A stretch of 64,000 nt of DNA, from the IMG/VR virus record IMGVR_UViG_3300017527_000512, positions 1-64,000 of that record; one strand, written 5' to 3'. Below the pieces are notes generated by a model. That model ran no database searches and was not told the DNA's origin. It was given only the letters and a program-made list of their open reading frames with translations. The DNA is from a virus. Both the position numbers and the translations under genes were made by a program. Below are positions 1-64,000 of the stretch, piece after piece. Within the stretch, counting starts at the first letter, position 1; every line of letters starts with the position of its first letter.

Positions 1-114
1 AAATTATTCCCGGAATCATATAGTGATTCACTAACAGCAAATCAAATATTATCTCTTCAGGGAATATACCCAATATACAACAGCGGCAACCACAAATTCT
101 CGTACTCGTTATAA
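1..114 (+). CDS. Vsr-like/GNAT homing-type nuclease, C-terminal end only
   Basis: The window opens inside a reading frame whose last 37 codons encode the conserved tail of the large homing-type nucleases found elsewhere here (KLFPES, then IYPIYNSGNHKF). Bases 1-53 are identical to 9219-9271 inside the nuclease gene at 7620-9335, while the bases around 62-82 match the end of the nuclease gene at 14196-15947. This end is therefore a mosaic of two paralogues. The catalytic part lies upstream of the window, so activity cannot be judged. Confidence 0.9.
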   Translation, partial: KLFPESYSDSLTANQILSLQGIYPIYNSGNHKFSYSL

Positions 115-161
115 ATGTTATATTAGAGTGATGAATTTTTTATCTTATTAAGGATATTATT

Positions 162-281
162 ATGAGTATACTTAAGAAATACGGTTCGAGGGAAGATGCA
201 GAAAAGGTTCAAAAATTATCTGTTTACCTCGCAGGTTGCACTTCTGCATTAGTAACAGGTTCAGTCAAATTAGAGGAATAG
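162..281 (+). CDS. Small hypothetical protein, 39 aa
   Basis: A short frame starts with ATG eleven bases after an AAGG ribosome binding site, the same leader style (TTAAGGAT...ATG) used by many genes here. The product begins MSILKKYGSREDAEK and has a short small-residue stretch (LAGCTSALVTG) near its end. It fills the gap between the nuclease remnant and the 182-aa gene. No family is recognised. The good ribosome site and fit in the gap support it, but the length makes it uncertain. Confidence 0.6.
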   Translation: MSILKKYGSREDAEKVQKLSVYLAGCTSALVTGSVKLEE

Positions 282-330
282 CCATCTTTATATTTATCTT
301 ATTAATATATTAAATTATTAGGGGTATTTT

Positions 331-879
331 ATGGAATCCAGTGAGTTTGAACCTATTCAGGGTAGTATTGTAGAAGTTACAGGTGATCGTCATTTAGGGT
401 TATTTAAAGTAAAATTACTTAAACAGCGTCCTGATCTTAATAAGGTCGATGAAGATGATATTTGGGAGGCAGAGGTTACTCAAATAATAGACCCCGCATA
501 TTCTTACAAGGTTGGTTCTAAGGTATTTATTACCTTATCTCAGGGTGACGATGTTATTGACCCTTTTATTGAAGCAGATTTTACTTCAAAAGATTGCAGC
601 GAGTCAGCAGATTCTTATGGAGTAGCTCCAGAGGCATTGGAAGCGTTTGTAAGGTCCTATTTCAATAGAACTTCCTCGGATTTAACTTCTGTAAGCTCTA
701 ACGAATTGGTTATTTTACTTCATAATTCTCTTGATATAAATAAATTTAAAATTGCATTTAATGATAGATTTAACCAAAATATTGAATTAAAATCTGAACA
801 CGCTCTTGATGATTCAGTAGAATTAATATATTCTTTTATCCCTAGGGGATTTATCAGTTCGGATATGACTTCTATTTAA
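331..879 (+). CDS. Hypothetical protein, 182 aa
   Basis: ATG start with an AGGGG ribosome binding site about 7 nt upstream. The protein is acidic and soluble with no membrane segment. The first ~75 residues look like a small beta-rich domain (alternating hydrophobics around VEVTG, FKVKLL, EAEVTQI, KVFITL); the rest appears helical. No family is recognised. It stands at the head of a run of small genes upstream of the tail module and may be a minor virion or accessory protein, but nothing in the sequence decides this. Confidence 0.85.
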   Translation: MESSEFEPIQGSIVEVTGDRHLGLFKVKLLKQRPDLNKVDEDDIWEAEVTQIIDPAYSYKVGSKVFITLSQGDDVIDPFIEADFTSKDCSESADSYGVAPEALEAFVRSYFNRTSSDLTSVSSNELVILLHNSLDINKFKIAFNDRFNQNIELKSEHALDDSVELIYSFIPRGFISSDMTSI

Positions 880-902
880 CATCTGTTATTTATTTTTATT
901 TT

Positions 903-924
903 TTAACATATATTTTTATGTTAA
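903..924 (+). promoter_or_regulatory. Hairpin enclosing the start codon of the sce7726-like gene
   Basis: An 8-bp perfect inverted repeat (TTAACATA at 903-910, TATGTTAA at 917-924) with a 6-nt loop encloses the ATG at 918-920. There is no Shine-Dalgarno sequence upstream of this ATG. In RNA the hairpin would bury the start codon. Phage T4 uses similar sequestering hairpins to silence some genes in early transcripts; applying that here is inference. Confidence 0.5.
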
Positions 925-1442
925 GAGATAGACAGATAAGAGAAGCATTTTTACCTACGATCACTGAAGGTCTAATCATTCCAGAGAAATCCATTCACGA
1001 GAAATCTCATATAACAGATATTTCTGTATTTCGCGATGACTTATTTTATGCTTATGAAATAAAGTCAGATTACGATGATCTTCGTAGGTTACCTAATCAG
1101 GTTATTGAATACTCAAAGCACTATGATTTCTGTTCTATTATTACTACAGCAAAACACGTTTTAGAAGTCTCAAAATTAGTCCCACTTCATTGGCAGATAA
1201 TTCTAGCATGTGAATTCGGAGAATCAATTTCATTCCTTTCCTTAAGAAATGCTTTTTTATCAGATGATATTTCCGTGGAATCATTATGTGATTTTCTTCC
1301 TACAATAAATTTAAGAAAGATATTATCTATTCAAAACACTCGTAAGAGAACCAAATCTCGTAAAGTAATGTCGCAAATGATTGCACGAAGAAAAGATCTG
1401 ACTTCTTTCAGGAGCAGTGTGTATTCCTATTTAAAGAATTAA
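918..1442 (+). CDS. sce7726-like PD-(D/E)XK nuclease-fold protein
   Basis: A 174-aa basic protein resembling the sce7726 family, small proteins with a restriction-endonuclease-like core. The expected catalytic arrangement is visible: D34 in TDISVF, then E47-I-K49 in AYEIKSD, followed by DDLRRLPNQVIEYS, typical of the family. The C-terminus (residues ~140-174) is rich in Arg and Lys and could contact DNA. Its start has no Shine-Dalgarno and sits in a hairpin. Its TAA stop lies inside the first copy of the 57-nt repeat. Substrate unknown; it could act in host DNA attack or be a selfish element. Confidence 0.7.
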   Translation: MLRDRQIREAFLPTITEGLIIPEKSIHEKSHITDISVFRDDLFYAYEIKSDYDDLRRLPNQVIEYSKHYDFCSIITTAKHVLEVSKLVPLHWQIILACEFGESISFLSLRNAFLSDDISVESLCDFLPTINLRKILSIQNTRKRTKSRKVMSQMIARRKDLTSFRSSVYSYLKN

Positions 1443-1493
1443 CAGGGTACCCAAGAACTCACAGTAGAACAAAATCCATATCATTCCTCTAAC
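1437..1493 (+). repeat. 57-nt interspersed intergenic repeat, copy 1
   Basis: This element begins AATTAACAGGGTACC and continues with AGAACTCACAGTAGAAC, ending TCTAAC. It is identical over 57 nt to copy 2 (6180-6236) and closely matches copies at 28666-28723 and 49764-49820. It overlaps the stop codon of the upstream gene. No stable internal hairpin and no open frame were found. A TATAAATAC sequence, like the phage T4 late promoter box, follows at about 1508-1516. Function unknown. Confidence 0.95.
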
Positions 1494-1615
1494 CCATTAA
1501 AATATGCTATAAATACATCTATTATTTTATAATTTAGTATCCTAATTATATTCACCGTCTACATAGGGCGATAAATAATTAATAATTTATTTGGTAATAC
1601 TTATCGGAGATTTAT

Positions 1616-2044
1616 ATGAAGTTACATAAAGCACCTGCTAAATCAGAATTTAAAATTGAGTCTATTGATGATGTAATAGACCCGGATGAAGATTCGTGGG
1701 TAACTTTAGAAGCGAAGAGAACTGATCCCGATAAAGAAATAAAGAAGATGTACGATATCTGGATTGATTCAGATGAGATTTGGGACATTATCATTCAAAT
1801 ATTGAAAACTCGTTATGACATAGAAAACCTATCTAAATACTCTAAAGTAGGCAGATACATGAACAAGTATTTCAAAAAATCTCCTTCAAGACAATTTATT
1901 GAGAATTTCAAGCCAATGTTTCCTACTATAGGAAAACGTATGTTTCATGCTTTTAAGAAATATGTGGTCGATCCTAGAGCTTTTGATTCCTTTCCTAAAA
2001 TAAAGAAATATATAAAAACCTTACTTAACTACCTAAACAGTTAA
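1616..2044 (+). CDS. Hypothetical protein, 142 aa
   Basis: ATG start with a CGGAG ribosome site. The N-terminal ~45 residues are acidic (DDVIDPDEDSW); the C-terminal two thirds are basic and helical (GRYMNKYFKKSPSRQF, KIKKYIKTLL). No signal peptide or membrane segment and no family recognised. A minus-strand frame over the same bases is a shadow. The long leader after the 57-nt repeat (~120 nt, with a T4-late-like TATAAATA) suggests this may be the first gene of a transcription unit. Confidence 0.8.
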   Translation: MKLHKAPAKSEFKIESIDDVIDPDEDSWVTLEAKRTDPDKEIKKMYDIWIDSDEIWDIIIQILKTRYDIENLSKYSKVGRYMNKYFKKSPSRQFIENFKPMFPTIGKRMFHAFKKYVVDPRAFDSFPKIKKYIKTLLNYLNS

Positions 2045-2061
2045 CTTTAATAGAATATTCT

Positions 2062-2370
2062 TTGTCTCGTATACCTACTATCTATGAGATCCTCTTTCGG
2101 AAGAGAAACTTCGGAAACAAGAAGACTCAGAGCGATGACAAAGCCTCAAAAGATATTAGCTTCCTTTTGGGTTTTAAAAGATTAGGCTATCTAAACCCTC
2201 TTTTAAATAGATATAAAGAGAAGATTATGTGGCTGGCGGAAGGAGATGTCGATTTTATCGAACCTATTACTATTATCGATGACGAATTTTCTTCTCATGC
2301 AGATGCAGATGCAGATGCGGATTGTGGTATCAGTATCATCTTCAGACAAGGAGGTAGTCCTTTCTACTGA
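2062..2370 (+). CDS. Hypothetical protein, upstream half of a possible frameshifted pair
   Basis: A 102-aa frame starts at TTG with no clear ribosome site, 17 nt after the previous gene. The N-terminus is basic (FRKRNFGNKKTQ); the C-terminus is acidic and includes four Ala-Asp units (HADADADADC) encoded by a 6-nt tandem repeat. It ends at TGA 2368-2370. A near-perfect Shine-Dalgarno (AAGGAGGT, 2348-2355) sits 12 nt before that stop, but no start codon follows it at a usable distance. Reading GAA GGT after a +1 shift at the stop enters the next frame. It may encode the N-terminal half of one protein. Confidence 0.6.
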   Translation: MSRIPTIYEILFRKRNFGNKKTQSDDKASKDISFLLGFKRLGYLNPLLNRYKEKIMWLAEGDVDFIEPITIIDDEFSSHADADADADCGISIIFRQGGSPFY

Positions 2371-2680
2371 AGGTAATTATAGACAGCTTAGTTCGGATGA
2401 GTTAGGATCTACATTTCATATTCCCCCGAGTGAAGTTCCTACGGGAGCTATTAAAATTATAGAGAATAAGATAAAACGAGTATTCACTAATATAACTACT
2501 TATCTTTCACCTAATTTATTAGGAAAAGTTAAGTCAATAACTCCTTTATTTCTTAAATCTGCAGTACTTGTATGGAAAGTAGTGTGTTTAAGTTATGGCA
2601 CCTCGTGGAGAGGTTATTCAGCTCCTTGTCCTGAGTGCAGAAAAGGTTCTGTTCGAACAGTAGACGAAATAGATAAATAA
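2246..2680 (+). CDS. Hypothetical CPEC-containing protein, probably the downstream half of a frameshifted gene
   Basis: This frame overlaps the previous one by 125 nt in the +1 phase. Its first in-frame ATG (2246) directly abuts GGAAGGAG with no spacer, which is a poor start, and the translation before about residue 40 (LLLLSMTNFLLMQMQMQM) reads like an off-frame shadow of the repeat. The credible part begins near EGNYRQLSSDEL and ends with a Cys-pair motif (CPEC). Either translation reaches it by frameshifting from the upstream frame or a mutation split the gene. No family recognised. Confidence 0.5.
   Translation: MSILSNLLLLSMTNFLLMQMQMQMRIVVSVSSSDKEVVLSTEGNYRQLSSDELGSTFHIPPSEVPTGAIKIIENKIKRVFTNITTYLSPNLLGKVKSITPLFLKSAVLVWKVVCLSYGTSWRGYSAPCPECRKGSVRTVDEIDK
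2299..2322 (+). repeat. Tandem hexanucleotide repeat in coding sequence
   Basis: Three GCAGAT units followed by one GCGGAT. In the upstream frame they encode Ala-Asp pairs, in the overlapping frame Gln-Met pairs. Expansion or contraction by whole units would not change frame. It marks the region where the two overlapping frames coexist. Confidence 0.9.
2348..2370 (+). other. Candidate +1 recoding site: strong SD followed by TGA
   Basis: AAGGAGGT at 2348-2355 is the best Shine-Dalgarno match noticed in the window, yet no ATG, GTG or TTG follows it within initiation distance in the downstream frame. Twelve nucleotides later comes the TGA (2368-2370) of the upstream frame; moving one base forward there gives GAA GGT AAT, in the downstream frame. 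The bacterial prfB gene uses an SD-stimulated +1 shift at UGA, but with a shorter spacer, so the analogy is imperfect. Confidence 0.35.
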
Positions 2681-2732
2681 TACAACTTACATTTAATTTC
2701 TTATAGTTTATATCGCTATTTAAGGAATTATT

Positions 2733-3218
2733 ATGTCTATAGAAAAAGAAGCAGCTCAGGCATTAGCATCAGGTGAATTAGCCCCTTCTCTTATTAAGGG
2801 TATTAGTTGGATATGGCTAGTTATCGCTTTAGGTGTGGCTATGTTATCTACGGTTATATATAAATATGTTGTCAAAGCATTGGCGGATAGATTAATATTA
2901 TTCATTTCAAATGCAGCTTATACAGATAAAGGTAAATTAGTCTATATTAACGGGGAGAAATGGGTTATTCATAAGCTAGGTCTTTTTAGAGTCGATTTAA
3001 TTAAAGCAACTCTAGAAGAGAACCGAGGCAATAAGGAATACATGAAGAAGACACTTACAATTCCAATTACAAAGTATTTAAGTTCCAGCATAATATTTTA
3101 TGAGTACCCTAATCTGTACAGTGATCAAGATCTTTCAGATTTAAGTAATGGTAAATTAATAGAAATAACAAAAAGAATAGATGATTTAGAATCTAAGTAT
3201 ATAGGAGCACAAAAATGA
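2733..3218 (+). CDS. Membrane protein with a possible MscS-like beta domain
   Basis: A 161-aa protein with one clear membrane segment (about residues 26-50, WIWLVIALGVAMLSTVIY), AAGGA ribosome site. The following part (KLVYINGEKWVIHKLGLFRVDL, then LTIPITKYL) vaguely resembles the beta domain of MscS-type mechanosensitive channels, where a short beta barrel follows the pore helix. Only one transmembrane helix is present, fewer than in MscS, so this is a weak resemblance. Its stop overlaps the next start by 4 nt (ATGA), implying coupled translation with the polytopic membrane protein and, further on, the HD-GYP enzyme. Confidence 0.6.
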   Translation: MSIEKEAAQALASGELAPSLIKGISWIWLVIALGVAMLSTVIYKYVVKALADRLILFISNAAYTDKGKLVYINGEKWVIHKLGLFRVDLIKATLEENRGNKEYMKKTLTIPITKYLSSSIIFYEYPNLYSDQDLSDLSNGKLIEITKRIDDLESKYIGAQK

Positions 3219-4270
3219 TTTCATGGCTAAAAGATATTTTCAAGAGTTTTCTGCAAGGAAAGACAATTTCACAGGTAGAGGAAGATTATAAAGACCTGAT
3301 TGAAGAAGATTATAAGGTAGAAGAGAATAAACCAAAACAAGGTTTTATTGGAAGTCTTTTATCTAAGTATTATCCTATCTGGCTTATTATAATGATTCTT
3401 ATTATGCTAGCTGCGATTACATCTAAATATTGGTCTAAATTTATATTCAAGAATATTCGACCTTATATTCTAGATGTATCTTCTAGATGGAGTTGGTGGG
3501 GTTTTTCTATCTTTGTTATTTTTGGTTCATTGTTGGGTTATATTTGGGGATGGAGAATGCTTCATCTTGATATAGAAGTAAAACAGCTCTTTAATATTAC
3601 TCAAGATGTTCTCCCTGCATGGGCTTTCTTTAAACATACTGTTATGTTAGGGGATAAAATGGTTTTAGGATTCTCCTATGAGGACCTTTTCTTTTACCCT
3701 GTCGGAAATGCTTTCGCTTATTTAATGTATAAGTGCATAGGGGTGGACAATTTACTTAAGGATTTTAAATTTGAAATAAAAATCAAAGGAAATATAATAT
3801 TTCTGTTATCTCTTATAACCTTCTCTATGTGGGCCCATGCTTTTGTAGATTTTGGAGGACGTATTATGGTAGAATGCTTTGTACCGCTGGGTGTAATGTT
3901 ATATTTTCTTTGCCTAAATTATATAAATTTCAAGAGATTTCTAATATTTCAATTATGGGTAATCTTTATGGTTTTTTTATGGGATTTTACATCGGTAACT
4001 CTTTTTAAGAAGCTTGCAGATGTTTTTAATCTTCCTTTTGATCATCTATCTATGTGGTTTTATGGTATAAAATCTACTTCAGGGAATATTTCTTCTGTTT
4101 TATGGAAGAAGGATGTGTGGGCGTGGTTTTTCAAAAGAGAACCTTTCTCCATTTTAGTTACTTTTCCTTTGGTAACGTCTGTGTGGTCTGTGGGGTTAAT
4201 TGCTTTTATAGAGAATTTAGGAGATTTTATATGCGTTCAAAAAAGGAGAGGGAGAGGTCTAAAAGACTAG
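3215..4270 (+). CDS. Polytopic membrane protein, 351 aa
   Basis: A charged cytoplasmic-looking N-terminus (~50 residues) is followed by about seven to eight hydrophobic segments (LIIMILIMLAAIT, IFVIFGSLLGYIWGW, IIFLLSLITFSMW, LGVMLYFLCLNYI, LWVIFMVFLW, SILVTFPLVTSVW). A motif YEDLFFYPVGN recalls the E-x-x-FF signature of lycopene-cyclase-domain membrane proteins, but the likeness is short and I do not assign that function. It is translationally coupled to the upstream gene and overlaps the HD-GYP gene start by 40 nt, so these three genes probably form one membrane unit. Substrate unknown. Confidence 0.8.
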   Translation: MISWLKDIFKSFLQGKTISQVEEDYKDLIEEDYKVEENKPKQGFIGSLLSKYYPIWLIIMILIMLAAITSKYWSKFIFKNIRPYILDVSSRWSWWGFSIFVIFGSLLGYIWGWRMLHLDIEVKQLFNITQDVLPAWAFFKHTVMLGDKMVLGFSYEDLFFYPVGNAFAYLMYKCIGVDNLLKDFKFEIKIKGNIIFLLSLITFSMWAHAFVDFGGRIMVECFVPLGVMLYFLCLNYINFKRFLIFQLWVIFMVFLWDFTSVTLFKKLADVFNLPFDHLSMWFYGIKSTSGNISSVLWKKDVWAWFFKREPFSILVTFPLVTSVWSVGLIAFIENLGDFICVQKRRGRGLKD

Positions 4271-5388
4271 AGTTTTCAATTGTATTTGGGGCGATATGTA
4301 AGATTATTGCCAACATTATATTTTGTTTCTTCTTAGAGAAACATTATTTAATATCCTTTTTTATAATTTTAAGTATTGTCAATGCTGTTTTCCTTATTTT
4401 ATATTTTAAGAAGAAGGTAAAGATAGCTTTATTCTTTATTTTATCTATTGTTTTAGATACGCCTACATTATTTGCGTGTCTCCTTATTTTTAATAAGCCT
4501 GAGTTAGTCTTATTTCCTTTTGTTGTTTTAAGTATGTATGCTTGCTTCAATACTTTATTTATAAGATCGTCGACCATTAAATTCTTTTTATTCGTTTTCA
4601 TTTTTGTAGATGTCTTAATTTTATGCCTAGTCTTTAACTTTTCTATTATTTCAAAAATTATTTTCGTTATTTTGGGTTTCTTAATTTATTGGATCATTTT
4701 AAATGAGCATTATGTCTACAACAATTTTGCTAAAGACTTAGTTACCTTTAAGACTCGTTTAGAGAAGTCTAAGAAAGATCTGATATTAGGTATTGTCAAT
4801 GCTTTAAAATATCGTGATAATGATACCGGAATCCATAACCTGAGAATAGCTTACATGTCTAAATTAATGTCTTCTATTCTTAACATGCCTTTGATATTTA
4901 CTGATACTATATATTATGCTTCATCCTTACACGATGTAGGTAAAATGGCGATTCCAGATAATATTTTATTAAAGCCCGGTAAATTAGATCTAGAGGAAAG
5001 AGTGATTATAGAGAAGCATTCAGCTTTGGGAGGATCTTTTATCAGAAAGGCGTTGGGTGATGGAGGCATAGCATTCTTGCGAGATATGTCATATAATATA
5101 TCTATGTATCATCATGAGAGGTGGGACGGTACCGGATATCCTGAGAAGCTTTTTGGGGATAGGATTCCAATAGAGGCGAGAATAGTATCTATCTTAGATG
5201 TATTCGATGCTCTATCATTTGACAGACCTTATAAGGAAGCATGGGATACTTCTAGAGTAGTTACTTTTATTAAAGAGAATTCAGGCAAGATGTTTGATCC
5301 TAGGATAGTGGATATTTTTCTAGAGAATATAGAAGTATTTATCAGTATAAGAGATAAATCTTTTGATGATCTAAGTACTTATTTATAA
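4231..5388 (+). CDS. Membrane-bound HD-GYP cyclic-di-GMP phosphodiesterase
   Basis: I place the start at ATG 4231, after TTAGGAG, rather than at in-frame upstream codons that only shadow the previous gene; this gives 385 aa. About six membrane segments occupy residues ~12-165, then a short linker and an HD-GYP domain. Catalytic motifs are intact: TGIHNLR near the first helix, HD at 234-235 (LHDVGKMAIP), HHExWDGTGYP at 294-304, then a DVFDAL motif and RPYK. HD-GYP enzymes hydrolyse cyclic-di-GMP to pGpG or GMP. It acts at the host inner membrane by inference. A phage-borne, complete HD-GYP enzyme is unusual; a GGDEF-EAL partner lies at 56.6-59.2 kb. Confidence 0.92.
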   Translation: MRSKKERERSKRLEFSIVFGAICKIIANIIFCFFLEKHYLISFFIILSIVNAVFLILYFKKKVKIALFFILSIVLDTPTLFACLLIFNKPELVLFPFVVLSMYACFNTLFIRSSTIKFFLFVFIFVDVLILCLVFNFSIISKIIFVILGFLIYWIILNEHYVYNNFAKDLVTFKTRLEKSKKDLILGIVNALKYRDNDTGIHNLRIAYMSKLMSSILNMPLIFTDTIYYASSLHDVGKMAIPDNILLKPGKLDLEERVIIEKHSALGGSFIRKALGDGGIAFLRDMSYNISMYHHERWDGTGYPEKLFGDRIPIEARIVSILDVFDALSFDRPYKEAWDTSRVVTFIKENSGKMFDPRIVDIFLENIEVFISIRDKSFDDLSTYL

Positions 5389-5405
5389 TATTATATAATA
5401 TTATA
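5384..5405 (+). repeat. 22-nt perfect AT palindrome
   Basis: TATAATATTATATAATATTATA reads the same on both strands and spans the stop codon of the HD-GYP gene and the spacer before the next ribosome site (AGGTGA). It could bind a dimeric regulator or form a weak hairpin, but simple AT sequences of this kind arise easily in this genome. Confidence 0.4.
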
Positions 5406-5414
5406 GGTGATTAT

Positions 5415-6164
5415 ATGCGATTTACTCCTTTGACATCTTCGGCTATAGGATTTATGTCTAGCGAAGATTCTGTTATTTTTACTTCTTCAAATTCTAAATC
5501 ATTGTTAGAACAATGGAAAGATAATAGTTTTATCTTCAAAGAGGAGTTTGATTGGGCATGTAACAGGAAAAATATATCTAGAGAAGACAGAGATTTTATA
5601 TCCCGAGAACTTCGTAAGAGAGGTGTGGATATTAGAGATTCTGAGATAGATATAGAAGAGCTTCGTGTAAGTAGACTAACCTATTTAGAGTCTGGCTCAC
5701 ATATTGAAGATATGGTAGATTATGTTCACGGGGATTCAAACAATACAAAAACTCGTGATATCAATTCATATAAACGTTTGGATAGATATCCTCCATCAAA
5801 TAATATTCATCTTGCTTCGGATAAGTTTCTTAGTGTTTCAATTTCAGACAAACGACTTAAAGTATTAAAGAAAGCGATGCTCGGCTTAAATCTTGTTCGA
5901 TTTAATTATACTAGAATTACTGATGGAGTTTCTACTCCAGGTCGTGTAGTAGAACTTTATGATATTAAGAGAGGGAAAGGAGGTCGTTCTGGACGTTCTG
6001 GTGAGATAGTAGTTTGGGCTTATGATGTTTCTAAGAATGATAGACATATTAGAAAGTTTTATTTAAGTAGAGTGGCTAATCCATCTATTTTAAGAAGAAC
6101 TTATCGCCCTAGGTGGGATGTATCGATTGAATCTTCTCTTAATAGAAGAATAGGTGATATTTAA
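5415..6164 (+). CDS. WYL-domain protein
   Basis: A 249-aa protein whose last third (residues ~150-235) fits the WYL domain pattern: LKKAMLGLNLVRFNY, then GRVVELYDI, then IVVWAYDVSKNDRHIRKFYLSRV split over two strands. WYL domains are ligand- or nucleic-acid-sensing modules, common in transcription regulators and phage-defence or phage proteins. The N-terminal 130 residues are charged and helical (EFDWACNRKNISREDRDF) without an obvious helix-turn-helix. It follows the HD-GYP gene by 26 nt with its own AGGTGA site and is followed by repeat copy 2. A regulatory role is inference. Confidence 0.65.
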   Translation: MRFTPLTSSAIGFMSSEDSVIFTSSNSKSLLEQWKDNSFIFKEEFDWACNRKNISREDRDFISRELRKRGVDIRDSEIDIEELRVSRLTYLESGSHIEDMVDYVHGDSNNTKTRDINSYKRLDRYPPSNNIHLASDKFLSVSISDKRLKVLKKAMLGLNLVRFNYTRITDGVSTPGRVVELYDIKRGKGGRSGRSGEIVVWAYDVSKNDRHIRKFYLSRVANPSILRRTYRPRWDVSIESSLNRRIGDI

Positions 6165-6179
6165 TAAGTATTCAATAGA

Positions 6180-6236
6180 AATTAACAGGGTACCCAAGAA
6201 CTCACAGTAGAACAAAATCCATATCATTCCTCTAAC
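6180..6236 (+). repeat. 57-nt interspersed intergenic repeat, copy 2
   Basis: Identical over all 57 bases to copy 1 at 1437-1493. It starts 15 nt after the stop of the WYL gene and ends 63 nt before the next start. A TATAAT-like sequence follows at about 6269-6274. The complete identity, nearly 5 kb apart and in noncoding sequence, means either recent copying or strong constraint. Confidence 0.95.
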
Positions 6237-6299
6237 TAGTCTAAATAACCTCATAAGCAGCGTTGTCTATAATCACTTATTATTTTAAAGGATTGTAAT

Positions 6300-7604
6300 A
6301 TGGCAAGCACTCATCAGAATCTAGACGTTATAAAACCTACTCCTTATAAAGAAGATCGTAATATCCAATACGTAACAAGCTTAACCGTATTTCCTTCTAT
6401 TCTTGAGAATCAAACTATCCTTATTTGGGACACTCCTTTTTATGATTCTACGGGAGGTCTTTCGGGTTTTAATATATACAGATCATTTGATTCACCTTTT
6501 GAAGGGTATAAGAAAATAAACCATAATCCTGTTACAGTTAAAGAATTTAACGATAACATGTCCTTAACGCTAGTTGAAGAGAAACCCTTAAACAAGATGA
6601 ATATAACCATTGGATGTGATGATTTTATGGTTCTAACTTTATCTAGCAATTCATACAGTAATTTTTATTTAAGCGAGGAAACTGATTTAGTTATTCCTGT
6701 TAATGAGGATAGGACGTTTAAGAACCCTTCAAGAAACTTTTATACTTCTGTATTTGCAGAAGTTCTTTTAGATGGTCGTCGAATAGTACCTTCTTACATT
6801 GAGGGAAATCAGATTTATATTAATCTTTCTTGGATTTTAGGAAGTGACTCAGTCTATAAGAAATATAGAGATGCTCCGGTAGAGGATTTTCTAGTGAGAT
6901 ATTACTCTGCGGAAAGAGACCCCTATCAACATACCATGCAGGACAGAGTTTTTTATAAAGTACTTCCTCTGAATCATAAAGGAGAAGAGATAACTTCCTT
7001 AGACAACTCTACATTTGCTGAATATACTTTAACTCAGGATATGGACTGGGTGTGGAAAGCGGCATTGCACCGTAACTTCTGGCTTATTTGGTTTGGAGGA
7101 GAATCGTGTTTGGTTTACTTGAGAAAATGGTCGGGAGAGATTTGTTCATGTCAGACAAAAAGAAATGATAAACAAGTTGAGTGCGCAGGTTGTTATGGTA
7201 CAGGAATTAAAGGAGGATATGTAGGTCCTTATGAGATAAAGGTTTTATTTGAATCTTCTAATAGAAATAGAGAATTTTCCCCTTATGGTAACCGTATGAC
7301 AGAAGAGAGAAAAGGTATAATGATTCCTTTACCTTACCTTCGAAATGGTGATGTAGTAATCAAGAAAGACGGAACAAAACTTGTTTTAGGTGATGTGGAG
7401 AATATAGTAAACAGAGGAATTATCCTTCAACAGGAGTTTAATTTATCGGATACTAGAGCATCTTTAAAAATGGACTTACCAAACTCCCGTAATGTCAAAC
7501 AATTCTTTGAGATTCCTGATAAACCTGGTCAGATAAATAGTAAAGGAAAAGAACCTTCATTTTCCCATATTAACATAGGTCTTAAAGGAAGCCCTGACAT
7601 ATAA
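6300..7604 (+). CDS. Virion protein with FN3-like module and Cys-rich finger
   Basis: A 434-aa protein with an AAAGGA ribosome site. Residues ~30-110 look like a fibronectin-III/Ig-type beta sandwich (GLSGFNIYRSFDSPFEGYKK). Around residue 280 there is a four-cysteine cluster (CSCQ...CAGCYGTGIKGGY), followed by IMIPLPYLRNGDV and a beta-rich end. Proteins with this Cys finger plus a GTG motif recur among tail or neck genes of large myoviruses. Its place ahead of the sheath suggests a neck or head-tail connector component. A similar FN3-style segment appears near the start of the baseplate J protein here. Confidence 0.65.
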   Translation: MASTHQNLDVIKPTPYKEDRNIQYVTSLTVFPSILENQTILIWDTPFYDSTGGLSGFNIYRSFDSPFEGYKKINHNPVTVKEFNDNMSLTLVEEKPLNKMNITIGCDDFMVLTLSSNSYSNFYLSEETDLVIPVNEDRTFKNPSRNFYTSVFAEVLLDGRRIVPSYIEGNQIYINLSWILGSDSVYKKYRDAPVEDFLVRYYSAERDPYQHTMQDRVFYKVLPLNHKGEEITSLDNSTFAEYTLTQDMDWVWKAALHRNFWLIWFGGESCLVYLRKWSGEICSCQTKRNDKQVECAGCYGTGIKGGYVGPYEIKVLFESSNRNREFSPYGNRMTEERKGIMIPLPYLRNGDVVIKKDGTKLVLGDVENIVNRGIILQQEFNLSDTRASLKMDLPNSRNVKQFFEIPDKPGQINSKGKEPSFSHINIGLKGSPDI

Positions 7605-7619
7605 TCTGTATATAAACTC

Positions 7620-9335
7620 ATGGAATCCCCTTTAGTATCTTTAAGTTCTGATATGGTCTTTGAAAGAAGCCTTCACATAGCTTATAAGGATAAAATATAT
7701 CTCCGTCAAGAGTTCTTCTCTTATCTTAATAGCCTTCATTTAGAGGGAAGAACTTTAATTTCTTTGCAGAAGGAGTACGGCATCCGTTATGATTTAATTA
7801 AGAAGGCTTTTATAAAGTATGGCCTTAAGAGATTATCTCAGGAAGAAACAAATAGATTGATATCCAGGAATGTTAAAGAATCTTTAATTACTAAATACGG
7901 GGTATCATCTCCTGCCCTTATTCCTGGAGTAAAGAATAAAATTAAGAACACTTGTATTGATCGTTATGGTACAGATAACCCTTTTTCAAACAAAGATATC
8001 CAGAGGAAATGTGTTTCAAACAAAGATTATGACTCGCTCCTGTCTAAGACGAGGTGTACTACTGAACGTAAATATGGAGTGGAACACATATTAAGCTCTC
8101 CAGAGATTCAGAAGAAAATCAAAAATACTTTAATCGATAGGTATGGGGTGTCAAATATCTTTTCTTCTAAGGAGCATATGTCTTCCTCTAGAGATAAATG
8201 CGTAAAAGATAATTATAATAAAGTAAAATTGCGATTAAAAGAAGATGATTATGAGATATTAGATGATTATAAAGGTCTGATGGAGAAGGATCTAAATTAT
8301 TCTTGGAAGATTTATAAGATTAAATGTCTAAAATGCGATTCTGTATTCGAAGATGATGTATATTTGAATCCTAAATGTTTAAATTGTTTTAAATCAGGGA
8401 CAAGATTCTCTTCAAAACAGGAAAAATATTATTCTGATTTTTTAACTAATGATTTGAAAGTGGAACACTCCACTAATAGTCATCCTTTTCCTTGGATAAA
8501 GAAGGAAGATATTCTTTCGAGGAAGTTTAGCCACGAGGTAGATATCTTTATTCCTGAGAAAAGAATGGGATTTGAAATAAATGGCTTATACACTCATGCA
8601 TCTGGAATAACTCCAAGATTCAGAGGCTCAGGTTCTTTAAAAGAGAAATCAACTTTATATCATCAAGATAAAACAATGGATGCCTTAGATGCGGGAATAT
8701 CATTATATCACATATGGGAAGATGATAACCCTGATATAATAAAATCTTTAATCTCTTCAAAGTTGGGAGTAACTTCTAAAAAGATATTTGCGAGAAAACT
8801 TGTCTTTGAGGAGATATCCTCTACAAGATGTAGAGATTTTCTTCAGGAGAATCATCTTCATGGATTTATAGGAGCTACTAGGTATTTCGCTTTGCACAAG
8901 GAGGATGAAATATTTGCTGCTATGTCTTTTATAAATAGAGGCGAAGGTGTATTTGAAATCCAGAGATTTGCAAGCAAATTAAGTTATTCTATTCCTGGAG
9001 GATTCTCCAAGATACTCAAACACTCTCTTTCTTCTTTGGAGGAGGTTTCTACTCTTTTATCATATGCATATGTAGATTGGTCTCCTAACTATAAGAATAC
9101 AGTTTATTACAAATACGGATTTTCTTATGAAGGAATAACTTCTCCTCGCCTTCTTTATTTTAATAAAAGAAGAAATGTCAGGGAGTCACGTCAAAAATAT
9201 CAAAAACATAAATTAAAGAAATTATTCCCGGAATCATATAGTGATTCACTAACAGCAAATCAAATATTATCAAAAGAAAGTATCTATCCAATTTATGATA
9301 GTGGAAATCATAAGTTCATTTATTCAGTTAAGTAG
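7620..9335 (+). CDS. Large homing-type nuclease: YG-repeats, zinc ribbon, Vsr-like nuclease, GNAT-like domain
   Basis: 571 aa. In order: repeated ITKYGVSSP / DRYGTDNP / RKYGVEH / DRYGVSN units (residues ~90-190), presumably DNA-contacting; a CxxC...CxxC ribbon (~235-260); a Vsr/EDxHD-like nuclease core with D308, E319-x-N321, H326 and D350-K351; and a C-terminal domain resembling GNAT/Mom-type folds (ENHLHGF, PGGFSKILKHSL, SYAYVDW, YYKYGFSYEG). The last 50 residues are basic. It starts 16 nt after a structural gene with no Shine-Dalgarno; both flanking genes are complete, so it is free-standing rather than intronic. It shares identical DNA patches with the paralogues at 14.2 and 36.3 kb. Confidence 0.85.
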   Translation: MESPLVSLSSDMVFERSLHIAYKDKIYLRQEFFSYLNSLHLEGRTLISLQKEYGIRYDLIKKAFIKYGLKRLSQEETNRLISRNVKESLITKYGVSSPALIPGVKNKIKNTCIDRYGTDNPFSNKDIQRKCVSNKDYDSLLSKTRCTTERKYGVEHILSSPEIQKKIKNTLIDRYGVSNIFSSKEHMSSSRDKCVKDNYNKVKLRLKEDDYEILDDYKGLMEKDLNYSWKIYKIKCLKCDSVFEDDVYLNPKCLNCFKSGTRFSSKQEKYYSDFLTNDLKVEHSTNSHPFPWIKKEDILSRKFSHEVDIFIPEKRMGFEINGLYTHASGITPRFRGSGSLKEKSTLYHQDKTMDALDAGISLYHIWEDDNPDIIKSLISSKLGVTSKKIFARKLVFEEISSTRCRDFLQENHLHGFIGATRYFALHKEDEIFAAMSFINRGEGVFEIQRFASKLSYSIPGGFSKILKHSLSSLEEVSTLLSYAYVDWSPNYKNTVYYKYGFSYEGITSPRLLYFNKRRNVRESRQKYQKHKLKKLFPESYSDSLTANQILSKESIYPIYDSGNHKFIYSVK

Positions 9336-9359
9336 TATCTTATATTTTAGGTAATATTC

Positions 9360-9845
9360 ATGTTTAAAGTTAAGGGATCTTCTAAGGATTTTACAGATGT
9401 TTTACGAATGTCTATTATAGAAGCCACGGCTTCTAAGATTCGGAGTAACATGTCCGATGTTATCGATACAATATTTGATTTACAGGGAGCTAAATTCCTA
9501 AAAGATCGTATGAAGGTTCTTGTGACTCAAGACGGAGAGTCTATTTATTTCAACATATCTATAGATGTTAACAATTACCTTCAATTAGAGTCTATTTTGG
9601 AAAAAGGAGGCAAGCTTAGATTTATTTGGAGAAGGTCTGAGAAATCGTCTGAAGAAATCTCTAAGAGAGATGAGGCAGCGGGGAGAGATTTAGATAAGTC
9701 CTTAGAATTTATTAAGTCTCTTGATAGTATTAATGATTTAATGGGATATAAGATGCCTAAGATTCCTACTGAATCAGTGGCTAATAATTTCTCTAAGGGA
9801 GAGGATCTTTTTGAGTCTCTTATTATGAAATCTATGGAGTTATAA
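9360..9845 (+). CDS. Hypothetical neck/tail-region protein, 161 aa
   Basis: Soluble, mostly alpha-beta protein with an acidic, helical C-terminal half (KRDEAAGRDLDKSLEF). ATG preceded by TAGGT. No family recognised. It is followed 3 nt later by a structural-type protein and lies between the first large nuclease and the sheath, the place where head-tail completion or tail terminator genes usually sit in myoviruses. That role is only positional inference. Confidence 0.85.
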   Translation: MFKVKGSSKDFTDVLRMSIIEATASKIRSNMSDVIDTIFDLQGAKFLKDRMKVLVTQDGESIYFNISIDVNNYLQLESILEKGGKLRFIWRRSEKSSEEISKRDEAAGRDLDKSLEFIKSLDSINDLMGYKMPKIPTESVANNFSKGEDLFESLIMKSMEL

Positions 9846-9848
9846 AAT

Positions 9849-10955
9849 ATGTTTAGTAGAATCGACCAACTTCGATTTGTTTTAATCGATTACTTTAACG
9901 CACGTCTTCATGAAGACTCCAATTTTCATCACATGTCTTTCCCTTACTATGTGGAAGCCCAATCTTCTATACCTCCTTCTAATATTATTTTAACCGCAGG
10001 TTCTCACTCAGATGAAAATCCCTTTATGGGGGATAGTTTAGGGAGGATATATTCTCATTTTACGCTTTATAAGAAACCCGACGCTCCAAATACTTCCATT
10101 GTTAATTTTCAGATTAAACCCTCTTTTGACTCATCTTCGATTTTGGAGAGACAGACAGGAATATATCAAATAGATTTTATGGAAGAAGATAATATAAAAT
10201 ATGCTCTTGTATCTTTTCTAAAATTGAATTCTATTGATACTACAGATTCATCTGCTGTTTCTATTGATCTCGCTTCAGATGATATTCTTGAACATACTAT
10301 AATAGTTTATCAAGGTAATGCAATTTTAGAAAAAGATTTGTATTGGACTTATGATGACGGAGTCATTAATTTTATTCAAAACCCTTCTAACGGGGATATA
10401 AAGATAACACCTTTAATAGACCCTCCTCTTCAAGTATATTTTTTAACAAAGGATTCTTTAAATAAGTCTGAAGTTAAAGACGGGGAGATTTATGATGATT
10501 TAATTCCAGATACACGTATCTATTTAGGAAGAATCACCTCTGGGGATATCTTTAATATAAAGAGAAGTTTAAAAAAGGAATTTTCTTATGATATCTTCGG
10601 AGGTTATGTTAATATGAGTATTTCCATTCTTGGCTCCTTCCCTACAGAATCTGACGCCGAAATTGTTCGTAACAAGCTATTAGACCTTTCAAGGGAATTA
10701 AAAATATCGGGTACAAATGTAGATTTAATTATTACTGATATCGCAGGTTCTATGGCAGATGGGACGGAGTTAGATGTTTCAGGAGATGTCTCTAAAGATT
10801 TTGAGATAACGTTTAATGTTAGAAGCCAGTTTCAGTTACTGGCTCCAAAAATATCTCCAATGTTTAAATTATCTAGTTTTGCTTTTGAGGCAGATTTAGA
10901 AGGGTTTCAGGTAATAAGTATAGAAAAAGTATCTCATTTAGATACATTTAGGTGA
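9849..10955 (+). CDS. Structural protein of the neck/tail completion region, 368 aa
   Basis: A beta-rich, acidic protein without membrane segments. It starts with a helical stretch (RIDQLRFVLIDYFNARL), and its C-terminal part (residues ~235-350) resembles a compact alpha-beta fold (GGYVNMSISILGSF, EIVRNKLLDLSREL, FEITFNVRSQFQLL) of the kind seen in tail terminator or completion proteins. The ribosome site GGAG lies inside the upstream gene. The stop overlaps the next frame. The location directly upstream of the sheath favours a virion role; the specific assignment is uncertain. Confidence 0.6.
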   Translation: MFSRIDQLRFVLIDYFNARLHEDSNFHHMSFPYYVEAQSSIPPSNIILTAGSHSDENPFMGDSLGRIYSHFTLYKKPDAPNTSIVNFQIKPSFDSSSILERQTGIYQIDFMEEDNIKYALVSFLKLNSIDTTDSSAVSIDLASDDILEHTIIVYQGNAILEKDLYWTYDDGVINFIQNPSNGDIKITPLIDPPLQVYFLTKDSLNKSEVKDGEIYDDLIPDTRIYLGRITSGDIFNIKRSLKKEFSYDIFGGYVNMSISILGSFPTESDAEIVRNKLLDLSRELKISGTNVDLIITDIAGSMADGTELDVSGDVSKDFEITFNVRSQFQLLAPKISPMFKLSSFAFEADLEGFQVISIEKVSHLDTFR

Positions 10956-10960
10956 TAAAT

Positions 10961-11404
10961 ATGCCCATATTTGATTTTATTTGTAGTAGTTGCGGTTTTA
11001 AAGAGGAAACCTTCGTCCAGAATAGAGGAATTTTAAAAGAGTGTCCGAGTTGTAAGACTTCGGGAAGCTTTGCCGCTGATGTAATTGATTTTTCAAAAAG
11101 CAATGTAAAGATGAAATTCGATGAATCTTACCATAGATCATCTTCAACAGACACGAGAGCATGGGATCATATTGTAGGTAAATCCGCAGAGAAAGGTCAC
11201 CAACAATATGCAGAAGCTTTTTCAAAGAAGAACTCTATTCTAGAAAAGGGCAACGTTCCTATTTATGATGAGACTAAAAATACTTACGTCGAAGCGCCTG
11301 TTACCTCAAAAGATAGTTTGGTATCAAATGCTTCTGTAAAGTCTAGTAAAAAGATGTCCAATTCTTCATATGTTAAATCCATTCCAAATGACTTAGTTAA
11401 ATAG
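10961..11404 (+). CDS. FmdB-type zinc ribbon protein
   Basis: I choose ATG 10961, five bases after AGGTGA, over an in-frame GTG nine bases upstream; product 147 aa. The N-terminus MPIFDFICSSCGFKEE followed by LKECPSCKTSG is a classic FmdB-type single zinc ribbon (two CxxC pairs). The rest is charged and Ser/Lys-rich, probably flexible (VKSSKKMSNSSYVKS). Such small zinc ribbon proteins often sit in phage structural operons, where their job is not established. Confidence 0.75.
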   Translation: MPIFDFICSSCGFKEETFVQNRGILKECPSCKTSGSFAADVIDFSKSNVKMKFDESYHRSSSTDTRAWDHIVGKSAEKGHQQYAEAFSKKNSILEKGNVPIYDETKNTYVEAPVTSKDSLVSNASVKSSKKMSNSSYVKSIPNDLVK

Positions 11405-11453
11405 TTTGATTGATTATTATTTATTTAATTAGTATTATTATTTGGAGTTACTT

Positions 11454-14177
11454 ATGCCTATAGATGTAACTGGTTTAAGACCGGATGTTTACAGTGAAAT
11501 AAATTTTGAATTAGAAAATCCGATTATACCGGCCAATACGCGTTTCCCTATGGTTGTCGGTCCTGCGGACGAACATTTTAATGTTCCGGCTACTGAGTTA
11601 GTTAGATATGGTATCAATCCAATATCAAAATATGACTTATCTCTTCAAGTGGATGGTCAAACGAAGCAATTTACGGTTCCTTCTTCCTATCTACCTATTG
11701 TAGATTCAGTAGGTAACGTTTCAGCTGACCCTAAAAGTATTACTGTTTGGTCCGGAGGAAAGAAACGTCAAGTCAAAGAGATAGAGGGAGCTACTGGTAT
11801 TTTCAGCTTAAGCGAGATTCTTCCAGTAGGATCTGATTTATTTGTAAGTTTCGCTTTTGACGATTTAGATATGGAAGTTTCCACTGATCTCCTTTCTCAG
11901 GTAGACGGAACAAACACGGTTTTTTATGTTGACCAACTATATATAGTAGATGGTTCAAACAGGGGGATTATTACTAATGATCCTTCTAATATTACTTTAT
12001 TAGTAGATGACGCTCCTTTTGAAGTAGCATCTCTAGACGGTGCATCAGGTAAGATAACTACTAAAATAGCTATTCCAAATACTGCTGCTTCAGCTTCAGT
12101 TACTTTTTATAGAGCATTTCCTCGTCAGTATGATTACGTTCCAGAACATAAACGTGTTTTGGAAATAGAGAAAGTTGGATCTAGACCAGATGCAGCGGAT
12201 TATATTAGAGGGACTCAGTACGTAGTTAAAACACTTGATGGTTTTAACATTATAGTTTGGGGAAGTTCTATCTTAATTGATGATAAAGTAAAAGATGCTG
12301 ATTCTGATGGTATTAAGAGTGTTTTACAAGCCACTGTTCATGACGATTTTATTATGAATGAAGAGCTTACAGATGTTGATTTTACAGTCAAGAACGGCTT
12401 TACAAAATCTCAAGTTCGTGATGGTTCGCATTTAGACAAAGTAACTCAAGATCCTTCTTTAGTTATTACTAGGGAATCAGCTACGGGAAGTGTAGAGACT
12501 TCTAGTTTGGTAGATACTATCTACGTTTTAGGTGACTCTAAAGAAATTAAATTCGCGAGTACTATACCTTCAGGCAAGATTTACAGTTCTTATTATAGAA
12601 ACGTTATATCAAACAACACCTTTTCTGTTAAAGTAACTGCTAAAGGCGGTATCGGTACAGGTAAATACTCACTTTTAGATAAGAGTGATGTAGTTATTCC
12701 TCATGTTATTCAAGGAACTCATAATTTAGTAGGTGGCCCTATAGCACCAGAATTCCCAGGCGGGATATTTGACGGTAGAGTTACTCCAGGAAAAGCTGTT
12801 TTAGGTACTTATAATTTAACTTTTACCTCTTCTAAAGAGTATAGCGTTGAATTCGATGATGGTGTTACTCCTGTAGTTATTGGAACAGGTGAATTAGATC
12901 AGACCTTCGAAGATCTTGATAGAGCAGTTTTCTGGACTATCATTACACCTACTTTAGGAACTTATCAGTCTGGAAACATTTTAGCATTTGAAGTAACGGA
13001 TGTTGATAGAGATGTTTCAGCGAGCCCAGTTTTTGATATCCCAGGTGTTCAATTAATCTTGAACACTACAGCAGATCTTGAAGTTGATGATCTTTCAGAG
13101 ATAGCTACTTACAATATCGAAACTCCTATTCCTTCAGGAACTTACTATTATTTGAAATATAAAATAGAGAAAAACACTATTCTTAACCCTTTATTTCTAA
13201 CTAGACAGGATTACCTTAATGGTAACGTTCCTATCTTTGTGGGAGAGAAGAATCTAGAAAATACAGGTGTTCTTGGTGTAGAAGCTGCTTTCGAAGCAGG
13301 GTCTCCTTATGTTTTATTCTTACAGTCTTATAAGAATTCTTTAGGATTCTCAGGCTCTCCAGAATATGAACAAGCCCGAGCAGTTTGGGAGAAAGGCTTT
13401 GAAAACAAATCAGACCCTTATTATATAGTTCCTATGACTATCAACTCTCAGATATTACAGACATTTAAAAACACTTCACTTCAATTATCTTCTTATAGAT
13501 ATGGTAGGGAATCTAGAGTATACATGTCAGTAGATCCAACTTTATCCTACAGAGAGATTATATCTTTTGTTGAGGGTTTCTCTAACGTTAGAATATCTTT
13601 ATTCTATCCAGGAGATCCGGTAATTGATTTTGTAGATGATGAAGGAAATGTCGAAGAATTTCAAGTAAGTCCTGCAGTAATACCTGCAGTAATTGCAGGT
13701 TTAAGATCTTCAGGTTTATATAATATAAGCGAATCTTTAGTAGGAGATACTAAAGCTATTCCTTATATTAAGAAAGTGAATACTACTCTTTATGAACCAT
13801 TTAATGGTCAATTAGACCTTGTAGGTGTTTCTATTCTTATAAATGAGGACGGCGTAGTCAAATTCTGGAATGAAAGTACTACAGATGCGTCTTCAGTTAA
13901 GACTAAGGAACCTACAGTAATAGAATCCGTGGATGATTTAGCAAAGACTGCTAGAAAAGCGTGTAAATCTGAAGTAGGCGAATATGCTGCAGATGATTCT
14001 TCTGTAGAGAAGATCATGAAAGCAGTATTATCTAATAAGATAACAGCTAACATAATTAGTGATTATGCTAACCTTACTATTTCAGCAGATCCAAATGATC
14101 CTCGTGTAACTAGGGTAAAAGTAAAAGTATTTGTACCTTCTATAAGGAAGTGGATTGCAATATCATTCGTTGTCTAG
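11454..14177 (+). CDS. Tail sheath protein
   Basis: The ATG at 11454 lies seven bases after GGAG (11444-11447); the in-frame TTG twelve bases upstream would overlap that site, so I use 11454 (907 aa). The C-terminus fits contractile tail sheath proteins: NGQLDLVGVSILINEDG, SVDDLAKTARKACKSEVGE, then ISADPNDPRVTRVKVKVFVPSIRKW over two stretches. Residues ~1-560 hold several beta-rich inserted domains (e.g. around KGGIGTGKYSLLDKSD), which makes this longer than T4 gp18 (659 aa). It polymerises around the tail tube and contracts on infection. It precedes the tube candidate, with a homing-type nuclease inserted between them. Confidence 0.88.
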   Translation: MPIDVTGLRPDVYSEINFELENPIIPANTRFPMVVGPADEHFNVPATELVRYGINPISKYDLSLQVDGQTKQFTVPSSYLPIVDSVGNVSADPKSITVWSGGKKRQVKEIEGATGIFSLSEILPVGSDLFVSFAFDDLDMEVSTDLLSQVDGTNTVFYVDQLYIVDGSNRGIITNDPSNITLLVDDAPFEVASLDGASGKITTKIAIPNTAASASVTFYRAFPRQYDYVPEHKRVLEIEKVGSRPDAADYIRGTQYVVKTLDGFNIIVWGSSILIDDKVKDADSDGIKSVLQATVHDDFIMNEELTDVDFTVKNGFTKSQVRDGSHLDKVTQDPSLVITRESATGSVETSSLVDTIYVLGDSKEIKFASTIPSGKIYSSYYRNVISNNTFSVKVTAKGGIGTGKYSLLDKSDVVIPHVIQGTHNLVGGPIAPEFPGGIFDGRVTPGKAVLGTYNLTFTSSKEYSVEFDDGVTPVVIGTGELDQTFEDLDRAVFWTIITPTLGTYQSGNILAFEVTDVDRDVSASPVFDIPGVQLILNTTADLEVDDLSEIATYNIETPIPSGTYYYLKYKIEKNTILNPLFLTRQDYLNGNVPIFVGEKNLENTGVLGVEAAFEAGSPYVLFLQSYKNSLGFSGSPEYEQARAVWEKGFENKSDPYYIVPMTINSQILQTFKNTSLQLSSYRYGRESRVYMSVDPTLSYREIISFVEGFSNVRISLFYPGDPVIDFVDDEGNVEEFQVSPAVIPAVIAGLRSSGLYNISESLVGDTKAIPYIKKVNTTLYEPFNGQLDLVGVSILINEDGVVKFWNESTTDASSVKTKEPTVIESVDDLAKTARKACKSEVGEYAADDSSVEKIMKAVLSNKITANIISDYANLTISADPNDPRVTRVKVKVFVPSIRKWIAISFVV

Positions 14178-14195
14178 TAGATTGTATAAAAGGGT

Positions 14196-15947
14196 ATGGA
14201 AGTACTCTATATCCCTTATGATATTAAAACATTAAGAATTAAAGATTCTTTATCTCCGTCAGATAAAGAATCTTTAATATCTCATTTTAAAGGAAGAATT
14301 CCACGTTCTCATCTGAGAATTTTAGAGAGTTCTTTTTCCTTTTCTTACAAGAGTCTTTCACTATCAATTAAAACACATTTATTCGTTCCTAAAGTGGGGT
14401 ATGTATCTTTAAAAGATTCTATTTTTTGGGGAAAAGTTTATGACCTTTATAAAGAAGTTTCCTCACTTAAGAAACTTTATCGTGACTTAGGCATACATCC
14501 TAAGACTCTTAAGAAAGCTTTTAACTTTTTTGGTTTTGAGTTATTGTCGAAGAATTTAACTTTAGATAAATCTATAGAACGTATGAGACATACTAATATT
14601 CTTAGGTATGGAGGTCCTTCTCCGAGATATAGTGAGGATGTTAATGATAAGATTAAGAGAACGTGTGAGAGTCTATATAATGGATCTTCTTCATTTTCTA
14701 GTCGAGATGTTCAGTCCAAATGTAAATCATCATTTGCTAAGAAGTATGGTGTTTCTAGTTTCTTTGGTACTAGGGAGTATAAAGAGGGTTTATTAAGAAC
14801 CCGTTTTTATAAAGTAAAATCTGATTTGGAGTCTTATGGTTATAAATTTTTAGACAATTTCATAGGCGACAGAGTCCAAGAAAACGGATGTAGGGAATAT
14901 ATAAGATATAAAATAAAACATTTAAAGTGCGGAACGATATTTGAAGACGATGTATATGCAGTTCCAAGATGCCCTAAATGTTTCTCATCCCCTTTTCATT
15001 CAAAATTAGAGTCCTTATATTCTCTATTTTTAGAGTCATTGGGTTTAGTTAAAGGAGAGAATTTTGTTGAGAACGATCAAGGCAGTGTTTTATGGAAATG
15101 TAAGTCCTCCAATTATAATAGAAAAGTTTATCACGAACTAGATCTTTTTTGTTCAGAAAGACGTTTAGCCTTCGAAATAAATGGTCTATATACTCATTCA
15201 TACGGTCATACTCCTATTTTTAAAGATGGGAGAACTCTTCAGAAGAAAGATAAATTATATCATAAGAATAAAACCGGAGATGCTTTACACTCAGGCGTAG
15301 ATCTTATCCACATATGGGAAGATGATAACCCTGATATAATAAAATCTAAGATACGGATTAAGTTATCTCATTTTTCAGTTAAGAGAATTTATGCAAGAAA
15401 ATGTGCTATTATCCATGTAGATTCCTTTATAGAAAGGGAATTTCTATGTGATAATCATCTTCACGGTTACGCTTCAAGCCTAAATAAATTTACTTATGGT
15501 TTAATGTATGAAGATATCTTAGTTTCTGTTATTTCTTTTAGACGGATGAGAAATGGTGATGTTGAACTAGCAAGATTTGCTAGTTTATTGAATACTGTAG
15601 TTATCGGAGGTTTTGGTAAACTCCTTAAAAGAATTTTACCTCTTTTGAAGTCGGAAGGATTTTCTAATTTGATATCTTATGCATATTCAGACTGGACTCC
15701 AGATTACAGAAACTCTGTTTATTACAAATACGGATTTTCTTATGAAGGATGGAAACAGCCATCTATGTATTATTGGAAATATTCTTCTAAGAAGAGGGAG
15801 TCACGTCAAAAATATCAAAAACATAAATTAAAGAAATTATTCCCAGAATCCTTTAACCCTTCTTTGAGAGAAATAGATATTTTAGCACTAAATAAAATAT
15901 ACCCAATATACAACAGTGGAAATCATAAGTTCTGTTTAACTCTTTGA
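14196..15947 (+). CDS. Large homing-type nuclease, second copy
   Basis: 583 aa, same architecture as the 7620-9335 gene: YG-type repeats (ILRYGGPSP, KKYGVSSFF), a zinc ribbon whose first pair is H-x2-C (HLKCG...CPKC), a Vsr-like core with D316, E327-x-N329 and H334, and the GNAT-like end (DNHLHGY, IGGFGKLLKRILP, SYAYSDW). It is inserted between the sheath and tube genes, 18 nt after the sheath stop, preceded by TATAAAAGGG. It shares 67 identical nucleotides (15676-15742) with the third copy and 49 (15796-15844) with the first, so the family exchanges sequence. Confidence 0.85.
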   Translation: MEVLYIPYDIKTLRIKDSLSPSDKESLISHFKGRIPRSHLRILESSFSFSYKSLSLSIKTHLFVPKVGYVSLKDSIFWGKVYDLYKEVSSLKKLYRDLGIHPKTLKKAFNFFGFELLSKNLTLDKSIERMRHTNILRYGGPSPRYSEDVNDKIKRTCESLYNGSSSFSSRDVQSKCKSSFAKKYGVSSFFGTREYKEGLLRTRFYKVKSDLESYGYKFLDNFIGDRVQENGCREYIRYKIKHLKCGTIFEDDVYAVPRCPKCFSSPFHSKLESLYSLFLESLGLVKGENFVENDQGSVLWKCKSSNYNRKVYHELDLFCSERRLAFEINGLYTHSYGHTPIFKDGRTLQKKDKLYHKNKTGDALHSGVDLIHIWEDDNPDIIKSKIRIKLSHFSVKRIYARKCAIIHVDSFIEREFLCDNHLHGYASSLNKFTYGLMYEDILVSVISFRRMRNGDVELARFASLLNTVVIGGFGKLLKRILPLLKSEGFSNLISYAYSDWTPDYRNSVYYKYGFSYEGWKQPSMYYWKYSSKKRESRQKYQKHKLKKLFPESFNPSLREIDILALNKIYPIYNSGNHKFCLTL

Positions 15948-16034
15948 TATTAGTTTAGTAATTTATATTTGAGTATTTAATTTACGATATAATAAATTTA
16001 TTAATTACTTATATTAGTATATGAGGAGTTACTT

Positions 16035-16760
16035 ATGTCATCCAGTTTTAATAATACCCCAGGTTTATCTCCGCAGACAATGGCGGCAGTTTCAATGAGA
16101 AATAAGATTTTTACAGATAATTATGGCGGGTCTACTTTAGATAAAGTAACCGACGGTTTATCTAATTTTGTAGGAGCTCTTTCTAATTTTGCTCCATCTC
16201 AATCTCGTTCAGTTCAAGAAGTTCGAGGAATTGGTATGGGGGATAGAATATTAGAAGCAGTTCCTAATTATCATGATATGTTTTCTATATCAGTAAGCAG
16301 AACTTTATTCTATTTATCCTCATTATTTGATGCTTTTGGTTACAAAGCGAGTGTTAACGGTCTTGTTAGAGCATTACACCATCACAAACATCCTTTTCGT
16401 ATTAGACAAGAACTTATAGTTTCTGAGCAGGCTAACGTAGCTCAAGGAGCAGCAAATGCGATAGCAAATTCAGCATTACCTAATGGTCAATCAGCTGGAA
16501 CAAAGTTTTTAACAAATGGCTTAGCTGCTCAAGCTATAATAACTCATTATCTTGGTTGCTGGTTTACAGATTATAACACAAGTTATACTTCTGATTCTTC
16601 TTTAATTTCCGAGGAAGGGACGATTAATTGTCCAGAGATTTCAGACGGATCTTCCGTTATTAATGATATTTTTACAGACACTGGAAATGTTCCTAATCTT
16701 GCATCTACTGTACTTTCTAGCGCTTTAAGCTCTGTTACAGGTACTGGAGGTCTTGTATAA
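16035..16760 (+). CDS. Probable tail tube protein
   Basis: 241 aa, ATG after GAGGAG. It follows the sheath gene (ignoring the nuclease insertion), the standard place of the tube gene in contractile-tailed phages. The middle part alternates hydrophobic and polar residues as expected for a beta barrel, and LIVSEQANVAQGAANAIANS suggests a helical insert. The C-terminus is Ser/Thr/Gly-rich. I do not recognise a diagnostic motif, so the call rests on size, order and general character. The leader contains a 12-nt palindrome (AATAAATTTATT) and a TTAGTATA motif. Confidence 0.6.
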   Translation: MSSSFNNTPGLSPQTMAAVSMRNKIFTDNYGGSTLDKVTDGLSNFVGALSNFAPSQSRSVQEVRGIGMGDRILEAVPNYHDMFSISVSRTLFYLSSLFDAFGYKASVNGLVRALHHHKHPFRIRQELIVSEQANVAQGAANAIANSALPNGQSAGTKFLTNGLAAQAIITHYLGCWFTDYNTSYTSDSSLISEEGTINCPEISDGSSVINDIFTDTGNVPNLASTVLSSALSSVTGTGGLV

Positions 16761-16766
16761 TATTTT

Positions 16767-17300
16767 ATGGATTTAAATAAAATATTTCAAAAGATAAAAG
16801 AAGAGACTGTACATTTAGAAGAAATCGTGTATAAGGTCTCTTCTGAGTTTTCAGTAAAATTTGTAATTCAAGTTTCTCCTTATAGAGAATTAGATGAAAT
16901 AGAAGAACTTAATCAGAAACATCTTGTTTCTGACAGAAAGGTAAATGAAACTATCTTCATTCACTCTGTGATTAAAATCAATGATTTAGATTTGAGAAAG
17001 GTTGATTCCATTGATATTTCATCCGGGGATGAGTATTCTGATATTAGAGATTTTTATTCAGATGCGAAGAAAGTAACTGTTAAAGAGTATTTAAAGTTTC
17101 AGGCTCAGGCAGTTCTATCCGGTGATATTCTATCTCGTATTGCATATGTTTATAATAAGAAGTATTCTGAATTATCCGAAGATGTGAGTTCTAATGTTCA
17201 TAACAAGTATTTAGAGGAATTAGATTCAGCTTTAGACAAGGCTGACGATACTAAAGAAACTATGGCGGAGAATAAGGAAGATATTACAGAAACCAAATAG
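16767..17300 (+). CDS. Tail assembly chaperone candidate, upstream part
   Basis: 177-aa acidic protein in the classic chaperone position between the tube and tape-measure genes. Residues ~1-130 look folded (alpha-beta), then a charged tail (DKADDTKETMAENKEDITETK is split by its stop region). The frame ends at TAG 17298-17300, but the same frame stays open through the next gene to 18140, so the two genes form one reading frame broken by a single amber codon. In many phages the chaperone pair is joined by a -1 frameshift; here readthrough would do the same. ATG has only a weak ribosome site. Confidence 0.55.
   Translation: MDLNKIFQKIKEETVHLEEIVYKVSSEFSVKFVIQVSPYRELDEIEELNQKHLVSDRKVNETIFIHSVIKINDLDLRKVDSIDISSGDEYSDIRDFYSDAKKVTVKEYLKFQAQAVLSGDILSRIAYVYNKKYSELSEDVSSNVHNKYLEELDSALDKADDTKETMAENKEDITETK
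17298..17300 (+). other. In-frame amber codon between two chaperone-position genes
   Basis: AAA TAG GAT CCT TAC TTG: no other stop lies in this frame from 16767 to 18140. The downstream gene would otherwise need a TTG start at 17310 with only a short AGGA upstream. TAG is used as an ordinary stop elsewhere in this window, so genetic-code reassignment is not the explanation; readthrough or simple adjacency are the options. Confidence 0.4.
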
Positions 17301-17309
17301 GATCCTTAC

Positions 17310-18140
17310 TTGGAAGATTATAGTAGATTACCTAAGAAGGATTTAGAATATATTACTGATGCTATATATGATGTAATCTATTCAGGATCTTTAATATCAA
17401 GTTTCTATATAACCCCTTCAATATTTATAGAGACTTCAGTTTTAGATATTCCAGCATTACGTAAATATGAGAGACTTAAGAAACAATCTGTCTTATTTGC
17501 CAATAAATTCATTTTCAAAGAATCAGTTTTATCTTTTAATGATGGTTTTGAATCCGTGGAATCTGACCATGTCCTTTTAGAGGATCTATGGAATTTTCTA
17601 GAGAGTGAACGAATCTTGAATTATTTCTTTCTATATCTTAGAAAGATTAACAATTTATTATATCGATTAATAGACTTAATCCCCACCTTCTGTGATATGT
17701 ACAAAGCAAAGAGCCTCTATACGTGGTATAAACATAATTGTACTACTAGGGATTTTAATGGCCTGAATTCTTTAGAGATATATTTCCTTCGGTTGATGGA
17801 AATTCGTGATTTAGACTTAAGCTTTGAGAATTTTAAATTCTTAGGCTCTATTTGGTCTAAGGATGTTAAGAAGATTCTAACTTCAGTTCAGAAGGGGTTT
17901 TCATGGTATCATGTTAATAATAAAGAAGGAAATTCCTCTTTAGATATGTCTGTTAAAGAAATGGAAGAGATGATGAAAAGATCCCTTTCAGGAGATAAAG
18001 ACGATCATGATAAGTTTATGGAAGCGTGGGAAAAGCAGCAACGTGATTTACTTATCAAGCAGGCGGAAGAGGCTAAAATAGAGCAGCAGAAGCTTATTAA
18101 GGACTTTGATTCTTCTTTAGTTTACACTACTTTTGATTAA
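17310..18140 (+). CDS. Tail assembly chaperone candidate, downstream part
   Basis: 276 aa from TTG 17310, in the same frame as the preceding gene. Helical protein (FLRLMEIRDLDLSFENFKFL) with a strongly charged C-terminal helix rich in Gln, Glu and Lys (KQQRDLLIKQAEEAKIEQQK), likely a coiled coil. It ends 9 nt before the first tape-measure gene. If made as a readthrough fusion with the upstream product it would mimic the gpG/gpGT arrangement of lambda-type tails. No family is recognised directly. Confidence 0.55.
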   Translation: MEDYSRLPKKDLEYITDAIYDVIYSGSLISSFYITPSIFIETSVLDIPALRKYERLKKQSVLFANKFIFKESVLSFNDGFESVESDHVLLEDLWNFLESERILNYFFLYLRKINNLLYRLIDLIPTFCDMYKAKSLYTWYKHNCTTRDFNGLNSLEIYFLRLMEIRDLDLSFENFKFLGSIWSKDVKKILTSVQKGFSWYHVNNKEGNSSLDMSVKEMEEMMKRSLSGDKDDHDKFMEAWEKQQRDLLIKQAEEAKIEQQKLIKDFDSSLVYTTFD

Positions 18141-18149
18141 GGTTTTATA

Positions 18150-20423
18150 ATGGGCGCAAACGACTTCTTAGTTCAGGTTACTGTAGACGAGGGTAACTTA
18201 GATAAGCAATTGAGAAGCATGCAGAAGCTGCTTATATCTTTAACAAAACAATCAGCAATTATTGATAGGATGTCTGACGCAGGCACAGATTTATCCAAAC
18301 ATCATTCAAAGATTTCATCGACTTTAGATAAGTCCTTAAAAGAGTCAATCAAAGATAATAAGAGTGGTAAGATATTATCCAAAGTTGCCAAAGAAAGAGT
18401 TAAGATATCTAAATTTAACGAGAAATCAATAGAACAGGCTGTCAAATTTGACACGAAAACAGCAGACCTGGAAGCAGCAAGATCTTCATTGTTAGGGAAT
18501 CGTCATAAAACACTATCCGGTATGATAGGTAAATCCAAGCAGATATTTTCAGTAGAGTCTAAAATAGAGAAGCTCAGAAAAGATAGACGGCGACTTTCTG
18601 ATTCAGGTGCGTCTACGGCAGCTTTAGATAAGCAACTAGCGCAGTTAGACCAGCTTAGGAGATATGGGACTACTTCTTCAGGGAAGGCAGTTAGGAAGCT
18701 AGGTGATACCATGGATGCGGCATTAGCATCTCCTTCAAGTACTTTATCCGGTATGGTTTCTAAATCGGTTGGAGCCGCTGGAAGTGTGGTTGCTGGGTTC
18801 AGTGATCCGTTTGGAATTACAAAGGCTGTTGGAGCAGCGGCACAAGTAGCTGCTGACAGTATTCAAACCTATGCTGATATTTCTATTCAGGGGTATAACA
18901 TTATCGCTAATATGATGGGAGGAATGTCAGAGGCATTAATCCAACATTCAGAAGGAGCTACTTCTGTATCCGCAGATTTTGATAACTTTAAAGGAAATCT
19001 CTCTACAATGGTCGAGGCAGTAACAGATTTAAATAATTCCATGGACGATCTATCGGGAATGATGAGTTCCTTTGGTAATGCTGGAGATAGATTTATAGGA
19101 AATTTCCTTGATAATATGCTCAGCGCAACTTCTGAAGACCTGGAGAAAGTTAAATCCGATATAAGTCAGCTTACTGGGATAAGTGCTATGCTTGGGGCTA
19201 ATTTAGGAGCGGTTTCAAACTTGATGTCTTCTTATTCTAAGAAACTAAACACTACTTTTGATGATCAGTTAGATATGTTTGAGGAAGTAGCTTTATCTGC
19301 TAAATTCAATACTGCATTATCCCTTGATGATTACACTTCAACGTTGCTAGACCTTTCTAGCAGATCTAGCAGATATAATAATTTTCTTGATGAGAGCAAT
19401 AGAATGCTTTTTGCTCTATCCAAAACAGGTAAACTAACAGACGAGGAATTAAAAGGCGTGGTTCAGGCAGTAGAAGAGTCTAGAGGAGCTGTGGAAGATA
19501 ACTTTTCTATAATAGCTGCATCTTTTACCGAAGATGATTGGTCTTCCTTAAAAACCGAATTCATTGCTCAGTCCGATGGCAGTGACATAACTAGAGCGGA
19601 GATAGATTCTTTAATTTCAGCAATGAGTCAGGGAACGGGATTTAATTCAGAGAATATATCTAAATTGACTTCAATGATGTCAGGCCAAAAAGCTTACGAT
19701 CTTATATTTAAAGCGGCAGGCCCTGTTTTAGGTAAGAATTTATCTAATATGTCTATTAACGGTGTTGATGATATTTATGATACTTTTGCAGACATGCAGT
19801 CTAGAGGAGTTATTAGTCAGAAGCTATCTACTCAGATGAGTAATCAATTAGCGGCATTATATGATGGATCAGTAAATAATATAGGGGATCTTTTAAAGAG
19901 ATTAAGTAAGCCTCCTCTTAAGAAGAAAGATTTAAAGAAAGCTTCTGATAATTTTTATAAGGCAGTAAGTACTATAAAGGAGTCTAATCTAACAGCTGAC
20001 GAATTAGTAACGAGGAAACTAGGGAAGATTTATATAGAGTCTGGTGTTAATATAGAGGGTGTAGTGAAGAAGATAACGAAGGGCACTAAGCTATTAAATA
20101 AATTTTCGAAGAAAGATTCAGAGCTTAGCGAGAATAAAGTTAAGATGATTGCTCGCACTGAAGAAGGCGTTCAAGAGCATTGGGTAAAGCCTACAGAAGT
20201 AAAAGGTTGGCTATCTAAGAATCATGCAATAGAAGAAATTGGTTCCGGTGTTTCAGATAAGTTCAAGAGATCTTATGCCGGGCAGGTAGTTGATTTTAGA
20301 AAGAGAAGAGCTGAAGGTACTATGACGGATGAAGCGAAACAGAAGTATTCAGATTTTTGGTCTCGAGGTAAAGTAGAAGCTTTTGAGGAAGAAGTAAATG
20401 TTTATGTTAATGGGAAAGAATAA
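18150..20423 (+). CDS. Tape-measure protein, first paralogue
   Basis: 757 aa, AAGG ribosome site. Long helical N-terminus with Lys/Ser-rich coiled-coil character, then a small-residue hydrophobic stretch (residues ~205-260; GAAGSVVAGFSDPFG, KAVGAAAQVAADS) and a helical middle, as expected for a tail-length ruler that is threaded through the tube. Residues from ISIQGYNIIANMMGG onward align with the next gene (shared KKLNTTFDDQLD/KKLNKSLDTQLD, SLDDYTSTLLDL/SLDDYTQTILGL, KLTDEELKGV/KLTADELKGL, SMMSGQKA/GMMSGPMA). The stop and the next start overlap (TAATG), so the two are coupled. Confidence 0.75.
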   Translation: MGANDFLVQVTVDEGNLDKQLRSMQKLLISLTKQSAIIDRMSDAGTDLSKHHSKISSTLDKSLKESIKDNKSGKILSKVAKERVKISKFNEKSIEQAVKFDTKTADLEAARSSLLGNRHKTLSGMIGKSKQIFSVESKIEKLRKDRRRLSDSGASTAALDKQLAQLDQLRRYGTTSSGKAVRKLGDTMDAALASPSSTLSGMVSKSVGAAGSVVAGFSDPFGITKAVGAAAQVAADSIQTYADISIQGYNIIANMMGGMSEALIQHSEGATSVSADFDNFKGNLSTMVEAVTDLNNSMDDLSGMMSSFGNAGDRFIGNFLDNMLSATSEDLEKVKSDISQLTGISAMLGANLGAVSNLMSSYSKKLNTTFDDQLDMFEEVALSAKFNTALSLDDYTSTLLDLSSRSSRYNNFLDESNRMLFALSKTGKLTDEELKGVVQAVEESRGAVEDNFSIIAASFTEDDWSSLKTEFIAQSDGSDITRAEIDSLISAMSQGTGFNSENISKLTSMMSGQKAYDLIFKAAGPVLGKNLSNMSINGVDDIYDTFADMQSRGVISQKLSTQMSNQLAALYDGSVNNIGDLLKRLSKPPLKKKDLKKASDNFYKAVSTIKESNLTADELVTRKLGKIYIESGVNIEGVVKKITKGTKLLNKFSKKDSELSENKVKMIARTEEGVQEHWVKPTEVKGWLSKNHAIEEIGSGVSDKFKRSYAGQVVDFRKRRAEGTMTDEAKQKYSDFWSRGKVEAFEEEVNVYVNGKE

Positions 20424-22735
20424 TGCTTAAAACTAAACTCGGTGTAGATATGGCTCTAGATGCTAAGGAGCTGGAGAAAGCTTTTAAGAGCATAACGATG
20501 AGCTTAAAATCTTTAGAGAAAGCAGGAAATCTTTCTTCAAGTCAGGAGAAGACAGTTAAGGATATCTCTGACTCTATGGGTGACATTCTTAAGGTAAAGA
20601 AGAGAATTTCTAGTTTAGATAAGAAATCTGAGAATGTGTCAAAGAATATTAACAAGGTTAATAAGAGCTTGTCAGGAGACCTGAAGAAGCAGGCGAATCT
20701 TTCAGAAGAAATATCAGATCAGGCAAAACAGCGAAATAATTATGTTAAAGATGCTAATAAGAATTTTAAAAAGGTAGATTCTGCTTTATCAAAACAGTTC
20801 AAGAAGATGAAGAATTTATCTTCAATAGAAGCGAAGAGGGCGGATATAGAAAAGAAGAGACAGGCCATGCTTTCTGTGGACAAGGGAGCTGATACTTCAG
20901 TAATAGATAGGAAGATCAGAGATTTAGATAAAGCCCAAGGAGCTTTAGATTCAGGAAGCAAGATTGGAGCAAGTCTTTCCGATGGGGTAGATAAAGCATT
21001 AGCATCTCCTACGTCATCTCTTGTGGACATGGCAGGAGGTATGGTATCAAAAATGACTTCACTTGCAGCAGGCATTCCTTTTGTGGGTGGCGGTGTAGCA
21101 GCTTTAGGAGAAGCAGCGAAAGAAGCAGCAACTCAGTATGCTAAACTTTCTTTCAAAGGTTATGACATGTTAGCCGATTTAACAGGAGGAGCTACAGAAG
21201 CTCTTATTCAGATGGGAGGATCCTCTAATGATATTATAACAGATTTCGGAGATTTTAAAAGCAATATAAATACCTCTGTTCAGATGTTGACAGCTGATGG
21301 AATGTCCTTAGGAGATGCCAGTGCTATATTAGAACAGATGGGTAACGCAGGCAATGATTTTGTAAATAATTTTATGCAGGGAGTTGTAGGCAGAGCAGAA
21401 TATCAAGATGCCTTACAAAAGTCTATTGGAAGTATAGGATTTTCTAGCGCTTTATTAGGTCAAGATTCTGGCGAGTTTACTTCTATTTTAGTCGATTATT
21501 CAAAGAAATTAAATAAGTCTCTAGACACTCAGTTAGACGCTTTTGAGTCTGTGGCAGTAGCCGCAAAAGATAACGGTGTTCTTTCTCTGGATGATTATAC
21601 ACAGACTATACTCGGATTAACTTCTACTTCTGATCGTTATAATGATCATTTAGATGCAAGTAATAATATGCTTTATTCTTTGGCAAAGTCAGCCAAATTA
21701 ACAGCGGATGAACTTAAAGGTTTAGATGACTCTGTTGATAAAGCGAGAGACTCTGTTACAAAGAATTTCTCTGTTTTAGCAGGAAACTTCTCTCCCGATA
21801 ACTGGAAGGAGCTTCAGGAATCTTTAACAGAAGGCAAGGACCCGATGGCAAAAGCGGATATAATGTCCTTAATTGATTCTATTAAGAGCGGACGAGGCAT
21901 GAATGAGCAGGCAATAGGTAAGCTTACAGGGATGATGTCAGGCCCTATGGCTTTTAAATACGCTCTTCAAGCATCCTCATCTTTTTTAGGCAAATCTTTA
22001 ACAGATGTTAATATCTCTTCTTTAGGCGATCTTTCTAAAACATTTCAGAAGTTCAAAGACGTGGGTGCCATGGATAGTGGACTTGCTTCTTCTTTATATA
22101 CATATTTAGGTTCTAAATATGAGGGAGGTGATGTTACAATAGGTGAGTTAATGAATAAGGTGTCTGGAAGAGATGTTAAACTCTCTGATTTAAAGAAGAC
22201 TATGAAAGCACCATCTAAGATGGTCCAGACAATAAAGAAAGCTAATCTAACTGCTGATGAGATGATGGTTTTAGATTTAAAAGAGATTTACCTTTCAGCG
22301 GGAGCTAATATCAGTCCTGTTGTTACCGCTATGGCAGGGGCAGTAGAGAAATCTGTTGATTTTGCAAGTGGGTCGGGTAAAAAGAAGAAAGAGAAACCTA
22401 AGAAGATTCGTGGGAAAGTTCATCTTATAGGAAAGAAAAGAGATTTACGCCCTGGAGAAAGACCTTCTGATGTTAAGAAGACTAAAACAGTTAAAGCGAA
22501 AGATTTAGAGAAATATATAAAAGAGGGTTGGATGGTTAAGAGCTTTAGTAAAGACGTTCCTGAGGAATTTGCGCAGAAGAACATGGGAAATGTTCTTGAG
22601 TATTTTGCAGGAGATAGGGACGCAGGAGCTAAAGAAGAAGCTTTATCTTATTTCAAAGGGGATTTAACTTCTGAGAAATCTTATATTACTGCAAAGAAAA
22701 GGATAATAAATATTATCTATAATAGAGGGAATTAA
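20423..22735 (+). CDS. Tape-measure protein, second paralogue
   Basis: 770 aa, clearly homologous to the previous gene over most of its length but diverged. The N-terminal ~190 residues are coiled-coil (KRISSLDKKSENVSKNINK), followed by a hydrophobic glycine-rich segment (SLAAGIPFVGGGVAALGEA) and the conserved region starting LSFKGYDMLADLTGG. A basic Lys-rich linker (GKKKKEKPKKIRGK) lies near residue 655. Tandem complete tape-measure-like genes are unusual; the pair may both be packed in the tail, or one may have become another tail-interior protein. Its start is coupled to the upstream stop. Confidence 0.72.
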   Translation: MLKTKLGVDMALDAKELEKAFKSITMSLKSLEKAGNLSSSQEKTVKDISDSMGDILKVKKRISSLDKKSENVSKNINKVNKSLSGDLKKQANLSEEISDQAKQRNNYVKDANKNFKKVDSALSKQFKKMKNLSSIEAKRADIEKKRQAMLSVDKGADTSVIDRKIRDLDKAQGALDSGSKIGASLSDGVDKALASPTSSLVDMAGGMVSKMTSLAAGIPFVGGGVAALGEAAKEAATQYAKLSFKGYDMLADLTGGATEALIQMGGSSNDIITDFGDFKSNINTSVQMLTADGMSLGDASAILEQMGNAGNDFVNNFMQGVVGRAEYQDALQKSIGSIGFSSALLGQDSGEFTSILVDYSKKLNKSLDTQLDAFESVAVAAKDNGVLSLDDYTQTILGLTSTSDRYNDHLDASNNMLYSLAKSAKLTADELKGLDDSVDKARDSVTKNFSVLAGNFSPDNWKELQESLTEGKDPMAKADIMSLIDSIKSGRGMNEQAIGKLTGMMSGPMAFKYALQASSSFLGKSLTDVNISSLGDLSKTFQKFKDVGAMDSGLASSLYTYLGSKYEGGDVTIGELMNKVSGRDVKLSDLKKTMKAPSKMVQTIKKANLTADEMMVLDLKEIYLSAGANISPVVTAMAGAVEKSVDFASGSGKKKKEKPKKIRGKVHLIGKKRDLRPGERPSDVKKTKTVKAKDLEKYIKEGWMVKSFSKDVPEEFAQKNMGNVLEYFAGDRDAGAKEEALSYFKGDLTSEKSYITAKKRIINIIYNRGN

Positions 22736-22744
22736 GGATTATTT

Positions 22745-23731
22745 ATGCCGGTTTCATTATTTAACAGAAGCATTGGAGATAACTTTTCAAATATCAAGAA
22801 AGGTGTCGATAGGATTAAGAATGGATTAGCCTTTCGTCCTGGACTTGATTTCTTTGCCAAGATTGAGCTTAAGTATCCTCAGGAATTTACCAAATTACTT
22901 TCCGTTAAAGAGTTTGAGTTTCCATCTTTACTTTTGTCTAATGGTAAGTTCAATTACAGTTTTCAGCAGAAAGATGCTGTGAGTAGGACAATGGGAGGGA
23001 CAGTTATAGATGACTGGTCTTTTATAGATACTACGATATCTGCTACCAATATAAAGGCTGTATTTGATGCTCATTTAACAGAGCATGCTCTTAGTTTTAA
23101 TATACCTTTGGTAGGTAAGAATATAGATATTCCTATTGGGTTTCTATCTAGAATGCCTTTGCAGAAGACCTCGTTACAAGAGCTAAAATCTTTATTTTCA
23201 AATCCTGAAGGCAAAGGAATTTCCATGAATGATAGTATCAAATACATGGAAGAGAAGAGATCAGATAGATATAACAGATATATGGATAACAGAGGTCCTT
23301 TCTTAGTAGATAAAATGCTTTCTATGTTTAAAACAAACGGCACTTTATTTGATCAAGATAATATTCCTATTATATCAGGAGATGTGGAGATATCCACGGA
23401 TTACATCTGGTTATCAGATGGTAACATCTCTGGTAATAAGGATTTTAAGAAACATTTCCGTCCTGGATCTTTTGGTTTTGTTAATAAGCTAAAAGAGACA
23501 GTTTTTAGCGATAAAGATTTTGAGCAAAGTTTCATGGATAATTATTCAGAGAATCATGTTGATATTATCCCTTCTACGATTTACAGAGGGAGATTTGAAA
23601 TGTTTAATTTTAGCGTAGGAGGAGAATCTCCTTATTCTATAGATTGTGGGTTTACCTTTACTCCTTCTTTTTGTAGAAAGAAGATTATGACGCCAGATAT
23701 TCCAGCAAAAGAGGATTCAAACGATGGCTAA
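22745..23731 (+). CDS. Tail/baseplate protein, 328 aa
   Basis: ATG after TTAAGGATTATTT, a leader form repeated before several genes here. The protein looks tube- or hub-like: amphipathic N-terminus, then beta-rich segments (LLLSNGKFNYSFQQ, IDTTISATNIKAVF, FNFSVGGESPYSIDCGFTF). It lies between the tape measure and the large hub protein and overlaps the latter by 8 nt. By position it may be a hub-proximal protein (the role of T4 gp48/gp54), but no motif proves it. Confidence 0.6.
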   Translation: MPVSLFNRSIGDNFSNIKKGVDRIKNGLAFRPGLDFFAKIELKYPQEFTKLLSVKEFEFPSLLLSNGKFNYSFQQKDAVSRTMGGTVIDDWSFIDTTISATNIKAVFDAHLTEHALSFNIPLVGKNIDIPIGFLSRMPLQKTSLQELKSLFSNPEGKGISMNDSIKYMEEKRSDRYNRYMDNRGPFLVDKMLSMFKTNGTLFDQDNIPIISGDVEISTDYIWLSDGNISGNKDFKKHFRPGSFGFVNKLKETVFSDKDFEQSFMDNYSENHVDIIPSTIYRGRFEMFNFSVGGESPYSIDCGFTFTPSFCRKKIMTPDIPAKEDSNDG

Positions 23732-26700
23732 AGAGTCAAAAGCTTTTAAGAAAGGTTCATCTACAGAAGAACCTAAAGAGAATAAGCAGGATAAGAAGCC
23801 TAAAAGAGAAGGATCCTTTATCCACGGAGGGAATTTCTTTTTACCTCAGATGGAGTTAAGGGTAGTTCCTGTTGACGAAGAAGATAAATTATCACCTCAT
23901 CTAGGTGTGGAAGGCTTCCCCGAAGACAATGCTTTAAAGTTCTCAGTTATGCGGCCTACAGAGACTAAATTTCTAGCTGATGCAGAACCTGAGTATTCAT
24001 TTTTCCTTCATTCTCCTCCTTCCGATATGCAGGTCAATTTCCAGTCGAATGTAGCAACATCAGACACTAGATATACTAAGATAATGAACTATTTAGGAGG
24101 AGAATTAATCACTGCTTCCTTTAGCGGAACAACACGTTCATGGCATCATAAGCATATAGGTGTGACAAACATCTTTAGAGGTGAGACAGATTCTTATAGA
24201 AACTTTATGGAGTTTATGATCCTATTTATGTTTAATGGCCGTGTTTATCATACTAATCCTAATCCAACTATTTTTGATGACTTAGTTAGAGGAAAATATA
24301 TAGTAGCGCCTGAAGATATCTTAGAAGACTCTACATTTTTAGAAGAGATAAAGAAGAAACCAAGATACTCGGCTTTTATTGCTATTGATGTGGGATATAT
24401 AAGACTTTATGGTAAATTCAGTAGTTTTTCATATGAAGAGGTGGGGCCTTATAATTACTCATTTAATTTTGATTTTACTGTTTGTGATATAGGATATACG
24501 GAGGATTATGCAAGTGATACTCAATTTGACATGTTTAGCTTTTATTATAATAGAGATTTTGGAGCTAAAGTGGAATCGAGCGGGCTTAAGGTAACCCCAT
24601 TTCCTCTTTTTAAGAAAGATATTATAGTAAGAGATATGTTTCTAAGAGTCAATCAAGATGTCCTGGGAGACCATTATAGTAATGATGGGTCGGGAGATAA
24701 AATTACAAGTAGTAATTATGCAAAATCTTTATCCTCAAATGATGATTCTAGCACTTCTTCTGTAAAGTATAAGGATATTCTAGACATTCTTCCTAGGGTA
24801 GCCACATATAACAAGTCTTTTGTCAGCTATCAGATGTCATATTCTTTGGAAGATAGTTCATGTTCTTTCGTTTACGCTTTAACGGACTTTGAAACTTATG
24901 CATTTCTTAAGTTTCAAATGAGCCCTGTCCATATCTTCTCAGAAGTAGAGCTTTTTGAAACAGGTAGATTTCCTATTCAGAAGAAAGGGGATGATAAGGG
25001 ATTAGAAATTACGACGCCTTATTATAGAAGATTTTGGGGTGTTGCAGTTAGCAAGAACATTTCAACTGGCGTTAGTGGAGGAAAGGTTCTATCCGTTAAT
25101 TGTAACAGTATTCTTTATTTCTTGAAGAGAAGTAAGTTTCCTATAGGATCGAATCCTATTCAAACATCTAAAGCTATTTATCTTCAAGTTGACTCAAAGA
25201 AAGGTTCTGATAAACGTGAAGTAAAAGAAATCGATGTTAAAGAGTTAAGCATGGGTGCTTTCTCTCAGGCGAATATGAATATTTTTGACTTGATTCTTTG
25301 GTCTATAATGAGAGCGATGTCATATTTTATAATGCCTGAATCCCAGGGATCAGTTACAGCGGCTACGGGAGATGCTAAGGTTTCAGAATCTGAAAAGATT
25401 GTTTGGTCGAAGACGAGAGAAGACGTTCAATCTTATTGGGCAGAAAGACTGTCTCAAGTAACTCAATCTTTAAAGTTTTATGGAATCAGTGATGCTACTT
25501 TCTATCAGACCAAGGCGGAGAAGTCGGGAAAAGCAGAGGATGAAAATCCAGATTTATATAAAGTAAAAGTATCTTTAGATACTTCTTATTTAACTATGTT
25601 CAACCCTAGATGGATTGATGTTTTAGAAGACAAATTCAAAGATGTTGAGCAGACGGATGTGTACGAATATATAAAATCTGTAACTTCTACAACGGGAATG
25701 GAATTCTATCAGGATGTTGATGGGTCTATGGTTATAAAATTCCCTTTTTATAATTTAAATATTTTTAATTATAAACCTTTTACCGTCGAGACTCTAGATA
25801 TTATAAACATTGATTACAATGAGAGCATGGAAGGTATAAACACTTTCTGTGAGATTACAGGATCTCTGGATTCAGCAAGATCTCATGATAAAGCGATATG
25901 GGCTTTTCATATAGACTCTAATCTCGCTGCTAGATTTGGTCTTGTAGGAGAGAGCAAGCCTATTCCTTATATAAATACTATAGGTTCTGCTAAGGTATTT
26001 GCTATTAATTATCTTACTTTATTAAATCTCCAACAATATTCTTTGAGACTTCAGATAAAGTCTCGTCCAGAGCTTAAGATAGGATTCCCTATTTATATCA
26101 AACATTTAGATGTTATAGGATATGTAACAGAGATTAGTAGGTCTGGTTCTGTAGGATCTAATAGCGATATGGATGTAACTTTAACAGGTCTTCGTTTCAG
26201 ATTATATAACAAGGAAGGTAATATTCTTGCTAACCTAGGTATAAGACGTGATATCGAGGTAACAGAGGTTGATATTGAGAATTCTTCAAATACAGATTTC
26301 AATGCATATGATCCTGCTTTCCCAGGATTTAGGTATGACGGAGCGAAGACTATTCCGGTACCTGAAGATTTAGATGAGATAAATCTAGATGACGGCTCCT
26401 CAGAGAATACTCCTTATGAGCAGTTATTTGCAGTAAGCCCTGATCCAGATGGGGTAGATTCTTTTTATCCTGTTACAGATAGATTTGGTTTTACGGTTGT
26501 AGGTGGCCTTGCTTATGGTAGAGGCATGAAGATATCGTCTGATGGACAAAAGATATTATACGATTTTGATATGTCTCTTCCTGTTTACAAAAGACAAGGA
26601 GCAGGCAATAATATATTGAAAGAAAGCAGTCCTAAAAACGTTTCTAGAAATGATGTTGTTGAGGCGAAAACATTTAAAGAGCTAGAAGAGAAAGCAACTA

Positions 26701-26789
26701 CTTATACTTTAGGAGTCGCTGATAGTGAATCTTCCGGAACAACGACTTCTAAGAGACAAGCTTCTTTGGAAATTAACAATAAAACCTAA
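23724..26789 (+). CDS. Large baseplate hub protein
   Basis: 1021 aa with a Lys/Glu-rich flexible N-terminus (~35 residues). Residues ~35-280 are a beta-rich domain (FSGTTRSWHHKHIGV, YNYSFNFDFTVCDIGY) like those of proteins connecting tube to hub. Residues ~640-850 resemble the gpD/gp27-type hub fold: NIDYNESMEGINTFCEITGS, LQIKSRPELKIGFPIYIK and VIGYVTEISRSGSVG, the last typical of hub domains in which a ring carries the spike. It is followed by the spike gene, as in other contractile tails. The C-terminal ~130 residues are low-complexity and acidic. Confidence 0.7.
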   Translation: MAKESKAFKKGSSTEEPKENKQDKKPKREGSFIHGGNFFLPQMELRVVPVDEEDKLSPHLGVEGFPEDNALKFSVMRPTETKFLADAEPEYSFFLHSPPSDMQVNFQSNVATSDTRYTKIMNYLGGELITASFSGTTRSWHHKHIGVTNIFRGETDSYRNFMEFMILFMFNGRVYHTNPNPTIFDDLVRGKYIVAPEDILEDSTFLEEIKKKPRYSAFIAIDVGYIRLYGKFSSFSYEEVGPYNYSFNFDFTVCDIGYTEDYASDTQFDMFSFYYNRDFGAKVESSGLKVTPFPLFKKDIIVRDMFLRVNQDVLGDHYSNDGSGDKITSSNYAKSLSSNDDSSTSSVKYKDILDILPRVATYNKSFVSYQMSYSLEDSSCSFVYALTDFETYAFLKFQMSPVHIFSEVELFETGRFPIQKKGDDKGLEITTPYYRRFWGVAVSKNISTGVSGGKVLSVNCNSILYFLKRSKFPIGSNPIQTSKAIYLQVDSKKGSDKREVKEIDVKELSMGAFSQANMNIFDLILWSIMRAMSYFIMPESQGSVTAATGDAKVSESEKIVWSKTREDVQSYWAERLSQVTQSLKFYGISDATFYQTKAEKSGKAEDENPDLYKVKVSLDTSYLTMFNPRWIDVLEDKFKDVEQTDVYEYIKSVTSTTGMEFYQDVDGSMVIKFPFYNLNIFNYKPFTVETLDIINIDYNESMEGINTFCEITGSLDSARSHDKAIWAFHIDSNLAARFGLVGESKPIPYINTIGSAKVFAINYLTLLNLQQYSLRLQIKSRPELKIGFPIYIKHLDVIGYVTEISRSGSVGSNSDMDVTLTGLRFRLYNKEGNILANLGIRRDIEVTEVDIENSSNTDFNAYDPAFPGFRYDGAKTIPVPEDLDEINLDDGSSENTPYEQLFAVSPDPDGVDSFYPVTDRFGFTVVGGLAYGRGMKISSDGQKILYDFDMSLPVYKRQGAGNNILKESSPKNVSRNDVVEAKTFKELEEKATTYTLGVADSESSGTTTSKRQASLEINNKT

Positions 26790-26798
26790 GGATCAGTA

Positions 26799-28187
26799 AT
26801 GCCTATTTCAAGATATGATATAGATTCATTAACAAAGCTTTATAAAGCAGGTAATTCTAAGCCTCGTAAGAATTGGCTAGTGTCTCCCGAGAAGAATGAA
26901 AATGTAATGTGTCAGGTAGTGGATTGTGATCCATTTAATTTTAAACTTATTGTAAAGGTCCTCTATACGAATAGGATAATTAGTAACGTTAGATATTCTT
27001 TATCAGGATCCCAACGATCTTTATCAGGATCCCATCCTTTAAGAGGTACTTTTGTTAACATTTCACCTTTAACGTCTGGAAAGACCTTTTACTCTGAGTG
27101 GGTAGTTAACTTTACCCTCCCCTTCGACTATCTATCTGGATATAGAAACTTATTATCTCTAGGAATGTATCCGGGATATTGGAATTATCCTTTTCATCCT
27201 TATCACTTATTGGGAGATACATTCTCTACTTCTGATAGTCTATCAGAATCAGTTCAGGGAGTTTTAAATTATCTTTCAACTCGTGATGGTCAGCAGGTCT
27301 TATTAGACCCCGTTTCACATCAGATGATTATTAATTCTGTTCAAAGTGTTCTCCATGCTTCTGGCGTTATCAATCTTAAAGGACCTGTTTTTAGAAACAT
27401 GACAGATGATTTTCCCATATTAACAGATGGGTCTGTTGTTGAGTATCTGAATAAAGGGTATGACGGAGGCAATGGCTTAGATATGTCTTGGCAGAAAGCG
27501 ACTGATTTTTCTTCATTAAACAATTTCTCTTCTTTGACAGAGGATTCTTCTGTTTTATTTGAATATAATAATAGACTTCCTTTATTGAGTTTAGATAAAG
27601 AAGAATTTGCTAATTCAGATCCTATCGAAGAGAAGCCTTACCTTCTTTATGGTAAGGGTACTTTTATTCCGTCTCATTCTAGTATAGGTGATGGTTCCCT
27701 AGAGTACGGAAAGATTTATAAACCTAAAATCTATTCGGCATCAACAGATACAGCTCCTGATAAATCTTATGAAGATATAACCTCAAAAGATAAAGAAGGC
27801 GATGATTATGATCCGCTAGTCTCATGGACTATACTTCCTGCAGAAGCTAAAGCAGACGACGTCTATGTAGGGTTACATAAATCAGGTAAGATGTCTGTAG
27901 CTCTTGGATTAGATAAAGATAAAAGATCTCTTGACTTAGATGCTCCTGGAGTAATTAAACTTACGGTAGGGAAGGATGATGATAGTAACAGCCTTTTATT
28001 AGATTTAAAGGGAAAGGCAGTAGTATCTACTGAAGATGATATAGACGTTACAACTACAGCAAATGCTAATGTTGTAGCCGAAGGAGAAATTAATCTAGAA
28101 GCTGGCGGTACGGGAGGAACTACGATTAAAATGGATTCTTCTGAAATAAATATGAACGGTGGTAAGTTCGTAAGCAGGCCGTCATAA
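26799..28187 (+). CDS. Baseplate central spike protein
   Basis: 462 aa. The first ~100 residues (MCQVVDCDPFNFKLIVKVL, followed by RGTFVNISPL) look like an OB-fold as in gp5/gpV spikes. The C-terminus has short beta repeats (LLLDLKGKAVVSTEDDI, DVTTTANANVVAEGEINLEA, GGTTIKMDSSEINMNGG) typical of the triple-stranded beta helix of membrane-piercing needles. Between hub and PAAR-like tip genes, so the call is well supported by order. A duplicated LSGSQRS/LSGSHPL unit arises from a short DNA repeat at about 26998-27034. No lysozyme domain is seen. Confidence 0.8.
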   Translation: MPISRYDIDSLTKLYKAGNSKPRKNWLVSPEKNENVMCQVVDCDPFNFKLIVKVLYTNRIISNVRYSLSGSQRSLSGSHPLRGTFVNISPLTSGKTFYSEWVVNFTLPFDYLSGYRNLLSLGMYPGYWNYPFHPYHLLGDTFSTSDSLSESVQGVLNYLSTRDGQQVLLDPVSHQMIINSVQSVLHASGVINLKGPVFRNMTDDFPILTDGSVVEYLNKGYDGGNGLDMSWQKATDFSSLNNFSSLTEDSSVLFEYNNRLPLLSLDKEEFANSDPIEEKPYLLYGKGTFIPSHSSIGDGSLEYGKIYKPKIYSASTDTAPDKSYEDITSKDKEGDDYDPLVSWTILPAEAKADDVYVGLHKSGKMSVALGLDKDKRSLDLDAPGVIKLTVGKDDDSNSLLLDLKGKAVVSTEDDIDVTTTANANVVAEGEINLEAGGTGGTTIKMDSSEINMNGGKFVSRPS

Positions 28188-28666
28188 TGGAAAAGAATTT
28201 TTGTAATGAGGATGTTGTTTTTGAGTTTGATTTAGATGCTTCATCTGAGTCCTCGATTTTTACTGCTCCTGTTAGTAACGGAGAAGCTGAGACAACAACT
28301 TCTGGAGTAATCCCTGGAAAATCTTCATGTAACGATTGTCCTAAAGGTAAAGCATTAATGGATGGGACGACTTCATTTTCATGGAACGTTGCTCTAGCAC
28401 CTTGCCCTATCGCATCTTTGGCTCCGCCACCCTCTCCTAATCCGGGTTTTTCTTCTGTTACTTTTATAGCGGGCGGGGGATCAATTTCAGGTAATTCCGA
28501 TTTTAATGACTCAGAGTCAGATAAAGTCATGTTAGATGATGCTGAAGGCAGTTGTGCAGGGACTTGGACTTGTGTTCCGTCTTCGGGAGGCCCTCCAGTA
28601 ACCTTACCTTGTTCGTGCAAAGTTACTATAAAAGATTCAGGTCAGGATAATGTTACAGAGGATTAA
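28187..28666 (+). CDS. PAAR-like spike tip protein
   Basis: 159 aa, start coupled to the spike stop (TAATG). Cys-, Pro- and Gly-rich, with GGGSISGNSDFND, CAGTWTCVPSSGGPPVT and LPCSCKVTIKDSGQDNV, a pattern close to PAAR-like/DUF4150 proteins that cap spike needles of contractile injection systems. About ten cysteines (FCNED, CNDCPKG, APCPIAS, SCAGTWTC, LPCSC) may bind metal, as the histidine-cysteine site of PAAR tips does. A minus-strand frame over this gene is a shadow. Repeat copy 3 begins on its last stop base. Confidence 0.72.
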   Translation: MEKNFCNEDVVFEFDLDASSESSIFTAPVSNGEAETTTSGVIPGKSSCNDCPKGKALMDGTTSFSWNVALAPCPIASLAPPPSPNPGFSSVTFIAGGGSISGNSDFNDSESDKVMLDDAEGSCAGTWTCVPSSGGPPVTLPCSCKVTIKDSGQDNVTED

Positions 28667-28723
28667 ATTAACAGGGTACCGGAGAACTGACAGTAGGAGA
28701 AATTCTATGTTATTTCTTCTAAC
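28666..28723 (+). repeat. 57-nt interspersed intergenic repeat, copy 3 (diverged)
   Basis: Keeps AATTAACAGGGTACC exactly, then has GGAGAACTGACAGTAGGAG in place of the consensus and ends TCTAAC. Changes are substitutions without matching partners, arguing against a simple base-paired stem. It begins at the last base of the PAAR gene stop codon and lies 20 nt upstream of the HNH-type nuclease gene. Confidence 0.9.
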
Positions 28724-28743
28724 CCTTATAAAGAGAGGTCTAA

Positions 28744-29262
28744 ATGCCTATTTCGAAGCATCTTTTATCAAAGAAAGCTCCTAGTTTATATAGCCTGTTT
28801 GACGAGGATAAGATTAATCAGGCTCGTAGAATGGACGGAGGGATATCTGCTTTAAACAGAGTTCAGAAAGAGATGCGTGCCCGTGTTGAGGAGATTTTCA
28901 TCCCCTTAAAGGTTAAGAAGACTAACTTGTGTTGCGAAACATGTAATTGGAGAGCACCTCATCTTAAGTATCTAGTATTACATCATCAGAAGAAACGAAA
29001 GTTCTCTTCGATTTTTTATCAGTACTACTATCAACAGAATCCTGATTTAGATAATGATGTAGAGGTATCGTACTTTGCGGATTGGGTAGTAAGAGAACAT
29101 AAAGAAGAAGAACTATCTTTAATATGTAAAGAATGTCATGTCTTCATTCATTCAGAAAATAGATTTTTATTTGAGAAGACAAAGAAATCCGTGGATGAGG
29201 TAAAAGAGTTGAAAAGACTTCATGGATTTAAGAACCCGTTACTTAATCGTAATTACTTTTAG
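28744..29262 (+). CDS. HNH-type nuclease candidate
   Basis: 172 aa, basic. Two Cys pairs frame the region: CCETCNWRAPHL and LICKECHVFIHSENRF, with LVLHHQKKRK between. This matches the HNH layout (a zinc-bound pair of CxxC, a His-His before the first strand and a CHxxxH near the end). It sits between the spike tip gene and the wedge genes, where no nuclease is needed for the virion, and directly downstream of the diverged repeat copy, so it is probably a mobile free-standing endonuclease. GAGAGG ribosome site. Confidence 0.65.
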   Translation: MPISKHLLSKKAPSLYSLFDEDKINQARRMDGGISALNRVQKEMRARVEEIFIPLKVKKTNLCCETCNWRAPHLKYLVLHHQKKRKFSSIFYQYYYQQNPDLDNDVEVSYFADWVVREHKEEELSLICKECHVFIHSENRFLFEKTKKSVDEVKELKRLHGFKNPLLNRNYF

Positions 29263-29297
29263 TTTATTATAAGGTATTATATTTATAGGCGTTTACA

Positions 29298-29786
29298 TTG
29301 TACAAATTTGAATTACCTAACTTAAATGACGAGAAAGATAGAATAGTAGCGATCTCCTCTCTAATAGATGATGATGTCCGTGACAGTTTTTCTTCTTATG
29401 AGAATGCGTATGCCACTGCTCTTGTAAGCAAGTTCGATTCAGCGATCTCCTCTATTAACGCCGCTATATCCCTTGATGACTATGATTTTATTGATTTTCC
29501 AGTATTTTCAGATAAGAAAGAGTTAGATAATTCTCTCCATACGTCTCTTCCCTCTGATAACATCCACGTTTTTAAGAAGATGTCTGATCTTCAATATGTA
29601 GATAAGGATTTATATTCTCGTCTTAATTATCTTATGAATCGCTACAAGCTACTTTTAGTTCATTCATTAGACAACGATGTAGATAATATTGATATTATCA
29701 AAAAGTATAAGACTAAGTTAGTGAATCTAATAAATAGTTTTTTATTTATAAAAAATAGTTCTGAAAGTATTGAGCCAGCGGAGTAG
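29298..29786 (+). CDS. Hypothetical baseplate-region protein, 162 aa
   Basis: Starts at TTG 29298 with only a weak AGG upstream. The product is helical and acidic (LIDDDVRDSFSSYENAYATAL, split before a second helix SAISSINAAIS), with a hydrophobic helix near the end (KLVNLINSFLFI). No family recognised. It lies between the HNH candidate and the gp25-like gene, so a small wedge component or an assembly factor is possible. The start codon is uncertain. Confidence 0.75.
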   Translation: MYKFELPNLNDEKDRIVAISSLIDDDVRDSFSSYENAYATALVSKFDSAISSINAAISLDDYDFIDFPVFSDKKELDNSLHTSLPSDNIHVFKKMSDLQYVDKDLYSRLNYLMNRYKLLLVHSLDNDVDNIDIIKKYKTKLVNLINSFLFIKNSSESIEPAE

Positions 29787-29790
29787 TTGA

Positions 29791-30453
29791 ATGTCTTATG
29801 ATTATGTTGTTGTTCAGAAATGTGATCATATTTTCTTTGACTTTTTTGAGTTAGAGGAAGACAGGCAGCTTTTCTTAGAGATTCCTTTTTTGGCATCAGA
29901 GAAAGTTGATGTTTATTATAATAGACGCCGTTTAAGCAGGGACTCTTATTATATTCGTAACCATAAACGAAGAGATATATCAGGTACCTTAATAATATTT
30001 AAGGATTACAGAAGAGAATCTTCTAGTACTTATAAAGTTAAGATTTCTACAGTTAGAGGATCTTGTCCTAAGTGTGGCGGATCAGATGTCACCCTTGAAT
30101 TACGTCCTCTTGGCAATGGTGAGATAGAGAAATTGGAGAACGGGTCTCACTTGAGACAGCAGTTCCTATTATATTTAAGAGAGAAGTTCAACTCTAATCC
30201 TTTTTATTATGATTTAGGATCTAAATTAAAAGATGCTATTGGATCTAGTGGTGTTAACGTTTCCTCTGAGATATTTAGAGTTTATAGGGAATATTTTAGA
30301 GTCCGATCTAATTATGATGATATCATTAACAACCGAGATCGTAGCGATTATTTCGATATAAAGAACATCGTTTCTTCTGAAAAAGAAGCAGACAGTCGAG
30401 TTTTAAATTTTAAGATTATCACTTCTAAGGGTGATATCTCTTCTTTTGTTTAA
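29791..30453 (+). CDS. Baseplate wedge protein, gp25-like domain with CxxC finger
   Basis: 220 aa. N-terminal beta-rich part (residues ~1-85), then a CPKCGG motif and a helical domain LRQQFLLYLREKFNSNPFYYDLGSKLKDAIG split over two stretches, which resembles gp25/W-type baseplate proteins (helix, then P-x-x-G-S-x-L). It is immediately followed by the baseplate J protein, the normal order in contractile tails (gp25 or W, then J). The Cys finger in front is an addition also seen in other large-phage tail proteins here. Moderate confidence. Confidence 0.55.
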   Translation: MSYDYVVVQKCDHIFFDFFELEEDRQLFLEIPFLASEKVDVYYNRRRLSRDSYYIRNHKRRDISGTLIIFKDYRRESSSTYKVKISTVRGSCPKCGGSDVTLELRPLGNGEIEKLENGSHLRQQFLLYLREKFNSNPFYYDLGSKLKDAIGSSGVNVSSEIFRVYREYFRVRSNYDDIINNRDRSDYFDIKNIVSSEKEADSRVLNFKIITSKGDISSFV

Positions 30454-30462
30454 GGATTATTT

Positions 30463-33400
30463 ATGAATTTTATTTTACCAACTACTTCTATTAATTTCTC
30501 AACAGACTCAAGATCTATTATCTTCTACGGGGAAGATACTAATGTTGCTTTTGATAATGTTGATTCTGTGAGAGTTACAGTAAATGGTGATGATGTCCCT
30601 TCTTCGTATATCTCATTTAATAAGACTTACTTAGGTCCTGTTTTTGAGAAGTTTGTTTTAAAATTTACAGTAGATCTCTTTAAAGGAACTAATCTAATTT
30701 CAGTATTTCTTCTTCAAGGCGTTGTAGTATTAGATCAATCTGATTTAACTGTTGTTTATAGTTCAGAAGCGCAGATAGCTGCTGGACTAGAACCACCTTC
30801 TACTTTAGAATTTAATGAATTTGAGTCGAAAGTAGAATTATCTTGGAAGATGTCCGATATTTCTGGAATAAAGTATTTCAATGTTTATCGAGGTTTAGAC
30901 TCTTCTTTGGAGCAGTCTACTCTAACTTTAATAGACTCCGTAGAAGTAATATCATACTCCTTAGTCACTGAGAATATTCTTGTGGACGAAAAGCAGGTAG
31001 AGGATATAGTAACGGGGAATATTAAATTTACGAAAGAGTTTGAGGTCGCAGAATTTAATAAATTTAAGGCTGAGGTACTCTTAGACGAGGATAATTTAGA
31101 TAAACCTCAATACTTTGTTGTAAGTTCCGTATCAGCTATAGGAAACGAAGTATTTGAGTCTAGATTTTCTAATCCTGTTGAAGTTGTTTCTTTTACTATC
31201 CCGGGCCCTACTGATTTATTACCTGTACCTTCTAGGGTAGACCTAGCAGCAGATTTTATTGATTTTTTAGATGGCTTTGATAATTTAAAAGATGATCAAG
31301 GAAATCTTCCTGATGTGTTACCTCTAACACCTGTAACATCTCTTGTTGTAAATCCTGTATCTTACTTCCTACATAGGTTGTATGTACTTGATGAATTTCG
31401 CGATAAGATTTCATTTCTCCCTACCCTGTCACAGTTAGATGATGCAGACCAAGACGGCGTTTCAGATGATCCTAACTTCGGAGATAAGGCAAGATATGCT
31501 AGCACTTTTAATATTTCTCCTGAATTCATTCAGAAGTATATCGATAACATTTTTGATTTACACGCTTCGAGAGAATCTTTAAACCGGAAAGGTATTTTAT
31601 CTTCAGAGACCACTATATCTCTTACTTGGACTTCTAACACTCTTCCAGATAGTTTAAATATTGATACTACTACACGTTTTATTGCTCCTAAGTCAGTTAC
31701 AGGACTTTCTAGAGACCTTTTCTTTAAATCCTTAACAGATGTGTCTATAACGGATCAAACCAACGAGAGTTTCTATCAGGAGAGTTTAGGAAGATATCGT
31801 GCACTAGTTCGTGTTAGATGTGAGACAGGGGGATCTATAGGAAATATTTCTGCTAATGCGGTAAATTCGTTTGCATCTCCACCGCCTTTTGCTATTTCTG
31901 TTACAAATGAGAGTATTGTCCTCTCGGGAAGAGATAGTGAGTCAAACGGGGATTTGGCTAGAAGAATTTATGCTTCTAGAAGAGGTAGTTTAATTTCATC
32001 TAGATTCTGGCTTATACAAAAGATTTTAAATAGCAGTAACATACTTCAGTACTTTATCGCGAGAGCGGGAGATCCTTATTTACTTCGAGATTATGATTGG
32101 TTCCGCCAGGAGCATATAGGTGGAATGACTGATATTTACGTTAATTCTACAGCAATAGAACAGAGAGAGGAGATTATTCCTCTCCAAACGACTTTTACTC
32201 TAGATTACACTATTCTTGCTCGGTATGATATGGATTCAGGTGAGTTTTATGCGTTTTTACAACCGGACAAGAACCATCAAGAATTTATGAGAATGAATAT
32301 TATCGACACAGTTACATCCTGTGAGAATGTGTCTAGAGGTATTGACTATACTTCTCAGGTAGAGCTTCTAGAGAACAAATTTATTAGAGTACCTTATAGA
32401 TTTGATGACGCTACTTATAACTGGGCAGAAGGGGAAGTGTGTACAGTAACATTTAATTTACTTCCAAACAATTTCATCTTGAAATTAAGCTCTCCTCCTG
32501 TTTTAGACCTTTCTTATGTTAATGATGAGCAGGGTTTAGGGAGAACATCAATAAGTGATTTAAAGTATTTAGAGCCAGGTTTTATGTTAGGAGGATCTCC
32601 GTATTCTTTAGATGTCGTTCATGTCGCTGGATATAATCCTGTAGGAGGTATCGTTAAGTCGAAGGAAGAGCCTACGTTATCCTTATTCAAGGCAAAGGAT
32701 GTAGCCCTCTCAAAAAGAGGAGTTGATGATTCTACTGTAACGGTGGAATTCGAATCAGCTTTATTAGATCCTTCTGAGTTTGTTATAACAGAGGATACTG
32801 AAACATATCAGACTTTCATTCGTTTAAGCCCTTCTTATGCATTTAATACTGTTACAGCTAAAGTTAATTATGATTACAGAGAGAATTTTACAGTTAAATA
32901 TTCTTATGATCCTGTAGTTAGAACACTTCATGATTCTATTGCTGTTGATAATATAGTAGGTAAGCGTAATATGCTTGTTAAGAGAGCTAACTCTTTATCT
33001 CTAAGCATAGGAGCTGATATCTATATTCTGGATTTATTGAAGAAAGCAATAACAGATATTGAAATTAGAACAGCTATAGCAAGATTCGAGTCCACGATAC
33101 CTTTATCAAATAAGATATATCAGTCAAACTTAGTTTCAATAGTTGATTCTAATGACCAAGTAAGTAAAGTTGAAATCCCTTTTAATGAATCTTCATATTT
33201 TGACTCTACCTTAGATTTTTATGAATTATCTCAGGGCGAAGCATCTCTTGTAGGGGACTTCTATGAAGTATCTCTTCCTCGTATAAATTTTGAAGGAACC
33301 TTCAGTTTATGGAGTGGGAGATTATTCAAGTCAGTAAGAAAGACTTCAGTTTTAAGAGGGGTTGAGGGCGGATTTGAAGTATTCGGAGGATTCAACTTTG

Positions 33401-34551
33401 GTTCTTATCAGTATATAGTTAATACTCAGGAATTCTTTGATAATTTTCCCGAGAATTTAAGATGTTTATCTTTTCTTAGAACCGATTTAACGCTTTTTAG
33501 GAATTCATTTAGTGAGGGATCAGCATTAGATTACGATTTCTCCCTTAACATTGAGAAGTCAATGACAGTTTATATGATAATAGATGATTCTCTTTGCGAT
33601 ATGTATGGATCTTTTGAAGATGATTATATGGGAGAGACGGATGCTAGTTTAGGCGGATCTCGTCCTAGAGCAGAGTGGATTAGAAATGATGCTACTTGGG
33701 TAGATACGAATGATACTTTATCAGCAGGGGTTTTAGCTGGAAATACTTTTAAGATTTTTAGAAAGTTTTATTCTACAGGAAACCATATTTTTGGAGGCAA
33801 TCAACATAGAAGATCTTCTGATATCGATTCTCTATCGTTTACTTGTGATGGGGCCTTAGCCACTATTACATATCCTAGACATGGGTTTAAAGCATCTAAT
33901 GATATTACAATATTTAATTCTACAGCAGCTACGAGTCTTCCTAATGGAAGCTACTTAGTAGACTCAGTAATAGACGATGATACTTTTATAGTTCCTGTAT
34001 CTACTACTATAGTAGGCTCTGGTACTATAAGTCTTAAGTCTACGAATTCTTTACAGGTTGTGGATCCCTATATGTTTAACTTGATTTTCTCTGATCCTTC
34101 TTGGTCTTTTAATACTTCTGACGATATTTTATACACGAAGTCAGGTCAAGATATCTCATTTGATATTCCAGGACATGAGTTATTGGTAGGTCAGTCTTTT
34201 GAAGTAACGAAATCTTCTGATATAGTAGCGTGTCCTTTAGACTTTTATGACATTTCAGGAATTGCAGGGGATACTATTACCTTTCAGTCTGGAAACACTA
34301 ATGCGGGTGATGGTATACTATCAATAGAACAGTCCTTTGGACAAGAGAAAGTAGGGGAAGAATTTAAAGTAAGAATCAACCCTTTTTATGATAAAGCAAC
34401 AGGGGCTAGATCTTTAGCATCTAGATTAGTATTTAGTTTTAAATTAAGAGACGACGATATAGATTTAGAAGATTATTACGTTCCAAGAAATCAATTTGTT
34501 AAATTTGAGAATATAATATTTAATTATATTCCTGAGAGTAATAACGAGTAA
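30463..34551 (+). CDS. Baseplate J-like wedge protein
   Basis: 1362 aa. Residues ~115-230 look like an FN3 module (LSWKMSDISGIKYFNVYRGL). The J-type core follows: VTGLSRDLFFKSLTDVSI, YRALVRVRCETGGSIGNIS, PPFAISVTNESIVLSGRD, then ESNGDLARRIYASRRG and DPYLLRDYDW, matching gpJ/gp6 wedge proteins that form the ring of the baseplate. The C-terminal half (residues ~800-1362) is beta-rich and unassigned, including a region around FTCDGALATITYPRHGF that resembles short beta-repeat adhesin-like segments. Much longer than P2 gpJ (302 aa) because of these additions. Confidence 0.8.
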   Translation: MNFILPTTSINFSTDSRSIIFYGEDTNVAFDNVDSVRVTVNGDDVPSSYISFNKTYLGPVFEKFVLKFTVDLFKGTNLISVFLLQGVVVLDQSDLTVVYSSEAQIAAGLEPPSTLEFNEFESKVELSWKMSDISGIKYFNVYRGLDSSLEQSTLTLIDSVEVISYSLVTENILVDEKQVEDIVTGNIKFTKEFEVAEFNKFKAEVLLDEDNLDKPQYFVVSSVSAIGNEVFESRFSNPVEVVSFTIPGPTDLLPVPSRVDLAADFIDFLDGFDNLKDDQGNLPDVLPLTPVTSLVVNPVSYFLHRLYVLDEFRDKISFLPTLSQLDDADQDGVSDDPNFGDKARYASTFNISPEFIQKYIDNIFDLHASRESLNRKGILSSETTISLTWTSNTLPDSLNIDTTTRFIAPKSVTGLSRDLFFKSLTDVSITDQTNESFYQESLGRYRALVRVRCETGGSIGNISANAVNSFASPPPFAISVTNESIVLSGRDSESNGDLARRIYASRRGSLISSRFWLIQKILNSSNILQYFIARAGDPYLLRDYDWFRQEHIGGMTDIYVNSTAIEQREEIIPLQTTFTLDYTILARYDMDSGEFYAFLQPDKNHQEFMRMNIIDTVTSCENVSRGIDYTSQVELLENKFIRVPYRFDDATYNWAEGEVCTVTFNLLPNNFILKLSSPPVLDLSYVNDEQGLGRTSISDLKYLEPGFMLGGSPYSLDVVHVAGYNPVGGIVKSKEEPTLSLFKAKDVALSKRGVDDSTVTVEFESALLDPSEFVITEDTETYQTFIRLSPSYAFNTVTAKVNYDYRENFTVKYSYDPVVRTLHDSIAVDNIVGKRNMLVKRANSLSLSIGADIYILDLLKKAITDIEIRTAIARFESTIPLSNKIYQSNLVSIVDSNDQVSKVEIPFNESSYFDSTLDFYELSQGEASLVGDFYEVSLPRINFEGTFSLWSGRLFKSVRKTSVLRGVEGGFEVFGGFNFGSYQYIVNTQEFFDNFPENLRCLSFLRTDLTLFRNSFSEGSALDYDFSLNIEKSMTVYMIIDDSLCDMYGSFEDDYMGETDASLGGSRPRAEWIRNDATWVDTNDTLSAGVLAGNTFKIFRKFYSTGNHIFGGNQHRRSSDIDSLSFTCDGALATITYPRHGFKASNDITIFNSTAATSLPNGSYLVDSVIDDDTFIVPVSTTIVGSGTISLKSTNSLQVVDPYMFNLIFSDPSWSFNTSDDILYTKSGQDISFDIPGHELLVGQSFEVTKSSDIVACPLDFYDISGIAGDTITFQSGNTNAGDGILSIEQSFGQEKVGEEFKVRINPFYDKATGARSLASRLVFSFKLRDDDIDLEDYYVPRNQFVKFENIIFNYIPESNNE

Positions 34552-34553
34552 TT

Positions 34554-35690
34554 ATGTTAGAACAATCTTACAATCCATATAAAAGACTTGAAGAGTATTT
34601 TACTTATCTGAGCTCTAACTTCAATAATACTTATGCAGCGCATGATCAGTATACTGAGGAAATGGCCCGTTTAATAGAAGATTATTGTTTGAGAGTCCGT
34701 GAACGAGTAAATAGTATTGCCTATGAAGAGGAAGATATTCAACTTACGGGAAGATTAGCAGAGTATTTAGGTTTATATGATCAAACCTATGACTCCGAAT
34801 TCTCATCCGTTGTATGGAGAAATTATCTTATTTGGATAAGAGATCTATTAAATTTAGGCCCATCTAAAACACGTACAGAGCAGACATTCTTTGATCTATT
34901 TAATTCTAGACTAGATATAATAGATAATACAGACTTTAATGCTCCCTACGATGAGACGAAAGAAGGTTTTAGTAATGTTCTTAATATAGATTTCTTTTTT
35001 GATACTGAAGACTTTGACCAAGACAATTTTATAAGTATCTTTGCTGCGTATAAAGATTTATTACCTACTTACTTATACCATAATGTTAGATTAATTCCTA
35101 TTCTCGAAGATGTTATAACCTTTACTGAATCTATAGATACTGAGTTAACTTTCGACTTCTTTGACTTCTTGACAGTGGATTTCCTTAAAACAGGTGACTC
35201 CTTTATTAATGTTCTTGATAAAGGCGGATTTGATGCTAGTGCAGGTAATGTAAATTTCATCCCTTCGATCAAAGAAGGGGACTTCTATAAAGTAATTGTC
35301 CCAGGAACCGTAGGACCTTACACGCTCAATGAGGGTGATTACTTAGTAGCAGAAACTGATAAAATGTCAGGGGTCACGATTGAGGATTTCGATATCCGTG
35401 GTGTTACTGTTGCAATAGATAAACCGATATCGGAACCTATTCTTCATGAAGTAATGAGCTTATTAAACTTTTCATATGATAGTATTACTACTGTAGGTAA
35501 CGAGCCTCAAAGGATATCAGATACCTTGTCAATAGATCCTTCTTCACTTCCTTCTCCTGTAGACTTGACAACAAGAAGCTATGTTAATAAGATGGTAGCT
35601 TCTGATTTTAGTAATAATCATGATTATTCTGCTAGTGTTGCAGGATTAACTATTCACGGGAATGTATTATTTTATGATGTACATCCGTAA
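34554..35690 (+). CDS. Baseplate/wedge partner protein, 378 aa
   Basis: Starts 2 nt after the J-like gene. N-terminus helical and charged (YKRLEEYFTYLSSNF, IEDYCLRVRERVNSIAYEEE), then beta-rich (FLTVDFLKTGDSF, FYKVIVPGTVGPYTLNEGDY). In P2-type tails the gene after J encodes protein I, a wedge and fibre-attachment protein; this may be the counterpart here. The segment GPYTLNEGDYLVA resembles domains that occur in fibre-attachment proteins of other phages. Assignment rests mainly on position. Confidence 0.5.
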   Translation: MLEQSYNPYKRLEEYFTYLSSNFNNTYAAHDQYTEEMARLIEDYCLRVRERVNSIAYEEEDIQLTGRLAEYLGLYDQTYDSEFSSVVWRNYLIWIRDLLNLGPSKTRTEQTFFDLFNSRLDIIDNTDFNAPYDETKEGFSNVLNIDFFFDTEDFDQDNFISIFAAYKDLLPTYLYHNVRLIPILEDVITFTESIDTELTFDFFDFLTVDFLKTGDSFINVLDKGGFDASAGNVNFIPSIKEGDFYKVIVPGTVGPYTLNEGDYLVAETDKMSGVTIEDFDIRGVTVAIDKPISEPILHEVMSLLNFSYDSITTVGNEPQRISDTLSIDPSSLPSPVDLTTRSYVNKMVASDFSNNHDYSASVAGLTIHGNVLFYDVHP

Positions 35691-35712
35691 AAATAATATT
35701 TGGAGATAAAAT

Positions 35713-36249
35713 ATGTTTTATGATGATAATTTAAAGATGAGAGGCATCGTCGATATAGTCCCTTATGAGAGATTTCTAGATGGGAGAGTTGTTAAAGGTG
35801 ATCCAATAAATAAAGATAATCTTGTAGTTAATTCTGGGAGAGACTTCGTTGTGAGAGCTATTGCAGATACTACTTATGATGCTCGTATCAGGTATATAGC
35901 TACTGGAACCTCTAATCTTCCGCCTGTACAATCAGACACTGCTCTTAAACAGCCTGTCAGTTTCGTGTCAGGTACTACTCCTAGACCTATAGACTCTTTT
36001 GATCCTCCAACGATACTTACTATAGGAAAGATAGTTCTTAAAGCTTCTTTACTAGGAAGTTATTTTCCTCCTGGAAATACAGATATATTTGAATTAGGTT
36101 TATTCATATCACAGGACGGTGATTACAATAACTTTGATGTACCTGCTGTAATGTTCTCTAGAATTGTATTCTCTACCCCCATTACGGTTCATCCATTTGA
36201 CGGTTCAAGCGAACGAGGTTTTACTTGTAACTGGAGTATTCAAACATAA
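35713..36249 (+). CDS. Tail fibre-associated structural protein, 178 aa
   Basis: GGAG ribosome site. It begins FYDDNLKMRGIVDI, then NLVVNSGRDFVVRAIAD and RIRYIATGTSNLPP, a pattern common in small phage tail proteins (K-x-x-G, N-L-v-V-n-x-G-R-x, I-x-x-G-T) located next to baseplate or fibre genes. The C-terminal half is beta-sandwich-like (FELGLFISQDG, TPITVHPFDGSSERGF). No membrane segment. Likely a baseplate-peripheral or fibre-base component. Confidence 0.55.
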   Translation: MFYDDNLKMRGIVDIVPYERFLDGRVVKGDPINKDNLVVNSGRDFVVRAIADTTYDARIRYIATGTSNLPPVQSDTALKQPVSFVSGTTPRPIDSFDPPTILTIGKIVLKASLLGSYFPPGNTDIFELGLFISQDGDYNNFDVPAVMFSRIVFSTPITVHPFDGSSERGFTCNWSIQT

Positions 36250-36252
36250 TTT

Positions 36253-37944
36253 ATGTATACTTACGTTAGTAAGTTTCAGAATTTACTAAAACTGCTTATC
36301 AAAGTTAAAGAGATCAGCCCTATTTATGTAGATTTAATGTCTGGGATAATTTCAGGCAGAGAATCTTCTTCAAGAATGACTTCTGTAATGCCTGCTTCTC
36401 ATCGAACAAAAGTTCGTAAATCTATTGGGTTTCCTAGTAAAGAGTCTATATGGATTTCAGAGCTAGGATTTGTACATCTAAACAGTGATTTTTGGGATCA
36501 TCTATACTCCGAATACTTATCAAAATCATTACGTCAAATTTCCATAGATAATGGAAATCTTTCTATAGCTACGATAAAGTCATATTTTAATAGAAGAGGG
36601 TTTCCTTTAAAGTCTAAAGAGGAGTTAAGATCCTCTATTTCATTTTTAACAAAGAATGCATTAAACACTAAATATGGGGTTAATTCTCCTCAGCAACTGA
36701 AGTCTGTTTCAGATAAAAGAATAAAAACTAATATGAAACGTTACGGAGGCAAATCCCCTGCATCATCATCAAAAATCTTATCAAAGATGATAAGAACTTC
36801 TTTATCGTTATCCTATGATAGACTTTATTCTAGTTTAAAAGCGTATAATTTTACCATTTTATCTTTGAAGGACGATTACAAAGGCGAAAGGTACTACGAT
36901 AGTGATAGCATCCTTCGAGATTTTAAATATTCTTTGAGATGTGATTCCTGTGGATTCTCTTTTAGTCAAGGAATCTTCCGTATACCTACTTGCCCTAATT
37001 GTTCGGACAGTTCTAGCACCTTCATCTCTTCAGGAGAGAAGAGAATATTATCTTTTATTAGAGGCATGGGCATAGAATGCTCTAGCAATTACAAGAGATT
37101 TGTGAGTTCAGGTATAGCTGAACTGGACATATACATTCCGTCAAAGAACATAGCAATAGAATACAATGGATTCTTAACCCATTGCTCCGGTCACAACGGT
37201 TTAGTATCCCCTTTCAGGAAAGAGGAAATGATCCTTCCTAAGAGCAGATCATATCACAGAGACAAAACAACATTATGTCTTGATGGAGGTATATCATTAT
37301 ACCACATCTGGCAGGGAGATCCTTTACATATCATTTACTCAAAGCTACGTGTTATCTTAGGAGATAACTCTAATATTACTCGAGTATTCGCAAGAAAGTG
37401 TTCTTTCCGTAAGATATCCATATCTGAATCTTCTTTATTTTTTAATAAATATCACCTCCACGGGAACGCTTCATCTTCTAAGGATTTTATATTTGGGTTG
37501 TTTCTTGGTGACGAGCTTATATCATGTATTTCTTTCAGAAGATACTCTAAATCCTCGATAGAGATAGCTAGATTCGCTACAAAGTTAGATACCATAGTTG
37601 TAGGCGGGTTCTCTAAATTACTTAACAATGTACTTCTTTTATTGAGAGGTAACTTCAAATCGATTATTACTTATGCATATTCAGACTGGACTCCAGATTA
37701 CAGAAACTCTGTTTATTACAAATACGGATTTTCTTACCTAGAACTTACATCTCCTTCTTTATTTTACTGGAAGAAGGGATCTGATACCAGAGTTCATCGC
37801 CAGAAGTACCAGAAACATAAATTAAAGAAATTATTCCCAGAATCCTTTAACCCTAATCTAACAGCAAATCAAATATTATCAAAAGAAAGTATCTATCCAA
37901 TTTATGATAGTGGAAATCATAAGTTCATTTATAGGATATTATAA
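36253..37944 (+). CDS. Large homing-type nuclease, third copy
   Basis: 563 aa. The N-terminal ~130 residues differ from the other copies; YG-type repeats follow (NTKYGVNSP, MKRYGGKSP), a zinc ribbon (CDSCGF...CPNCSD), a Vsr-like core with D292, E303-x-N305 and H310, and the GNAT-like end (KYHLHGNAS, VGGFSKLLNNVLL). It starts 3 nt after the previous gene without a Shine-Dalgarno; the ATG lies in a 5-bp ACATA/TATGT mini-hairpin. Its 3' end shares 75 identical nucleotides (37858-37932) with the first copy and 67 (37670-37736) with the second. Confidence 0.85.
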   Translation: MYTYVSKFQNLLKLLIKVKEISPIYVDLMSGIISGRESSSRMTSVMPASHRTKVRKSIGFPSKESIWISELGFVHLNSDFWDHLYSEYLSKSLRQISIDNGNLSIATIKSYFNRRGFPLKSKEELRSSISFLTKNALNTKYGVNSPQQLKSVSDKRIKTNMKRYGGKSPASSSKILSKMIRTSLSLSYDRLYSSLKAYNFTILSLKDDYKGERYYDSDSILRDFKYSLRCDSCGFSFSQGIFRIPTCPNCSDSSSTFISSGEKRILSFIRGMGIECSSNYKRFVSSGIAELDIYIPSKNIAIEYNGFLTHCSGHNGLVSPFRKEEMILPKSRSYHRDKTTLCLDGGISLYHIWQGDPLHIIYSKLRVILGDNSNITRVFARKCSFRKISISESSLFFNKYHLHGNASSSKDFIFGLFLGDELISCISFRRYSKSSIEIARFATKLDTIVVGGFSKLLNNVLLLLRGNFKSIITYAYSDWTPDYRNSVYYKYGFSYLELTSPSLFYWKKGSDTRVHRQKYQKHKLKKLFPESFNPNLTANQILSKESIYPIYDSGNHKFIYRIL

Positions 37945-37970
37945 TATAATATAATATAATATAATATAAT
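37941..37970 (+). repeat. ATAAT microsatellite
   Basis: Six perfect ATAAT units start one base before the nuclease stop codon and continue into the spacer. Such a tract may mark slippage after insertion of the nuclease gene, and the unit number may vary between isolates. Confidence 0.9.
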
Positions 37971-37989
37971 ATATTATTAAGGATTTAAC

Positions 37990-38400
37990 ATGAAAGCACG
38001 TCCATTTTTATTTTCACTGCCCTCAAGTTCAGATGACTTATCTCTTCGAGAGGATGCAATTACTCCTAAGAACTTTAAAAAACTTGTAGTTTCTTTAATG
38101 AGGGCTCATGCTCCAGAAGATCAAATTCGTAGGTATTATAAGCCTACCATGGAGTATCCATTAGTATCTTTTGGAAATCAAAATGCAATTATAGGCTATA
38201 GCGTGGGCTCAGGCAATCTTTTTGTAGATTTAACAGGTATAGATATTCCTTGGGGTGATAGACCACTAGTTTATTTAAGGAAAAAGATAAAATCTTTTGA
38301 TGAAAAGACAGTGTCTAGAATTTTGTCTAGAATGATACCTGAAGCTTTTGAAATACTAAGGAAGAAGTATTCTTCAGATCAATCAAAACATTTACATTAA
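37990..38400 (+). CDS. Hypothetical protein with MKxRP N-terminus, 136 aa
   Basis: AAGGA ribosome site. Basic, soluble. The N-terminus MKARPFLFSLPSS resembles those of two other proteins here, at 47046 (MKVRPLISSEG) and 47264 (MKIKPFISESE), hinting at a shared targeting or processing signal. The rest (DQIRRYYKPTMEYPLVSFG, FVDLTGIDIPWGDRP split apart) is unassigned. It is followed by an apparent terminator, so it ends a transcription unit. Confidence 0.8.
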   Translation: MKARPFLFSLPSSSDDLSLREDAITPKNFKKLVVSLMRAHAPEDQIRRYYKPTMEYPLVSFGNQNAIIGYSVGSGNLFVDLTGIDIPWGDRPLVYLRKKIKSFDEKTVSRILSRMIPEAFEILRKKYSSDQSKHLH

Positions 38401-38431
38401 ATCCTAATAAAATTTAATCTAAATATTTTAT

Positions 38432-38457
38432 GTGAATCATGAATCCTTATGATTCAC
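38432..38457 (+). terminator. Probable intrinsic terminator after the baseplate operon
   Basis: A 9-bp perfect stem (GTGAATCAT / ATGATTCAC) with an 8-nt loop, followed by TCTCCTGTTTTAATT. The T-run is imperfect, but the element stands in the longest coding gap of this region (146 nt) between the baseplate block and the fibre block. Confidence 0.6.
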
Positions 38458-38546
38458 TCTCCTGTTTTAATTACTTATTCAATCCCTCTTCTTTATAACC
38501 CTACTTTATATATATTTATTTTAATATACTATCTTGAGGTTTATAC

Positions 38547-41500
38547 ATGTCTAATTTACCTATTTTAAATGATTCTTTAGCAATAGATTATCTTCCAGAA
38601 TTTGTTCTACAGCGATGGAGTCCAGATTATATCCGATTTTTAACAGAATTCTACATGTCTCAAGGTACTCTAGATCCTGTAGACGTTTATGTAGATGGTG
38701 AAGACACTATTGTAAATCCCTTAACAATTCATGTTAAGAATATAAAATTCTCACGTGATGGTGTTTTAGTAAATTACAAGTCTGAGGGAAATCATACTTC
38801 TCACTATTTAGAAGTGACTTTTGATGACATTAACGATCGTGACAAGAACTTTTATTTTTGGGCGAAGTATTCTTTCGAAACAACTTACCGTGATTTATCT
38901 TTAGCAAATGGAGACTTTGGCTATGAAGAAATAACAATATCCCTTGATGAATGGGAAGTAGCTAATCCTGATAAAGTTTGCTTATTTAGAATTGCGGTTC
39001 CAGAGACTGGATCTATTACTCACTTTGATATAAACAGGTATAACGTAAGTTTGTCTATTCCAAAGTCTTTTGTAACATTTAAGTCACTTTACGACTCTAA
39101 ATCTGTTTTATCTAGTTCTATTAATGGCGTAGTTAAATCCTTGGACCAATTAGATTTAATATTTGAACCAACAACTACTGATTTTTCTATTTCCTCAGGT
39201 CTCCATAAATTAGATGATTTTGTATTCTATAACCCGGAGAAAGTAACAATTACACTGAGAGAAGCAACCGCTTCTATTAATCAAAGGTATGGAGTTTTTG
39301 TAGCATTAGACTCTTACGGATTTATCAAAGTATTTTATACTTCCGTACAGAACAGCGGAGATCCTTTAGATGTTTCTGGCATTTTCGGAGGTTCTTTTCC
39401 TTCTACTTTACACCCTTTATGGTATTTTGAAGCAGAAGCAATTGCAGCAGGGAATCCTATAGGATTTAATTATGTTTCTGGGTCTGAGAGGGACCTACGT
39501 GAGTTTTCATATCCTATTGCTTTAGGCCAGACAGAATCTTCATCTAACTATATTCCATTTAATGACTTTCAAGACGGAATTTTCCCTTTTTATCCTTCTA
39601 GAACGGATTATTTCCAGAAGGCATGGATATCTTCTGATGAGCCAACGCTCCCTGCTAACGTTAAAGTAATGCAGATAGAAGTTCCTCCATCTGAGAGTGT
39701 TAATACCCCTTTAAAGTTTTCTGTATATCCTTCAGGGGATGTACGTTTTTCATTTAAAACGAGATCAGATATTGCGGGAGTTTCTTTCGGCTTAGGCGTT
39801 AAATACTATGATTATGAGGGATCACTTATAACAGACGATCCTAATTACATTAGTTTTGAATCAGATATTATTTATAACACTTATGAATTCTCCTTTGAAG
39901 AACCTAGTAAAATACTAGGTGTCGATGTTAGCTTTGTCGATTTTTATCTGAGTTTTAGCCACTCTCAAGGAACATTTCATTCCGTTTATTTATATGCTTT
40001 TAGAGCTATTAATTCAGGTTTAATCGGCACTTACGACCTTGTTATCTCAAGTCAGAGCAGTTTTGATTTTAATTTTGGGTTTTCCGGATCATCAGATGAG
40101 CCTTTTATTTACGATTATTCTGGAAAGAATGTGTATGTGAAAAGATCATCTGATGCTGATGATTATTCATTAGATCATGAGATTATCTTTAAAGGAGACT
40201 CAGGTAGAATTACTTTTGCTCCTGATGCTGTGATAAGATTAGAGAACGAGTTTTCTAAAGTATCCTTTCTGGATAATAGTACTATTCCCGTTACAGAGGT
40301 AGATTCTCCTGTAAAAGAAGTTTTTGTAAATTCATCATCTTGTGTATATAATAGAACTCTAGAATCGTACTCTATCGGAGACTATTTAGATATGGCATCT
40401 ATATCTAAAATTGCTTTAGAAAGTCCTTCAATACCTGCTAATAATCAGGTATTAGATATAACGTCTGTAACGAAGAACGTGTCAGAATCTCTATTATCTT
40501 CTCAGGTAACAGCTATTTCAGATATCTCAGACTCTCAATCTTGGAAAGACGACATATATGTAGCGTATCTCCAAGGCGGAAACATTTTCATGTTGAAATA
40601 TTCTTATGATGAAGGCGCCAAAGATTTTATAGTGGGTACTTCTAAGCAGGTTAATACAGGTCTTATATTTGTAGATTTAAAATTTATTAACATAGACTTA
40701 GGAGGAGTTAACTCTCGTCAGGTTATTGTAGCAAGATCTAGCACAAATACTTTATTTCATTTTTCAGATGAAACTTCTGGAGGCTCTGGAGGATTTTGGG
40801 ATTCAGCTCCTACAGTACCTTATACTGTGAATTCTAACCCAGCAGCTACAGCTGATTTCGCTAGTTTAGAATTAAATGGTGCTTATGATGTAGCGAATTC
40901 AGTAGACCACTTATATATTTCAGGCATAAAAGGTACGGGCGTATCTAAGTCATACGCTTTTGCATTACTTTCATGGGGAGGTGTTGATCATTATAATGAG
41001 GCAGTTTTCACAGAAGTTGCAGTTATTAACGCTTCTCAGTATCAAGTAGGATCTTCTTATTTAAGCGGTAAATTCTACGGATCATTTCCAGGTGACTATG
41101 CTTCTGATGCTTTCACTATTGTTGAAGTAGATAATGTAGGAGCGGCTTCTTATTTCAATTATGCTGGCTTTGTATCCGCTGCCATAAGCTCGTTATTAGT
41201 AAAAGATGGCGAGATTCTAATATATCTGGTAGACACGGGATCTATTGTAGAAAGAATGTCTTTCGATTCAACAGGAGGTTTCGTATCTCTTGGATCTTTT
41301 GATATAATTCATACTTCAGTATCTAAATTAATTACTTCGATCAACAATTCAAATCTCTTTTCAAACAGTGATGAGCTAATTCAGATAGTTACTTTTGCTT
41401 CTAATGACATAACATCAATTACTAGCGTTAATGGTATAGACTATGATATTACTGATATTATCTCTGGGTTATCTAATAATGAGGATGTTTTATTTGGAAT

Positions 41501-42518
41501 AGCGGGTAATGACTACTTCTTTATTTTAGCTAAAGAGAACGCAAGCACGTATTCCTTAGTGAAGTATAATTATCTTCATAAAGTGGTTCATGTAGGGGAA
41601 TTAGTATCTACTTCTGATATGATTTTATCCCCTAATCCAAATATCAATTTCTTATTTGACGTAAATATTGATGCAAACAGTCAAGACGATTACGTTACAG
41701 ATAAAGTAAATGGTTCCTTTCCAGTATCGGCTTATACATCAGGTACTGAGGTTAATCTAGATTCTCCTTCTGGGGTATTGGATACTCCTCAAGTTCCTGT
41801 ATTTATGTCTTCTTTAGATGTCACTACCAACGGTTTCAGTCTTTTGATAGGATCGAATGAGTGGAACACTAGCATTGCCTCTCCTATTTTAGGAGACTCT
41901 ATTTTACAGGCTTATACTTCGGGAGCTTATGGAGACATTTCAATCCATCCTCAAGCCGGTTTATGGAATGATTTTCTTCCTTCATTATATAATGGAGTTC
42001 TCCGTTTTTATTTGCCAAAAGTAACCTCGGGTGATTACTTAGGCGGTTTCATCGATATCTATTATATAGAAGACGCTATGAGATATGCTTTCGAAGGCAC
42101 TGCATACAGTATGTATCTTGCCCAAAACGGATCAATATATCTTGAGAATAATATAGGAGATCCAACTAAACTTGTGGTTAGATGGGATGGAGTTCGTGGT
42201 TACGCTGGTGGGGGTCAAGGTATCCTTGACACAACTAATCTATATAACTCAGATATCACTAACTTAAAGATTTCCAATTCTTCTCATCTTAAGGGGTTAG
42301 CTTCTACAAATAAATCATTTGGAAATAATATCTCTCCTGAGATTCTATTAAACAATTCCATTGAAAATAATTTATTTCATATAAATAATGCAAATCTCTC
42401 TAATTTGAATATAAGAAATGATAATCCTGGATACAATTTCAGGGAGTGTAATAATATTTATGTTAACGGAACAGTAGATGGTCTTAAAACAGTTGGTCAA
42501 GGAGACTTAGATGAGTAA
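38547..42518 (+). CDS. Large tail fibre/tail surface protein, 1323 aa
   Basis: GAGG ribosome site. Residues ~1-50 (YLPEFVLQRWSPDYIRFL) are helical and may anchor it to the baseplate. The remainder is beta-rich with Ser/Asp/Gly/Tyr composition and no membrane segments, as expected of a fibre or surface adhesin; the part around residues 640-1000 has repeated short strands like a beta propeller (DDIYVAYLQGGNIFMLKYS, GGVNSRQVIVARSS, VDHLYISGIKGTG). The C-terminus is Asn-rich (NNSIENNLFHINNANLSNL), reminiscent of a beta-helix cap. It overlaps the next gene by 8 nt. Ligand unknown. Confidence 0.65.
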   Translation: MSNLPILNDSLAIDYLPEFVLQRWSPDYIRFLTEFYMSQGTLDPVDVYVDGEDTIVNPLTIHVKNIKFSRDGVLVNYKSEGNHTSHYLEVTFDDINDRDKNFYFWAKYSFETTYRDLSLANGDFGYEEITISLDEWEVANPDKVCLFRIAVPETGSITHFDINRYNVSLSIPKSFVTFKSLYDSKSVLSSSINGVVKSLDQLDLIFEPTTTDFSISSGLHKLDDFVFYNPEKVTITLREATASINQRYGVFVALDSYGFIKVFYTSVQNSGDPLDVSGIFGGSFPSTLHPLWYFEAEAIAAGNPIGFNYVSGSERDLREFSYPIALGQTESSSNYIPFNDFQDGIFPFYPSRTDYFQKAWISSDEPTLPANVKVMQIEVPPSESVNTPLKFSVYPSGDVRFSFKTRSDIAGVSFGLGVKYYDYEGSLITDDPNYISFESDIIYNTYEFSFEEPSKILGVDVSFVDFYLSFSHSQGTFHSVYLYAFRAINSGLIGTYDLVISSQSSFDFNFGFSGSSDEPFIYDYSGKNVYVKRSSDADDYSLDHEIIFKGDSGRITFAPDAVIRLENEFSKVSFLDNSTIPVTEVDSPVKEVFVNSSSCVYNRTLESYSIGDYLDMASISKIALESPSIPANNQVLDITSVTKNVSESLLSSQVTAISDISDSQSWKDDIYVAYLQGGNIFMLKYSYDEGAKDFIVGTSKQVNTGLIFVDLKFINIDLGGVNSRQVIVARSSTNTLFHFSDETSGGSGGFWDSAPTVPYTVNSNPAATADFASLELNGAYDVANSVDHLYISGIKGTGVSKSYAFALLSWGGVDHYNEAVFTEVAVINASQYQVGSSYLSGKFYGSFPGDYASDAFTIVEVDNVGAASYFNYAGFVSAAISSLLVKDGEILIYLVDTGSIVERMSFDSTGGFVSLGSFDIIHTSVSKLITSINNSNLFSNSDELIQIVTFASNDITSITSVNGIDYDITDIISGLSNNEDVLFGIAGNDYFFILAKENASTYSLVKYNYLHKVVHVGELVSTSDMILSPNPNINFLFDVNIDANSQDDYVTDKVNGSFPVSAYTSGTEVNLDSPSGVLDTPQVPVFMSSLDVTTNGFSLLIGSNEWNTSIASPILGDSILQAYTSGAYGDISIHPQAGLWNDFLPSLYNGVLRFYLPKVTSGDYLGGFIDIYYIEDAMRYAFEGTAYSMYLAQNGSIYLENNIGDPTKLVVRWDGVRGYAGGGQGILDTTNLYNSDITNLKISNSSHLKGLASTNKSFGNNISPEILLNNSIENNLFHINNANLSNLNIRNDNPGYNFRECNNIYVNGTVDGLKTVGQGDLDE

Positions 42519-42825
42519 TTTCTTCGGTATATATAAAGGTGTTACAAGAACACCTTCATGGAGTTCTTTTGATTTCGAAGCGACTCAAGCTGATAGAGGA
42601 TTAATGGCGTCCGCGGATAAAGTAAAAGTAGACTCAGTAATTGCAGCTAACAATGATCTTCAAGATGCTTCAAACAATCAATTAATTGATTGGTCTAGAG
42701 ACCATGCAGCAGTTGACTCAGGAGCATCTGCAGTTTTCCCTAAGGCTTTAGGTAAGATATATGTTCAAACGGCCCCTCCTGCTGGAGTATTTGGAGAGCC
42801 CGGGGACTTTTGGTTAGTTATATAA
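42511..42825 (+). CDS. Small fibre-linked protein, 104 aa
   Basis: AAGGAG ribosome site, 8-nt overlap with the large fibre gene. The middle is helical (DKVKVDSVIAANNDLQDASN), the end reads KIYVQTAPPAGVFGEPGDFW, the 'xxPPxGxxGEPGDFW' form seen where fibre proteins describe a tip or linker domain. It probably connects the large fibre to the collar-domain proteins that follow. Function inferred only from context. Confidence 0.6.
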   Translation: MSNFFGIYKGVTRTPSWSSFDFEATQADRGLMASADKVKVDSVIAANNDLQDASNNQLIDWSRDHAAVDSGASAVFPKALGKIYVQTAPPAGVFGEPGDFWLVI

Positions 42826-42834
42826 GGAACATAT

Positions 42835-44301
42835 ATGCCTTTCAAATACGGATATAATAGCGCTAATCCTAACGACCAGCCATTTGTCAAAGGATTTTAT
42901 ATAAATCAAGCAGGGCAAGCCAAGCAGGTCAGGCTTGCTTATGTCCATGACTCATCGGGAAACGTTAAGTTATTTTATGGTCATCCTTTTGTGCCTCCGG
43001 GAACACTTATTAACATCGATCCAGATTATGAGTCTCTCATAGATACTACTTTTTGGGATAAATGTGATGGAACGAATCCTGATAGAGATATAACTTATTA
43101 TGATGGATCTACTCAACAACTGAAGAGTCTGTCATTAAATCAGCGTATGCTCTCTAGTGGAGGTCCTTATTATAATGTCATTAGTGGTGCTTACAGAGGC
43201 AGTGATACTGTAGGTTTAGGCAATATACCTAATCATGGGCATTCAGATGCACATTACCACTCCTCTACAGGAGCGGAGGTCGTTCCTAGTTGGAGTTCTA
43301 TAGGAACTTCACATCGTCATTATATTTTCATGCAGGATTATTATACTAACAATACTGCAACTTTCCCTACAGGTAATTCTGGAGGGTCTGGATCATCTAC
43401 AATTGTTTTTAGTTATAGTAATTCTTCTCGGGGTTTTTTTGTTACTTACGGAAACAATGGGGGAAGTGGGTTACAGACACATTCCCATACGATATCGTCA
43501 CATTCTCATAGCCTAGAGTTTAATTTTTTCGGAGCATCTTTCGGTCTAACAGGAAGTGGTCAGTCTTTCATTCCATTTAACTATAAAGTGAGAACATATA
43601 TGAGAAACAGCACTCCTGATGGAACAATTGGAGATTCCTTTTTTGATAATGTACCTTTGGGTTCTATTATTTCTTTACATCCGCGATACGTTCCTTCTAA
43701 GTTAGATCCTTATGCATGGCAAATATGTGATGGTACCTCTGGAGTTATTATGAAGAGCGGAGGCATTGCTGTATCTGCTCCATTTTCAGTACCTGATTTA
43801 ACAACAACAACCTTTTTAAAGGGGGTAGGTTTTCATGGAGGCACTGTTTCAGGAGGAAGGAAGGATTTTACGTATGCCAATATGGCTTCACATACTCATT
43901 CTATAGGTGCTCATAATCATGGAGATAATGCGGGACATCCGAACGAGTCAGCATCTGCGTCATTTTCTACTTCAGGCGTTACTAATAACTTAAATATGAA
44001 TCATGAAGACCATTCGTATTCTTTTTCTGGAGGAGATACTGCAATATGTTCTAATATGAATGAGCAGCATGTTGTTGGGGTATTCTCCGTTTTAGCCACT
44101 ATGACATCTTGGAGACCTGCTTTAGGAACGAATATATACACTAGTTACGCAGATGCGCATCATTCACATCAGTCTACAGCTCATTCTCACACTTTCTCTG
44201 GCTCATCGGGCATAAATATTGTCCCTGAAGGAGGGGGCGCGGATTTCTATCCTAGACACTTTTTATCAACTTTTATTATGAAAGTAGGGGAGTATGTATG
44301 A
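42835..44301 (+). CDS. Tail collar-domain fibre protein with two domains and His-rich tip
   Basis: 488 aa. Two phage collar-type domains: GTLINIDPDYESLID...WDKCDG (residues ~60-90) and GSIISLHPRYVPSKLD...WQICDG (~280-305). Each is followed by many His-x-His motifs (NHGHSDAHYH, THSHTISSHSHS, SHTHSIGAHNHG, DAHHSHQSTAHSH). Such HxH clusters bind metal ions in the needle tip of T4 gp37, the receptor-binding fibre. A receptor-binding tip is therefore likely. Start coupled with AAGGA; the next gene overlaps by 4 nt. Confidence 0.75.
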   Translation: MPFKYGYNSANPNDQPFVKGFYINQAGQAKQVRLAYVHDSSGNVKLFYGHPFVPPGTLINIDPDYESLIDTTFWDKCDGTNPDRDITYYDGSTQQLKSLSLNQRMLSSGGPYYNVISGAYRGSDTVGLGNIPNHGHSDAHYHSSTGAEVVPSWSSIGTSHRHYIFMQDYYTNNTATFPTGNSGGSGSSTIVFSYSNSSRGFFVTYGNNGGSGLQTHSHTISSHSHSLEFNFFGASFGLTGSGQSFIPFNYKVRTYMRNSTPDGTIGDSFFDNVPLGSIISLHPRYVPSKLDPYAWQICDGTSGVIMKSGGIAVSAPFSVPDLTTTTFLKGVGFHGGTVSGGRKDFTYANMASHTHSIGAHNHGDNAGHPNESASASFSTSGVTNNLNMNHEDHSYSFSGGDTAICSNMNEQHVVGVFSVLATMTSWRPALGTNIYTSYADAHHSHQSTAHSHTFSGSSGINIVPEGGGADFYPRHFLSTFIMKVGEYV

Positions 44302-44933
44302 GTTTAGAGATTCCAATAGGAACTATAGTTGCTGTTCACAGAGATTTCTCTCATTTAGTAGATACTGCTGTATGGCAATTATGTGACGGATCTACGGTAA
44401 CATTTTATGACTCTGTCCAGAGAGCCGTACCTATTCTAACAGATCATATTTTCCTTAGAACTGATTTTTCCACAACAGGAAAGTCAGGTACGCCGACTAT
44501 GACTACTTCTCATCTCCCTCCACACGATCATGCTGTAAGTCCTCCTACCATAAATGGTCCACACACTCACGCATCTGCTACTATGTCAGGATCTCCTTCT
44601 ACTAGTCTCGGAAATACTTTTGTCCATGGACATCCAGCTAATCTTCAGAGTTTAACAGCCTCCATACCTCAGTATACTACTTTACGTTATGGGTCATCGG
44701 GACCTAATATTATAATGAGAGGATCTAAGGGTGTAGATTTTCCTAACGGATCTAATGTAATAGCCTCCCAGGGTTCGGCTCTTTATACAGACTCTAGTCA
44801 TTATCATAACGTATCTCATAGACATAGTCTAGTAGCCAATAACCTAGCGATGTCGTATGAAGGATCATCAGCGGCATGGTATCCTACTTATTTTAATGTA
44901 TTTTTTTATATCAAGTATGATAAAAAGGTTTAA
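44298..44933 (+). CDS. Tail collar-domain protein, single-domain paralogue
   Basis: 211 aa. One collar-type domain (GTIVAVHRDFSHLVD, WQLCDGSTV) followed by His-rich segments (PPHDHAVSPP, GPHTHAS, SSHYHNVSHRHS). It is homologous to the repeats in the preceding gene and probably forms an exchangeable or auxiliary receptor-binding tip. It overlaps the previous gene by 4 nt and has a GGGGAG ribosome site. Confidence 0.75.
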   Translation: MSLEIPIGTIVAVHRDFSHLVDTAVWQLCDGSTVTFYDSVQRAVPILTDHIFLRTDFSTTGKSGTPTMTTSHLPPHDHAVSPPTINGPHTHASATMSGSPSTSLGNTFVHGHPANLQSLTASIPQYTTLRYGSSGPNIIMRGSKGVDFPNGSNVIASQGSALYTDSSHYHNVSHRHSLVANNLAMSYEGSSAAWYPTYFNVFFYIKYDKKV

Positions 44934-44935
44934 TT

Positions 44936-45202
44936 ATGACTCCTACTTATAAATTAAGATTAAGTTTTAAATCTCTTTTTAGAAGAGACAAGATTTTTAA
45001 AGATGCGATAAGCCATGTATTTCCGACTGAATTACAAGGAAATTTGCTTACTATAGAGACAGAAGATCATGCTACTTATTTATTTAATGTAAATGATATA
45101 GGATGTTTGGAGGTAGATAAGAAGGTTTTTCTTTTAAGAGTAGAAGCATTGGAGAGAGAATCTGCGGGAGCTTTTGAGGCCAAGAAACATTTAAATTCTT
45201 AA
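44936..45202 (+). CDS. Hypothetical protein, 88 aa
   Basis: Basic N-terminus (YKLRLSFKSLFRRDK), then a small beta-rich section and an acidic helical end. AAAGG ribosome site, 2 nt after the collar gene. No family recognised. Possibly a chaperone or regulator of the fibre block, by position only. Confidence 0.8.
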   Translation: MTPTYKLRLSFKSLFRRDKIFKDAISHVFPTELQGNLLTIETEDHATYLFNVNDIGCLEVDKKVFLLRVEALERESAGAFEAKKHLNS

Positions 45203-45233
45203 TTATTTATAATAGTAAATACTTAAGGATTTT

Positions 45234-45929
45234 GTGTTGAAATTTATATCTAATTACCGTGATAAGCTTTATGTATATAATCATATTGATTATGATAATT
45301 TTGATTTTACAGATTATAGCAGTGTAATTGATATCCAAGACCCTTATTTAATCCATTGTTTAGTCTTGTTTCTATCTAAGAAACCCTTTCAGTTTCTTAA
45401 GGATATTCCATCTAAGAATTTAGAAGTTCTATTAAGCAAAATTACAGACCCAGTTGTTTTACAAAAAATAATTTATGCAGGTTTATTTGATGACGCTATA
45501 AATAAGCTATCAAAGGCTACTATTTTAAATCAATTAATAGAGAAGTTTTCCATTTCTACTTCTTTACAAGCTTTAGTCGCCACTTATTTTCTTCGTAAAA
45601 GAGAAAAGTCGAATAGAGAAAATTGTAGTAAATATGATAATTTTATTCTCAAGATTTTAAGAGATTTAGATTGCTGTACTGTATTTGAGATATTTAAACA
45701 CTTATCAGCAGAAGATACGAAGTCTTTCTACTTGATTTTACCTTATTTAGCTGTTTCAGATAAGCTGTTAGTACTTCAGAAATTAAAGAATTCTGTTAAG
45801 ATTTCATTTTTCTTGAAAGACTTTAAAGATGATACTATTTTAATTTCAATTCTTCCACATGTAAAGGAAGGGCTTGTTTTAGATATGTTGAAGAAGCATT
45901 TAGAGCAATTTGTGGGGCAGGATATATAA
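45234..45929 (+). CDS. Hypothetical helical protein, 231 aa
   Basis: Start GTG 45234 (or TTG three bases later) after AAGGAT. Largely helical with regularly spaced hydrophobic helices (VVLQKIIYAGLFDDAINKL, LQALVATYFLRKRE, KLLVLQKLKNSVKISFFL cut into three), like short helical-repeat proteins. It resembles no family I can name. It is translationally coupled (TAATG) to the 70-aa gene that follows, so these two products may act together. Confidence 0.8.
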   Translation: MLKFISNYRDKLYVYNHIDYDNFDFTDYSSVIDIQDPYLIHCLVLFLSKKPFQFLKDIPSKNLEVLLSKITDPVVLQKIIYAGLFDDAINKLSKATILNQLIEKFSISTSLQALVATYFLRKREKSNRENCSKYDNFILKILRDLDCCTVFEIFKHLSAEDTKSFYLILPYLAVSDKLLVLQKLKNSVKISFFLKDFKDDTILISILPHVKEGLVLDMLKKHLEQFVGQDI

Positions 45930-46141
45930 TGAATCTTGCATCCGTTTGTATTGAATGTTTAGAGGATTTATCTTCTGACGAAGGTTCTATTGTTTTAGAA
46001 GAGCTTGTTTATTCTTGTAAGGAGAAGTTATATCCTTTTTTAGATGATACTACTGTTGATTCTTCAAAGGATTTAGACAATATGTCTCCTTCTGATTTTT
46101 TAGTATTTTTAATTGCTCTTTTGAATAATAGTTTATCTTAA
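45929..46141 (+). CDS. Small hypothetical acidic protein, 70 aa
   Basis: Start overlaps the upstream stop (TAATG). Acidic helical protein (SVCIECLEDLSSDEGSIV), ending in a hydrophobic helix (DFLVFLIALLNNSL). No motif recognised; a partner of the preceding product is likely from the coupling. Confidence 0.75.
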   Translation: MNLASVCIECLEDLSSDEGSIVLEELVYSCKEKLYPFLDDTTVDSSKDLDNMSPSDFLVFLIALLNNSLS

Positions 46142-46162
46142 AATAAATTATTAGGTGTTTTT

Positions 46163-47071
46163 ATGTCATTAAGTCTTATTTCAGAGGCTGTTAAAGCTCG
46201 TTTTTGTTATGCTCATTATTTAATTGAAGATTTTAATATCTACTTTGATGTTTATTTAGACAAGTCAGACAGATCTTTAAAAATACCTTTAGTAGTTTTC
46301 TGTAAAGATATTCCATTATATTACGTCGTTTATTCGTTATCGCCAGCTATCCATGACGACGTATTTTCTTTAAATTTGGATAAGATTTACCAGAAATCTT
46401 TATCTTTTTATTTGTCTTATTTTATTTTAACTGAGTTATCTAAAGGAAAAGAGTTAGGTAATTTTACTTCTGATTTTGAGGATACATTAGAACATATATT
46501 TTTTGACTTTGTATCGAAGTTAAATATTCATAGAGAAAAGCTTATTGTTTCATTTAAGGATTCGTATAGAGATTCAGCTATTATTTCTAATATTTCCTCT
46601 TTTAATAAAGAGAAGATAACTAATTTAGAGAAAGTCGATTCGAGATTAGAAGGTCGATTTAACATTCTAGCGAAACAGGGTTTCTTATTCTCTCTGGATA
46701 CGAATAATCCTAGTGACTGCCGATTTTGGGCAGACTCTCAGTTAGGCAAGACAATTTTTATCTATGTTAGAGATAAGCTAGTGGAATTCCTTCAATTAAA
46801 TCTATCTCGTGATGGCGGAAATTCTATGATAAAATTCGTAGATTCTTATTCAGACCATAAATTTAATATTTTCTTGAAGAACCTTGAAGACACTCCTTTT
46901 TCTAGCGTTAGTGGATCAATCCCTAAAGAAGATTCCTTAACATTTAGAGATAAAGAGATTACTATTAATAAAATTATTAAGATCTTAAATAAAGAGAAGT
47001 TTAAGAAAGATGACTTCTTTAGTGATTTATTTGAGAGGTTACAAGATGAAAGTACGTCCATTGATAAGTAG
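46163..47071 (+). CDS. Hypothetical protein, 302 aa
   Basis: AGGTG ribosome site. Soluble alpha-beta protein with a charged Lys-rich C-terminus (INKIIKILNKEKFKKDDFF). No family recognised. The next gene starts inside its end (26-nt overlap). A minus-strand frame in this region is a shadow. Together with the neighbours it forms an unknown cluster between the fibre genes and the helicase. Confidence 0.8.
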   Translation: MSLSLISEAVKARFCYAHYLIEDFNIYFDVYLDKSDRSLKIPLVVFCKDIPLYYVVYSLSPAIHDDVFSLNLDKIYQKSLSFYLSYFILTELSKGKELGNFTSDFEDTLEHIFFDFVSKLNIHREKLIVSFKDSYRDSAIISNISSFNKEKITNLEKVDSRLEGRFNILAKQGFLFSLDTNNPSDCRFWADSQLGKTIFIYVRDKLVEFLQLNLSRDGGNSMIKFVDSYSDHKFNIFLKNLEDTPFSSVSGSIPKEDSLTFRDKEITINKIIKILNKEKFKKDDFFSDLFERLQDESTSIDK

Positions 47072-47228
47072 CGAGGGACTTTCTTTAGATAAGAAAGTAG
47101 AAATGCTCCATAAGCAGAAAGTTATAGGTGTTAATGAATATTTAGATTTAAAGAAACGTATCGAATTAGGTTTATACAACTCGGTACAAAAATATATTGA
47201 TTTTAGTTTAGGCAGTCCTAATTATTAA
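47046..47228 (+). CDS. Small protein with MKxRP N-terminus, 60 aa
   Basis: I place the start at ATG 47046, after GAGAGG, rather than at the further upstream ATG, giving MKVRPLISSEGLSLDKKVEM. It then forms two helices (VGVNEYLDLKKRIELGLY) and ends LGSPNY. The N-terminus matches that of the next gene and of the 37990 gene. The size and the helical hairpin fit a small scaffold-associated or internal head protein, but this is speculation. Confidence 0.65.
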   Translation: MKVRPLISSEGLSLDKKVEMLHKQKVIGVNEYLDLKKRIELGLYNSVQKYIDFSLGSPNY

Positions 47229-47263
47229 TTTATTATATAATTAGTATATACAGGAATATAATT

Positions 47264-48295
47264 ATGAAAATAAAACCGTTTATCTCTGAAAGTGAAGAAG
47301 TTGATATTGTTGAAGAATCCGTTGACGAGATAGATTCTGATTCTATTGATGAAGTCGAAGAAGTAGAGGAATCCTCTCCAGAGACTGATTATACTAAGGT
47401 TTTGACTCCTAAAGAATTAACAGAATCTGAAGAGATTCAAGAAGAACTTGATCTATCACTTGATTATCAAGATTTCTTAGATAGAAATGTAGACGATTTA
47501 AACAAGCATTGGGATAATTTTAGAAACGACCTTAAATCTGTTTCTTCTATTTTAGGTGAGAAGGTTATTGACCCGAAAGCATTAAAATCTTTATTACAAC
47601 TTGTTAAAAGTGATGTTTCTTCTATAAATGGCTCTATTTCCTCTGTTTCTAATTTCTTTAAAGATTTAACCGATAGAGTAGAAGATGCTTTAAACTCTGC
47701 AGAATACCTTACTTCTTCGGCTTTATCTGAATCTGGATTTAAAGCAGAGCATACGGATAAGTTTTCCTCTGATTTTCTTAAGAAGATGTATCGATCTCAC
47801 GTTTCTAGCATGAAAGCAGAAGGTGATTTCACCTATTTTGCATCGGACGAGTTAAAAGAGAAGTATCAAGAATTAGATGTTCTTCTTCTTAAAGGCCATA
47901 TTAATAAGGGGATTGCCTCTACATTGATGTCTGTTACAGACGAAATGCTTAAAAGAGGTCTTCTTAGCTCTTCTAGTTATTTATCTTCAGATTCTTACAA
48001 GAAGATAAAGCAGTTTGATTCAGCTGAAGCGTTGTCAATGAAAATAGAATTATTTGTTGAAGGGGATGATTTATATGCATATATCTCAGATGAGGTAGGT
48101 GGTTTAGATAAAACAACTAAACATAAGGCAGTAGACATCTTCAAGAAATACCCTCATATTTTAGATGCTCTAAAGAAAAAAGGGTTTAAAACAGCAGAAG
48201 AGATTATAGAATCTTTCGGAAAGAAGAAATTATCTAAAATAGATGTAGTTCTTGACATTGATGGTGATATTAAAGAAATAAATAAAGAATCTTAA
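47264..48295 (+). CDS. Acidic coiled-coil protein with MKxKP N-terminus, 343 aa
   Basis: N-terminus MKIKPFISESEEV followed by ~60 strongly acidic residues (DSIDEVEEVEESSPE), then long helices (LDRNVDDLNKHWDNFRNDL, SSINGSISSVSNFFKDL) and a folded C-terminal part ending VLDIDGDIKEINKES. The combination of acidic disordered stretch and coiled coil is seen in phage scaffold-like and internal virion proteins. AGGAA ribosome site with a repeated ATATAATTA motif around it. Function not assigned. Confidence 0.75.
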   Translation: MKIKPFISESEEVDIVEESVDEIDSDSIDEVEEVEESSPETDYTKVLTPKELTESEEIQEELDLSLDYQDFLDRNVDDLNKHWDNFRNDLKSVSSILGEKVIDPKALKSLLQLVKSDVSSINGSISSVSNFFKDLTDRVEDALNSAEYLTSSALSESGFKAEHTDKFSSDFLKKMYRSHVSSMKAEGDFTYFASDELKEKYQELDVLLLKGHINKGIASTLMSVTDEMLKRGLLSSSSYLSSDSYKKIKQFDSAEALSMKIELFVEGDDLYAYISDEVGGLDKTTKHKAVDIFKKYPHILDALKKKGFKTAEEIIESFGKKKLSKIDVVLDIDGDIKEINKES

Positions 48296-48322
48296 CTTTA
48301 ACCTTTATCTTTAGGTTGTATT

Positions 48323-48344
48323 TTAGTATTAATTCTAATACTAA
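48323..48344 (+). promoter_or_regulatory. Hairpin in the leader of the SNF2-type helicase gene
   Basis: A 9-bp perfect stem (TTAGTATTA / TAATACTAA, loop ATTC) ends 8 nt before the ATG and pairs the first bases of the AAGAGA ribosome-site region. It could lower translation or be an operator; other leaders (before 16035, 47264, 60334) also carry TTAGTAT-type sequences. Confidence 0.45.
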
Positions 48345-48352
48345 GAGATTTT

Positions 48353-49762
48353 ATGCCCCAAATTGATTTTAATTTAATCGCCGATTTACCTCGTCAACCT
48401 CGCCCTATTCAAAAAGAAGCAGTGGTATTCTTGATGCATACTAACAGGTCTATTTTAGCAGACGGGGTTGGACTTGGAAAAACTTCGTCAGCACTTTTTG
48501 CTTACGAGTATTATAGAAGACTCTGTGGAAATTCTACTAAACTTTTATTCTTATGTAAGAAGACAGCTTTATTTAAAATAGGCAGAGAAGTTGAGGTAAC
48601 TTTAGGCAGAGAGCCTGTTATTTTTGTTCCTACTGGATCTATTAGTAGAAAAGCTGCGTGTTTACATTCATGGAAACATGATGGTAACGACGTTATGATT
48701 ATGACTCATGACTCCTTTAAAAGAGAATATGACGAGCTTCTCCCCCTTATTTGCTCTGATAGAGATGCTTTAGTAGTGGATGAAGTTCACAGATTTAAAA
48801 CATTTTACCCGAAAGCGTCAGCCAATTGGAAATACTTAAGTAATATTTCTAAGTATTTCAAGATTCTTTGGACTCTTACAGCCACAGCATTTGAGAACTC
48901 TCCAATGGAAGTTTATGGTATATTTAGTGCGATAGACCCTTCCTATGCGGGATCCTTTGACTGGTTTCTAGAAACCTTTTGTAATTTTAATACTATTCAA
49001 GATACATACTACATTTACGGAATTAGAAATCCAGAGTACTATAATTATGTCTACCGAAAGGTACTAATGAGAGCATCTTCAGATGAAATGCCTAAAGGTC
49101 ATATTCATGAGATTGTGGTAGATCTTAATCCAGAGCAAATAGAGAAATACGCAAAGATAAAAGCTCAATATGCAGAGCTTAAAAGATATCAGATGACTTT
49201 TGGAACTGCAGAGAACAACGAATTACAGGTTTTAGTAGATGCTCCCGCATTAAAAGGTTTAAACTGCGGGTCACCTAAAGCAGAAGCATTATTAAATTTT
49301 ATGAACAATAATCCAGACGATAAGTTTGTTTTATATTCTTTCTTTAAAGATATTTTATATTGGTATTGTGACTTCTTTAATACTAATGAGATTCCTACAA
49401 GATACATAAGTGGCGACATTACATCTTCAGCAGAACGCGATCAGATAATTCAAGAATTTAATAAAGATGATGGAGGCATTAGAACCCTTCTAGTCAATTC
49501 AGCTGCAGCAGATTCAGTGGATTTACCTGCAGCTAGATTCTTGATTATGATAAACCTTCCATATTCAGCCATTGAATTTGAGCAGGTCAAAGGACGTATT
49601 ATGCGTTTAATTTCTACTTTTGAAGAAGTTCATTATTTCATATTATTAGCAGGAGAGGTAGATGAGGATCATTGGGCTATCTTAAATAAGAAAGGAGACC
49701 AGTCTCGTAAGACTAAAGAACAATCTCATCTAGTTTGGAAGAATCTCCAGGAAAGGGCATAG
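48353..49762 (+). CDS. SNF2-type DNA helicase/translocase
   Basis: 469 aa. Walker A GVGLGKT at residues 38-44 (ADGVGLGKTSSALFAY), DEVH box at 143-146, motif III TLTATAFENSP, and a helicase C-terminal domain with KFVLYSFFKDILYWY, IPTRYISGDITSSAER, LLVNSAAADSVDLPAA and INLPYSAIEFEQVKGRIMR. This is a superfamily 2 SNF2-like ATPase of the size of small phage enzymes that reshape DNA during recombination or repair; T4 UvsW is a functional but not a close analogue. It is flanked by structural genes, not by the replication cluster at the right end. Confidence 0.85.
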   Translation: MPQIDFNLIADLPRQPRPIQKEAVVFLMHTNRSILADGVGLGKTSSALFAYEYYRRLCGNSTKLLFLCKKTALFKIGREVEVTLGREPVIFVPTGSISRKAACLHSWKHDGNDVMIMTHDSFKREYDELLPLICSDRDALVVDEVHRFKTFYPKASANWKYLSNISKYFKILWTLTATAFENSPMEVYGIFSAIDPSYAGSFDWFLETFCNFNTIQDTYYIYGIRNPEYYNYVYRKVLMRASSDEMPKGHIHEIVVDLNPEQIEKYAKIKAQYAELKRYQMTFGTAENNELQVLVDAPALKGLNCGSPKAEALLNFMNNNPDDKFVLYSFFKDILYWYCDFFNTNEIPTRYISGDITSSAERDQIIQEFNKDDGGIRTLLVNSAAADSVDLPAARFLIMINLPYSAIEFEQVKGRIMRLISTFEEVHYFILLAGEVDEDHWAILNKKGDQSRKTKEQSHLVWKNLQERA

Positions 49763-49763
49763 A

Positions 49764-49820
49764 AATTAACAGGGTACCTAAGAACTCACAGTAGAACAAA
49801 ATCCTACTATCTTCTCTAAC
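49764..49820 (+). repeat. 57-nt interspersed intergenic repeat, copy 4
   Basis: Conserves AATTAACAGGGTACC and AGAACTCACAGTAGAAC with AAAATCC exactly as copies 1 and 2, diverging only in the section before the final TCTAAC. It starts two bases after the helicase stop codon. Two perfect hairpins follow at 49844-49898 before the fibre gene. Confidence 0.95.
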
Positions 49821-49843
49821 ATCTCAAAATAATATCAAAATAC

Positions 49844-49876
49844 TTATAATAAGAGTACAAATTACTCTTATTATAA
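49844..49876 (+). promoter_or_regulatory. 14-bp perfect hairpin upstream of the fibre gene
   Basis: TTATAATAAGAGTA at 49844-49857 and its exact reverse complement at 49863-49876 with a 5-nt loop (CAAAT). No clear U-run follows directly, so it is not a typical terminator. It is immediately joined to the next hairpin, sharing two bases. Confidence 0.6.
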
Positions 49877-49898
49877 TTCCTTATTATTATAAGGAATT
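49875..49898 (+). promoter_or_regulatory. Hairpin burying the ribosome binding site of the fibre gene
   Basis: AATTCCTTAT (49875-49884) pairs exactly with ATAAGGAATT (49889-49898), loop TATT. The AAGGA Shine-Dalgarno of the ATG at 49903 is within the stem, so translation would need opening of the stem. T4 controls some late genes with such hairpins in early transcripts; here it may act the same way or respond to the upstream hairpin. Confidence 0.6.
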
Positions 49899-49902
49899 AT
49901 TC

Positions 49903-50859
49903 ATGTCGACAAATATTCATAATTTTTTAGCGTCGTGGAGAGAACTAGTCTTCAAAAGAGTTATTAATCTTCCTTCTGATTTAGCTAATTTCAACAATAC
50001 TATTAAAGGCTCTTTAGCTTCGTCAAATGTTCAAGATGCTATTGATGAGTTAACAGATAGAGTTGGCGCTACCGAAGACATTACATTACCTCCCGTTCAG
50101 AATTTAACTAACTTGAAGGCTATTGATACTACAAGTATTCCTGACAAATCTTTAATTCTTGTAGAAGATAGCGGACTTTACCGCTTTAATTCTACTGCAG
50201 TTGATCCTGAAGATACTCCAAAGATTATAGATCCTACTACGGGTCCTGGTAAGTGGATTCAGATATCATCTCCTGTTACCGAACATAACAGGCTTCATGA
50301 GATTCAAGGAGGAGCATCCACAGAACGTTACCACTTAACTTTAAATGAATGGAACGTTTTAAGAGGTAATGTTAAGTCTGTTATATCATCTACTCCTCCA
50401 CTTTCTAACATCAGTGGTGACGGTGATATATGGATTCGGTCATCAGATCATAAGACTTTCATTTTTGACTTATCTAATGATCGTTGGATTTTTATTGGAT
50501 TTTCATCATATAGCGCGGGCAGAAACTCTAACTCTTTTTCGGATTCTTATTTTAGAAGAAGCACAGTTCCCACTAATACCTCACCTATATTATTGCCTTA
50601 TAATTCTTTATTATTTAGAATTGATTTATCAGTGAATAACTCCACGGCTGCGTGGGATTTGGAAATCAGAAAGAATATACCCGATCCTTCTCCTGTATCT
50701 ATTCCGATATCTTCTGGTTCATTTAGACAGAGTTTTATTAGAAATGATTTGTTTAATAGCAATGATGAAATAAGTATTTTCGCTAACACAGCATCAGGTC
50801 AGAACATTAACAGACCTACTGCTGTTTTATTTTTTAAAGAAGTAATTGCAGGTATCTAA
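49903..50859 (+). CDS. Tail fibre protein, shorter
   Basis: 318 aa. N-terminal helical segment (IHNFLASWRELVFKRVINL), then LASSNVQDAIDELTDRVGA typical of fibre proteins, and a module TLPPVQNLTNLKAIDT, IPDKSLILVEDSGLYRF, IIDPTTGPGKWIQIS, QGGASTERYHLT. The same module recurs in the next, longer gene. C-terminal part beta-rich. Start ATG with a Shine-Dalgarno buried in a hairpin. Probably a fibre component attached next to the long fibre. Confidence 0.72.
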   Translation: MSTNIHNFLASWRELVFKRVINLPSDLANFNNTIKGSLASSNVQDAIDELTDRVGATEDITLPPVQNLTNLKAIDTTSIPDKSLILVEDSGLYRFNSTAVDPEDTPKIIDPTTGPGKWIQISSPVTEHNRLHEIQGGASTERYHLTLNEWNVLRGNVKSVISSTPPLSNISGDGDIWIRSSDHKTFIFDLSNDRWIFIGFSSYSAGRNSNSFSDSYFRRSTVPTNTSPILLPYNSLLFRIDLSVNNSTAAWDLEIRKNIPDPSPVSIPISSGSFRQSFIRNDLFNSNDEISIFANTASGQNINRPTAVLFFKEVIAGI

Positions 50860-50861
50860 AC

Positions 50862-53800
50862 ATGGGTTATGAAATAATAACGACAGGTAACGTTCCATTA
50901 GTAGATCTTCAAGGATTGGGTATAGATCCTATTCCTCATCCATCTACATTAGATTTATTATCTTTTGGTTTATCCTTTGAAGAGATAAGCTCATCTAGTG
51001 ACTTACAAAGAGCGATATTAGACCAGGAAGTGGTTGTAGATTATAATGGTAGTATCATCGATAATACTGTTTTAGAGTCAAGCTCTGATCCTAGTATCGC
51101 TTTATTAACTGAAACCTTTCAGATTAAATCAGAAAAGGATCAGCCAGACGGATTTCCAGGTTTAGATTCTAGTGGTCATATTATTGATTCTCAGATACCT
51201 TCTACCATTCCTCGTGATACGGATTTATCTAATCATATTAATGACAATGATCTTCATCTTACTTCCCAGCAAAACTCTGATTTAGATGGGGATAAGTTCT
51301 TACATAGAGAAAATGATTCTTTAGATGATATTCCAGAAGGATCTACTTATTCTAAAGTTAAGACTGATTCTTTAACTTCGGGAGAAGTGGACCATACTAA
51401 GATTTTGAATAAAAATGCAGAAACGAATATTAAGCATGTAACAGATGATGTTCTTGCTTCGGCGGAGAACTCTCCCAATTCTCTTGCAGCAGGCAATCCT
51501 ATTTCAGATAAATCTTATACAGATTCTCAAGATAACTCATTACAGTTACAAATAAGTTCTAATGATATTGACATATCTACATTACAGTCTGGTAAGGTCG
51601 ATAAATCAGGATCTATATCTGATATAACTTCAAGAAATCATTCTGATTTACAGAACAAAAACGACGAGTCGGACATTAAACACATCACCGATGATCATTT
51701 AGGAGCCTTGAATAGTTCTACTAATAGTCTAACATCGTCAAATCCTATAGTAGATAAGCTCGAGTTTGATACAGCTATTGACAATTTACAATCGGAGATT
51801 GGAGGAAGGCTGTTGCCCCCTGTCCAAGATATTTCTTCTCTTAAAGCTATTGATACTACAATTGAAGCCGATTATAAGGATAAAACATTATGCAATGTGG
51901 AAGATAACGGTTTATATCGATTAGATCGCCAAAGCACTGAAACAGAAGATCTTGATAGAATAATTCAACCAACTACAGGTCCGGGTAGATGGCTTAAAAT
52001 GACTACTTCAATTAGTGATCATAACCTGTTATCAGTAATTCAAGGAGGGTCTGCATCAGAACGTTATCACCTTTTAGCGACCCAACACTCGTCATTAACA
52101 GGAGGATTTTCTTCTGATGCAGATACTTACCATACACATAACTTAAAAGTTGATAAGTCAGGGTCACTAGATCAGATTTCATTGAGAAATCATTCAGACT
52201 TACAAAACAAGAACCTTGAGTCTAATGTTAAACATCTAACTGATAGTTTATTAGCTTCTTTGGAAAATGCTCCGAATAATTTAACTGCAGTTAACCCTGT
52301 TACGGATAAATCTTATTCTGATACTCAAGATAGTGCATTACAGTCACAAATAACGTCAAATGACGGGGACATATCTACATTACAGTTAGGTAAGGCAGAT
52401 TCTGTTCATACTCATATCCCTTTAGAAGTTGGTCTAAATAATGTAACAGACGATGCTCAGCTTAAAAGAGAGGCTAATGATTTCTCTCCCTTTGGAGAGA
52501 AAGTTAATACGGTTCCTTCAGACAGAATTTTAGTAGAAGACAGTGAAGACTCATTTAATAAAGTATGGTCCAGTATTTCATCTATTGCAGCAGGTAGTGC
52601 TAATGTTTTTCATGCTTATGATGCTGGAGGTAACTTAGATATTACTTCAGGATTTCAGGATGTATTGCTAGACACGGAAGTTAAGAAAGATTCTTTTACA
52701 CACTTGAACGACTCTGCGGAGATAACTTTTACAGTTTCGGGGTGGTATCTTGTTCTTTATTATTGTGGTACTACTGGAGGAGGTAGAGCAGATTCTATGT
52801 CTAGACTTCAACAAGATTTAGGATCAGGATACGTTGATATACCTGGAACAGATTTATTCATGTATAATAGGCTAGCGTCTATAGGTAAGAATTCCGCAGC
52901 TGCTACTATTGTTAGACCTTTTTCAACAGGGGACAAAATTAAGATTATTGCTAAGAAAAATGCTGGGTCAGGGAATATTTTCACTGTTGCTAATGGTGTT
53001 GGGATATCTATTGTTCAAATAATCAATGCAGTAGATGGTTCTGGTGTCTCTAACTTTGGGGAATTGTCTGACGTAGTATTATCCTCATTAGTTGATAAGC
53101 AAATCGCTTCTTTTGACTTCTCTACAAACCAGTGGAAGAACGTTACTTTAGACTCTTCTTACATATCGGATTTTGATGAGAAGATTTCTGAGAATAGGGA
53201 TTTAATTCGTAATACTAAAGATGTTATGATAAATAGCCTGAAGATATCTACTTTAAATCTTTCTGAGGCTTACGGTAAGAATTCTTTCTTTGTAGACTCT
53301 TTCAACAATATCGATTTCATTGATGTGGAGTCTGTAAACTACTATTTGGACCCTAATGATTCATGGATAGGCTTAAATCCTGGAGGTAACTCTACTTTTG
53401 TCGATACTACTCAGAGCAATTTTGACTTAGGGGATTTTGGAAGCAATACTAGTGAATCTTTCTCAGATTTCGGTGGCGATGGGTCTATAAGAAAACGTCG
53501 TACTATCGAAGGGAGTATTTTATCTCTAGAGGATTTCGAAGACCTTTCTAACATTTCTGGAGTTGGTTCAGTTTCCGTGTATCAAAGCAACGCTTCAGGT
53601 ACTTTTATTGAAGGATCAAAATCTTTAAGAGCTCATATTGATTTCTCTGCTGTTTCATTAACAGAGACAGGGGATGTACTCATAGATTTAGGCGCAGGCG
53701 GAGTGGATCTTTCTTCCTATAAGTTTTTGAGATTTTCTTTTCTTAAGTTAGAGGGTAATTTATTTGATTACACCTTAGCAGTGATAGATACTGCCTCCGC

Positions 53801-55031
53801 CACGTATAGTTATACTCAACAGCCTTTAGACCAAGGAATTTCATTTCAGGAAGTTTCAGTTAGTCTTATAGACAGTTTTACGACAATTGATGAAACTTCC
53901 ATTAGATATATAAGACTCCGTTTTACAGAATTAGCATCTCAAAGATTTCTTCATATAACGGGAACAACGTTTGCACAGTTTGCTATTTCAGCAACAGCTA
54001 AAGGATGGCAGACCTTTAGAGTTACGGAAGATGTAGAATGTAGAAGGGTTCGTATTCATGCACGTTACTCAGGAGCAGTTCCTAATAGCCCATTAAACGT
54101 AGCAGTAACAGATGTTTTTGGAACAACTAGAGGGATTGCAGTAGTTCAACCTGGTGATGCAAGCACTACGTGGCAGGAGTTCTATTTAACGTTTGATAAT
54201 ATCTTTGATTTAAAAGCGGGATTCGACTATCAATTTAAAGTCGAATCTTTCAGCACAAATCAATGGCAGATCCGTACATTCACAAATGCGGGTTATGCTG
54301 GAGGTACTTTTTGGGAAGATAACGGAGGTTTCTTCGATCCCACGAATACTAATGATGATTTAGACTTTAGCTTATACAAGCCTGCAGTAATAGAAGATAT
54401 TTACATTGATAAAGTAGAGGCAGAGGCAGAGTCAACGTATATTCAGAACGCTACTTATACAAGTAGAAATATTGATCTAGGTTTAACCCCTTCTTCCTTA
54501 GATTCTCTTTATTGGGATTTAGTAGGATCTTCGGATACAGTTACTGTTCGGATTAAATTCGCAGCAACTGAATTAGGGTTACCTGTAGCTCCGTGGAACG
54601 GTCCATACTCAGATCCTACAGGCACTGGAAATAATTTAACAGGTATCACCCAGCAGCGATGGATGCAGTATGAAGTATCTTGGGCTTTAGGAACGACTCA
54701 AGATTCAGATAGTATAAAATCACTTAAATTGAATTATTCTTTACCAGTGGGTCAAGGAACAGCTACAGTTATTTCTAAGGTAGTGGCTCTTCAAAGCGAT
54801 CCAGAAGATTTCATTTTTTACTTTGCAGAAAAGGAAAGAGAGGGAAGCATAGATTATTCTATATCACGGGATGGTAAGGCTACTTTCCAATCCGTTCCTA
54901 GATCTCAGAAAGGCGTGCTAGTTCTTTTCTCATCTGGAACAGGGTCTAGTCTTCATTTAAAAGCAGTAATAACGGGAAATAGTCAATTATACGGATGGTC
55001 AGTTATACCTGATACAGAGCCTATTAGTTAA
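50862..55031 (+). CDS. Long tail fibre protein with internal repeats
   Basis: 1389 aa, AGG ribosome site, 2 nt after the shorter fibre gene. Residues ~180-515 carry three diverged repeats, each with (N)xNIKHVTDDxLA, a PNSLAAxNPISDKSYTDSQD-like stretch, and SSNDIDISTLQSGKVDKSGS. One copy of the LPPVQDISSLKAIDT...GPGRW module, shared with the shorter fibre, sits around residues 317-400. The C-terminal ~650 residues form beta-rich adhesin-like domains (TFRVTEDVECRRVRIHARYS, FYLTFDNIFDLKAGFDY) ending with a cap. This is the probable long receptor-recognising fibre. Confidence 0.78.
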   Translation: MGYEIITTGNVPLVDLQGLGIDPIPHPSTLDLLSFGLSFEEISSSSDLQRAILDQEVVVDYNGSIIDNTVLESSSDPSIALLTETFQIKSEKDQPDGFPGLDSSGHIIDSQIPSTIPRDTDLSNHINDNDLHLTSQQNSDLDGDKFLHRENDSLDDIPEGSTYSKVKTDSLTSGEVDHTKILNKNAETNIKHVTDDVLASAENSPNSLAAGNPISDKSYTDSQDNSLQLQISSNDIDISTLQSGKVDKSGSISDITSRNHSDLQNKNDESDIKHITDDHLGALNSSTNSLTSSNPIVDKLEFDTAIDNLQSEIGGRLLPPVQDISSLKAIDTTIEADYKDKTLCNVEDNGLYRLDRQSTETEDLDRIIQPTTGPGRWLKMTTSISDHNLLSVIQGGSASERYHLLATQHSSLTGGFSSDADTYHTHNLKVDKSGSLDQISLRNHSDLQNKNLESNVKHLTDSLLASLENAPNNLTAVNPVTDKSYSDTQDSALQSQITSNDGDISTLQLGKADSVHTHIPLEVGLNNVTDDAQLKREANDFSPFGEKVNTVPSDRILVEDSEDSFNKVWSSISSIAAGSANVFHAYDAGGNLDITSGFQDVLLDTEVKKDSFTHLNDSAEITFTVSGWYLVLYYCGTTGGGRADSMSRLQQDLGSGYVDIPGTDLFMYNRLASIGKNSAAATIVRPFSTGDKIKIIAKKNAGSGNIFTVANGVGISIVQIINAVDGSGVSNFGELSDVVLSSLVDKQIASFDFSTNQWKNVTLDSSYISDFDEKISENRDLIRNTKDVMINSLKISTLNLSEAYGKNSFFVDSFNNIDFIDVESVNYYLDPNDSWIGLNPGGNSTFVDTTQSNFDLGDFGSNTSESFSDFGGDGSIRKRRTIEGSILSLEDFEDLSNISGVGSVSVYQSNASGTFIEGSKSLRAHIDFSAVSLTETGDVLIDLGAGGVDLSSYKFLRFSFLKLEGNLFDYTLAVIDTASATYSYTQQPLDQGISFQEVSVSLIDSFTTIDETSIRYIRLRFTELASQRFLHITGTTFAQFAISATAKGWQTFRVTEDVECRRVRIHARYSGAVPNSPLNVAVTDVFGTTRGIAVVQPGDASTTWQEFYLTFDNIFDLKAGFDYQFKVESFSTNQWQIRTFTNAGYAGGTFWEDNGGFFDPTNTNDDLDFSLYKPAVIEDIYIDKVEAEAESTYIQNATYTSRNIDLGLTPSSLDSLYWDLVGSSDTVTVRIKFAATELGLPVAPWNGPYSDPTGTGNNLTGITQQRWMQYEVSWALGTTQDSDSIKSLKLNYSLPVGQGTATVISKVVALQSDPEDFIFYFAEKEREGSIDYSISRDGKATFQSVPRSQKGVLVLFSSGTGSSLHLKAVITGNSQLYGWSVIPDTEPIS

Positions 55032-55042
55032 AGGAGCTAAGT

Positions 55043-55624
55043 GTGAGAGAGATTGTAATAAAACCAAAACAGATACCTACTGATGAGTATAACAATGTTT
55101 TAATAAGCCCTTTTAGAAGGATAGGAGGGCGAGTTTCTAGACAGAAAATGGAACAGCCTGAGTTAATTAAGGCAGGACAACTCAATATAATTGATTATTA
55201 TATTGATAAGGATATGTTTATTAGCGGAGGGGCTTATTGGGTAGCTCCTTACTCTGTGGATCATGTCCATCGTGATGACCGTGTTAGTGTTTCTATAATA
55301 GATAAAGATGACTCACTTGGAATGTTTATCTTATTTTGCGGTACTTGTGGTTATTTTAGACAGCCTCAACAAGCAGGAGATCTTTGTCCGATGTGCGGGT
55401 CTAATGAGAGATTTGTACCGGGAGTAGACGCTATTGATTTAGGAAAATTTGTGGAAGATGAAATTGTTATGAAAGGCAGTAAGGAAGGAGGGTATTTTGC
55501 TGATTTAGCGTCTCATAATGGAGGCCTTGCTTTTTGTACTTCAGGTTTATATAGAAGAGTTTACTACAATTCGTTTGGGGATATAGATATTACTTTATTC
55601 CCTAAATTTTATCTTAATATTTAA
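55043..55624 (+). CDS. Zinc-ribbon protein after the long fibre gene
   Basis: 193 aa from GTG 55043 with AAGGAG six bases upstream. N-terminus basic (IGGRVSRQKM). A zinc ribbon is visible at residues ~97-122: FCGTCGYFRQP followed by LCPMCGSNERFV. The remainder is alpha-beta (DLGKFVEDEIVMKGS). Not a recognised family; possibly a fibre assembly factor by position. Confidence 0.7.
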   Translation: MREIVIKPKQIPTDEYNNVLISPFRRIGGRVSRQKMEQPELIKAGQLNIIDYYIDKDMFISGGAYWVAPYSVDHVHRDDRVSVSIIDKDDSLGMFILFCGTCGYFRQPQQAGDLCPMCGSNERFVPGVDAIDLGKFVEDEIVMKGSKEGGYFADLASHNGGLAFCTSGLYRRVYYNSFGDIDITLFPKFYLNI

Positions 55625-55633
55625 GGATTATTT

Positions 55634-55795
55634 ATGGAAAGACATATAAGAGTTGTAACTAAAGACAAGAACAGGGAATCTAAAGAGGAAGTAACTTCTA
55701 AAGGCCTTAGAAATAAGGCTAAATTTATGGAGATGTCTGATTACGATAAACTCCGTATTGTAGAACAAATTAAAAAGAAGCAGATAGGTAACTAA
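55634..55795 (+). CDS. Small basic protein, 53 aa
   Basis: ATG after TTAAGGATTATTT, the standard leader. Highly charged and basic (RHIRVVTKDKNRESKEE, FMEMSDYDKLRIVEQIKKK). No motif recognised. It fits snugly between neighbours with a good ribosome site, so it is likely real. Confidence 0.7.
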   Translation: MERHIRVVTKDKNRESKEEVTSKGLRNKAKFMEMSDYDKLRIVEQIKKKQIGN

Positions 55796-55816
55796 TTATT
55801 TTATAAGGATTTTTAA

Positions 55817-55963
55817 ATGTTACATTGTGTGCAAGAAACCTTTACTAATTATGATAAAGAGGAAAGAGAATTAACAAGAGTTTATAAAGAAGGAATTATT
55901 TCCTCAAGAGTTTATTTATCTCGTTTAACTTTTATCCAGGCTAAATATTTCGGATGTTACTAA
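55817..55963 (+). CDS. Small hypothetical protein, 48 aa
   Basis: ATG after AAGGATTTTTAA. Charged N-terminal half (NYDKEERELTRVYKEG), then mixed hydrophobic end (ISSRVYLSRLTFIQAKYF). It ends just before the following membrane protein start. No function recognised. Confidence 0.65.
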   Translation: MLHCVQETFTNYDKEERELTRVYKEGIISSRVYLSRLTFIQAKYFGCY

Positions 55964-55964
55964 A

Positions 55965-56360
55965 ATGTATTCTAAATTGACATACATCATTATATCGTGC
56001 TCAATAGGAGCTTTTATAGCTCTTTTAGGTAAAATTGTGTGGGATTGGCTAGCTAATAGAAACAAGTCTGATTTATGTAATCTTGATGATCTTAAAGATC
56101 TTATCATTAAAGATAAGAAAGAGATTCAAGTCATACTAAATAGTTATAGAGATCGTTTAGAAAAGGATTTAAATGGTTTAGGTAATAAAGTATCTCAGCA
56201 AGTCATTGTTATTTCAAATGAAGTTAAGAGTATAAACGTTCGTTTAAATAAAGATTTCGTTAGTATGGGCGATTTTGTAGAAGTTCAGCAAAAATTAGAC
56301 AATATAAAGGAACGTGTGATAGGTTTGGAGAAGTATAATGAATTCAAGCAAGACTCATGA
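55965..56360 (+). CDS. Membrane-anchored coiled-coil protein, spanin-like layout
   Basis: 131 aa. One N-terminal membrane segment (IIISCSIGAFIALLGKIVW) followed by a long charged helix/coiled coil (DKKEIQVILNSYRDRLEKDL, VQQKLDNIKERVIGLEKY). This layout recalls inner-membrane spanins, and the gene is followed by a two-helix small membrane protein, but the lytic transglycosylase is five kilobases away and no outer-membrane spanin was seen. Alternatively it may serve the adjacent GGDEF-EAL protein. Overlaps the next gene by 23 nt. Confidence 0.6.
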   Translation: MYSKLTYIIISCSIGAFIALLGKIVWDWLANRNKSDLCNLDDLKDLIIKDKKEIQVILNSYRDRLEKDLNGLGNKVSQQVIVISNEVKSINVRLNKDFVSMGDFVEVQQKLDNIKERVIGLEKYNEFKQDS

Positions 56361-56568
56361 GGAAAAGATTGATATAGAAGATATAATATATAACCATTTT
56401 TATAATTTTCTTTGGGGAATCCCGGCTCTTATTTTTATAATTTTATTGTTTCTCCTGAAGAAATCCTTATTATTTTCTTTAATAGCTTTTATTATTTCAG
56501 TATTTATATCATTTTTAATTATGATAGGTATTTTCCTTCTATTTATGAGAAATAAGCCTGTTTGTTGA
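56338..56568 (+). CDS. Small two-helix membrane protein, holin candidate
   Basis: 76 aa, GGAG ribosome site. Acidic N-terminus (EEKIDIEDIIYN), then two hydrophobic segments (FLWGIPALIFIILLFLL and LLFSLIAFIISVFISFLIM in part) and a short tail. Size and topology fit a class II holin, and a coiled-coil membrane protein precedes it. Its stop precedes the GGDEF-EAL start by 17 nt. Function unproven. Confidence 0.5.
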   Translation: MNSSKTHEEKIDIEDIIYNHFYNFLWGIPALIFIILLFLLKKSLLFSLIAFIISVFISFLIMIGIFLLFMRNKPVC

Positions 56569-56585
56569 ATTTTCAGGAGAGATAT

Positions 56586-59150
56586 GTGAATTCTACTAAA
56601 GAAAGTAATCTTCTGCTTTATTCGAAAGTTTTGACAAAATTATATAATATCTTAATTACGATTTTCCCTTTTACATATTCTTTACAGATTGTAGGTTCGG
56701 TTGTTGCAAGTTCAGATCAGGGTACAGTCTTATACTCGATTAAGATAGCTGTAACTTTTTTTACTTTCATTGTTTTTATTATAACGAGATTTTCAAAGAG
56801 ATTTAAGGAGAGGATATTACCCTTTGTAATATTTTTCCTTATGTTTTATTTGATAGCTATTATGGGTTTTACTGTTATAAGAGAGTCTCATAATATGATG
56901 CAGCATTTTTTAATGGGAGGGGCTTTAGTTTTATGTGCTGTAGTATTCCCTAATTTAAGATGGCTGATTCCATATATGATATTTTCCTTAGGTATGGTTT
57001 TTTCAACATTTTATTTTAGTCATGGATTACGTTATGCTATAGGAGGTTCAGTAAGTATTTCTATGATGTTTTTACTGTTTTTCTTTTTCTTTAAGATTCG
57101 TATGTATGTAGACAAAGAAATGCTGTCTATTTCTCAAGAGAAGCAGAAGCTTATAGTAGAAAACTTAAAACATAAATCTCTTTTTAATAGCTCTTCAGAC
57201 ATTACTTTATTTTTTAACTCTGAGCACTGCGTTACAGATATCAACTCTTCTGGATTGGTTAAATTGGGTTATGAAATGAGTTTTATCAAAGGGAAGTCTC
57301 TCTTTGAACTTCCATTTTTTGATGACAGTGCGAAGATTTTCTTGAGCAGAAGTATGGCTACTATAGAAGAAGGTAGACAGTCTGTAGTAGATTTTAAAGT
57401 TAACTTTATTTCAGCATTTGCTAGCAATCATTACTATGATCTCCAATTATTTAAGGTAGTAGAGGAGAAGTTCTCAGGCATTGCTTGTGTTGCTAGAGAT
57501 TTTTCCAAGACTTATGAAATGCAATTAAAACATGAGGAGACAGAGAGACTCCTTCTATCTATTATACAGAATATTCCTGTAGGGGTTCTTATTATAGATT
57601 CAGGAAAAAGAATTAAAATAGTTAATGATGCAGCATGCAGCATAACAGGATATTCCAAGAAGGATTTACAAGGGAAGCATTGTTATATATTTTGTGAGCA
57701 CGGATTTAAAGATACTTGCCCTATTGATAAGGGGTGTGATATGGAAGGAGAAGAATCTTATATTCTCCATAAGGAAGGTACAAAGATACCTATATTGAGA
57801 TCAGCAAATATTGTTTATATAAATAAAAAGAGGCATAAACTAGAGTCCTTTTTTGATGTTTCTCGACAGAAAGAGGCAGATAGAAAGTTAACGGAGATGG
57901 TTTATAAAGATGAATTAACTGGTACTTTTAATAGAAAAGCATTTGAGGAAAAGATGTCAGAGGCTTTTTATGAGGAAGATCATCGGGAAGATATGAAGGT
58001 GTTGGTAGGGATAGATTTTGATAATTTCAAGTTTATTAATGACAGTTATGGTCATACTGCAGGAGATACCGTTTTAAAAGAGTTTGTATCTCGTACAAGA
58101 TATTTCCTTCGTGACTCTGATTTTTTATTTAGAATCGGGGGAGACGAATTCGCTTTATTTTTAGATGATATTAAATCCGAGATGAATGCTGTAGCTATTC
58201 TGGATAAACTTAGAGCAGTTAACTCAGCTAAACTATGTTTAGAGTCGGGACAAGAAATTTCATATTCATGTTCTTATGGGGCGGTAATTTACCCGGAACA
58301 TGGAAAAGACTTAGAGACTCTGTGGGATAAGGCAGATAAAGCGTTATATTGGTCGAAAGAAAAAGGAAAGAGTCAGATATCCTTTTTTGGTGGTGAGATA
58401 TATGATCTCTATGATAGAGACAAACAGGTGAGAAACCTTATTCAAAGTTGTATGGATAACAAGTTTAAAACTGTTTTATTTCAGCCAATACTAAGAGGAG
58501 GAGATCTTTATAAATTTGAGGCACTCTTTAGATTTGACATAGAGAACTTCATTTTAGATAATACTGAGCTTTTCTTTAAAGAAATAGAGAAAGATAAGCA
58601 GATGGTTAAGAATATAGATTATTGGGTTGTAGAAGAAGTAGTTAAAGTTTTAAAGAATCTTAAAGTTCCAATTAGTATTAATGTATCGGCGAGTCATTTT
58701 GATTTAAATTACTATAATCATATAAGATACTTATTAGACTTTAACAAAGTAGATCCTTCTCTTCTATTTATTGAAATAACAGAACGTGCTGTATTTACTA
58801 ATATTAATGTGGTTAAGATAGTTAAAGTGTTTCGTAACGCGGGCATCCGTCTTATTATAGATGACTTCGGAAGTAAACAATCAGACTGGGACCGTTTATT
58901 TGAATTAGATATCGATGAAATTAAAATAGACAAGAAATATATTGATAGATTACAAGAGGGTGATAATAAAGCATTGAGTATTATTAAAGCGTTTAAAGTT
59001 GCTGCGGATGGATTGAATATTTCTGTAATAGCTGAGGGAGTTGAGACAGAAGGTCAGAAGAAATTATTAAGTTCAATAGGAGTTAATAATATTCAAGGAT
59101 TCATTTTTAGCAAACCTATTAGAAGAGAGGAAATGTCTAAATTCATTTAG
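56586..59150 (+). CDS. Membrane-bound PAS-PAS-GGDEF-EAL cyclic-di-GMP enzyme
   Basis: I place the start at GTG 56586 after AGGAGA, not at the TTG codons upstream that overlap the previous gene; 854 aa. About six membrane segments (residues ~20-175), two PAS-like domains (~200-315, ~320-430, the second with several Cys), GGDEF (residues 518-522 in RIGGDEF), an RxxD inhibitory site R509-x-x-D512 exactly five residues before it, then EAL at 645-647 with NVSAS, EITER, DDFGSKQSDWD, EIKIDKKYID, AEGVET and QGFIFSKP motifs. Both halves look catalytically complete: synthesis by GGDEF, hydrolysis by EAL. PAS input may set the balance. Very unusual in a phage; pairs with the HD-GYP protein at 4.2-5.4 kb. 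Confidence 0.93.
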   Translation: MNSTKESNLLLYSKVLTKLYNILITIFPFTYSLQIVGSVVASSDQGTVLYSIKIAVTFFTFIVFIITRFSKRFKERILPFVIFFLMFYLIAIMGFTVIRESHNMMQHFLMGGALVLCAVVFPNLRWLIPYMIFSLGMVFSTFYFSHGLRYAIGGSVSISMMFLLFFFFFKIRMYVDKEMLSISQEKQKLIVENLKHKSLFNSSSDITLFFNSEHCVTDINSSGLVKLGYEMSFIKGKSLFELPFFDDSAKIFLSRSMATIEEGRQSVVDFKVNFISAFASNHYYDLQLFKVVEEKFSGIACVARDFSKTYEMQLKHEETERLLLSIIQNIPVGVLIIDSGKRIKIVNDAACSITGYSKKDLQGKHCYIFCEHGFKDTCPIDKGCDMEGEESYILHKEGTKIPILRSANIVYINKKRHKLESFFDVSRQKEADRKLTEMVYKDELTGTFNRKAFEEKMSEAFYEEDHREDMKVLVGIDFDNFKFINDSYGHTAGDTVLKEFVSRTRYFLRDSDFLFRIGGDEFALFLDDIKSEMNAVAILDKLRAVNSAKLCLESGQEISYSCSYGAVIYPEHGKDLETLWDKADKALYWSKEKGKSQISFFGGEIYDLYDRDKQVRNLIQSCMDNKFKTVLFQPILRGGDLYKFEALFRFDIENFILDNTELFFKEIEKDKQMVKNIDYWVVEEVVKVLKNLKVPISINVSASHFDLNYYNHIRYLLDFNKVDPSLLFIEITERAVFTNINVVKIVKVFRNAGIRLIIDDFGSKQSDWDRLFELDIDEIKIDKKYIDRLQEGDNKALSIIKAFKVAADGLNISVIAEGVETEGQKKLLSSIGVNNIQGFIFSKPIRREEMSKFI

Positions 59151-59186
59151 TTTTTAATATCTTAGATATATAAGCAGGAGATTATT

Positions 59187-60281
59187 ATGCTCAGTTATGA
59201 GGAAAGAGTTTTACTTTTAAAGAATAGAAATTCATTAAATAAATGGAGAAATTCCTATAATTCTTCTGACGTAAGATTTTATGATTTAGGCTTAAAAATA
59301 CTTAATATTGTGAAAGAGAAGCCACTTTCAGGCAATGCTATTATAGGTGAGTTATTTTCTTTAGGGATTAAAGATGAGGGATTTATTATTAAGTCTCTCG
59401 ACGAATTTAAAACTAAAAATTATTTAACCTTCTCCGATGGGAAATACTATCCTACCGAGGAAGGGCTCTCATTACTAGGAACTCAAGAAGTTACTTCAGA
59501 GAAAGATCTTATGGAAGTATCTTCATCCAATACTAAAGATATGGGTGTTCTCGAGGAAGAAGCAAATAAAGTTTTAGATAACGAAGGCAAATCTTTTAAG
59601 TCCTCTGACTTAGTTCTTGATTTATTAGGAGAAGAAGCTTCTTCTTTATATGACCATCGACTTAGGGAAGGTATGACCGAAGAAGAATCTCTTAGAAGCT
59701 TATTAGATGAGAATGAAATAGCTTCTAATGGTTTACGTCGTACTCTAATCAAGTTATTGCTTTCGGCTCCTACTGAGGAGACTGCTTCTGATGTAGAGGG
59801 ATATTATCCTGTTGTTGTTTATAAAGATAAGTACTTAGCGGTTTCTGATTATTTATCTTATAAATTCTCCGATGAGGAAGTAAAAGATTTTAATTTTAGA
59901 ATTGATATCGGTGAAGATACTGTAAGTTTTATTTTTGACGATATTTTTGAAGCTCAAGTAGCTCACTATTTAATTAAAGAAGATTTAGATGAGTCTGTTT
60001 TACTTAATAAATCCTTTATTTCATCAGAAGGAGAGAGACTGATTTTGAACGTTTCTTATGCAGTTCCTTTTAAAGAAGGATTCGTTTCAGGTATATTATC
60101 AGACGATACTACTTTTGGTATTACTCTGGATAAAGGAAATAAATCATTGATTTCATCAGAAGGTTCTTATGATGTTAATATAAACATAGGTAGCGAGGGT
60201 ACTGATTTTTTAGTATTTCCTGACGCTTCTTCTTACGTATCTTTATTAAACTCAAAAATAAAAGATCATTGCATGTTATAG
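59187..60281 (+). CDS. Hypothetical protein with possible winged-helix N-terminus, 364 aa
   Basis: AGGAGA ribosome site. Residues ~28-100 (LKILNIVKEKPLSGNAIIGE, then KNYLTFSDGKYYPTEEGLSL) look like a winged-helix domain of the type that reads DNA, followed by an acidic helical segment (~100-200) and a beta-rich C-terminal half (~210-360). The sequence following the GGDEF-EAL gene suggests it could be a regulator acting with it, but nothing directly shows this. Confidence 0.65.
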   Translation: MLSYEERVLLLKNRNSLNKWRNSYNSSDVRFYDLGLKILNIVKEKPLSGNAIIGELFSLGIKDEGFIIKSLDEFKTKNYLTFSDGKYYPTEEGLSLLGTQEVTSEKDLMEVSSSNTKDMGVLEEEANKVLDNEGKSFKSSDLVLDLLGEEASSLYDHRLREGMTEEESLRSLLDENEIASNGLRRTLIKLLLSAPTEETASDVEGYYPVVVYKDKYLAVSDYLSYKFSDEEVKDFNFRIDIGEDTVSFIFDDIFEAQVAHYLIKEDLDESVLLNKSFISSEGERLILNVSYAVPFKEGFVSGILSDDTTFGITLDKGNKSLISSEGSYDVNINIGSEGTDFLVFPDASSYVSLLNSKIKDHCML

Positions 60282-60294
60282 TCTCATAATTTTT

Positions 60295-60320
60295 AGTATA
60301 TATTAGTGTTGATATATACT
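60295..60320 (+). promoter_or_regulatory. Intergenic hairpin before the cyclotransferase-like gene
   Basis: AGTATATAT / ATATATACT, nine base pairs with an 8-nt loop (TAGTGTTG), located 14 nt before the ATG and just upstream of the GGAG ribosome site. It may be an operator or RNA structure; AT-only stems are weak. Confidence 0.4.
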
Positions 60321-60333
60321 TTAGGAGATTATT

Positions 60334-60690
60334 ATGTCTAATAAAATATCAGTACTCGTTTATGGATCTTTACGTGAGGGTTTTGGTAATCATAGATTAT
60401 TAGAGCATCCTGATGTAGAGAAAGGTTCTAGAGGTATGATTAAGGGATTTGCTATGTATAGTTTTGGTATGTATCCCATGTGTAGTGTGAGCCCGGATGA
60501 TACTATTTTTGTCGAGAATTACTTAGTACCTGAAGAAGTATTTATATTTCTAGATAGATTAGAAGGATATCCGTCTTTTTATAATAGGAAACAAGTTGAA
60601 TATAAAGATATGCTGAGTTGGATTTATTTCGGAAATAAAGATCAGGTGCGTGGTTTACCTAAGGTAGAGGAGGGAATTTGGCAAAGGTAA
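60334..60690 (+). CDS. Gamma-glutamylcyclotransferase-like (AIG2/GGCT) protein
   Basis: 118 aa. The family signature YGSLREGFGNH near the N-terminus forms the substrate-binding loop, and LDRLEGYPSFYNRK carries the conserved glutamate E77, catalytic in GGCT enzymes. Members release 5-oxoproline from gamma-glutamyl amines or peptides; the phage substrate is unknown. GGAG ribosome site; its end overlaps the next gene by 13 nt, so it is co-expressed with the MinD/FlhG-like ATPase. Confidence 0.8.
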   Translation: MSNKISVLVYGSLREGFGNHRLLEHPDVEKGSRGMIKGFAMYSFGMYPMCSVSPDDTIFVENYLVPEEVFIFLDRLEGYPSFYNRKQVEYKDMLSWIYFGNKDQVRGLPKVEEGIWQR

Positions 60691-61403
60691 TAGTAGTAAC
60701 GAGTGGTAAAGGTGGTGTAGGTAAATCCAATGTTTCCTTGAATATCGCTTATACGCTTTCAAAATCATCAAAAACTCTTTTATTAGACGCTGATTTAGGT
60801 ATGGGAGATATAGGTTTCCTTCTTGGAATGAATTTTGAGTATGATTTAACTGATTATTTTTATCGTAATAAGATTAAGATGGCTGATATCATTTATCAAT
60901 ACTCCACTTTATTTATTGTAACTTCTGGATCTGGTGATTTGGATGCAGTTAATCTAAGAGATTCATATAAGAGAAGTTTTTACGATTTATTCAAATTATT
61001 TATGAAAAAGTTTGATTATATAGTTATAGACACTTCTCCCGGTATCTCAAAAAATACAATGTTATTTCTTGATTTGGCTACTGAAATTATATTCTTATCC
61101 AGTCTTGAGCTTCCTTCGCTTATGGACTGTTATCAACAAATCAAGGTATTTAATTCTATTAATTTAGTATGCAAAAAGAATGTATTATTTAATATTGTTA
61201 AAGATCTTGAACTATCTTCAATGAAGTTTAATGTTCTTCAACATAGTGTGAGCAAATTTTTAAATTCCGAACTAAATTTTTTAGGTTCATTGAAGAACGA
61301 TAGTAGTATTGGGTTAGCAGTAGAGGAACAGATTCCTTTTGTTTCTCTTTTTCCTAAATCTTTTAATACTAAAATAATAAGAAGTATATCCAATAATTTA
61401 TAG
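60678..61403 (+). CDS. MinD/ParA-family ATPase, FlhG-like
   Basis: 241 aa, TTG start with GAGGAGGG upstream inside the previous gene. Deviant Walker A KGGVGKSN near residue 11-18, followed by LLLDADLGMGDIGFLLG and YIVIDTSPGISKN, as in MinD/ParA/FlhG ATPases that dimerise on ATP at membranes or DNA. The DADLGMGDI motif and GKGGVGKSN are closer to FlhG/YlxH (flagellar number control) than to plasmid ParA. No evident C-terminal membrane-targeting helix. It may position phage components, or interfere with host FlhG and so with motility; this is inference. No ParB gene is adjacent. Confidence 0.82.
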   Translation: MAKVIVVTSGKGGVGKSNVSLNIAYTLSKSSKTLLLDADLGMGDIGFLLGMNFEYDLTDYFYRNKIKMADIIYQYSTLFIVTSGSGDLDAVNLRDSYKRSFYDLFKLFMKKFDYIVIDTSPGISKNTMLFLDLATEIIFLSSLELPSLMDCYQQIKVFNSINLVCKKNVLFNIVKDLELSSMKFNVLQHSVSKFLNSELNFLGSLKNDSSIGLAVEEQIPFVSLFPKSFNTKIIRSISNNL

Positions 61404-61411
61404 GGGTTATT

Positions 61412-62311
61412 ATGGAAAATGAAAACAGAACTATAGAAGATGTTGATTCTCCTGCGCAGATTAACTTATCATCTTTAGAGGATAACTTTAGCTTGTCTAA
61501 CCTGCATGTTTCTTTATTAAAAAAATTCAGGACGTCTAAGTTACTAATAGGTATTATATTAATGAGTTTGATAGTTTGTGTAGCTTCTATAGCGGTTTTA
61601 TGGTCTCAATACAAACACTTAACTTATCAAAATAAGTTACACTATCAGATGCTATATAATATAAATAAATCAGCCTTTAATGATAGTAGAAAAGAGGTTG
61701 CTACACTTTGGTTTAGCAGTGTTGCTTTATTATATTACCCTTATTATACTGAACAAGATATGTCAGATTTGGCAGAGCTTGTCTATGAAACAGGGGAAGT
61801 TAAATATAATATTCCTATGGAGTTTTGGGCGACTTTCTTTGCTTACGAGAGTTCTTTCAATTTTGAAGTTGTTCATCAACGTACTGGAGCTACGGGATTA
61901 TCGCAGATAATGCCTGTCTTAGGATCTTATTTAGCTGAAGCATGTGGTATTCCTTATAAAGGGTCTAAGACTCTTAAGAACCCTTTATACAATGCGCGTA
62001 TGGGTATGAGATTTTACAAAGATTTATTTGATGAATATGGCTTCAAATTTGCATTATGCGGGTATAATTGGGGAGAAGGAAAAGCAAATGAGTGGAAGAA
62101 AGCCGGATCAATCCCTAAGACAAAAAGATTTTATTATCATAATTTTTTAAGGACTAAGGTTGAGATAGAGCAGGCTACAGGTAAGAAGTATCCTATTCCT
62201 TATATAGATAGTAAAGATTATGCGTATATTGAGTCAAAGTATTTAAAAGAGAAAGTAGAGAAATTAAAGCAAAAGGTAAAAACAGCTACTTCTAAGGGAG
62301 ATACTAATTAG
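61412..62311 (+). CDS. Membrane-anchored lytic transglycosylase
   Basis: 299 aa, AGGGG ribosome site. A single N-terminal membrane helix (residues ~44-64; LLIGIILMSLIVCVASIAVLW) places the catalytic domain outside the cytoplasm. The SLT domain is clear: E146 in AYESSF as the catalytic glutamate, then GATGLSQIMP and the ALCGYNWGEG motif, with NPLYNARMGMRFYKDL typical of soluble lytic transglycosylase folds. It cuts peptidoglycan glycan strands, as endolysin or wall-remodelling enzyme. The C-terminal tail is basic and Lys-rich. Confidence 0.85.
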   Translation: MENENRTIEDVDSPAQINLSSLEDNFSLSNLHVSLLKKFRTSKLLIGIILMSLIVCVASIAVLWSQYKHLTYQNKLHYQMLYNINKSAFNDSRKEVATLWFSSVALLYYPYYTEQDMSDLAELVYETGEVKYNIPMEFWATFFAYESSFNFEVVHQRTGATGLSQIMPVLGSYLAEACGIPYKGSKTLKNPLYNARMGMRFYKDLFDEYGFKFALCGYNWGEGKANEWKKAGSIPKTKRFYYHNFLRTKVEIEQATGKKYPIPYIDSKDYAYIESKYLKEKVEKLKQKVKTATSKGDTN

Positions 62312-63094
62312 ATGTCTGAAGTCAGGTGTTCTATCTGTAATGATAGAGGATATATTCCCTTCAAGGGAAAAATAAAGAATTGTTCGTGTTTTTCCAGAAA
62401 TAGACTTATCAATTATTTTTCTCAGGTACAGGCCTTTTATTGTGCAATCAAACCTAAGAAATTTGAGTATGATGAAGACGTTCAGTTTTTATTTTCATCA
62501 AAAGAGGAGTTTAAGTTTGTCTTGTATGATCTTTTAAGGAAAAGATTTCCCTGCAAGTACTTGTATCTTAACTTCGCAGCTTTTATGGATGTTGCTTTCA
62601 GTAAGGACGGAGAGTCTCTTAGATCTATTTCAAGAGAGAATGATTTCTTAATTTTATCTTTAGATAGCGTAAATAAATCGGCATTGTCAAAGATGGGAAT
62701 GTCTTTGCAAGATTTTATCTTTTATTCTAAGTCATTGAAGAAAAAGATTCTTATTTATTCTTCTCTAGACAGGAGATCCTTGTCAAGTATTATGGGTAAG
62801 GAATTTGTAATCAATTTATTGTCTACTTTGGTAGTGGTAAGTAAATTTCCTAAATTAGACCCTACCGAAGAAGTGATTCACAAGAAAAGAAATAAATCGC
62901 AATTAGATTTTATTTCGCAAGGTACTAGAGAGTCAAAAGACGCTCCTGATTCCTCAATAATGGATTTATTTCGGGACAAGAGAAGCTCTGAAAAGAAACA
63001 AAGTGATAGGGAAGTGAAGAATATGACTTCTTTAGAAGATTTAAATAGGATGATGGGTAAGGGTCGATCTAATCCATCTATGAGAGTATCTTGA
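62312..63094 (+). CDS. Helicase-loader-like zinc finger protein
   Basis: 260 aa. N-terminal Cys motif CSICNDRGYIPF...CSC resembles the zinc finger of DnaC/DnaI-type helicase loaders. The middle has an alpha-beta pattern, but the Walker A loop of DnaC loaders is not seen, so any ATPase function is doubtful. The C-terminal ~80 residues are charged and disordered (SSEKKQSDREVKNMT). It precedes the DnaB-type helicase and overlaps it by one base, which supports the loader role. GGGAG lies 12 nt upstream. Confidence 0.6.
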   Translation: MSEVRCSICNDRGYIPFKGKIKNCSCFSRNRLINYFSQVQAFYCAIKPKKFEYDEDVQFLFSSKEEFKFVLYDLLRKRFPCKYLYLNFAAFMDVAFSKDGESLRSISRENDFLILSLDSVNKSALSKMGMSLQDFIFYSKSLKKKILIYSSLDRRSLSSIMGKEFVINLLSTLVVVSKFPKLDPTEEVIHKKRNKSQLDFISQGTRESKDAPDSSIMDLFRDKRSSEKKQSDREVKNMTSLEDLNRMMGKGRSNPSMRVS

Positions 63095-64000
63095 TGTCTG
63101 ACTTTGATGCGGTTTCTTATGTTAAAACCCTTTTATCAGGTTTTCTTCATCCTGGGATAGCTTTAGATATAAGAGAAATGAACTATGTTTATTTCTTAGA
63201 ATCTGGAATAAAAATACTTGGTCTTGAGAATGTTTTAGAAGATGTTCAGAATAAATATTCCAGTGAGAATAGTATTCCTTCAGTACAGTATCTTTCTACT
63301 ACATATCCAATTCAAATATCTCTGTTTAATGATATTATAGCAGTAAATACTAATACCTTAGCCAATCATTCTGAATACAGAAATTTAGTAGATACTTACT
63401 ATAATTTTTATAGCAAGGAACATAAAGCTAGGGTCTATGAGAAAGCCTCAGAACTAGCTAAAGAGAATCCTGTTAATGCTGATCGTTTTCTACAAGATAA
63501 CATAGACGTCCGTCAAAGAACTGTACAAACTATTTCTGAGTTTGATGTTAAGAACACCTATGATGACACTTTTTCTAAAAATTGTATTTTCGCTCCTTAT
63601 ATTAGACCCTTAGACGATGCTATAGATAGATTTATAGCTCAAGGTTTATTAATAACTTTAGGTTTTACAAGTCATGGTAAGACTACCTTAGCAATGAACC
63701 TTGTTTATACCTCTGTTGTTTTCCAGAAAGCTAATCATGCAGTCCTTTCGCTGGAAATGACTAAAAGAGAATTATTATATCGTTTAATTCTTAGACACTC
63801 TCTTCATGAGAAGTTTGAGGAAGACTTTGTAGAATTAACTTTAAATGAGTTCTTATTCAATCGTATGAATGATGAGCAGAAATATTTTATTTTAGATATC
63901 GTATGGGAAGATTTTAAACAATATGATAATAAATTATTTATTTTAGATCATAGTGATTTTGATACGATAGATCCTTTTGAGGTAGAAAATCGTTTGATAC
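63094..64000 (+). CDS. DnaB-type replicative helicase, cut at the window end
   Basis: ATG at 63094 overlaps the upstream TGA (ATGA). 302 codons are visible. N-terminal domain helical and without catalytic motifs (ALDIREMNYVYFLESGIK); the RecA-like domain begins near residue 165 with PLDDAIDRFIAQGL, and Walker A GFTSHGKTT at residues 190-198, followed by VLSLEMTKRELLYRLI, as in DnaB helicases. It unwinds the phage replication fork. The rest lies beyond the window, so the length cannot be judged. Confidence 0.85.
   Translation, partial: MSDFDAVSYVKTLLSGFLHPGIALDIREMNYVYFLESGIKILGLENVLEDVQNKYSSENSIPSVQYLSTTYPIQISLFNDIIAVNTNTLANHSEYRNLVDTYYNFYSKEHKARVYEKASELAKENPVNADRFLQDNIDVRQRTVQTISEFDVKNTYDDTFSKNCIFAPYIRPLDDAIDRFIAQGLLITLGFTSHGKTTLAMNLVYTSVVFQKANHAVLSLEMTKRELLYRLILRHSLHEKFEEDFVELTLNEFLFNRMNDEQKYFILDIVWEDFKQYDNKLFILDHSDFDTIDPFEVENRLI

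Follow-up and report, generated by a model that had tools for sequence, protein, structure and literature searches.

Promoters and operators that are specific to a phage and dispersed over its genome are a familiar kind of element. In Bacillus phage 0305phi8-36, a 21-bp repeat present in 14 copies has been proposed to be a phage-specific promoter and is absent from a B. thuringiensis genome (PMC2147016). The element described here resembles this repeat in that both are dispersed over noncoding gaps of promoter size, in phages with genomes of 218 kb and ~218 kb, and in that the function of each is deduced from placement; at the same time, 0305phi8-36 has a candidate RNA polymerase gene, whereas none was recognised in our ~218-kb phage, and its repeat is 21 bp long as opposed to a 31-bp core with a 4-nt internal spacer here (PMC2147016). 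SPBRE of prophage SPbeta is likewise a dispersed, conserved intergenic element that was recognised in silico long before its protein; it differs in being a 15-bp motif bound by the repressor MrpR of a temperate phage (PMC10516654), whereas no lysogeny genes were recognised in our ~218-kb phage. SAS and ESAS of the cluster K mycobacteriophages are repeated intergenic control elements, nearly all of them in one orientation, as here; however, SAS (GGGATAGGAGCCC) is found near start codons, whereas our element begins ~60–180 nt upstream of them, and ESAS are inverted repeats, whereas our element has no shared inverted repeat (PMC3203893, PMC12699233). Differing from SAS in both sequence and position, the element does not belong to that class. 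In the middle promoters of T4, formed by a MotA box and a −10 element, a phage activator box replaces the −35 element, which is similar to the arrangement proposed below, the MotA box being short, about 9 bp.

The window, that is, the whole stretch of 64,000 nucleotides analysed here, occupies positions 1–64,000 of a virus record of 164,540 bp that has nearly all its genes on the plus strand. The element occurs in just one more IMG/VR contig, IMGVR_UViG_3300017527_000423 (53,524 bp), and this contig overlaps the window's record by 84 identical nt (end of the contig, start of the window) and by 38 identical nt (start of the contig, end of the record). Across the first of these two junctions, a homing-endonuclease-like frame stays open. 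Given the overlaps at both ends and the continuous frame, the two records are almost certainly pieces of one circular phage genome of ~218 kb. Terminase, portal, and major head protein are encoded on the second contig, and none of the three was recognised in the window's record. In view of the end overlaps, the idea that the second contig comes from a separate, distant phage in which the element is conserved was rejected, and thus its copies are within-genome copies and not a case of evolutionary conservation. The genome is broken between the records at a repeated homing-endonuclease-like gene; such genes, which share the C-terminus RQKYQKHKLKKLFPES, are found at 7620–9335, 14196–15947, and 36253–37944 of the window and at the second contig's end. 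The relatives found via tail sheath and terminase searches are all remote (TerL identity 20–28%), and the nearest named ones are ~25–29% identical in terminase and baseplate protein.

Several otherwise different proteins of this genome share an N-terminal tag, MKxKPFISE/MKSRPFIS (37990 and 47264 in the window; 86698, 86948, 91851, 149561, and 150384 in the window's record; 24265, 24594, and 40887 in the second contig), and a by-eye reading suggests HD-GYP-like, GGDEF-EAL-like, and MinD/FlhG-like proteins at 4054–5388, 56562–59150, and 60678–61403 of the window, respectively. Outside the window, the region 87735–88117/88118–89710 of the record contains a Ro60/TROVE gene (Pfam TROVE, E 8.8e-38; Ro60 vWA, E 1.6e-59), whose protein is ~40% identical to actinophage Ro-like proteins. 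Closely upstream of it lies a YrlA-like (Y RNA) match, with E 2.2e-7 and a score under the Rfam gathering score, which overlaps two tRNA-like matches; judging by these matches, the phage probably carries Ro60 and a Y RNA as a pair. A 0.7-kb noncoding stretch of the record upstream of tRNA-Val (92481–93176), with no other Rfam match than that tRNA, may hold an undescribed RNA.

An initial annotation of the window had described four copies of a ~57-nt repeat. All four were found again on the plus strand, at 1437–1493, 6180–6236, 28666–28723, and 49764–49820 (copies 1–4), and share AATTAACAGGGTACC exactly, copies 1 and 2 being identical over 57 nt, as had been claimed. Extended to the whole ~218-kb genome, the motif search yielded 16 copies, 12 in the window's record (including the four in the window) and four in the second contig, all on the plus strand, the direction of the downstream genes. 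With up to three mismatches, the joined core pattern gives 11 copies in the window's record, all of them on the plus strand, and a reversed control pattern gives zero matches where the element pattern gives its copies; the twelfth copy of this record, found by the PWM scan at 154328, is degenerate. The scan scores are bimodal (47–57 for the real copies, 26 for the degenerate copy at 154328, and −3.5 for the next-best site). The 15-mer alone, allowing up to three mismatches, is not rare in the window, with 5 matches found versus 1.6 expected.

Alignment of the 16 copies shows that the conserved part is a 31-bp core, AAWTAACAGGGTA-N4-AGAACTSACAGTAG. The annotated ~57-nt repeat exists, but only 31 nt of it are rigid and the remaining 26 nt drift, the mean pairwise difference being 10% in the core and 44% in columns 32–57. 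Columns 1–13 and 18–31 are near-invariant, so that ~26 of the 31 bp are fixed, and in block 1 columns 1, 2, 4, 6, and 9–13 are invariant; the S position of the core is C in 10 copies and G in six, and the 4-nt spacer between the two blocks varies in sequence, never in length. In the window, block 1 occupies positions 1437–1449, 6180–6192, 28666–28678, and 49764–49776, and block 2, 4 nt after it, positions 1454–1467, 6197–6210, 28683–28696, and 49781–49794. In copy 1, the core (1437–1467) is followed by a tail (1468–1493); across the copies, the tail keeps TCC at element positions 39–41, T at 45 (15 of 16), and CTCTAA near 51–56, and this weakly conserved stretch, 1475–1492 in copy 1, is the putative −10 and start region. 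Farther downstream, a TATAAATA-like box (1508–1515 in the leader of copy 1) begins at element positions 70–72 in 12 of the 16 copies, compared with a shuffle mean of ~5. Hence the TATAA-like sequence noted initially is indeed present downstream, but its distance is not wholly varied. Some leaders are duplicates, those at 86621 and at 46655 of the second contig having 52 identical nt, and thus shared ancestry contributes to this positional count; the conservation of the −10-like segment may also be partly due to shared ancestry.

The placement of the copies relative to gene ends in the complete genome is strongly non-random. Against a baseline of 7.8% of positions for wholly noncoding 45-nt windows, the 16 copies lie almost always in the promoter-sized noncoding gap between the end of one gene and the start of the next gene cluster, and none sits mid-gene. 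In the window, the upstream stop codon is inside copy 1 (TAA at 1440–1442, element positions 4–6), 15 nt before copy 2 (6162–6164), ends on position 1 of copy 3 (28664–28666), and is 1 nt before copy 4 (49760–49762). The link to stop codons proposed by the initial annotation holds for these four copies, but it is looser genome-wide: the element starts no more than 15 nt past, or 5 nt ahead of, the stop-codon end (−15..+6) in 11 of the 16 copies, and the closing upstream frame is within −44..+25 in 15 of them. The copy at 86559 has no clear upstream ORF, and in five copies the stop codon is supplied by the element's own AAT-TAA. Downstream, the first start codon is ~60–180 nt from the first base of the element (in the window, ATG at 1616, 6300, 28744, and 49903), and in the short-leader copies, 28666, 118293, 154328, and 24535 of the second contig, at about 60–92 nt. 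Copy 2 heads a probable tail-gene cluster, copy 3, which is of the G-type (S=G) and has a self-complementary tail, the cluster of a baseplate J-like protein, and copy 4 a probable tail-fibre gene cluster; over the genome, the clusters downstream of the copies comprise tail, baseplate, and tail-fibre genes, DNA polymerase, UvsX-like recombinase, helicase, and clamp loader.

Beyond this genome, none of 50,697 phage records and 72,556 plasmids matched the element by blastn, and pattern searches of IMG/VR gave no convincing independent carrier besides the second contig. Further viral matches to relaxed patterns were dismissed as chance, being single copies out of the element's context and mostly within open frames, as was a one-mismatch viral match that lies opposite the end of a coding ORF. 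In 84,980 GTDB species genomes, which may not include the host of the phage, two patterns gave 0 and 1 match, the single match falling within a 647-codon open frame; as neither the GTDB nor the plasmid searches gave a convincing carrier, a host or plasmid origin of the element was rejected. The core is also absent from loci (4–23 kb each) of the remote relatives. The sequence of the element is new. A remnant of a mobile unit, one of the uses considered initially, is not favoured, since the core is near-constant while the tails differ by 44%, and since mid-gene copies are lacking.

Among the candidate uses put forward by the initial annotation, a protein-binding site fits best. Two near-invariant blocks at a fixed spacing are the conservation profile of a double-stranded bipartite recognition site. 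We propose, with moderate confidence, that the element is a phage-specific promoter that heads gene clusters and is composed of a bipartite factor-binding core, a degenerate −10-like segment, and a start near CTCTAA. The promoter role, start site, and recognising factor that we infer would be combined in the following way. The 31-bp core, with AAWTAACAGGGTA and AGAACTSACAGTAG separated by 4 unfixed nucleotides, would be a bipartite site for a phage or phage-modified host factor, spanning roughly −54 to −24 relative to a start of transcription close to CTCTAA (positions 51–57); the weakly conserved TCC-W-N-N-T segment (39–45) would fall in the −10 region, and transcription would run from the element into the next gene cluster. 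Such a start would leave room for a leader with a Shine–Dalgarno site in 15 of the 16 copies, and the adjacency to stop codons would follow from a compact genome, where the promoter fills the intergenic gap. In the four short-leader copies, the distance from element to gene is too small for a promoter plus leader, and thus, provided that the element drives transcription, the start must lie within the element; this start position and the Shine–Dalgarno room favour a phage-specific promoter. Further points for it are that the clusters headed by the copies cover all functions and that the core has been kept while the tails diverged. A promoter scanner found no conventional or consensus sigma-70 promoter within the four window copies. 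Against the promoter model, the copy at 24535 of the second contig would have a leader of only ~5 nt, and the positioned TATAAATA-like box is a competing −10. If this box, present in 12 of the 16 copies, is read as a T4-late-type promoter, no leader is left in copies 28666, 118293, and 154328, where a Shine–Dalgarno site directly follows TATAAA.

Searches for the recognising protein yielded no RNA polymerase, sigma factor, or recognised activator among the proteins scanned, which comprise part of the ORFs, and no MotA, AsiA, or gp55-type factor among the Pfam and PHROG matches listed. PF00940 had no match in a search of the window's record, which picked up no control either, nor in the Pfam scans of the second contig. 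A YonO-type polymerase was rejected as the factor, as the DxDGD-type signature was found in no plausible ORF. The remote relative Tunturi_5 carries annotated sigma-factor and antiterminator genes; these two were rejected too, as neither has a detectable homologue in the ~218-kb phage. A KOW-motif pattern search produced nothing convincing.

Since nearly all genes lie on one strand, the common orientation of the copies alone cannot separate a DNA-level role from an RNA-level one. A cis-acting RNA element between cistrons, serving in the transcript as a processing, translational-control, or antitermination (put/nut-like) signal, would agree with the strand-specific, intergenic occurrence and with the strong folds of some copies: copy 28666 forms a strong hairpin (−19.7 kcal/mol, z −3.2), and copies 67095 and 148001 fold well (z −3.1 and −2.9, respectively), all three having S=G and a drifting tail complementary to the core. 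The initial statement that there is no internal hairpin is thus incorrect for copy 3, although it is true that strong folding is absent from most copies. However, the commonest version (1437, 6180, and 125633) has no stable fold (z +0.9), and RNAalifold gave zero consensus pairs and no covariation over the 16 copies. A conserved RNA structure was rejected, as the individual folds differ and have no consensus pair, and the RNA processing structure suggested at first is not supported as a conserved feature. Rfam has no match to the element in the window, so that neither an Rfam model nor a covarying structure marks it as a structured cis-regulatory RNA. We regard a cis-acting RNA element as a minor but realistic possibility; as the strong hairpins are confined to the S=G copies, an RNA role is possible for this subclass. 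A 3′ untranslated, terminator, or RNA-stability element of the upstream gene, which would account for the copies lying close behind the upstream stop (11 of 16 within −15..+6), seems quite improbable: a new gene cluster always follows, in four copies little of the next gene's leader lies outside the element, and the intrinsic terminator envisaged initially gained no support, as a GC-rich hairpin with a T-run was found at none of the four window copies.

At the DNA level, the asymmetric, dispersed, intergenic sites could also be operators of a phage repressor or regulator, like SPBRE/MrpR or the mycobacteriophage stoperators, that acts on a separate promoter, e.g., the TATAAATA-like box positioned downstream in 12 of the 16 copies. 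This is unlikely, as no repressor was identified in the ~218-kb phage, four copies leave no room for a downstream promoter and a leader, and the core, with ~26 fixed bases in 31 bp, is larger than the 15-bp SPBRE motif. A promoter of a T7-like single-subunit RNA polymerase, with the start at the core end, is suggested by the purine-rich sequence past position 31 and by block 2, which resembles the core of the T7 promoter (ACTCAC-AGTAG-G versus ACTCAC-TATAG-G in T7). T7-type promoters reach upstream to about −17, whereas here the constrained sequence extends 30 nt upstream; with no PF00940 match in the searches above and no DxDGD-type signature in a plausible ORF, this explanation is very improbable.

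We tentatively consider it possible, though not likely, that the core is read by a transcription factor or RNA polymerase outside the current profiles, whose bipartite specificity would be unusually long (~26 fixed bases in 31 bp), and that the G-type copies, in which tail and core pair, constitute a second, structure-dependent class of the signal. The ~218-kb phage represents an undescribed, unclassified lineage, for which the element would give a provisional transcription map, and the 31-bp site with its 16 natural variants would be a bait for the phage protein that redirects transcription.

What the first reader, a model, noticed from the sequence alone, without database searches (positions are those of the whole stretch)
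56586..59150. Phage-encoded PAS-PAS-GGDEF-EAL protein with an intact inhibitory site
GGDEF, EAL with its usual neighbours, and the RxxD product-inhibition site spaced exactly five residues ahead of GGDEF are present. A bifunctional, sensory, membrane-bound cyclic-di-GMP enzyme is a very unusual phage cargo, and a second pathway enzyme (HD-GYP) lies 51 kb upstream.
Basis: partly seen in the sequence, partly recalled or inferred. Interest (0 to 1): 0.9.

Follow-up and report, generated by a model that had tools for sequence, protein, structure and literature searches.

The report
Phage-borne cyclic-di-GMP make-and-break enzyme
A large bacterial virus carries its own membrane-bound sensor enzyme for making, and perhaps breaking, the bacterial lifestyle signal cyclic-di-GMP, plus a separate enzyme for breaking it; such genes recur patchily in other large phages and suggest that phages retune this signal in the cells they infect.

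Summary
Window 56586-59150 (+) encodes an 854-aa protein: about six predicted membrane helices, two PAS domains (one strong, one weak), GGDEF and EAL. The diguanylate-cyclase active site and the RxxD inhibitory site are intact. The EAL domain keeps every catalytic and metal-binding residue, but loop 6, normally DDFG(T/A)GYSS, reads DDFGSKQSD, so phosphodiesterase activity is uncertain. The HD-GYP gene is real too (4231-5388, membrane-bound, full motif).

The gene sits in a real phage: a 164.5-kb record, probably a fragment of a jumbo-type myophage, with a tail sheath related to that of Bacillus phage G. Neighbouring genes share one strand, and the gene's codon usage matches the record's mean (z = 0.25), so a host chimera is unlikely.

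It is not unique. A pattern scan of IMG/VR gave 171 contigs with GGDEF-EAL-type proteins. Many are prophage edges with host genes, but at least four others carry a tail sheath; one 170-kb myophage has GGDEF-EAL and HD-GYP side by side. Phage diguanylate cyclases and jumbo-phage HD-GYP enzymes are published.

Best reading: an accessory module that resets host c-di-GMP during infection. Direction, timing and host are unknown. New member of a known kind, moderate interest.

The parts
56586..59150 (+). Membrane PAS-PAS-GGDEF-EAL protein, 854 aa (GTG start, stop included)
56649..57098 (+). N-terminal membrane part, about six hydrophobic helices (residues 22-171); no Pfam sensor family
   Evidence: hydropathy; helices in model; no family
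57168..57500 (+). Probable first PAS domain (residues ~195-305), weak
   Evidence: second PAS stretch at lax limit; strands 206-305 at low pLDDT
57558..57863 (+). Second PAS domain (residues ~325-426)
   Evidence: PAS_9 1.3e-13; 1.6e-14; model
57903..58373 (+). GGDEF diguanylate-cyclase domain
   Evidence: PF00990 1.7e-38; fold like YfiN GGDEF, TM 0.94
58110..58121 (+). RxxD product-inhibition (I-) site, R509-D512
   Evidence: sequence; column counts
58137..58151 (+). GGDEF motif, residues 518-522
58461..59117 (+). EAL domain (residues 626-844)
   Evidence: PF00563 4.6e-41; fold like MucR/MorA EAL, TM 0.87-0.89
58860..58889 (+). EAL loop 6, DDFGSKQSDW instead of DDFG(T/A)GYSS
4231..5388 (+). 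Membrane HD-GYP protein, 385 aa (ATG preceded by GGAGA)
   Evidence: HD_5 3.2e-26; PDB 4mcw; start; membrane helices; motif alignment
55965..56360 (+). Small protein, one membrane helix plus coiled-coil-like part (holin/spanin-like by appearance only)
   Evidence: no family
56338..56568 (+). 76-aa membrane protein directly upstream
60678..61403 (+). MinD/ParA-type ATPase downstream (context)
61412..62311 (+). Membrane-anchored lytic transglycosylase (context)
   Evidence: SLT 1.7e-13
50862..55031 (+). Long repetitive tail-fibre-like protein upstream (context)
   Evidence: sequence; no PHROG family hit; 35% over 77 aa to a tail-protein region of G009; position and repeats only
11442..14177 (+). 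Tail sheath (phage identity)
   Evidence: (Tunturi_5 and phage G tail sheaths)
30463..34551 (+). Baseplate wedge / Baseplate_J protein (phage identity)
   Evidence: phrog_6 1.9e-12; Baseplate_J 3e-6

Best explanation
A genuine phage accessory gene for a membrane-anchored PAS-PAS-GGDEF-EAL protein. Shown by sequence: intact diguanylate-cyclase site with feedback I-site, EAL with all catalytic residues but altered loop 6, plus a separate intact membrane HD-GYP phosphodiesterase in the same record. Inferred: the N-terminal membrane/PAS part senses the state of the infected cell and sets the balance between c-di-GMP synthesis (GGDEF) and, if loop 6 still works, hydrolysis (EAL), while the HD-GYP protein is the dedicated hydrolase. 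Together they replace the host's control of c-di-GMP during infection, altering surface, motility or envelope state (for example blocking the biofilm response to lysis, or changing receptors for superinfection) to the benefit of phage progeny.
For: Domains and motifs. Predicted fold: GGDEF like YfiN (TM 0.94), EAL like MucR/MorA (TM 0.87-0.89). Phage context: sheath, baseplate, homing endonucleases, LigA, DNA polymerase I, thymidylate synthase, tRNA array. Codon usage of both genes is at the record's mean (z 0.25 and -0.1), so they are long resident. A second myophage (G009, 170 kb, tail sheath 2.6e-82) carries GGDEF-EAL and HD-GYP side by side just after its tail-fibre region. Other large phage records carry 3-4 GGDEF genes. 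Published rationale: lysis products raise c-di-GMP and biofilm that protects from phage (PMC11726461); a c-di-GMP-dependent glycan is the N4 receptor (PMC8669472).
Against: No expression, activity or host is known. Loop 6 is atypical. The protein has a long branch (1.34 against a median of 0.46) and at most 32% identity to any sampled homologue, so specificity could have drifted. The two enzymes are 46 genes apart here, so co-action is inferred. Relatives of this phage by tail sheath lack both families, so the genes are dispensable. No PilZ receptor or c-di-GMP riboswitch in the record.
Confidence: 0.55

Rival explanations
1. Counter-defence: HD-GYP, EAL and the two DHH-type enzymes degrade cyclic (oligo)nucleotide alarm signals of host immune systems such as CBASS; c-di-GMP control is secondary.
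For: Iyer et al. 2021 assign jumbo-phage HD-GYP and DHH phosphodiesterases to counter-nucleotide defence (PMC7824862). The record also holds two DHH-family proteins (126490-127551 and 145727-146641), an HD_4-like and a CYTH protein. The first DHH protein aligns end to end with a cyclic-dinucleotide phosphodiesterase, weakly (E 0.004).
Against: It does not explain an intact synthase with an I-site, or membrane anchoring with PAS domains. The EAL family is c-di-GMP specific (established knowledge). The HD-GYP protein's best PDB match is the c-di-GMP type 4mcw rather than the cGAMP enzyme 5z7c.
Confidence: 0.2
2. The EAL half is catalytically dead or weak because of loop 6 and serves as a c-di-GMP receptor or allosteric part; the protein is in effect a regulated diguanylate cyclase that raises c-di-GMP.
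For: DDFGSKQSD against DDFG(T/A)GYSS, which is reported as essential for dimerisation and Mg/substrate binding. In 109 aligned homologues G764 is G in 108 (the sample is biased by the search pattern). The EAL score, 141 bits, lies below most EAL domains of ten genomes.
Against: All metal ligands and the catalytic Lys and Gln are kept, whereas many low-scoring EAL domains lose them. One of 20 low-scoring chromosomal domains has a similar altered loop with the other residues intact (L215, DDFGSASLD), and its activity is unknown.
Confidence: 0.2
3. Host DNA in a chimeric or contaminated contig.
For: c-di-GMP enzymes are typical bacterial genes; IMG/VR and GenBank phage sets contain many such contaminants.
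Against: Gene lies between a long tail-fibre-like gene and further phage-type genes on the same strand; codon usage, GC and skew are those of the record; no close bacterial homologue found.
Confidence: 0.03

Closest known systems
PAS-GGDEF-EAL and GGDEF-EAL proteins of bacteria (PA0861/RbdA, MorA, MucR, PA0575, DosP)
   Same: Domain order, active-site residues, predicted fold
   Different: Encoded by a phage; altered EAL loop 6; at most 32% identity to any sampled homologue
PHROG_11823 (phage protein family with GGDEF-EAL)
   Same: Same PAS-GGDEF-EAL span matched at 1.6e-87
   Different: Its members are not named here and carry no function; the profile is 693 aa against 854 aa here
GGDEF genes of Bacillus phages G (gp350) and SP-15 and of uncultured phages
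   Same: Phage-encoded diguanylate-cyclase fold; phage G also shares a distant tail sheath
   Different: GGDEF without EAL; no viral GGDEF-EAL tandem of comparable length among the best BFVD matches
G009 (IMGVR_UViG_3300035182_000466), 170-kb myophage
   Same: Membrane PAS-GGDEF-EAL plus HD-GYP, downstream of the tail-fibre region
   Different: The two genes are adjacent and its HD-GYP lacks obvious membrane helices; few other proteins shared (LigA, radical SAM, DHH)
HD-GYP enzymes of jumbo phages (Iyer et al. 2021, PMC7824862)
   Same: Phage HD-GYP phosphodiesterase
   Different: There interpreted as counter-defence and not described with GGDEF-EAL
Citrobacter phage Chris1 EAL protein (ON041214)
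   Same: EAL domain encoded in a complete phage genome
   Different: Temperate 45-kb phage with integrase; the protein has an EAL domain but no recognisable GGDEF in the alignment

Membership tests
GGDEF diguanylate cyclases | Profile match and intact GG[DE]EF, metal and GTP-binding residues | tested here: met
   PF00990 1.7e-38; D442, N449, D477, N485, D486, G489, H490, D494, R516, GGDEF, K591 kept
GGDEF diguanylate cyclases | RxxD I-site five residues before GGDEF | tested here: met
   R509-D512; R is present at this column in 74 of 109 homologues, so the site is common
GGDEF diguanylate cyclases | Enzymatic c-di-GMP synthesis | not testable with these tools
   needs an assay
EAL phosphodiesterases | ExLxR, N, ExTE, DD, K, EGVE, Q residues | tested here: met
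   E645, R649, N699, E730, E733, D759, D760, K780, E817, E820, Q837
EAL phosphodiesterases | Loop 6 DDFG(T/A)GYSS | tested here: not met
   DDFGSKQSD. So: an EAL-family domain, not shown to be an active phosphodiesterase
HD-GYP phosphodiesterases | HDxGK plus HHExxDGxGYP and metal-binding H/D residues | tested here: met
   LHDVGK, H263, HHERWDGTGYP, D323
PAS sensor domains | Profile match for two PAS domains | tested here: inconclusive
   second domain strong; first one only at the lax limit and low model confidence
Phage auxiliary gene (not host contamination) | Embedded among phage genes with the phage's composition | tested here: met
Phage auxiliary gene (not host contamination) | Conserved in related phages | tested here: not met
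   absent from 12 sheath-related IMG/VR records, several of them short fragments, and from Tunturi_5; phage G has one GGDEF gene and no HD_5
Jumbo-phage counter-nucleotide enzymes (Iyer 2021) | Cleavage of immune cyclic nucleotides | not testable with these tools
   -

The most novel reading that the evidence does not exclude
Some large phages carry a private c-di-GMP circuit (sensor synthase GGDEF-EAL, hydrolase HD-GYP, perhaps a DHH enzyme that clears pGpG) that takes over the host's motile/sessile decision during infection; this record and the G009 operon would be two separate examples.
Probability: 0.2. Interest if true: 0.75.

Novelty: new member of a known kind. Interest (0 to 1): 0.5.

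Why it matters
Host c-di-GMP is known to affect phage susceptibility, through receptors and biofilm, but I found no published case where a virulent-type phage was shown to control the signal with its own synthase and hydrolase. The pair here and the adjacent pair in G009 give concrete genes with which to test whether phages set host c-di-GMP during infection. The altered EAL loop 6 combined with intact catalytic residues is also a natural test of whether that loop is truly required for activity.

Tried and rejected
Host chimera: rejected on gene context, strand and codon usage. Close relatives through rare 8-residue peptides of this protein, of the tail sheath and of the MinD-like protein: none in IMG/VR. 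IMG/VR prophage contigs L097 and L122: examined and discounted as phage cargo, because the signalling gene lies at the contig edge beside an integrase or recombinase; L098-L100 and L106 were taken as the same kind from their similar layout, not examined gene by gene. GenBank 'phage' hits from Salmonella, Acinetobacter MD-2021a, vB_EcoS-683R6 and Microcystis MaAM05: discounted as host DNA by their chromosomal or ribosomal neighbours or record type. HD-GYP hit L008 lies on a contig with recombinase and relaxase-like genes. Host identification: best bacterial homologues are only about 31% identical and scattered over several phyla; no host assigned. No PilZ receptor and no c-di-GMP riboswitch. 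Terminase not found with PF03237, PF17289 or phrog_2, so the record may be a fragment or have a divergent terminase. The promoter scan of the region found fewer matches than shuffled sequence, so nothing was inferred from it. The first sheath-based scan failed; only the alignment-based one found relatives.

Full report
What is there. Window 56586-59150 on the + strand is one open frame of 854 residues. Pfam finds GGDEF (5.2e-36), EAL (4.6e-41) and a PAS domain (1.3e-13). A second, upstream PAS is supported only weakly and by PAS-like strands at low confidence in an AlphaFold model. About six hydrophobic helices precede them. The predicted fold matches PAS-GGDEF-EAL of PA0861, GGDEF-EAL of MorA and PA0575 and DosP; single domains superpose well (GGDEF on YfiN, TM 0.94; EAL on MucR and MorA, TM 0.87-0.89).

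Are the sites intact? In a 24-sequence alignment the GGDEF metal, GTP and signature residues are all conserved. The RxxD inhibitory site is R509-D512, five residues before GGDEF; R at this column occurs in 74 of 109 homologues, so the site is real but common. In EAL all metal ligands and catalytic residues are kept. Loop 6 is not: DDFGSKQSD against DDFG(T/A)GYSS. That loop is described as needed for dimerisation and for Mg and substrate binding (PMC7290235; PMC5301497). In my sample 108 of 109 proteins have G where this one has K, though the sample was partly selected on that motif. Of 20 low-scoring chromosomal EAL domains, one (L215, DDFGSASLD) has a comparable altered loop with the other residues kept. 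So 'bifunctional' is possible but not shown.

The second enzyme. The HD-GYP gene is real. Its likely start is ATG 4231, after GGAGA. The 385-aa protein has a multi-helix membrane part and the full HDxGK and HHExxDGxGYP set, closest among solved structures to 4mcw (E 2.8e-47).

Is it phage? The record has 164,540 bases. Nearly all large ORFs lie on the + strand. It carries a tail sheath related to those of Tunturi_5 and Bacillus phage G, a baseplate wedge/Baseplate_J protein, three homing endonucleases, a DNA polymerase I-like protein, LigA and thymidylate synthase and 16-17 tRNA genes. GGDEF-EAL and HD-GYP have codon usage at the record's mean (z 0.25 and -0.1 over 113 genes). A chimera is therefore unlikely. 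No terminase was found; sheath relatives are mostly 235-500 kb where long, so this record may be part of a larger genome.

How unusual? A pattern scan with an alignment found 171 IMG/VR contigs encoding GGDEF-EAL-type relatives, of which 80 were returned. Inspection showed prophage edges in which the enzyme is a host gene next to an integrase or recombinase (L097, L122). But real large phages are among them: tail sheath was found in G009 (2.6e-82), G046, G032 and G040. G009, 170 kb, has a membrane PAS-GGDEF-EAL gene at 63237-65153 and an HD-GYP gene at 65164-66105, eleven bases apart, downstream of a tail-fibre cluster and upstream of its structural genes. GGDEF-EAL genes also sit near tail-fibre-type genes in L123 and L162. 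Some large records carry several GGDEF genes: three in G040, four in G047, three in G048 and G050. Of 51 records tested (this one and 50 others with GGDEF-EAL) only this one, G009 and the probable prophage edge L122 have an HD_5 match. Structural relatives of this phage lack GGDEF and HD-GYP, except phage G, which has one GGDEF gene. So the genes are patchy cargo. In the tree the phage enzyme has a long branch (1.34, median 0.46), at most 32% identity and no strongly supported partner, so neither a recent host donor nor a single phage clade is shown.

How it might work. Shown: domains, sites, membrane helices, phage context. Inferred: the membrane and PAS part senses cell state, GGDEF makes c-di-GMP under feedback inhibition, EAL hydrolyses or binds it, and HD-GYP removes it. 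Two reasons for a phage to care are published: peptidoglycan from lysed cells raises c-di-GMP and induces biofilm that protects from phage (PMC11726461), and a c-di-GMP-dependent surface glycan is the receptor of phage N4 (PMC8669472). Late expression is only a guess from the position near tail genes. The main rival is counter-defence: jumbo-phage HD-GYP and DHH enzymes have been read as destroyers of immune cyclic nucleotides (PMC7824862), and this record has two DHH-family proteins, one weakly similar to a cyclic-dinucleotide phosphodiesterase (E 0.004). That rival does not explain an intact synthase.

What is known. Phage GGDEF proteins (phage G gp350, SP-15 and others), a DGC in Mu-like marine phages (PMC7785012), mucR-type genes in two sargassum viruses (PMC11295528), an EAL protein in temperate phage Chris1, HD-GYP in jumbo phages (PMC7824862), and an unannotated PHROG family with the same GGDEF-EAL span (1.6e-87). 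My literature searches found no report of a phage with both GGDEF-EAL and HD-GYP, but the library is open access only. I therefore file it as a new member of a known kind; the pairing is its most interesting feature.

Noticed in passing
record coordinates 37990, 47264 (window); 86698, 86984, 91851, 150420 (L003, L006): At least six otherwise unrelated proteins begin with MK(S/A/I)(R/K)(P/S)F(I/L/S)S-like residues. This resembles the N-terminal capsid-targeting sequence of T4 internal proteins (from memory) and may mark proteins packaged in the capsid and injected.
   Followed up: partly
record 126490-127551 (L005:5490-6551): DHH-family protein with strongly deviating codon usage (z -3.6), so probably a recent acquisition; weak end-to-end match to a cyclic-dinucleotide phosphodiesterase.
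   Followed up: partly
record 82342-100030 (L002, L003): Array of 16-17 tRNA genes; one reported by ARAGORN with a four-base anticodon cttc (99956-100030), and two Rfam tRNA matches with unusually long spans of 120-129 nt (L003:4735-4854 and 4860-4988).
   Followed up: no
window 7620-9335, 14196-15947, 36253-37944: Three homing-endonuclease genes of one PHROG family scattered through the structural gene block.
   Followed up: no
G040 and G047 (IMG/VR records of L144 and L163): Two very large phage-like records (250 and 224 kb) carry three and four separate GGDEF genes, more than expected of accidental cargo.
   Followed up: partly
L168:9311-15353 (467-kb record): Two paralogous GGDEF-EAL genes with a third GGDEF gene between them, in tandem on one strand.
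   Followed up: no
L124:9692-12687 (136-kb record): GGDEF-EAL gene directly followed, with a 4-base overlap, by a gene that looks like an HDOD-type protein (from sequence appearance only).
   Followed up: no
window 60678-61403: MinD/ParA-type ATPase next to a membrane lytic transglycosylase gene; role in the phage unknown.
   Followed up: no
MW495066 (Microcystis phage MaAM05), 30-39 kb: The GenBank record annotated as a phage carries secE, nusG and rplK next to its HD-GYP gene, so it is probably bacterial DNA in part.
   Followed up: no
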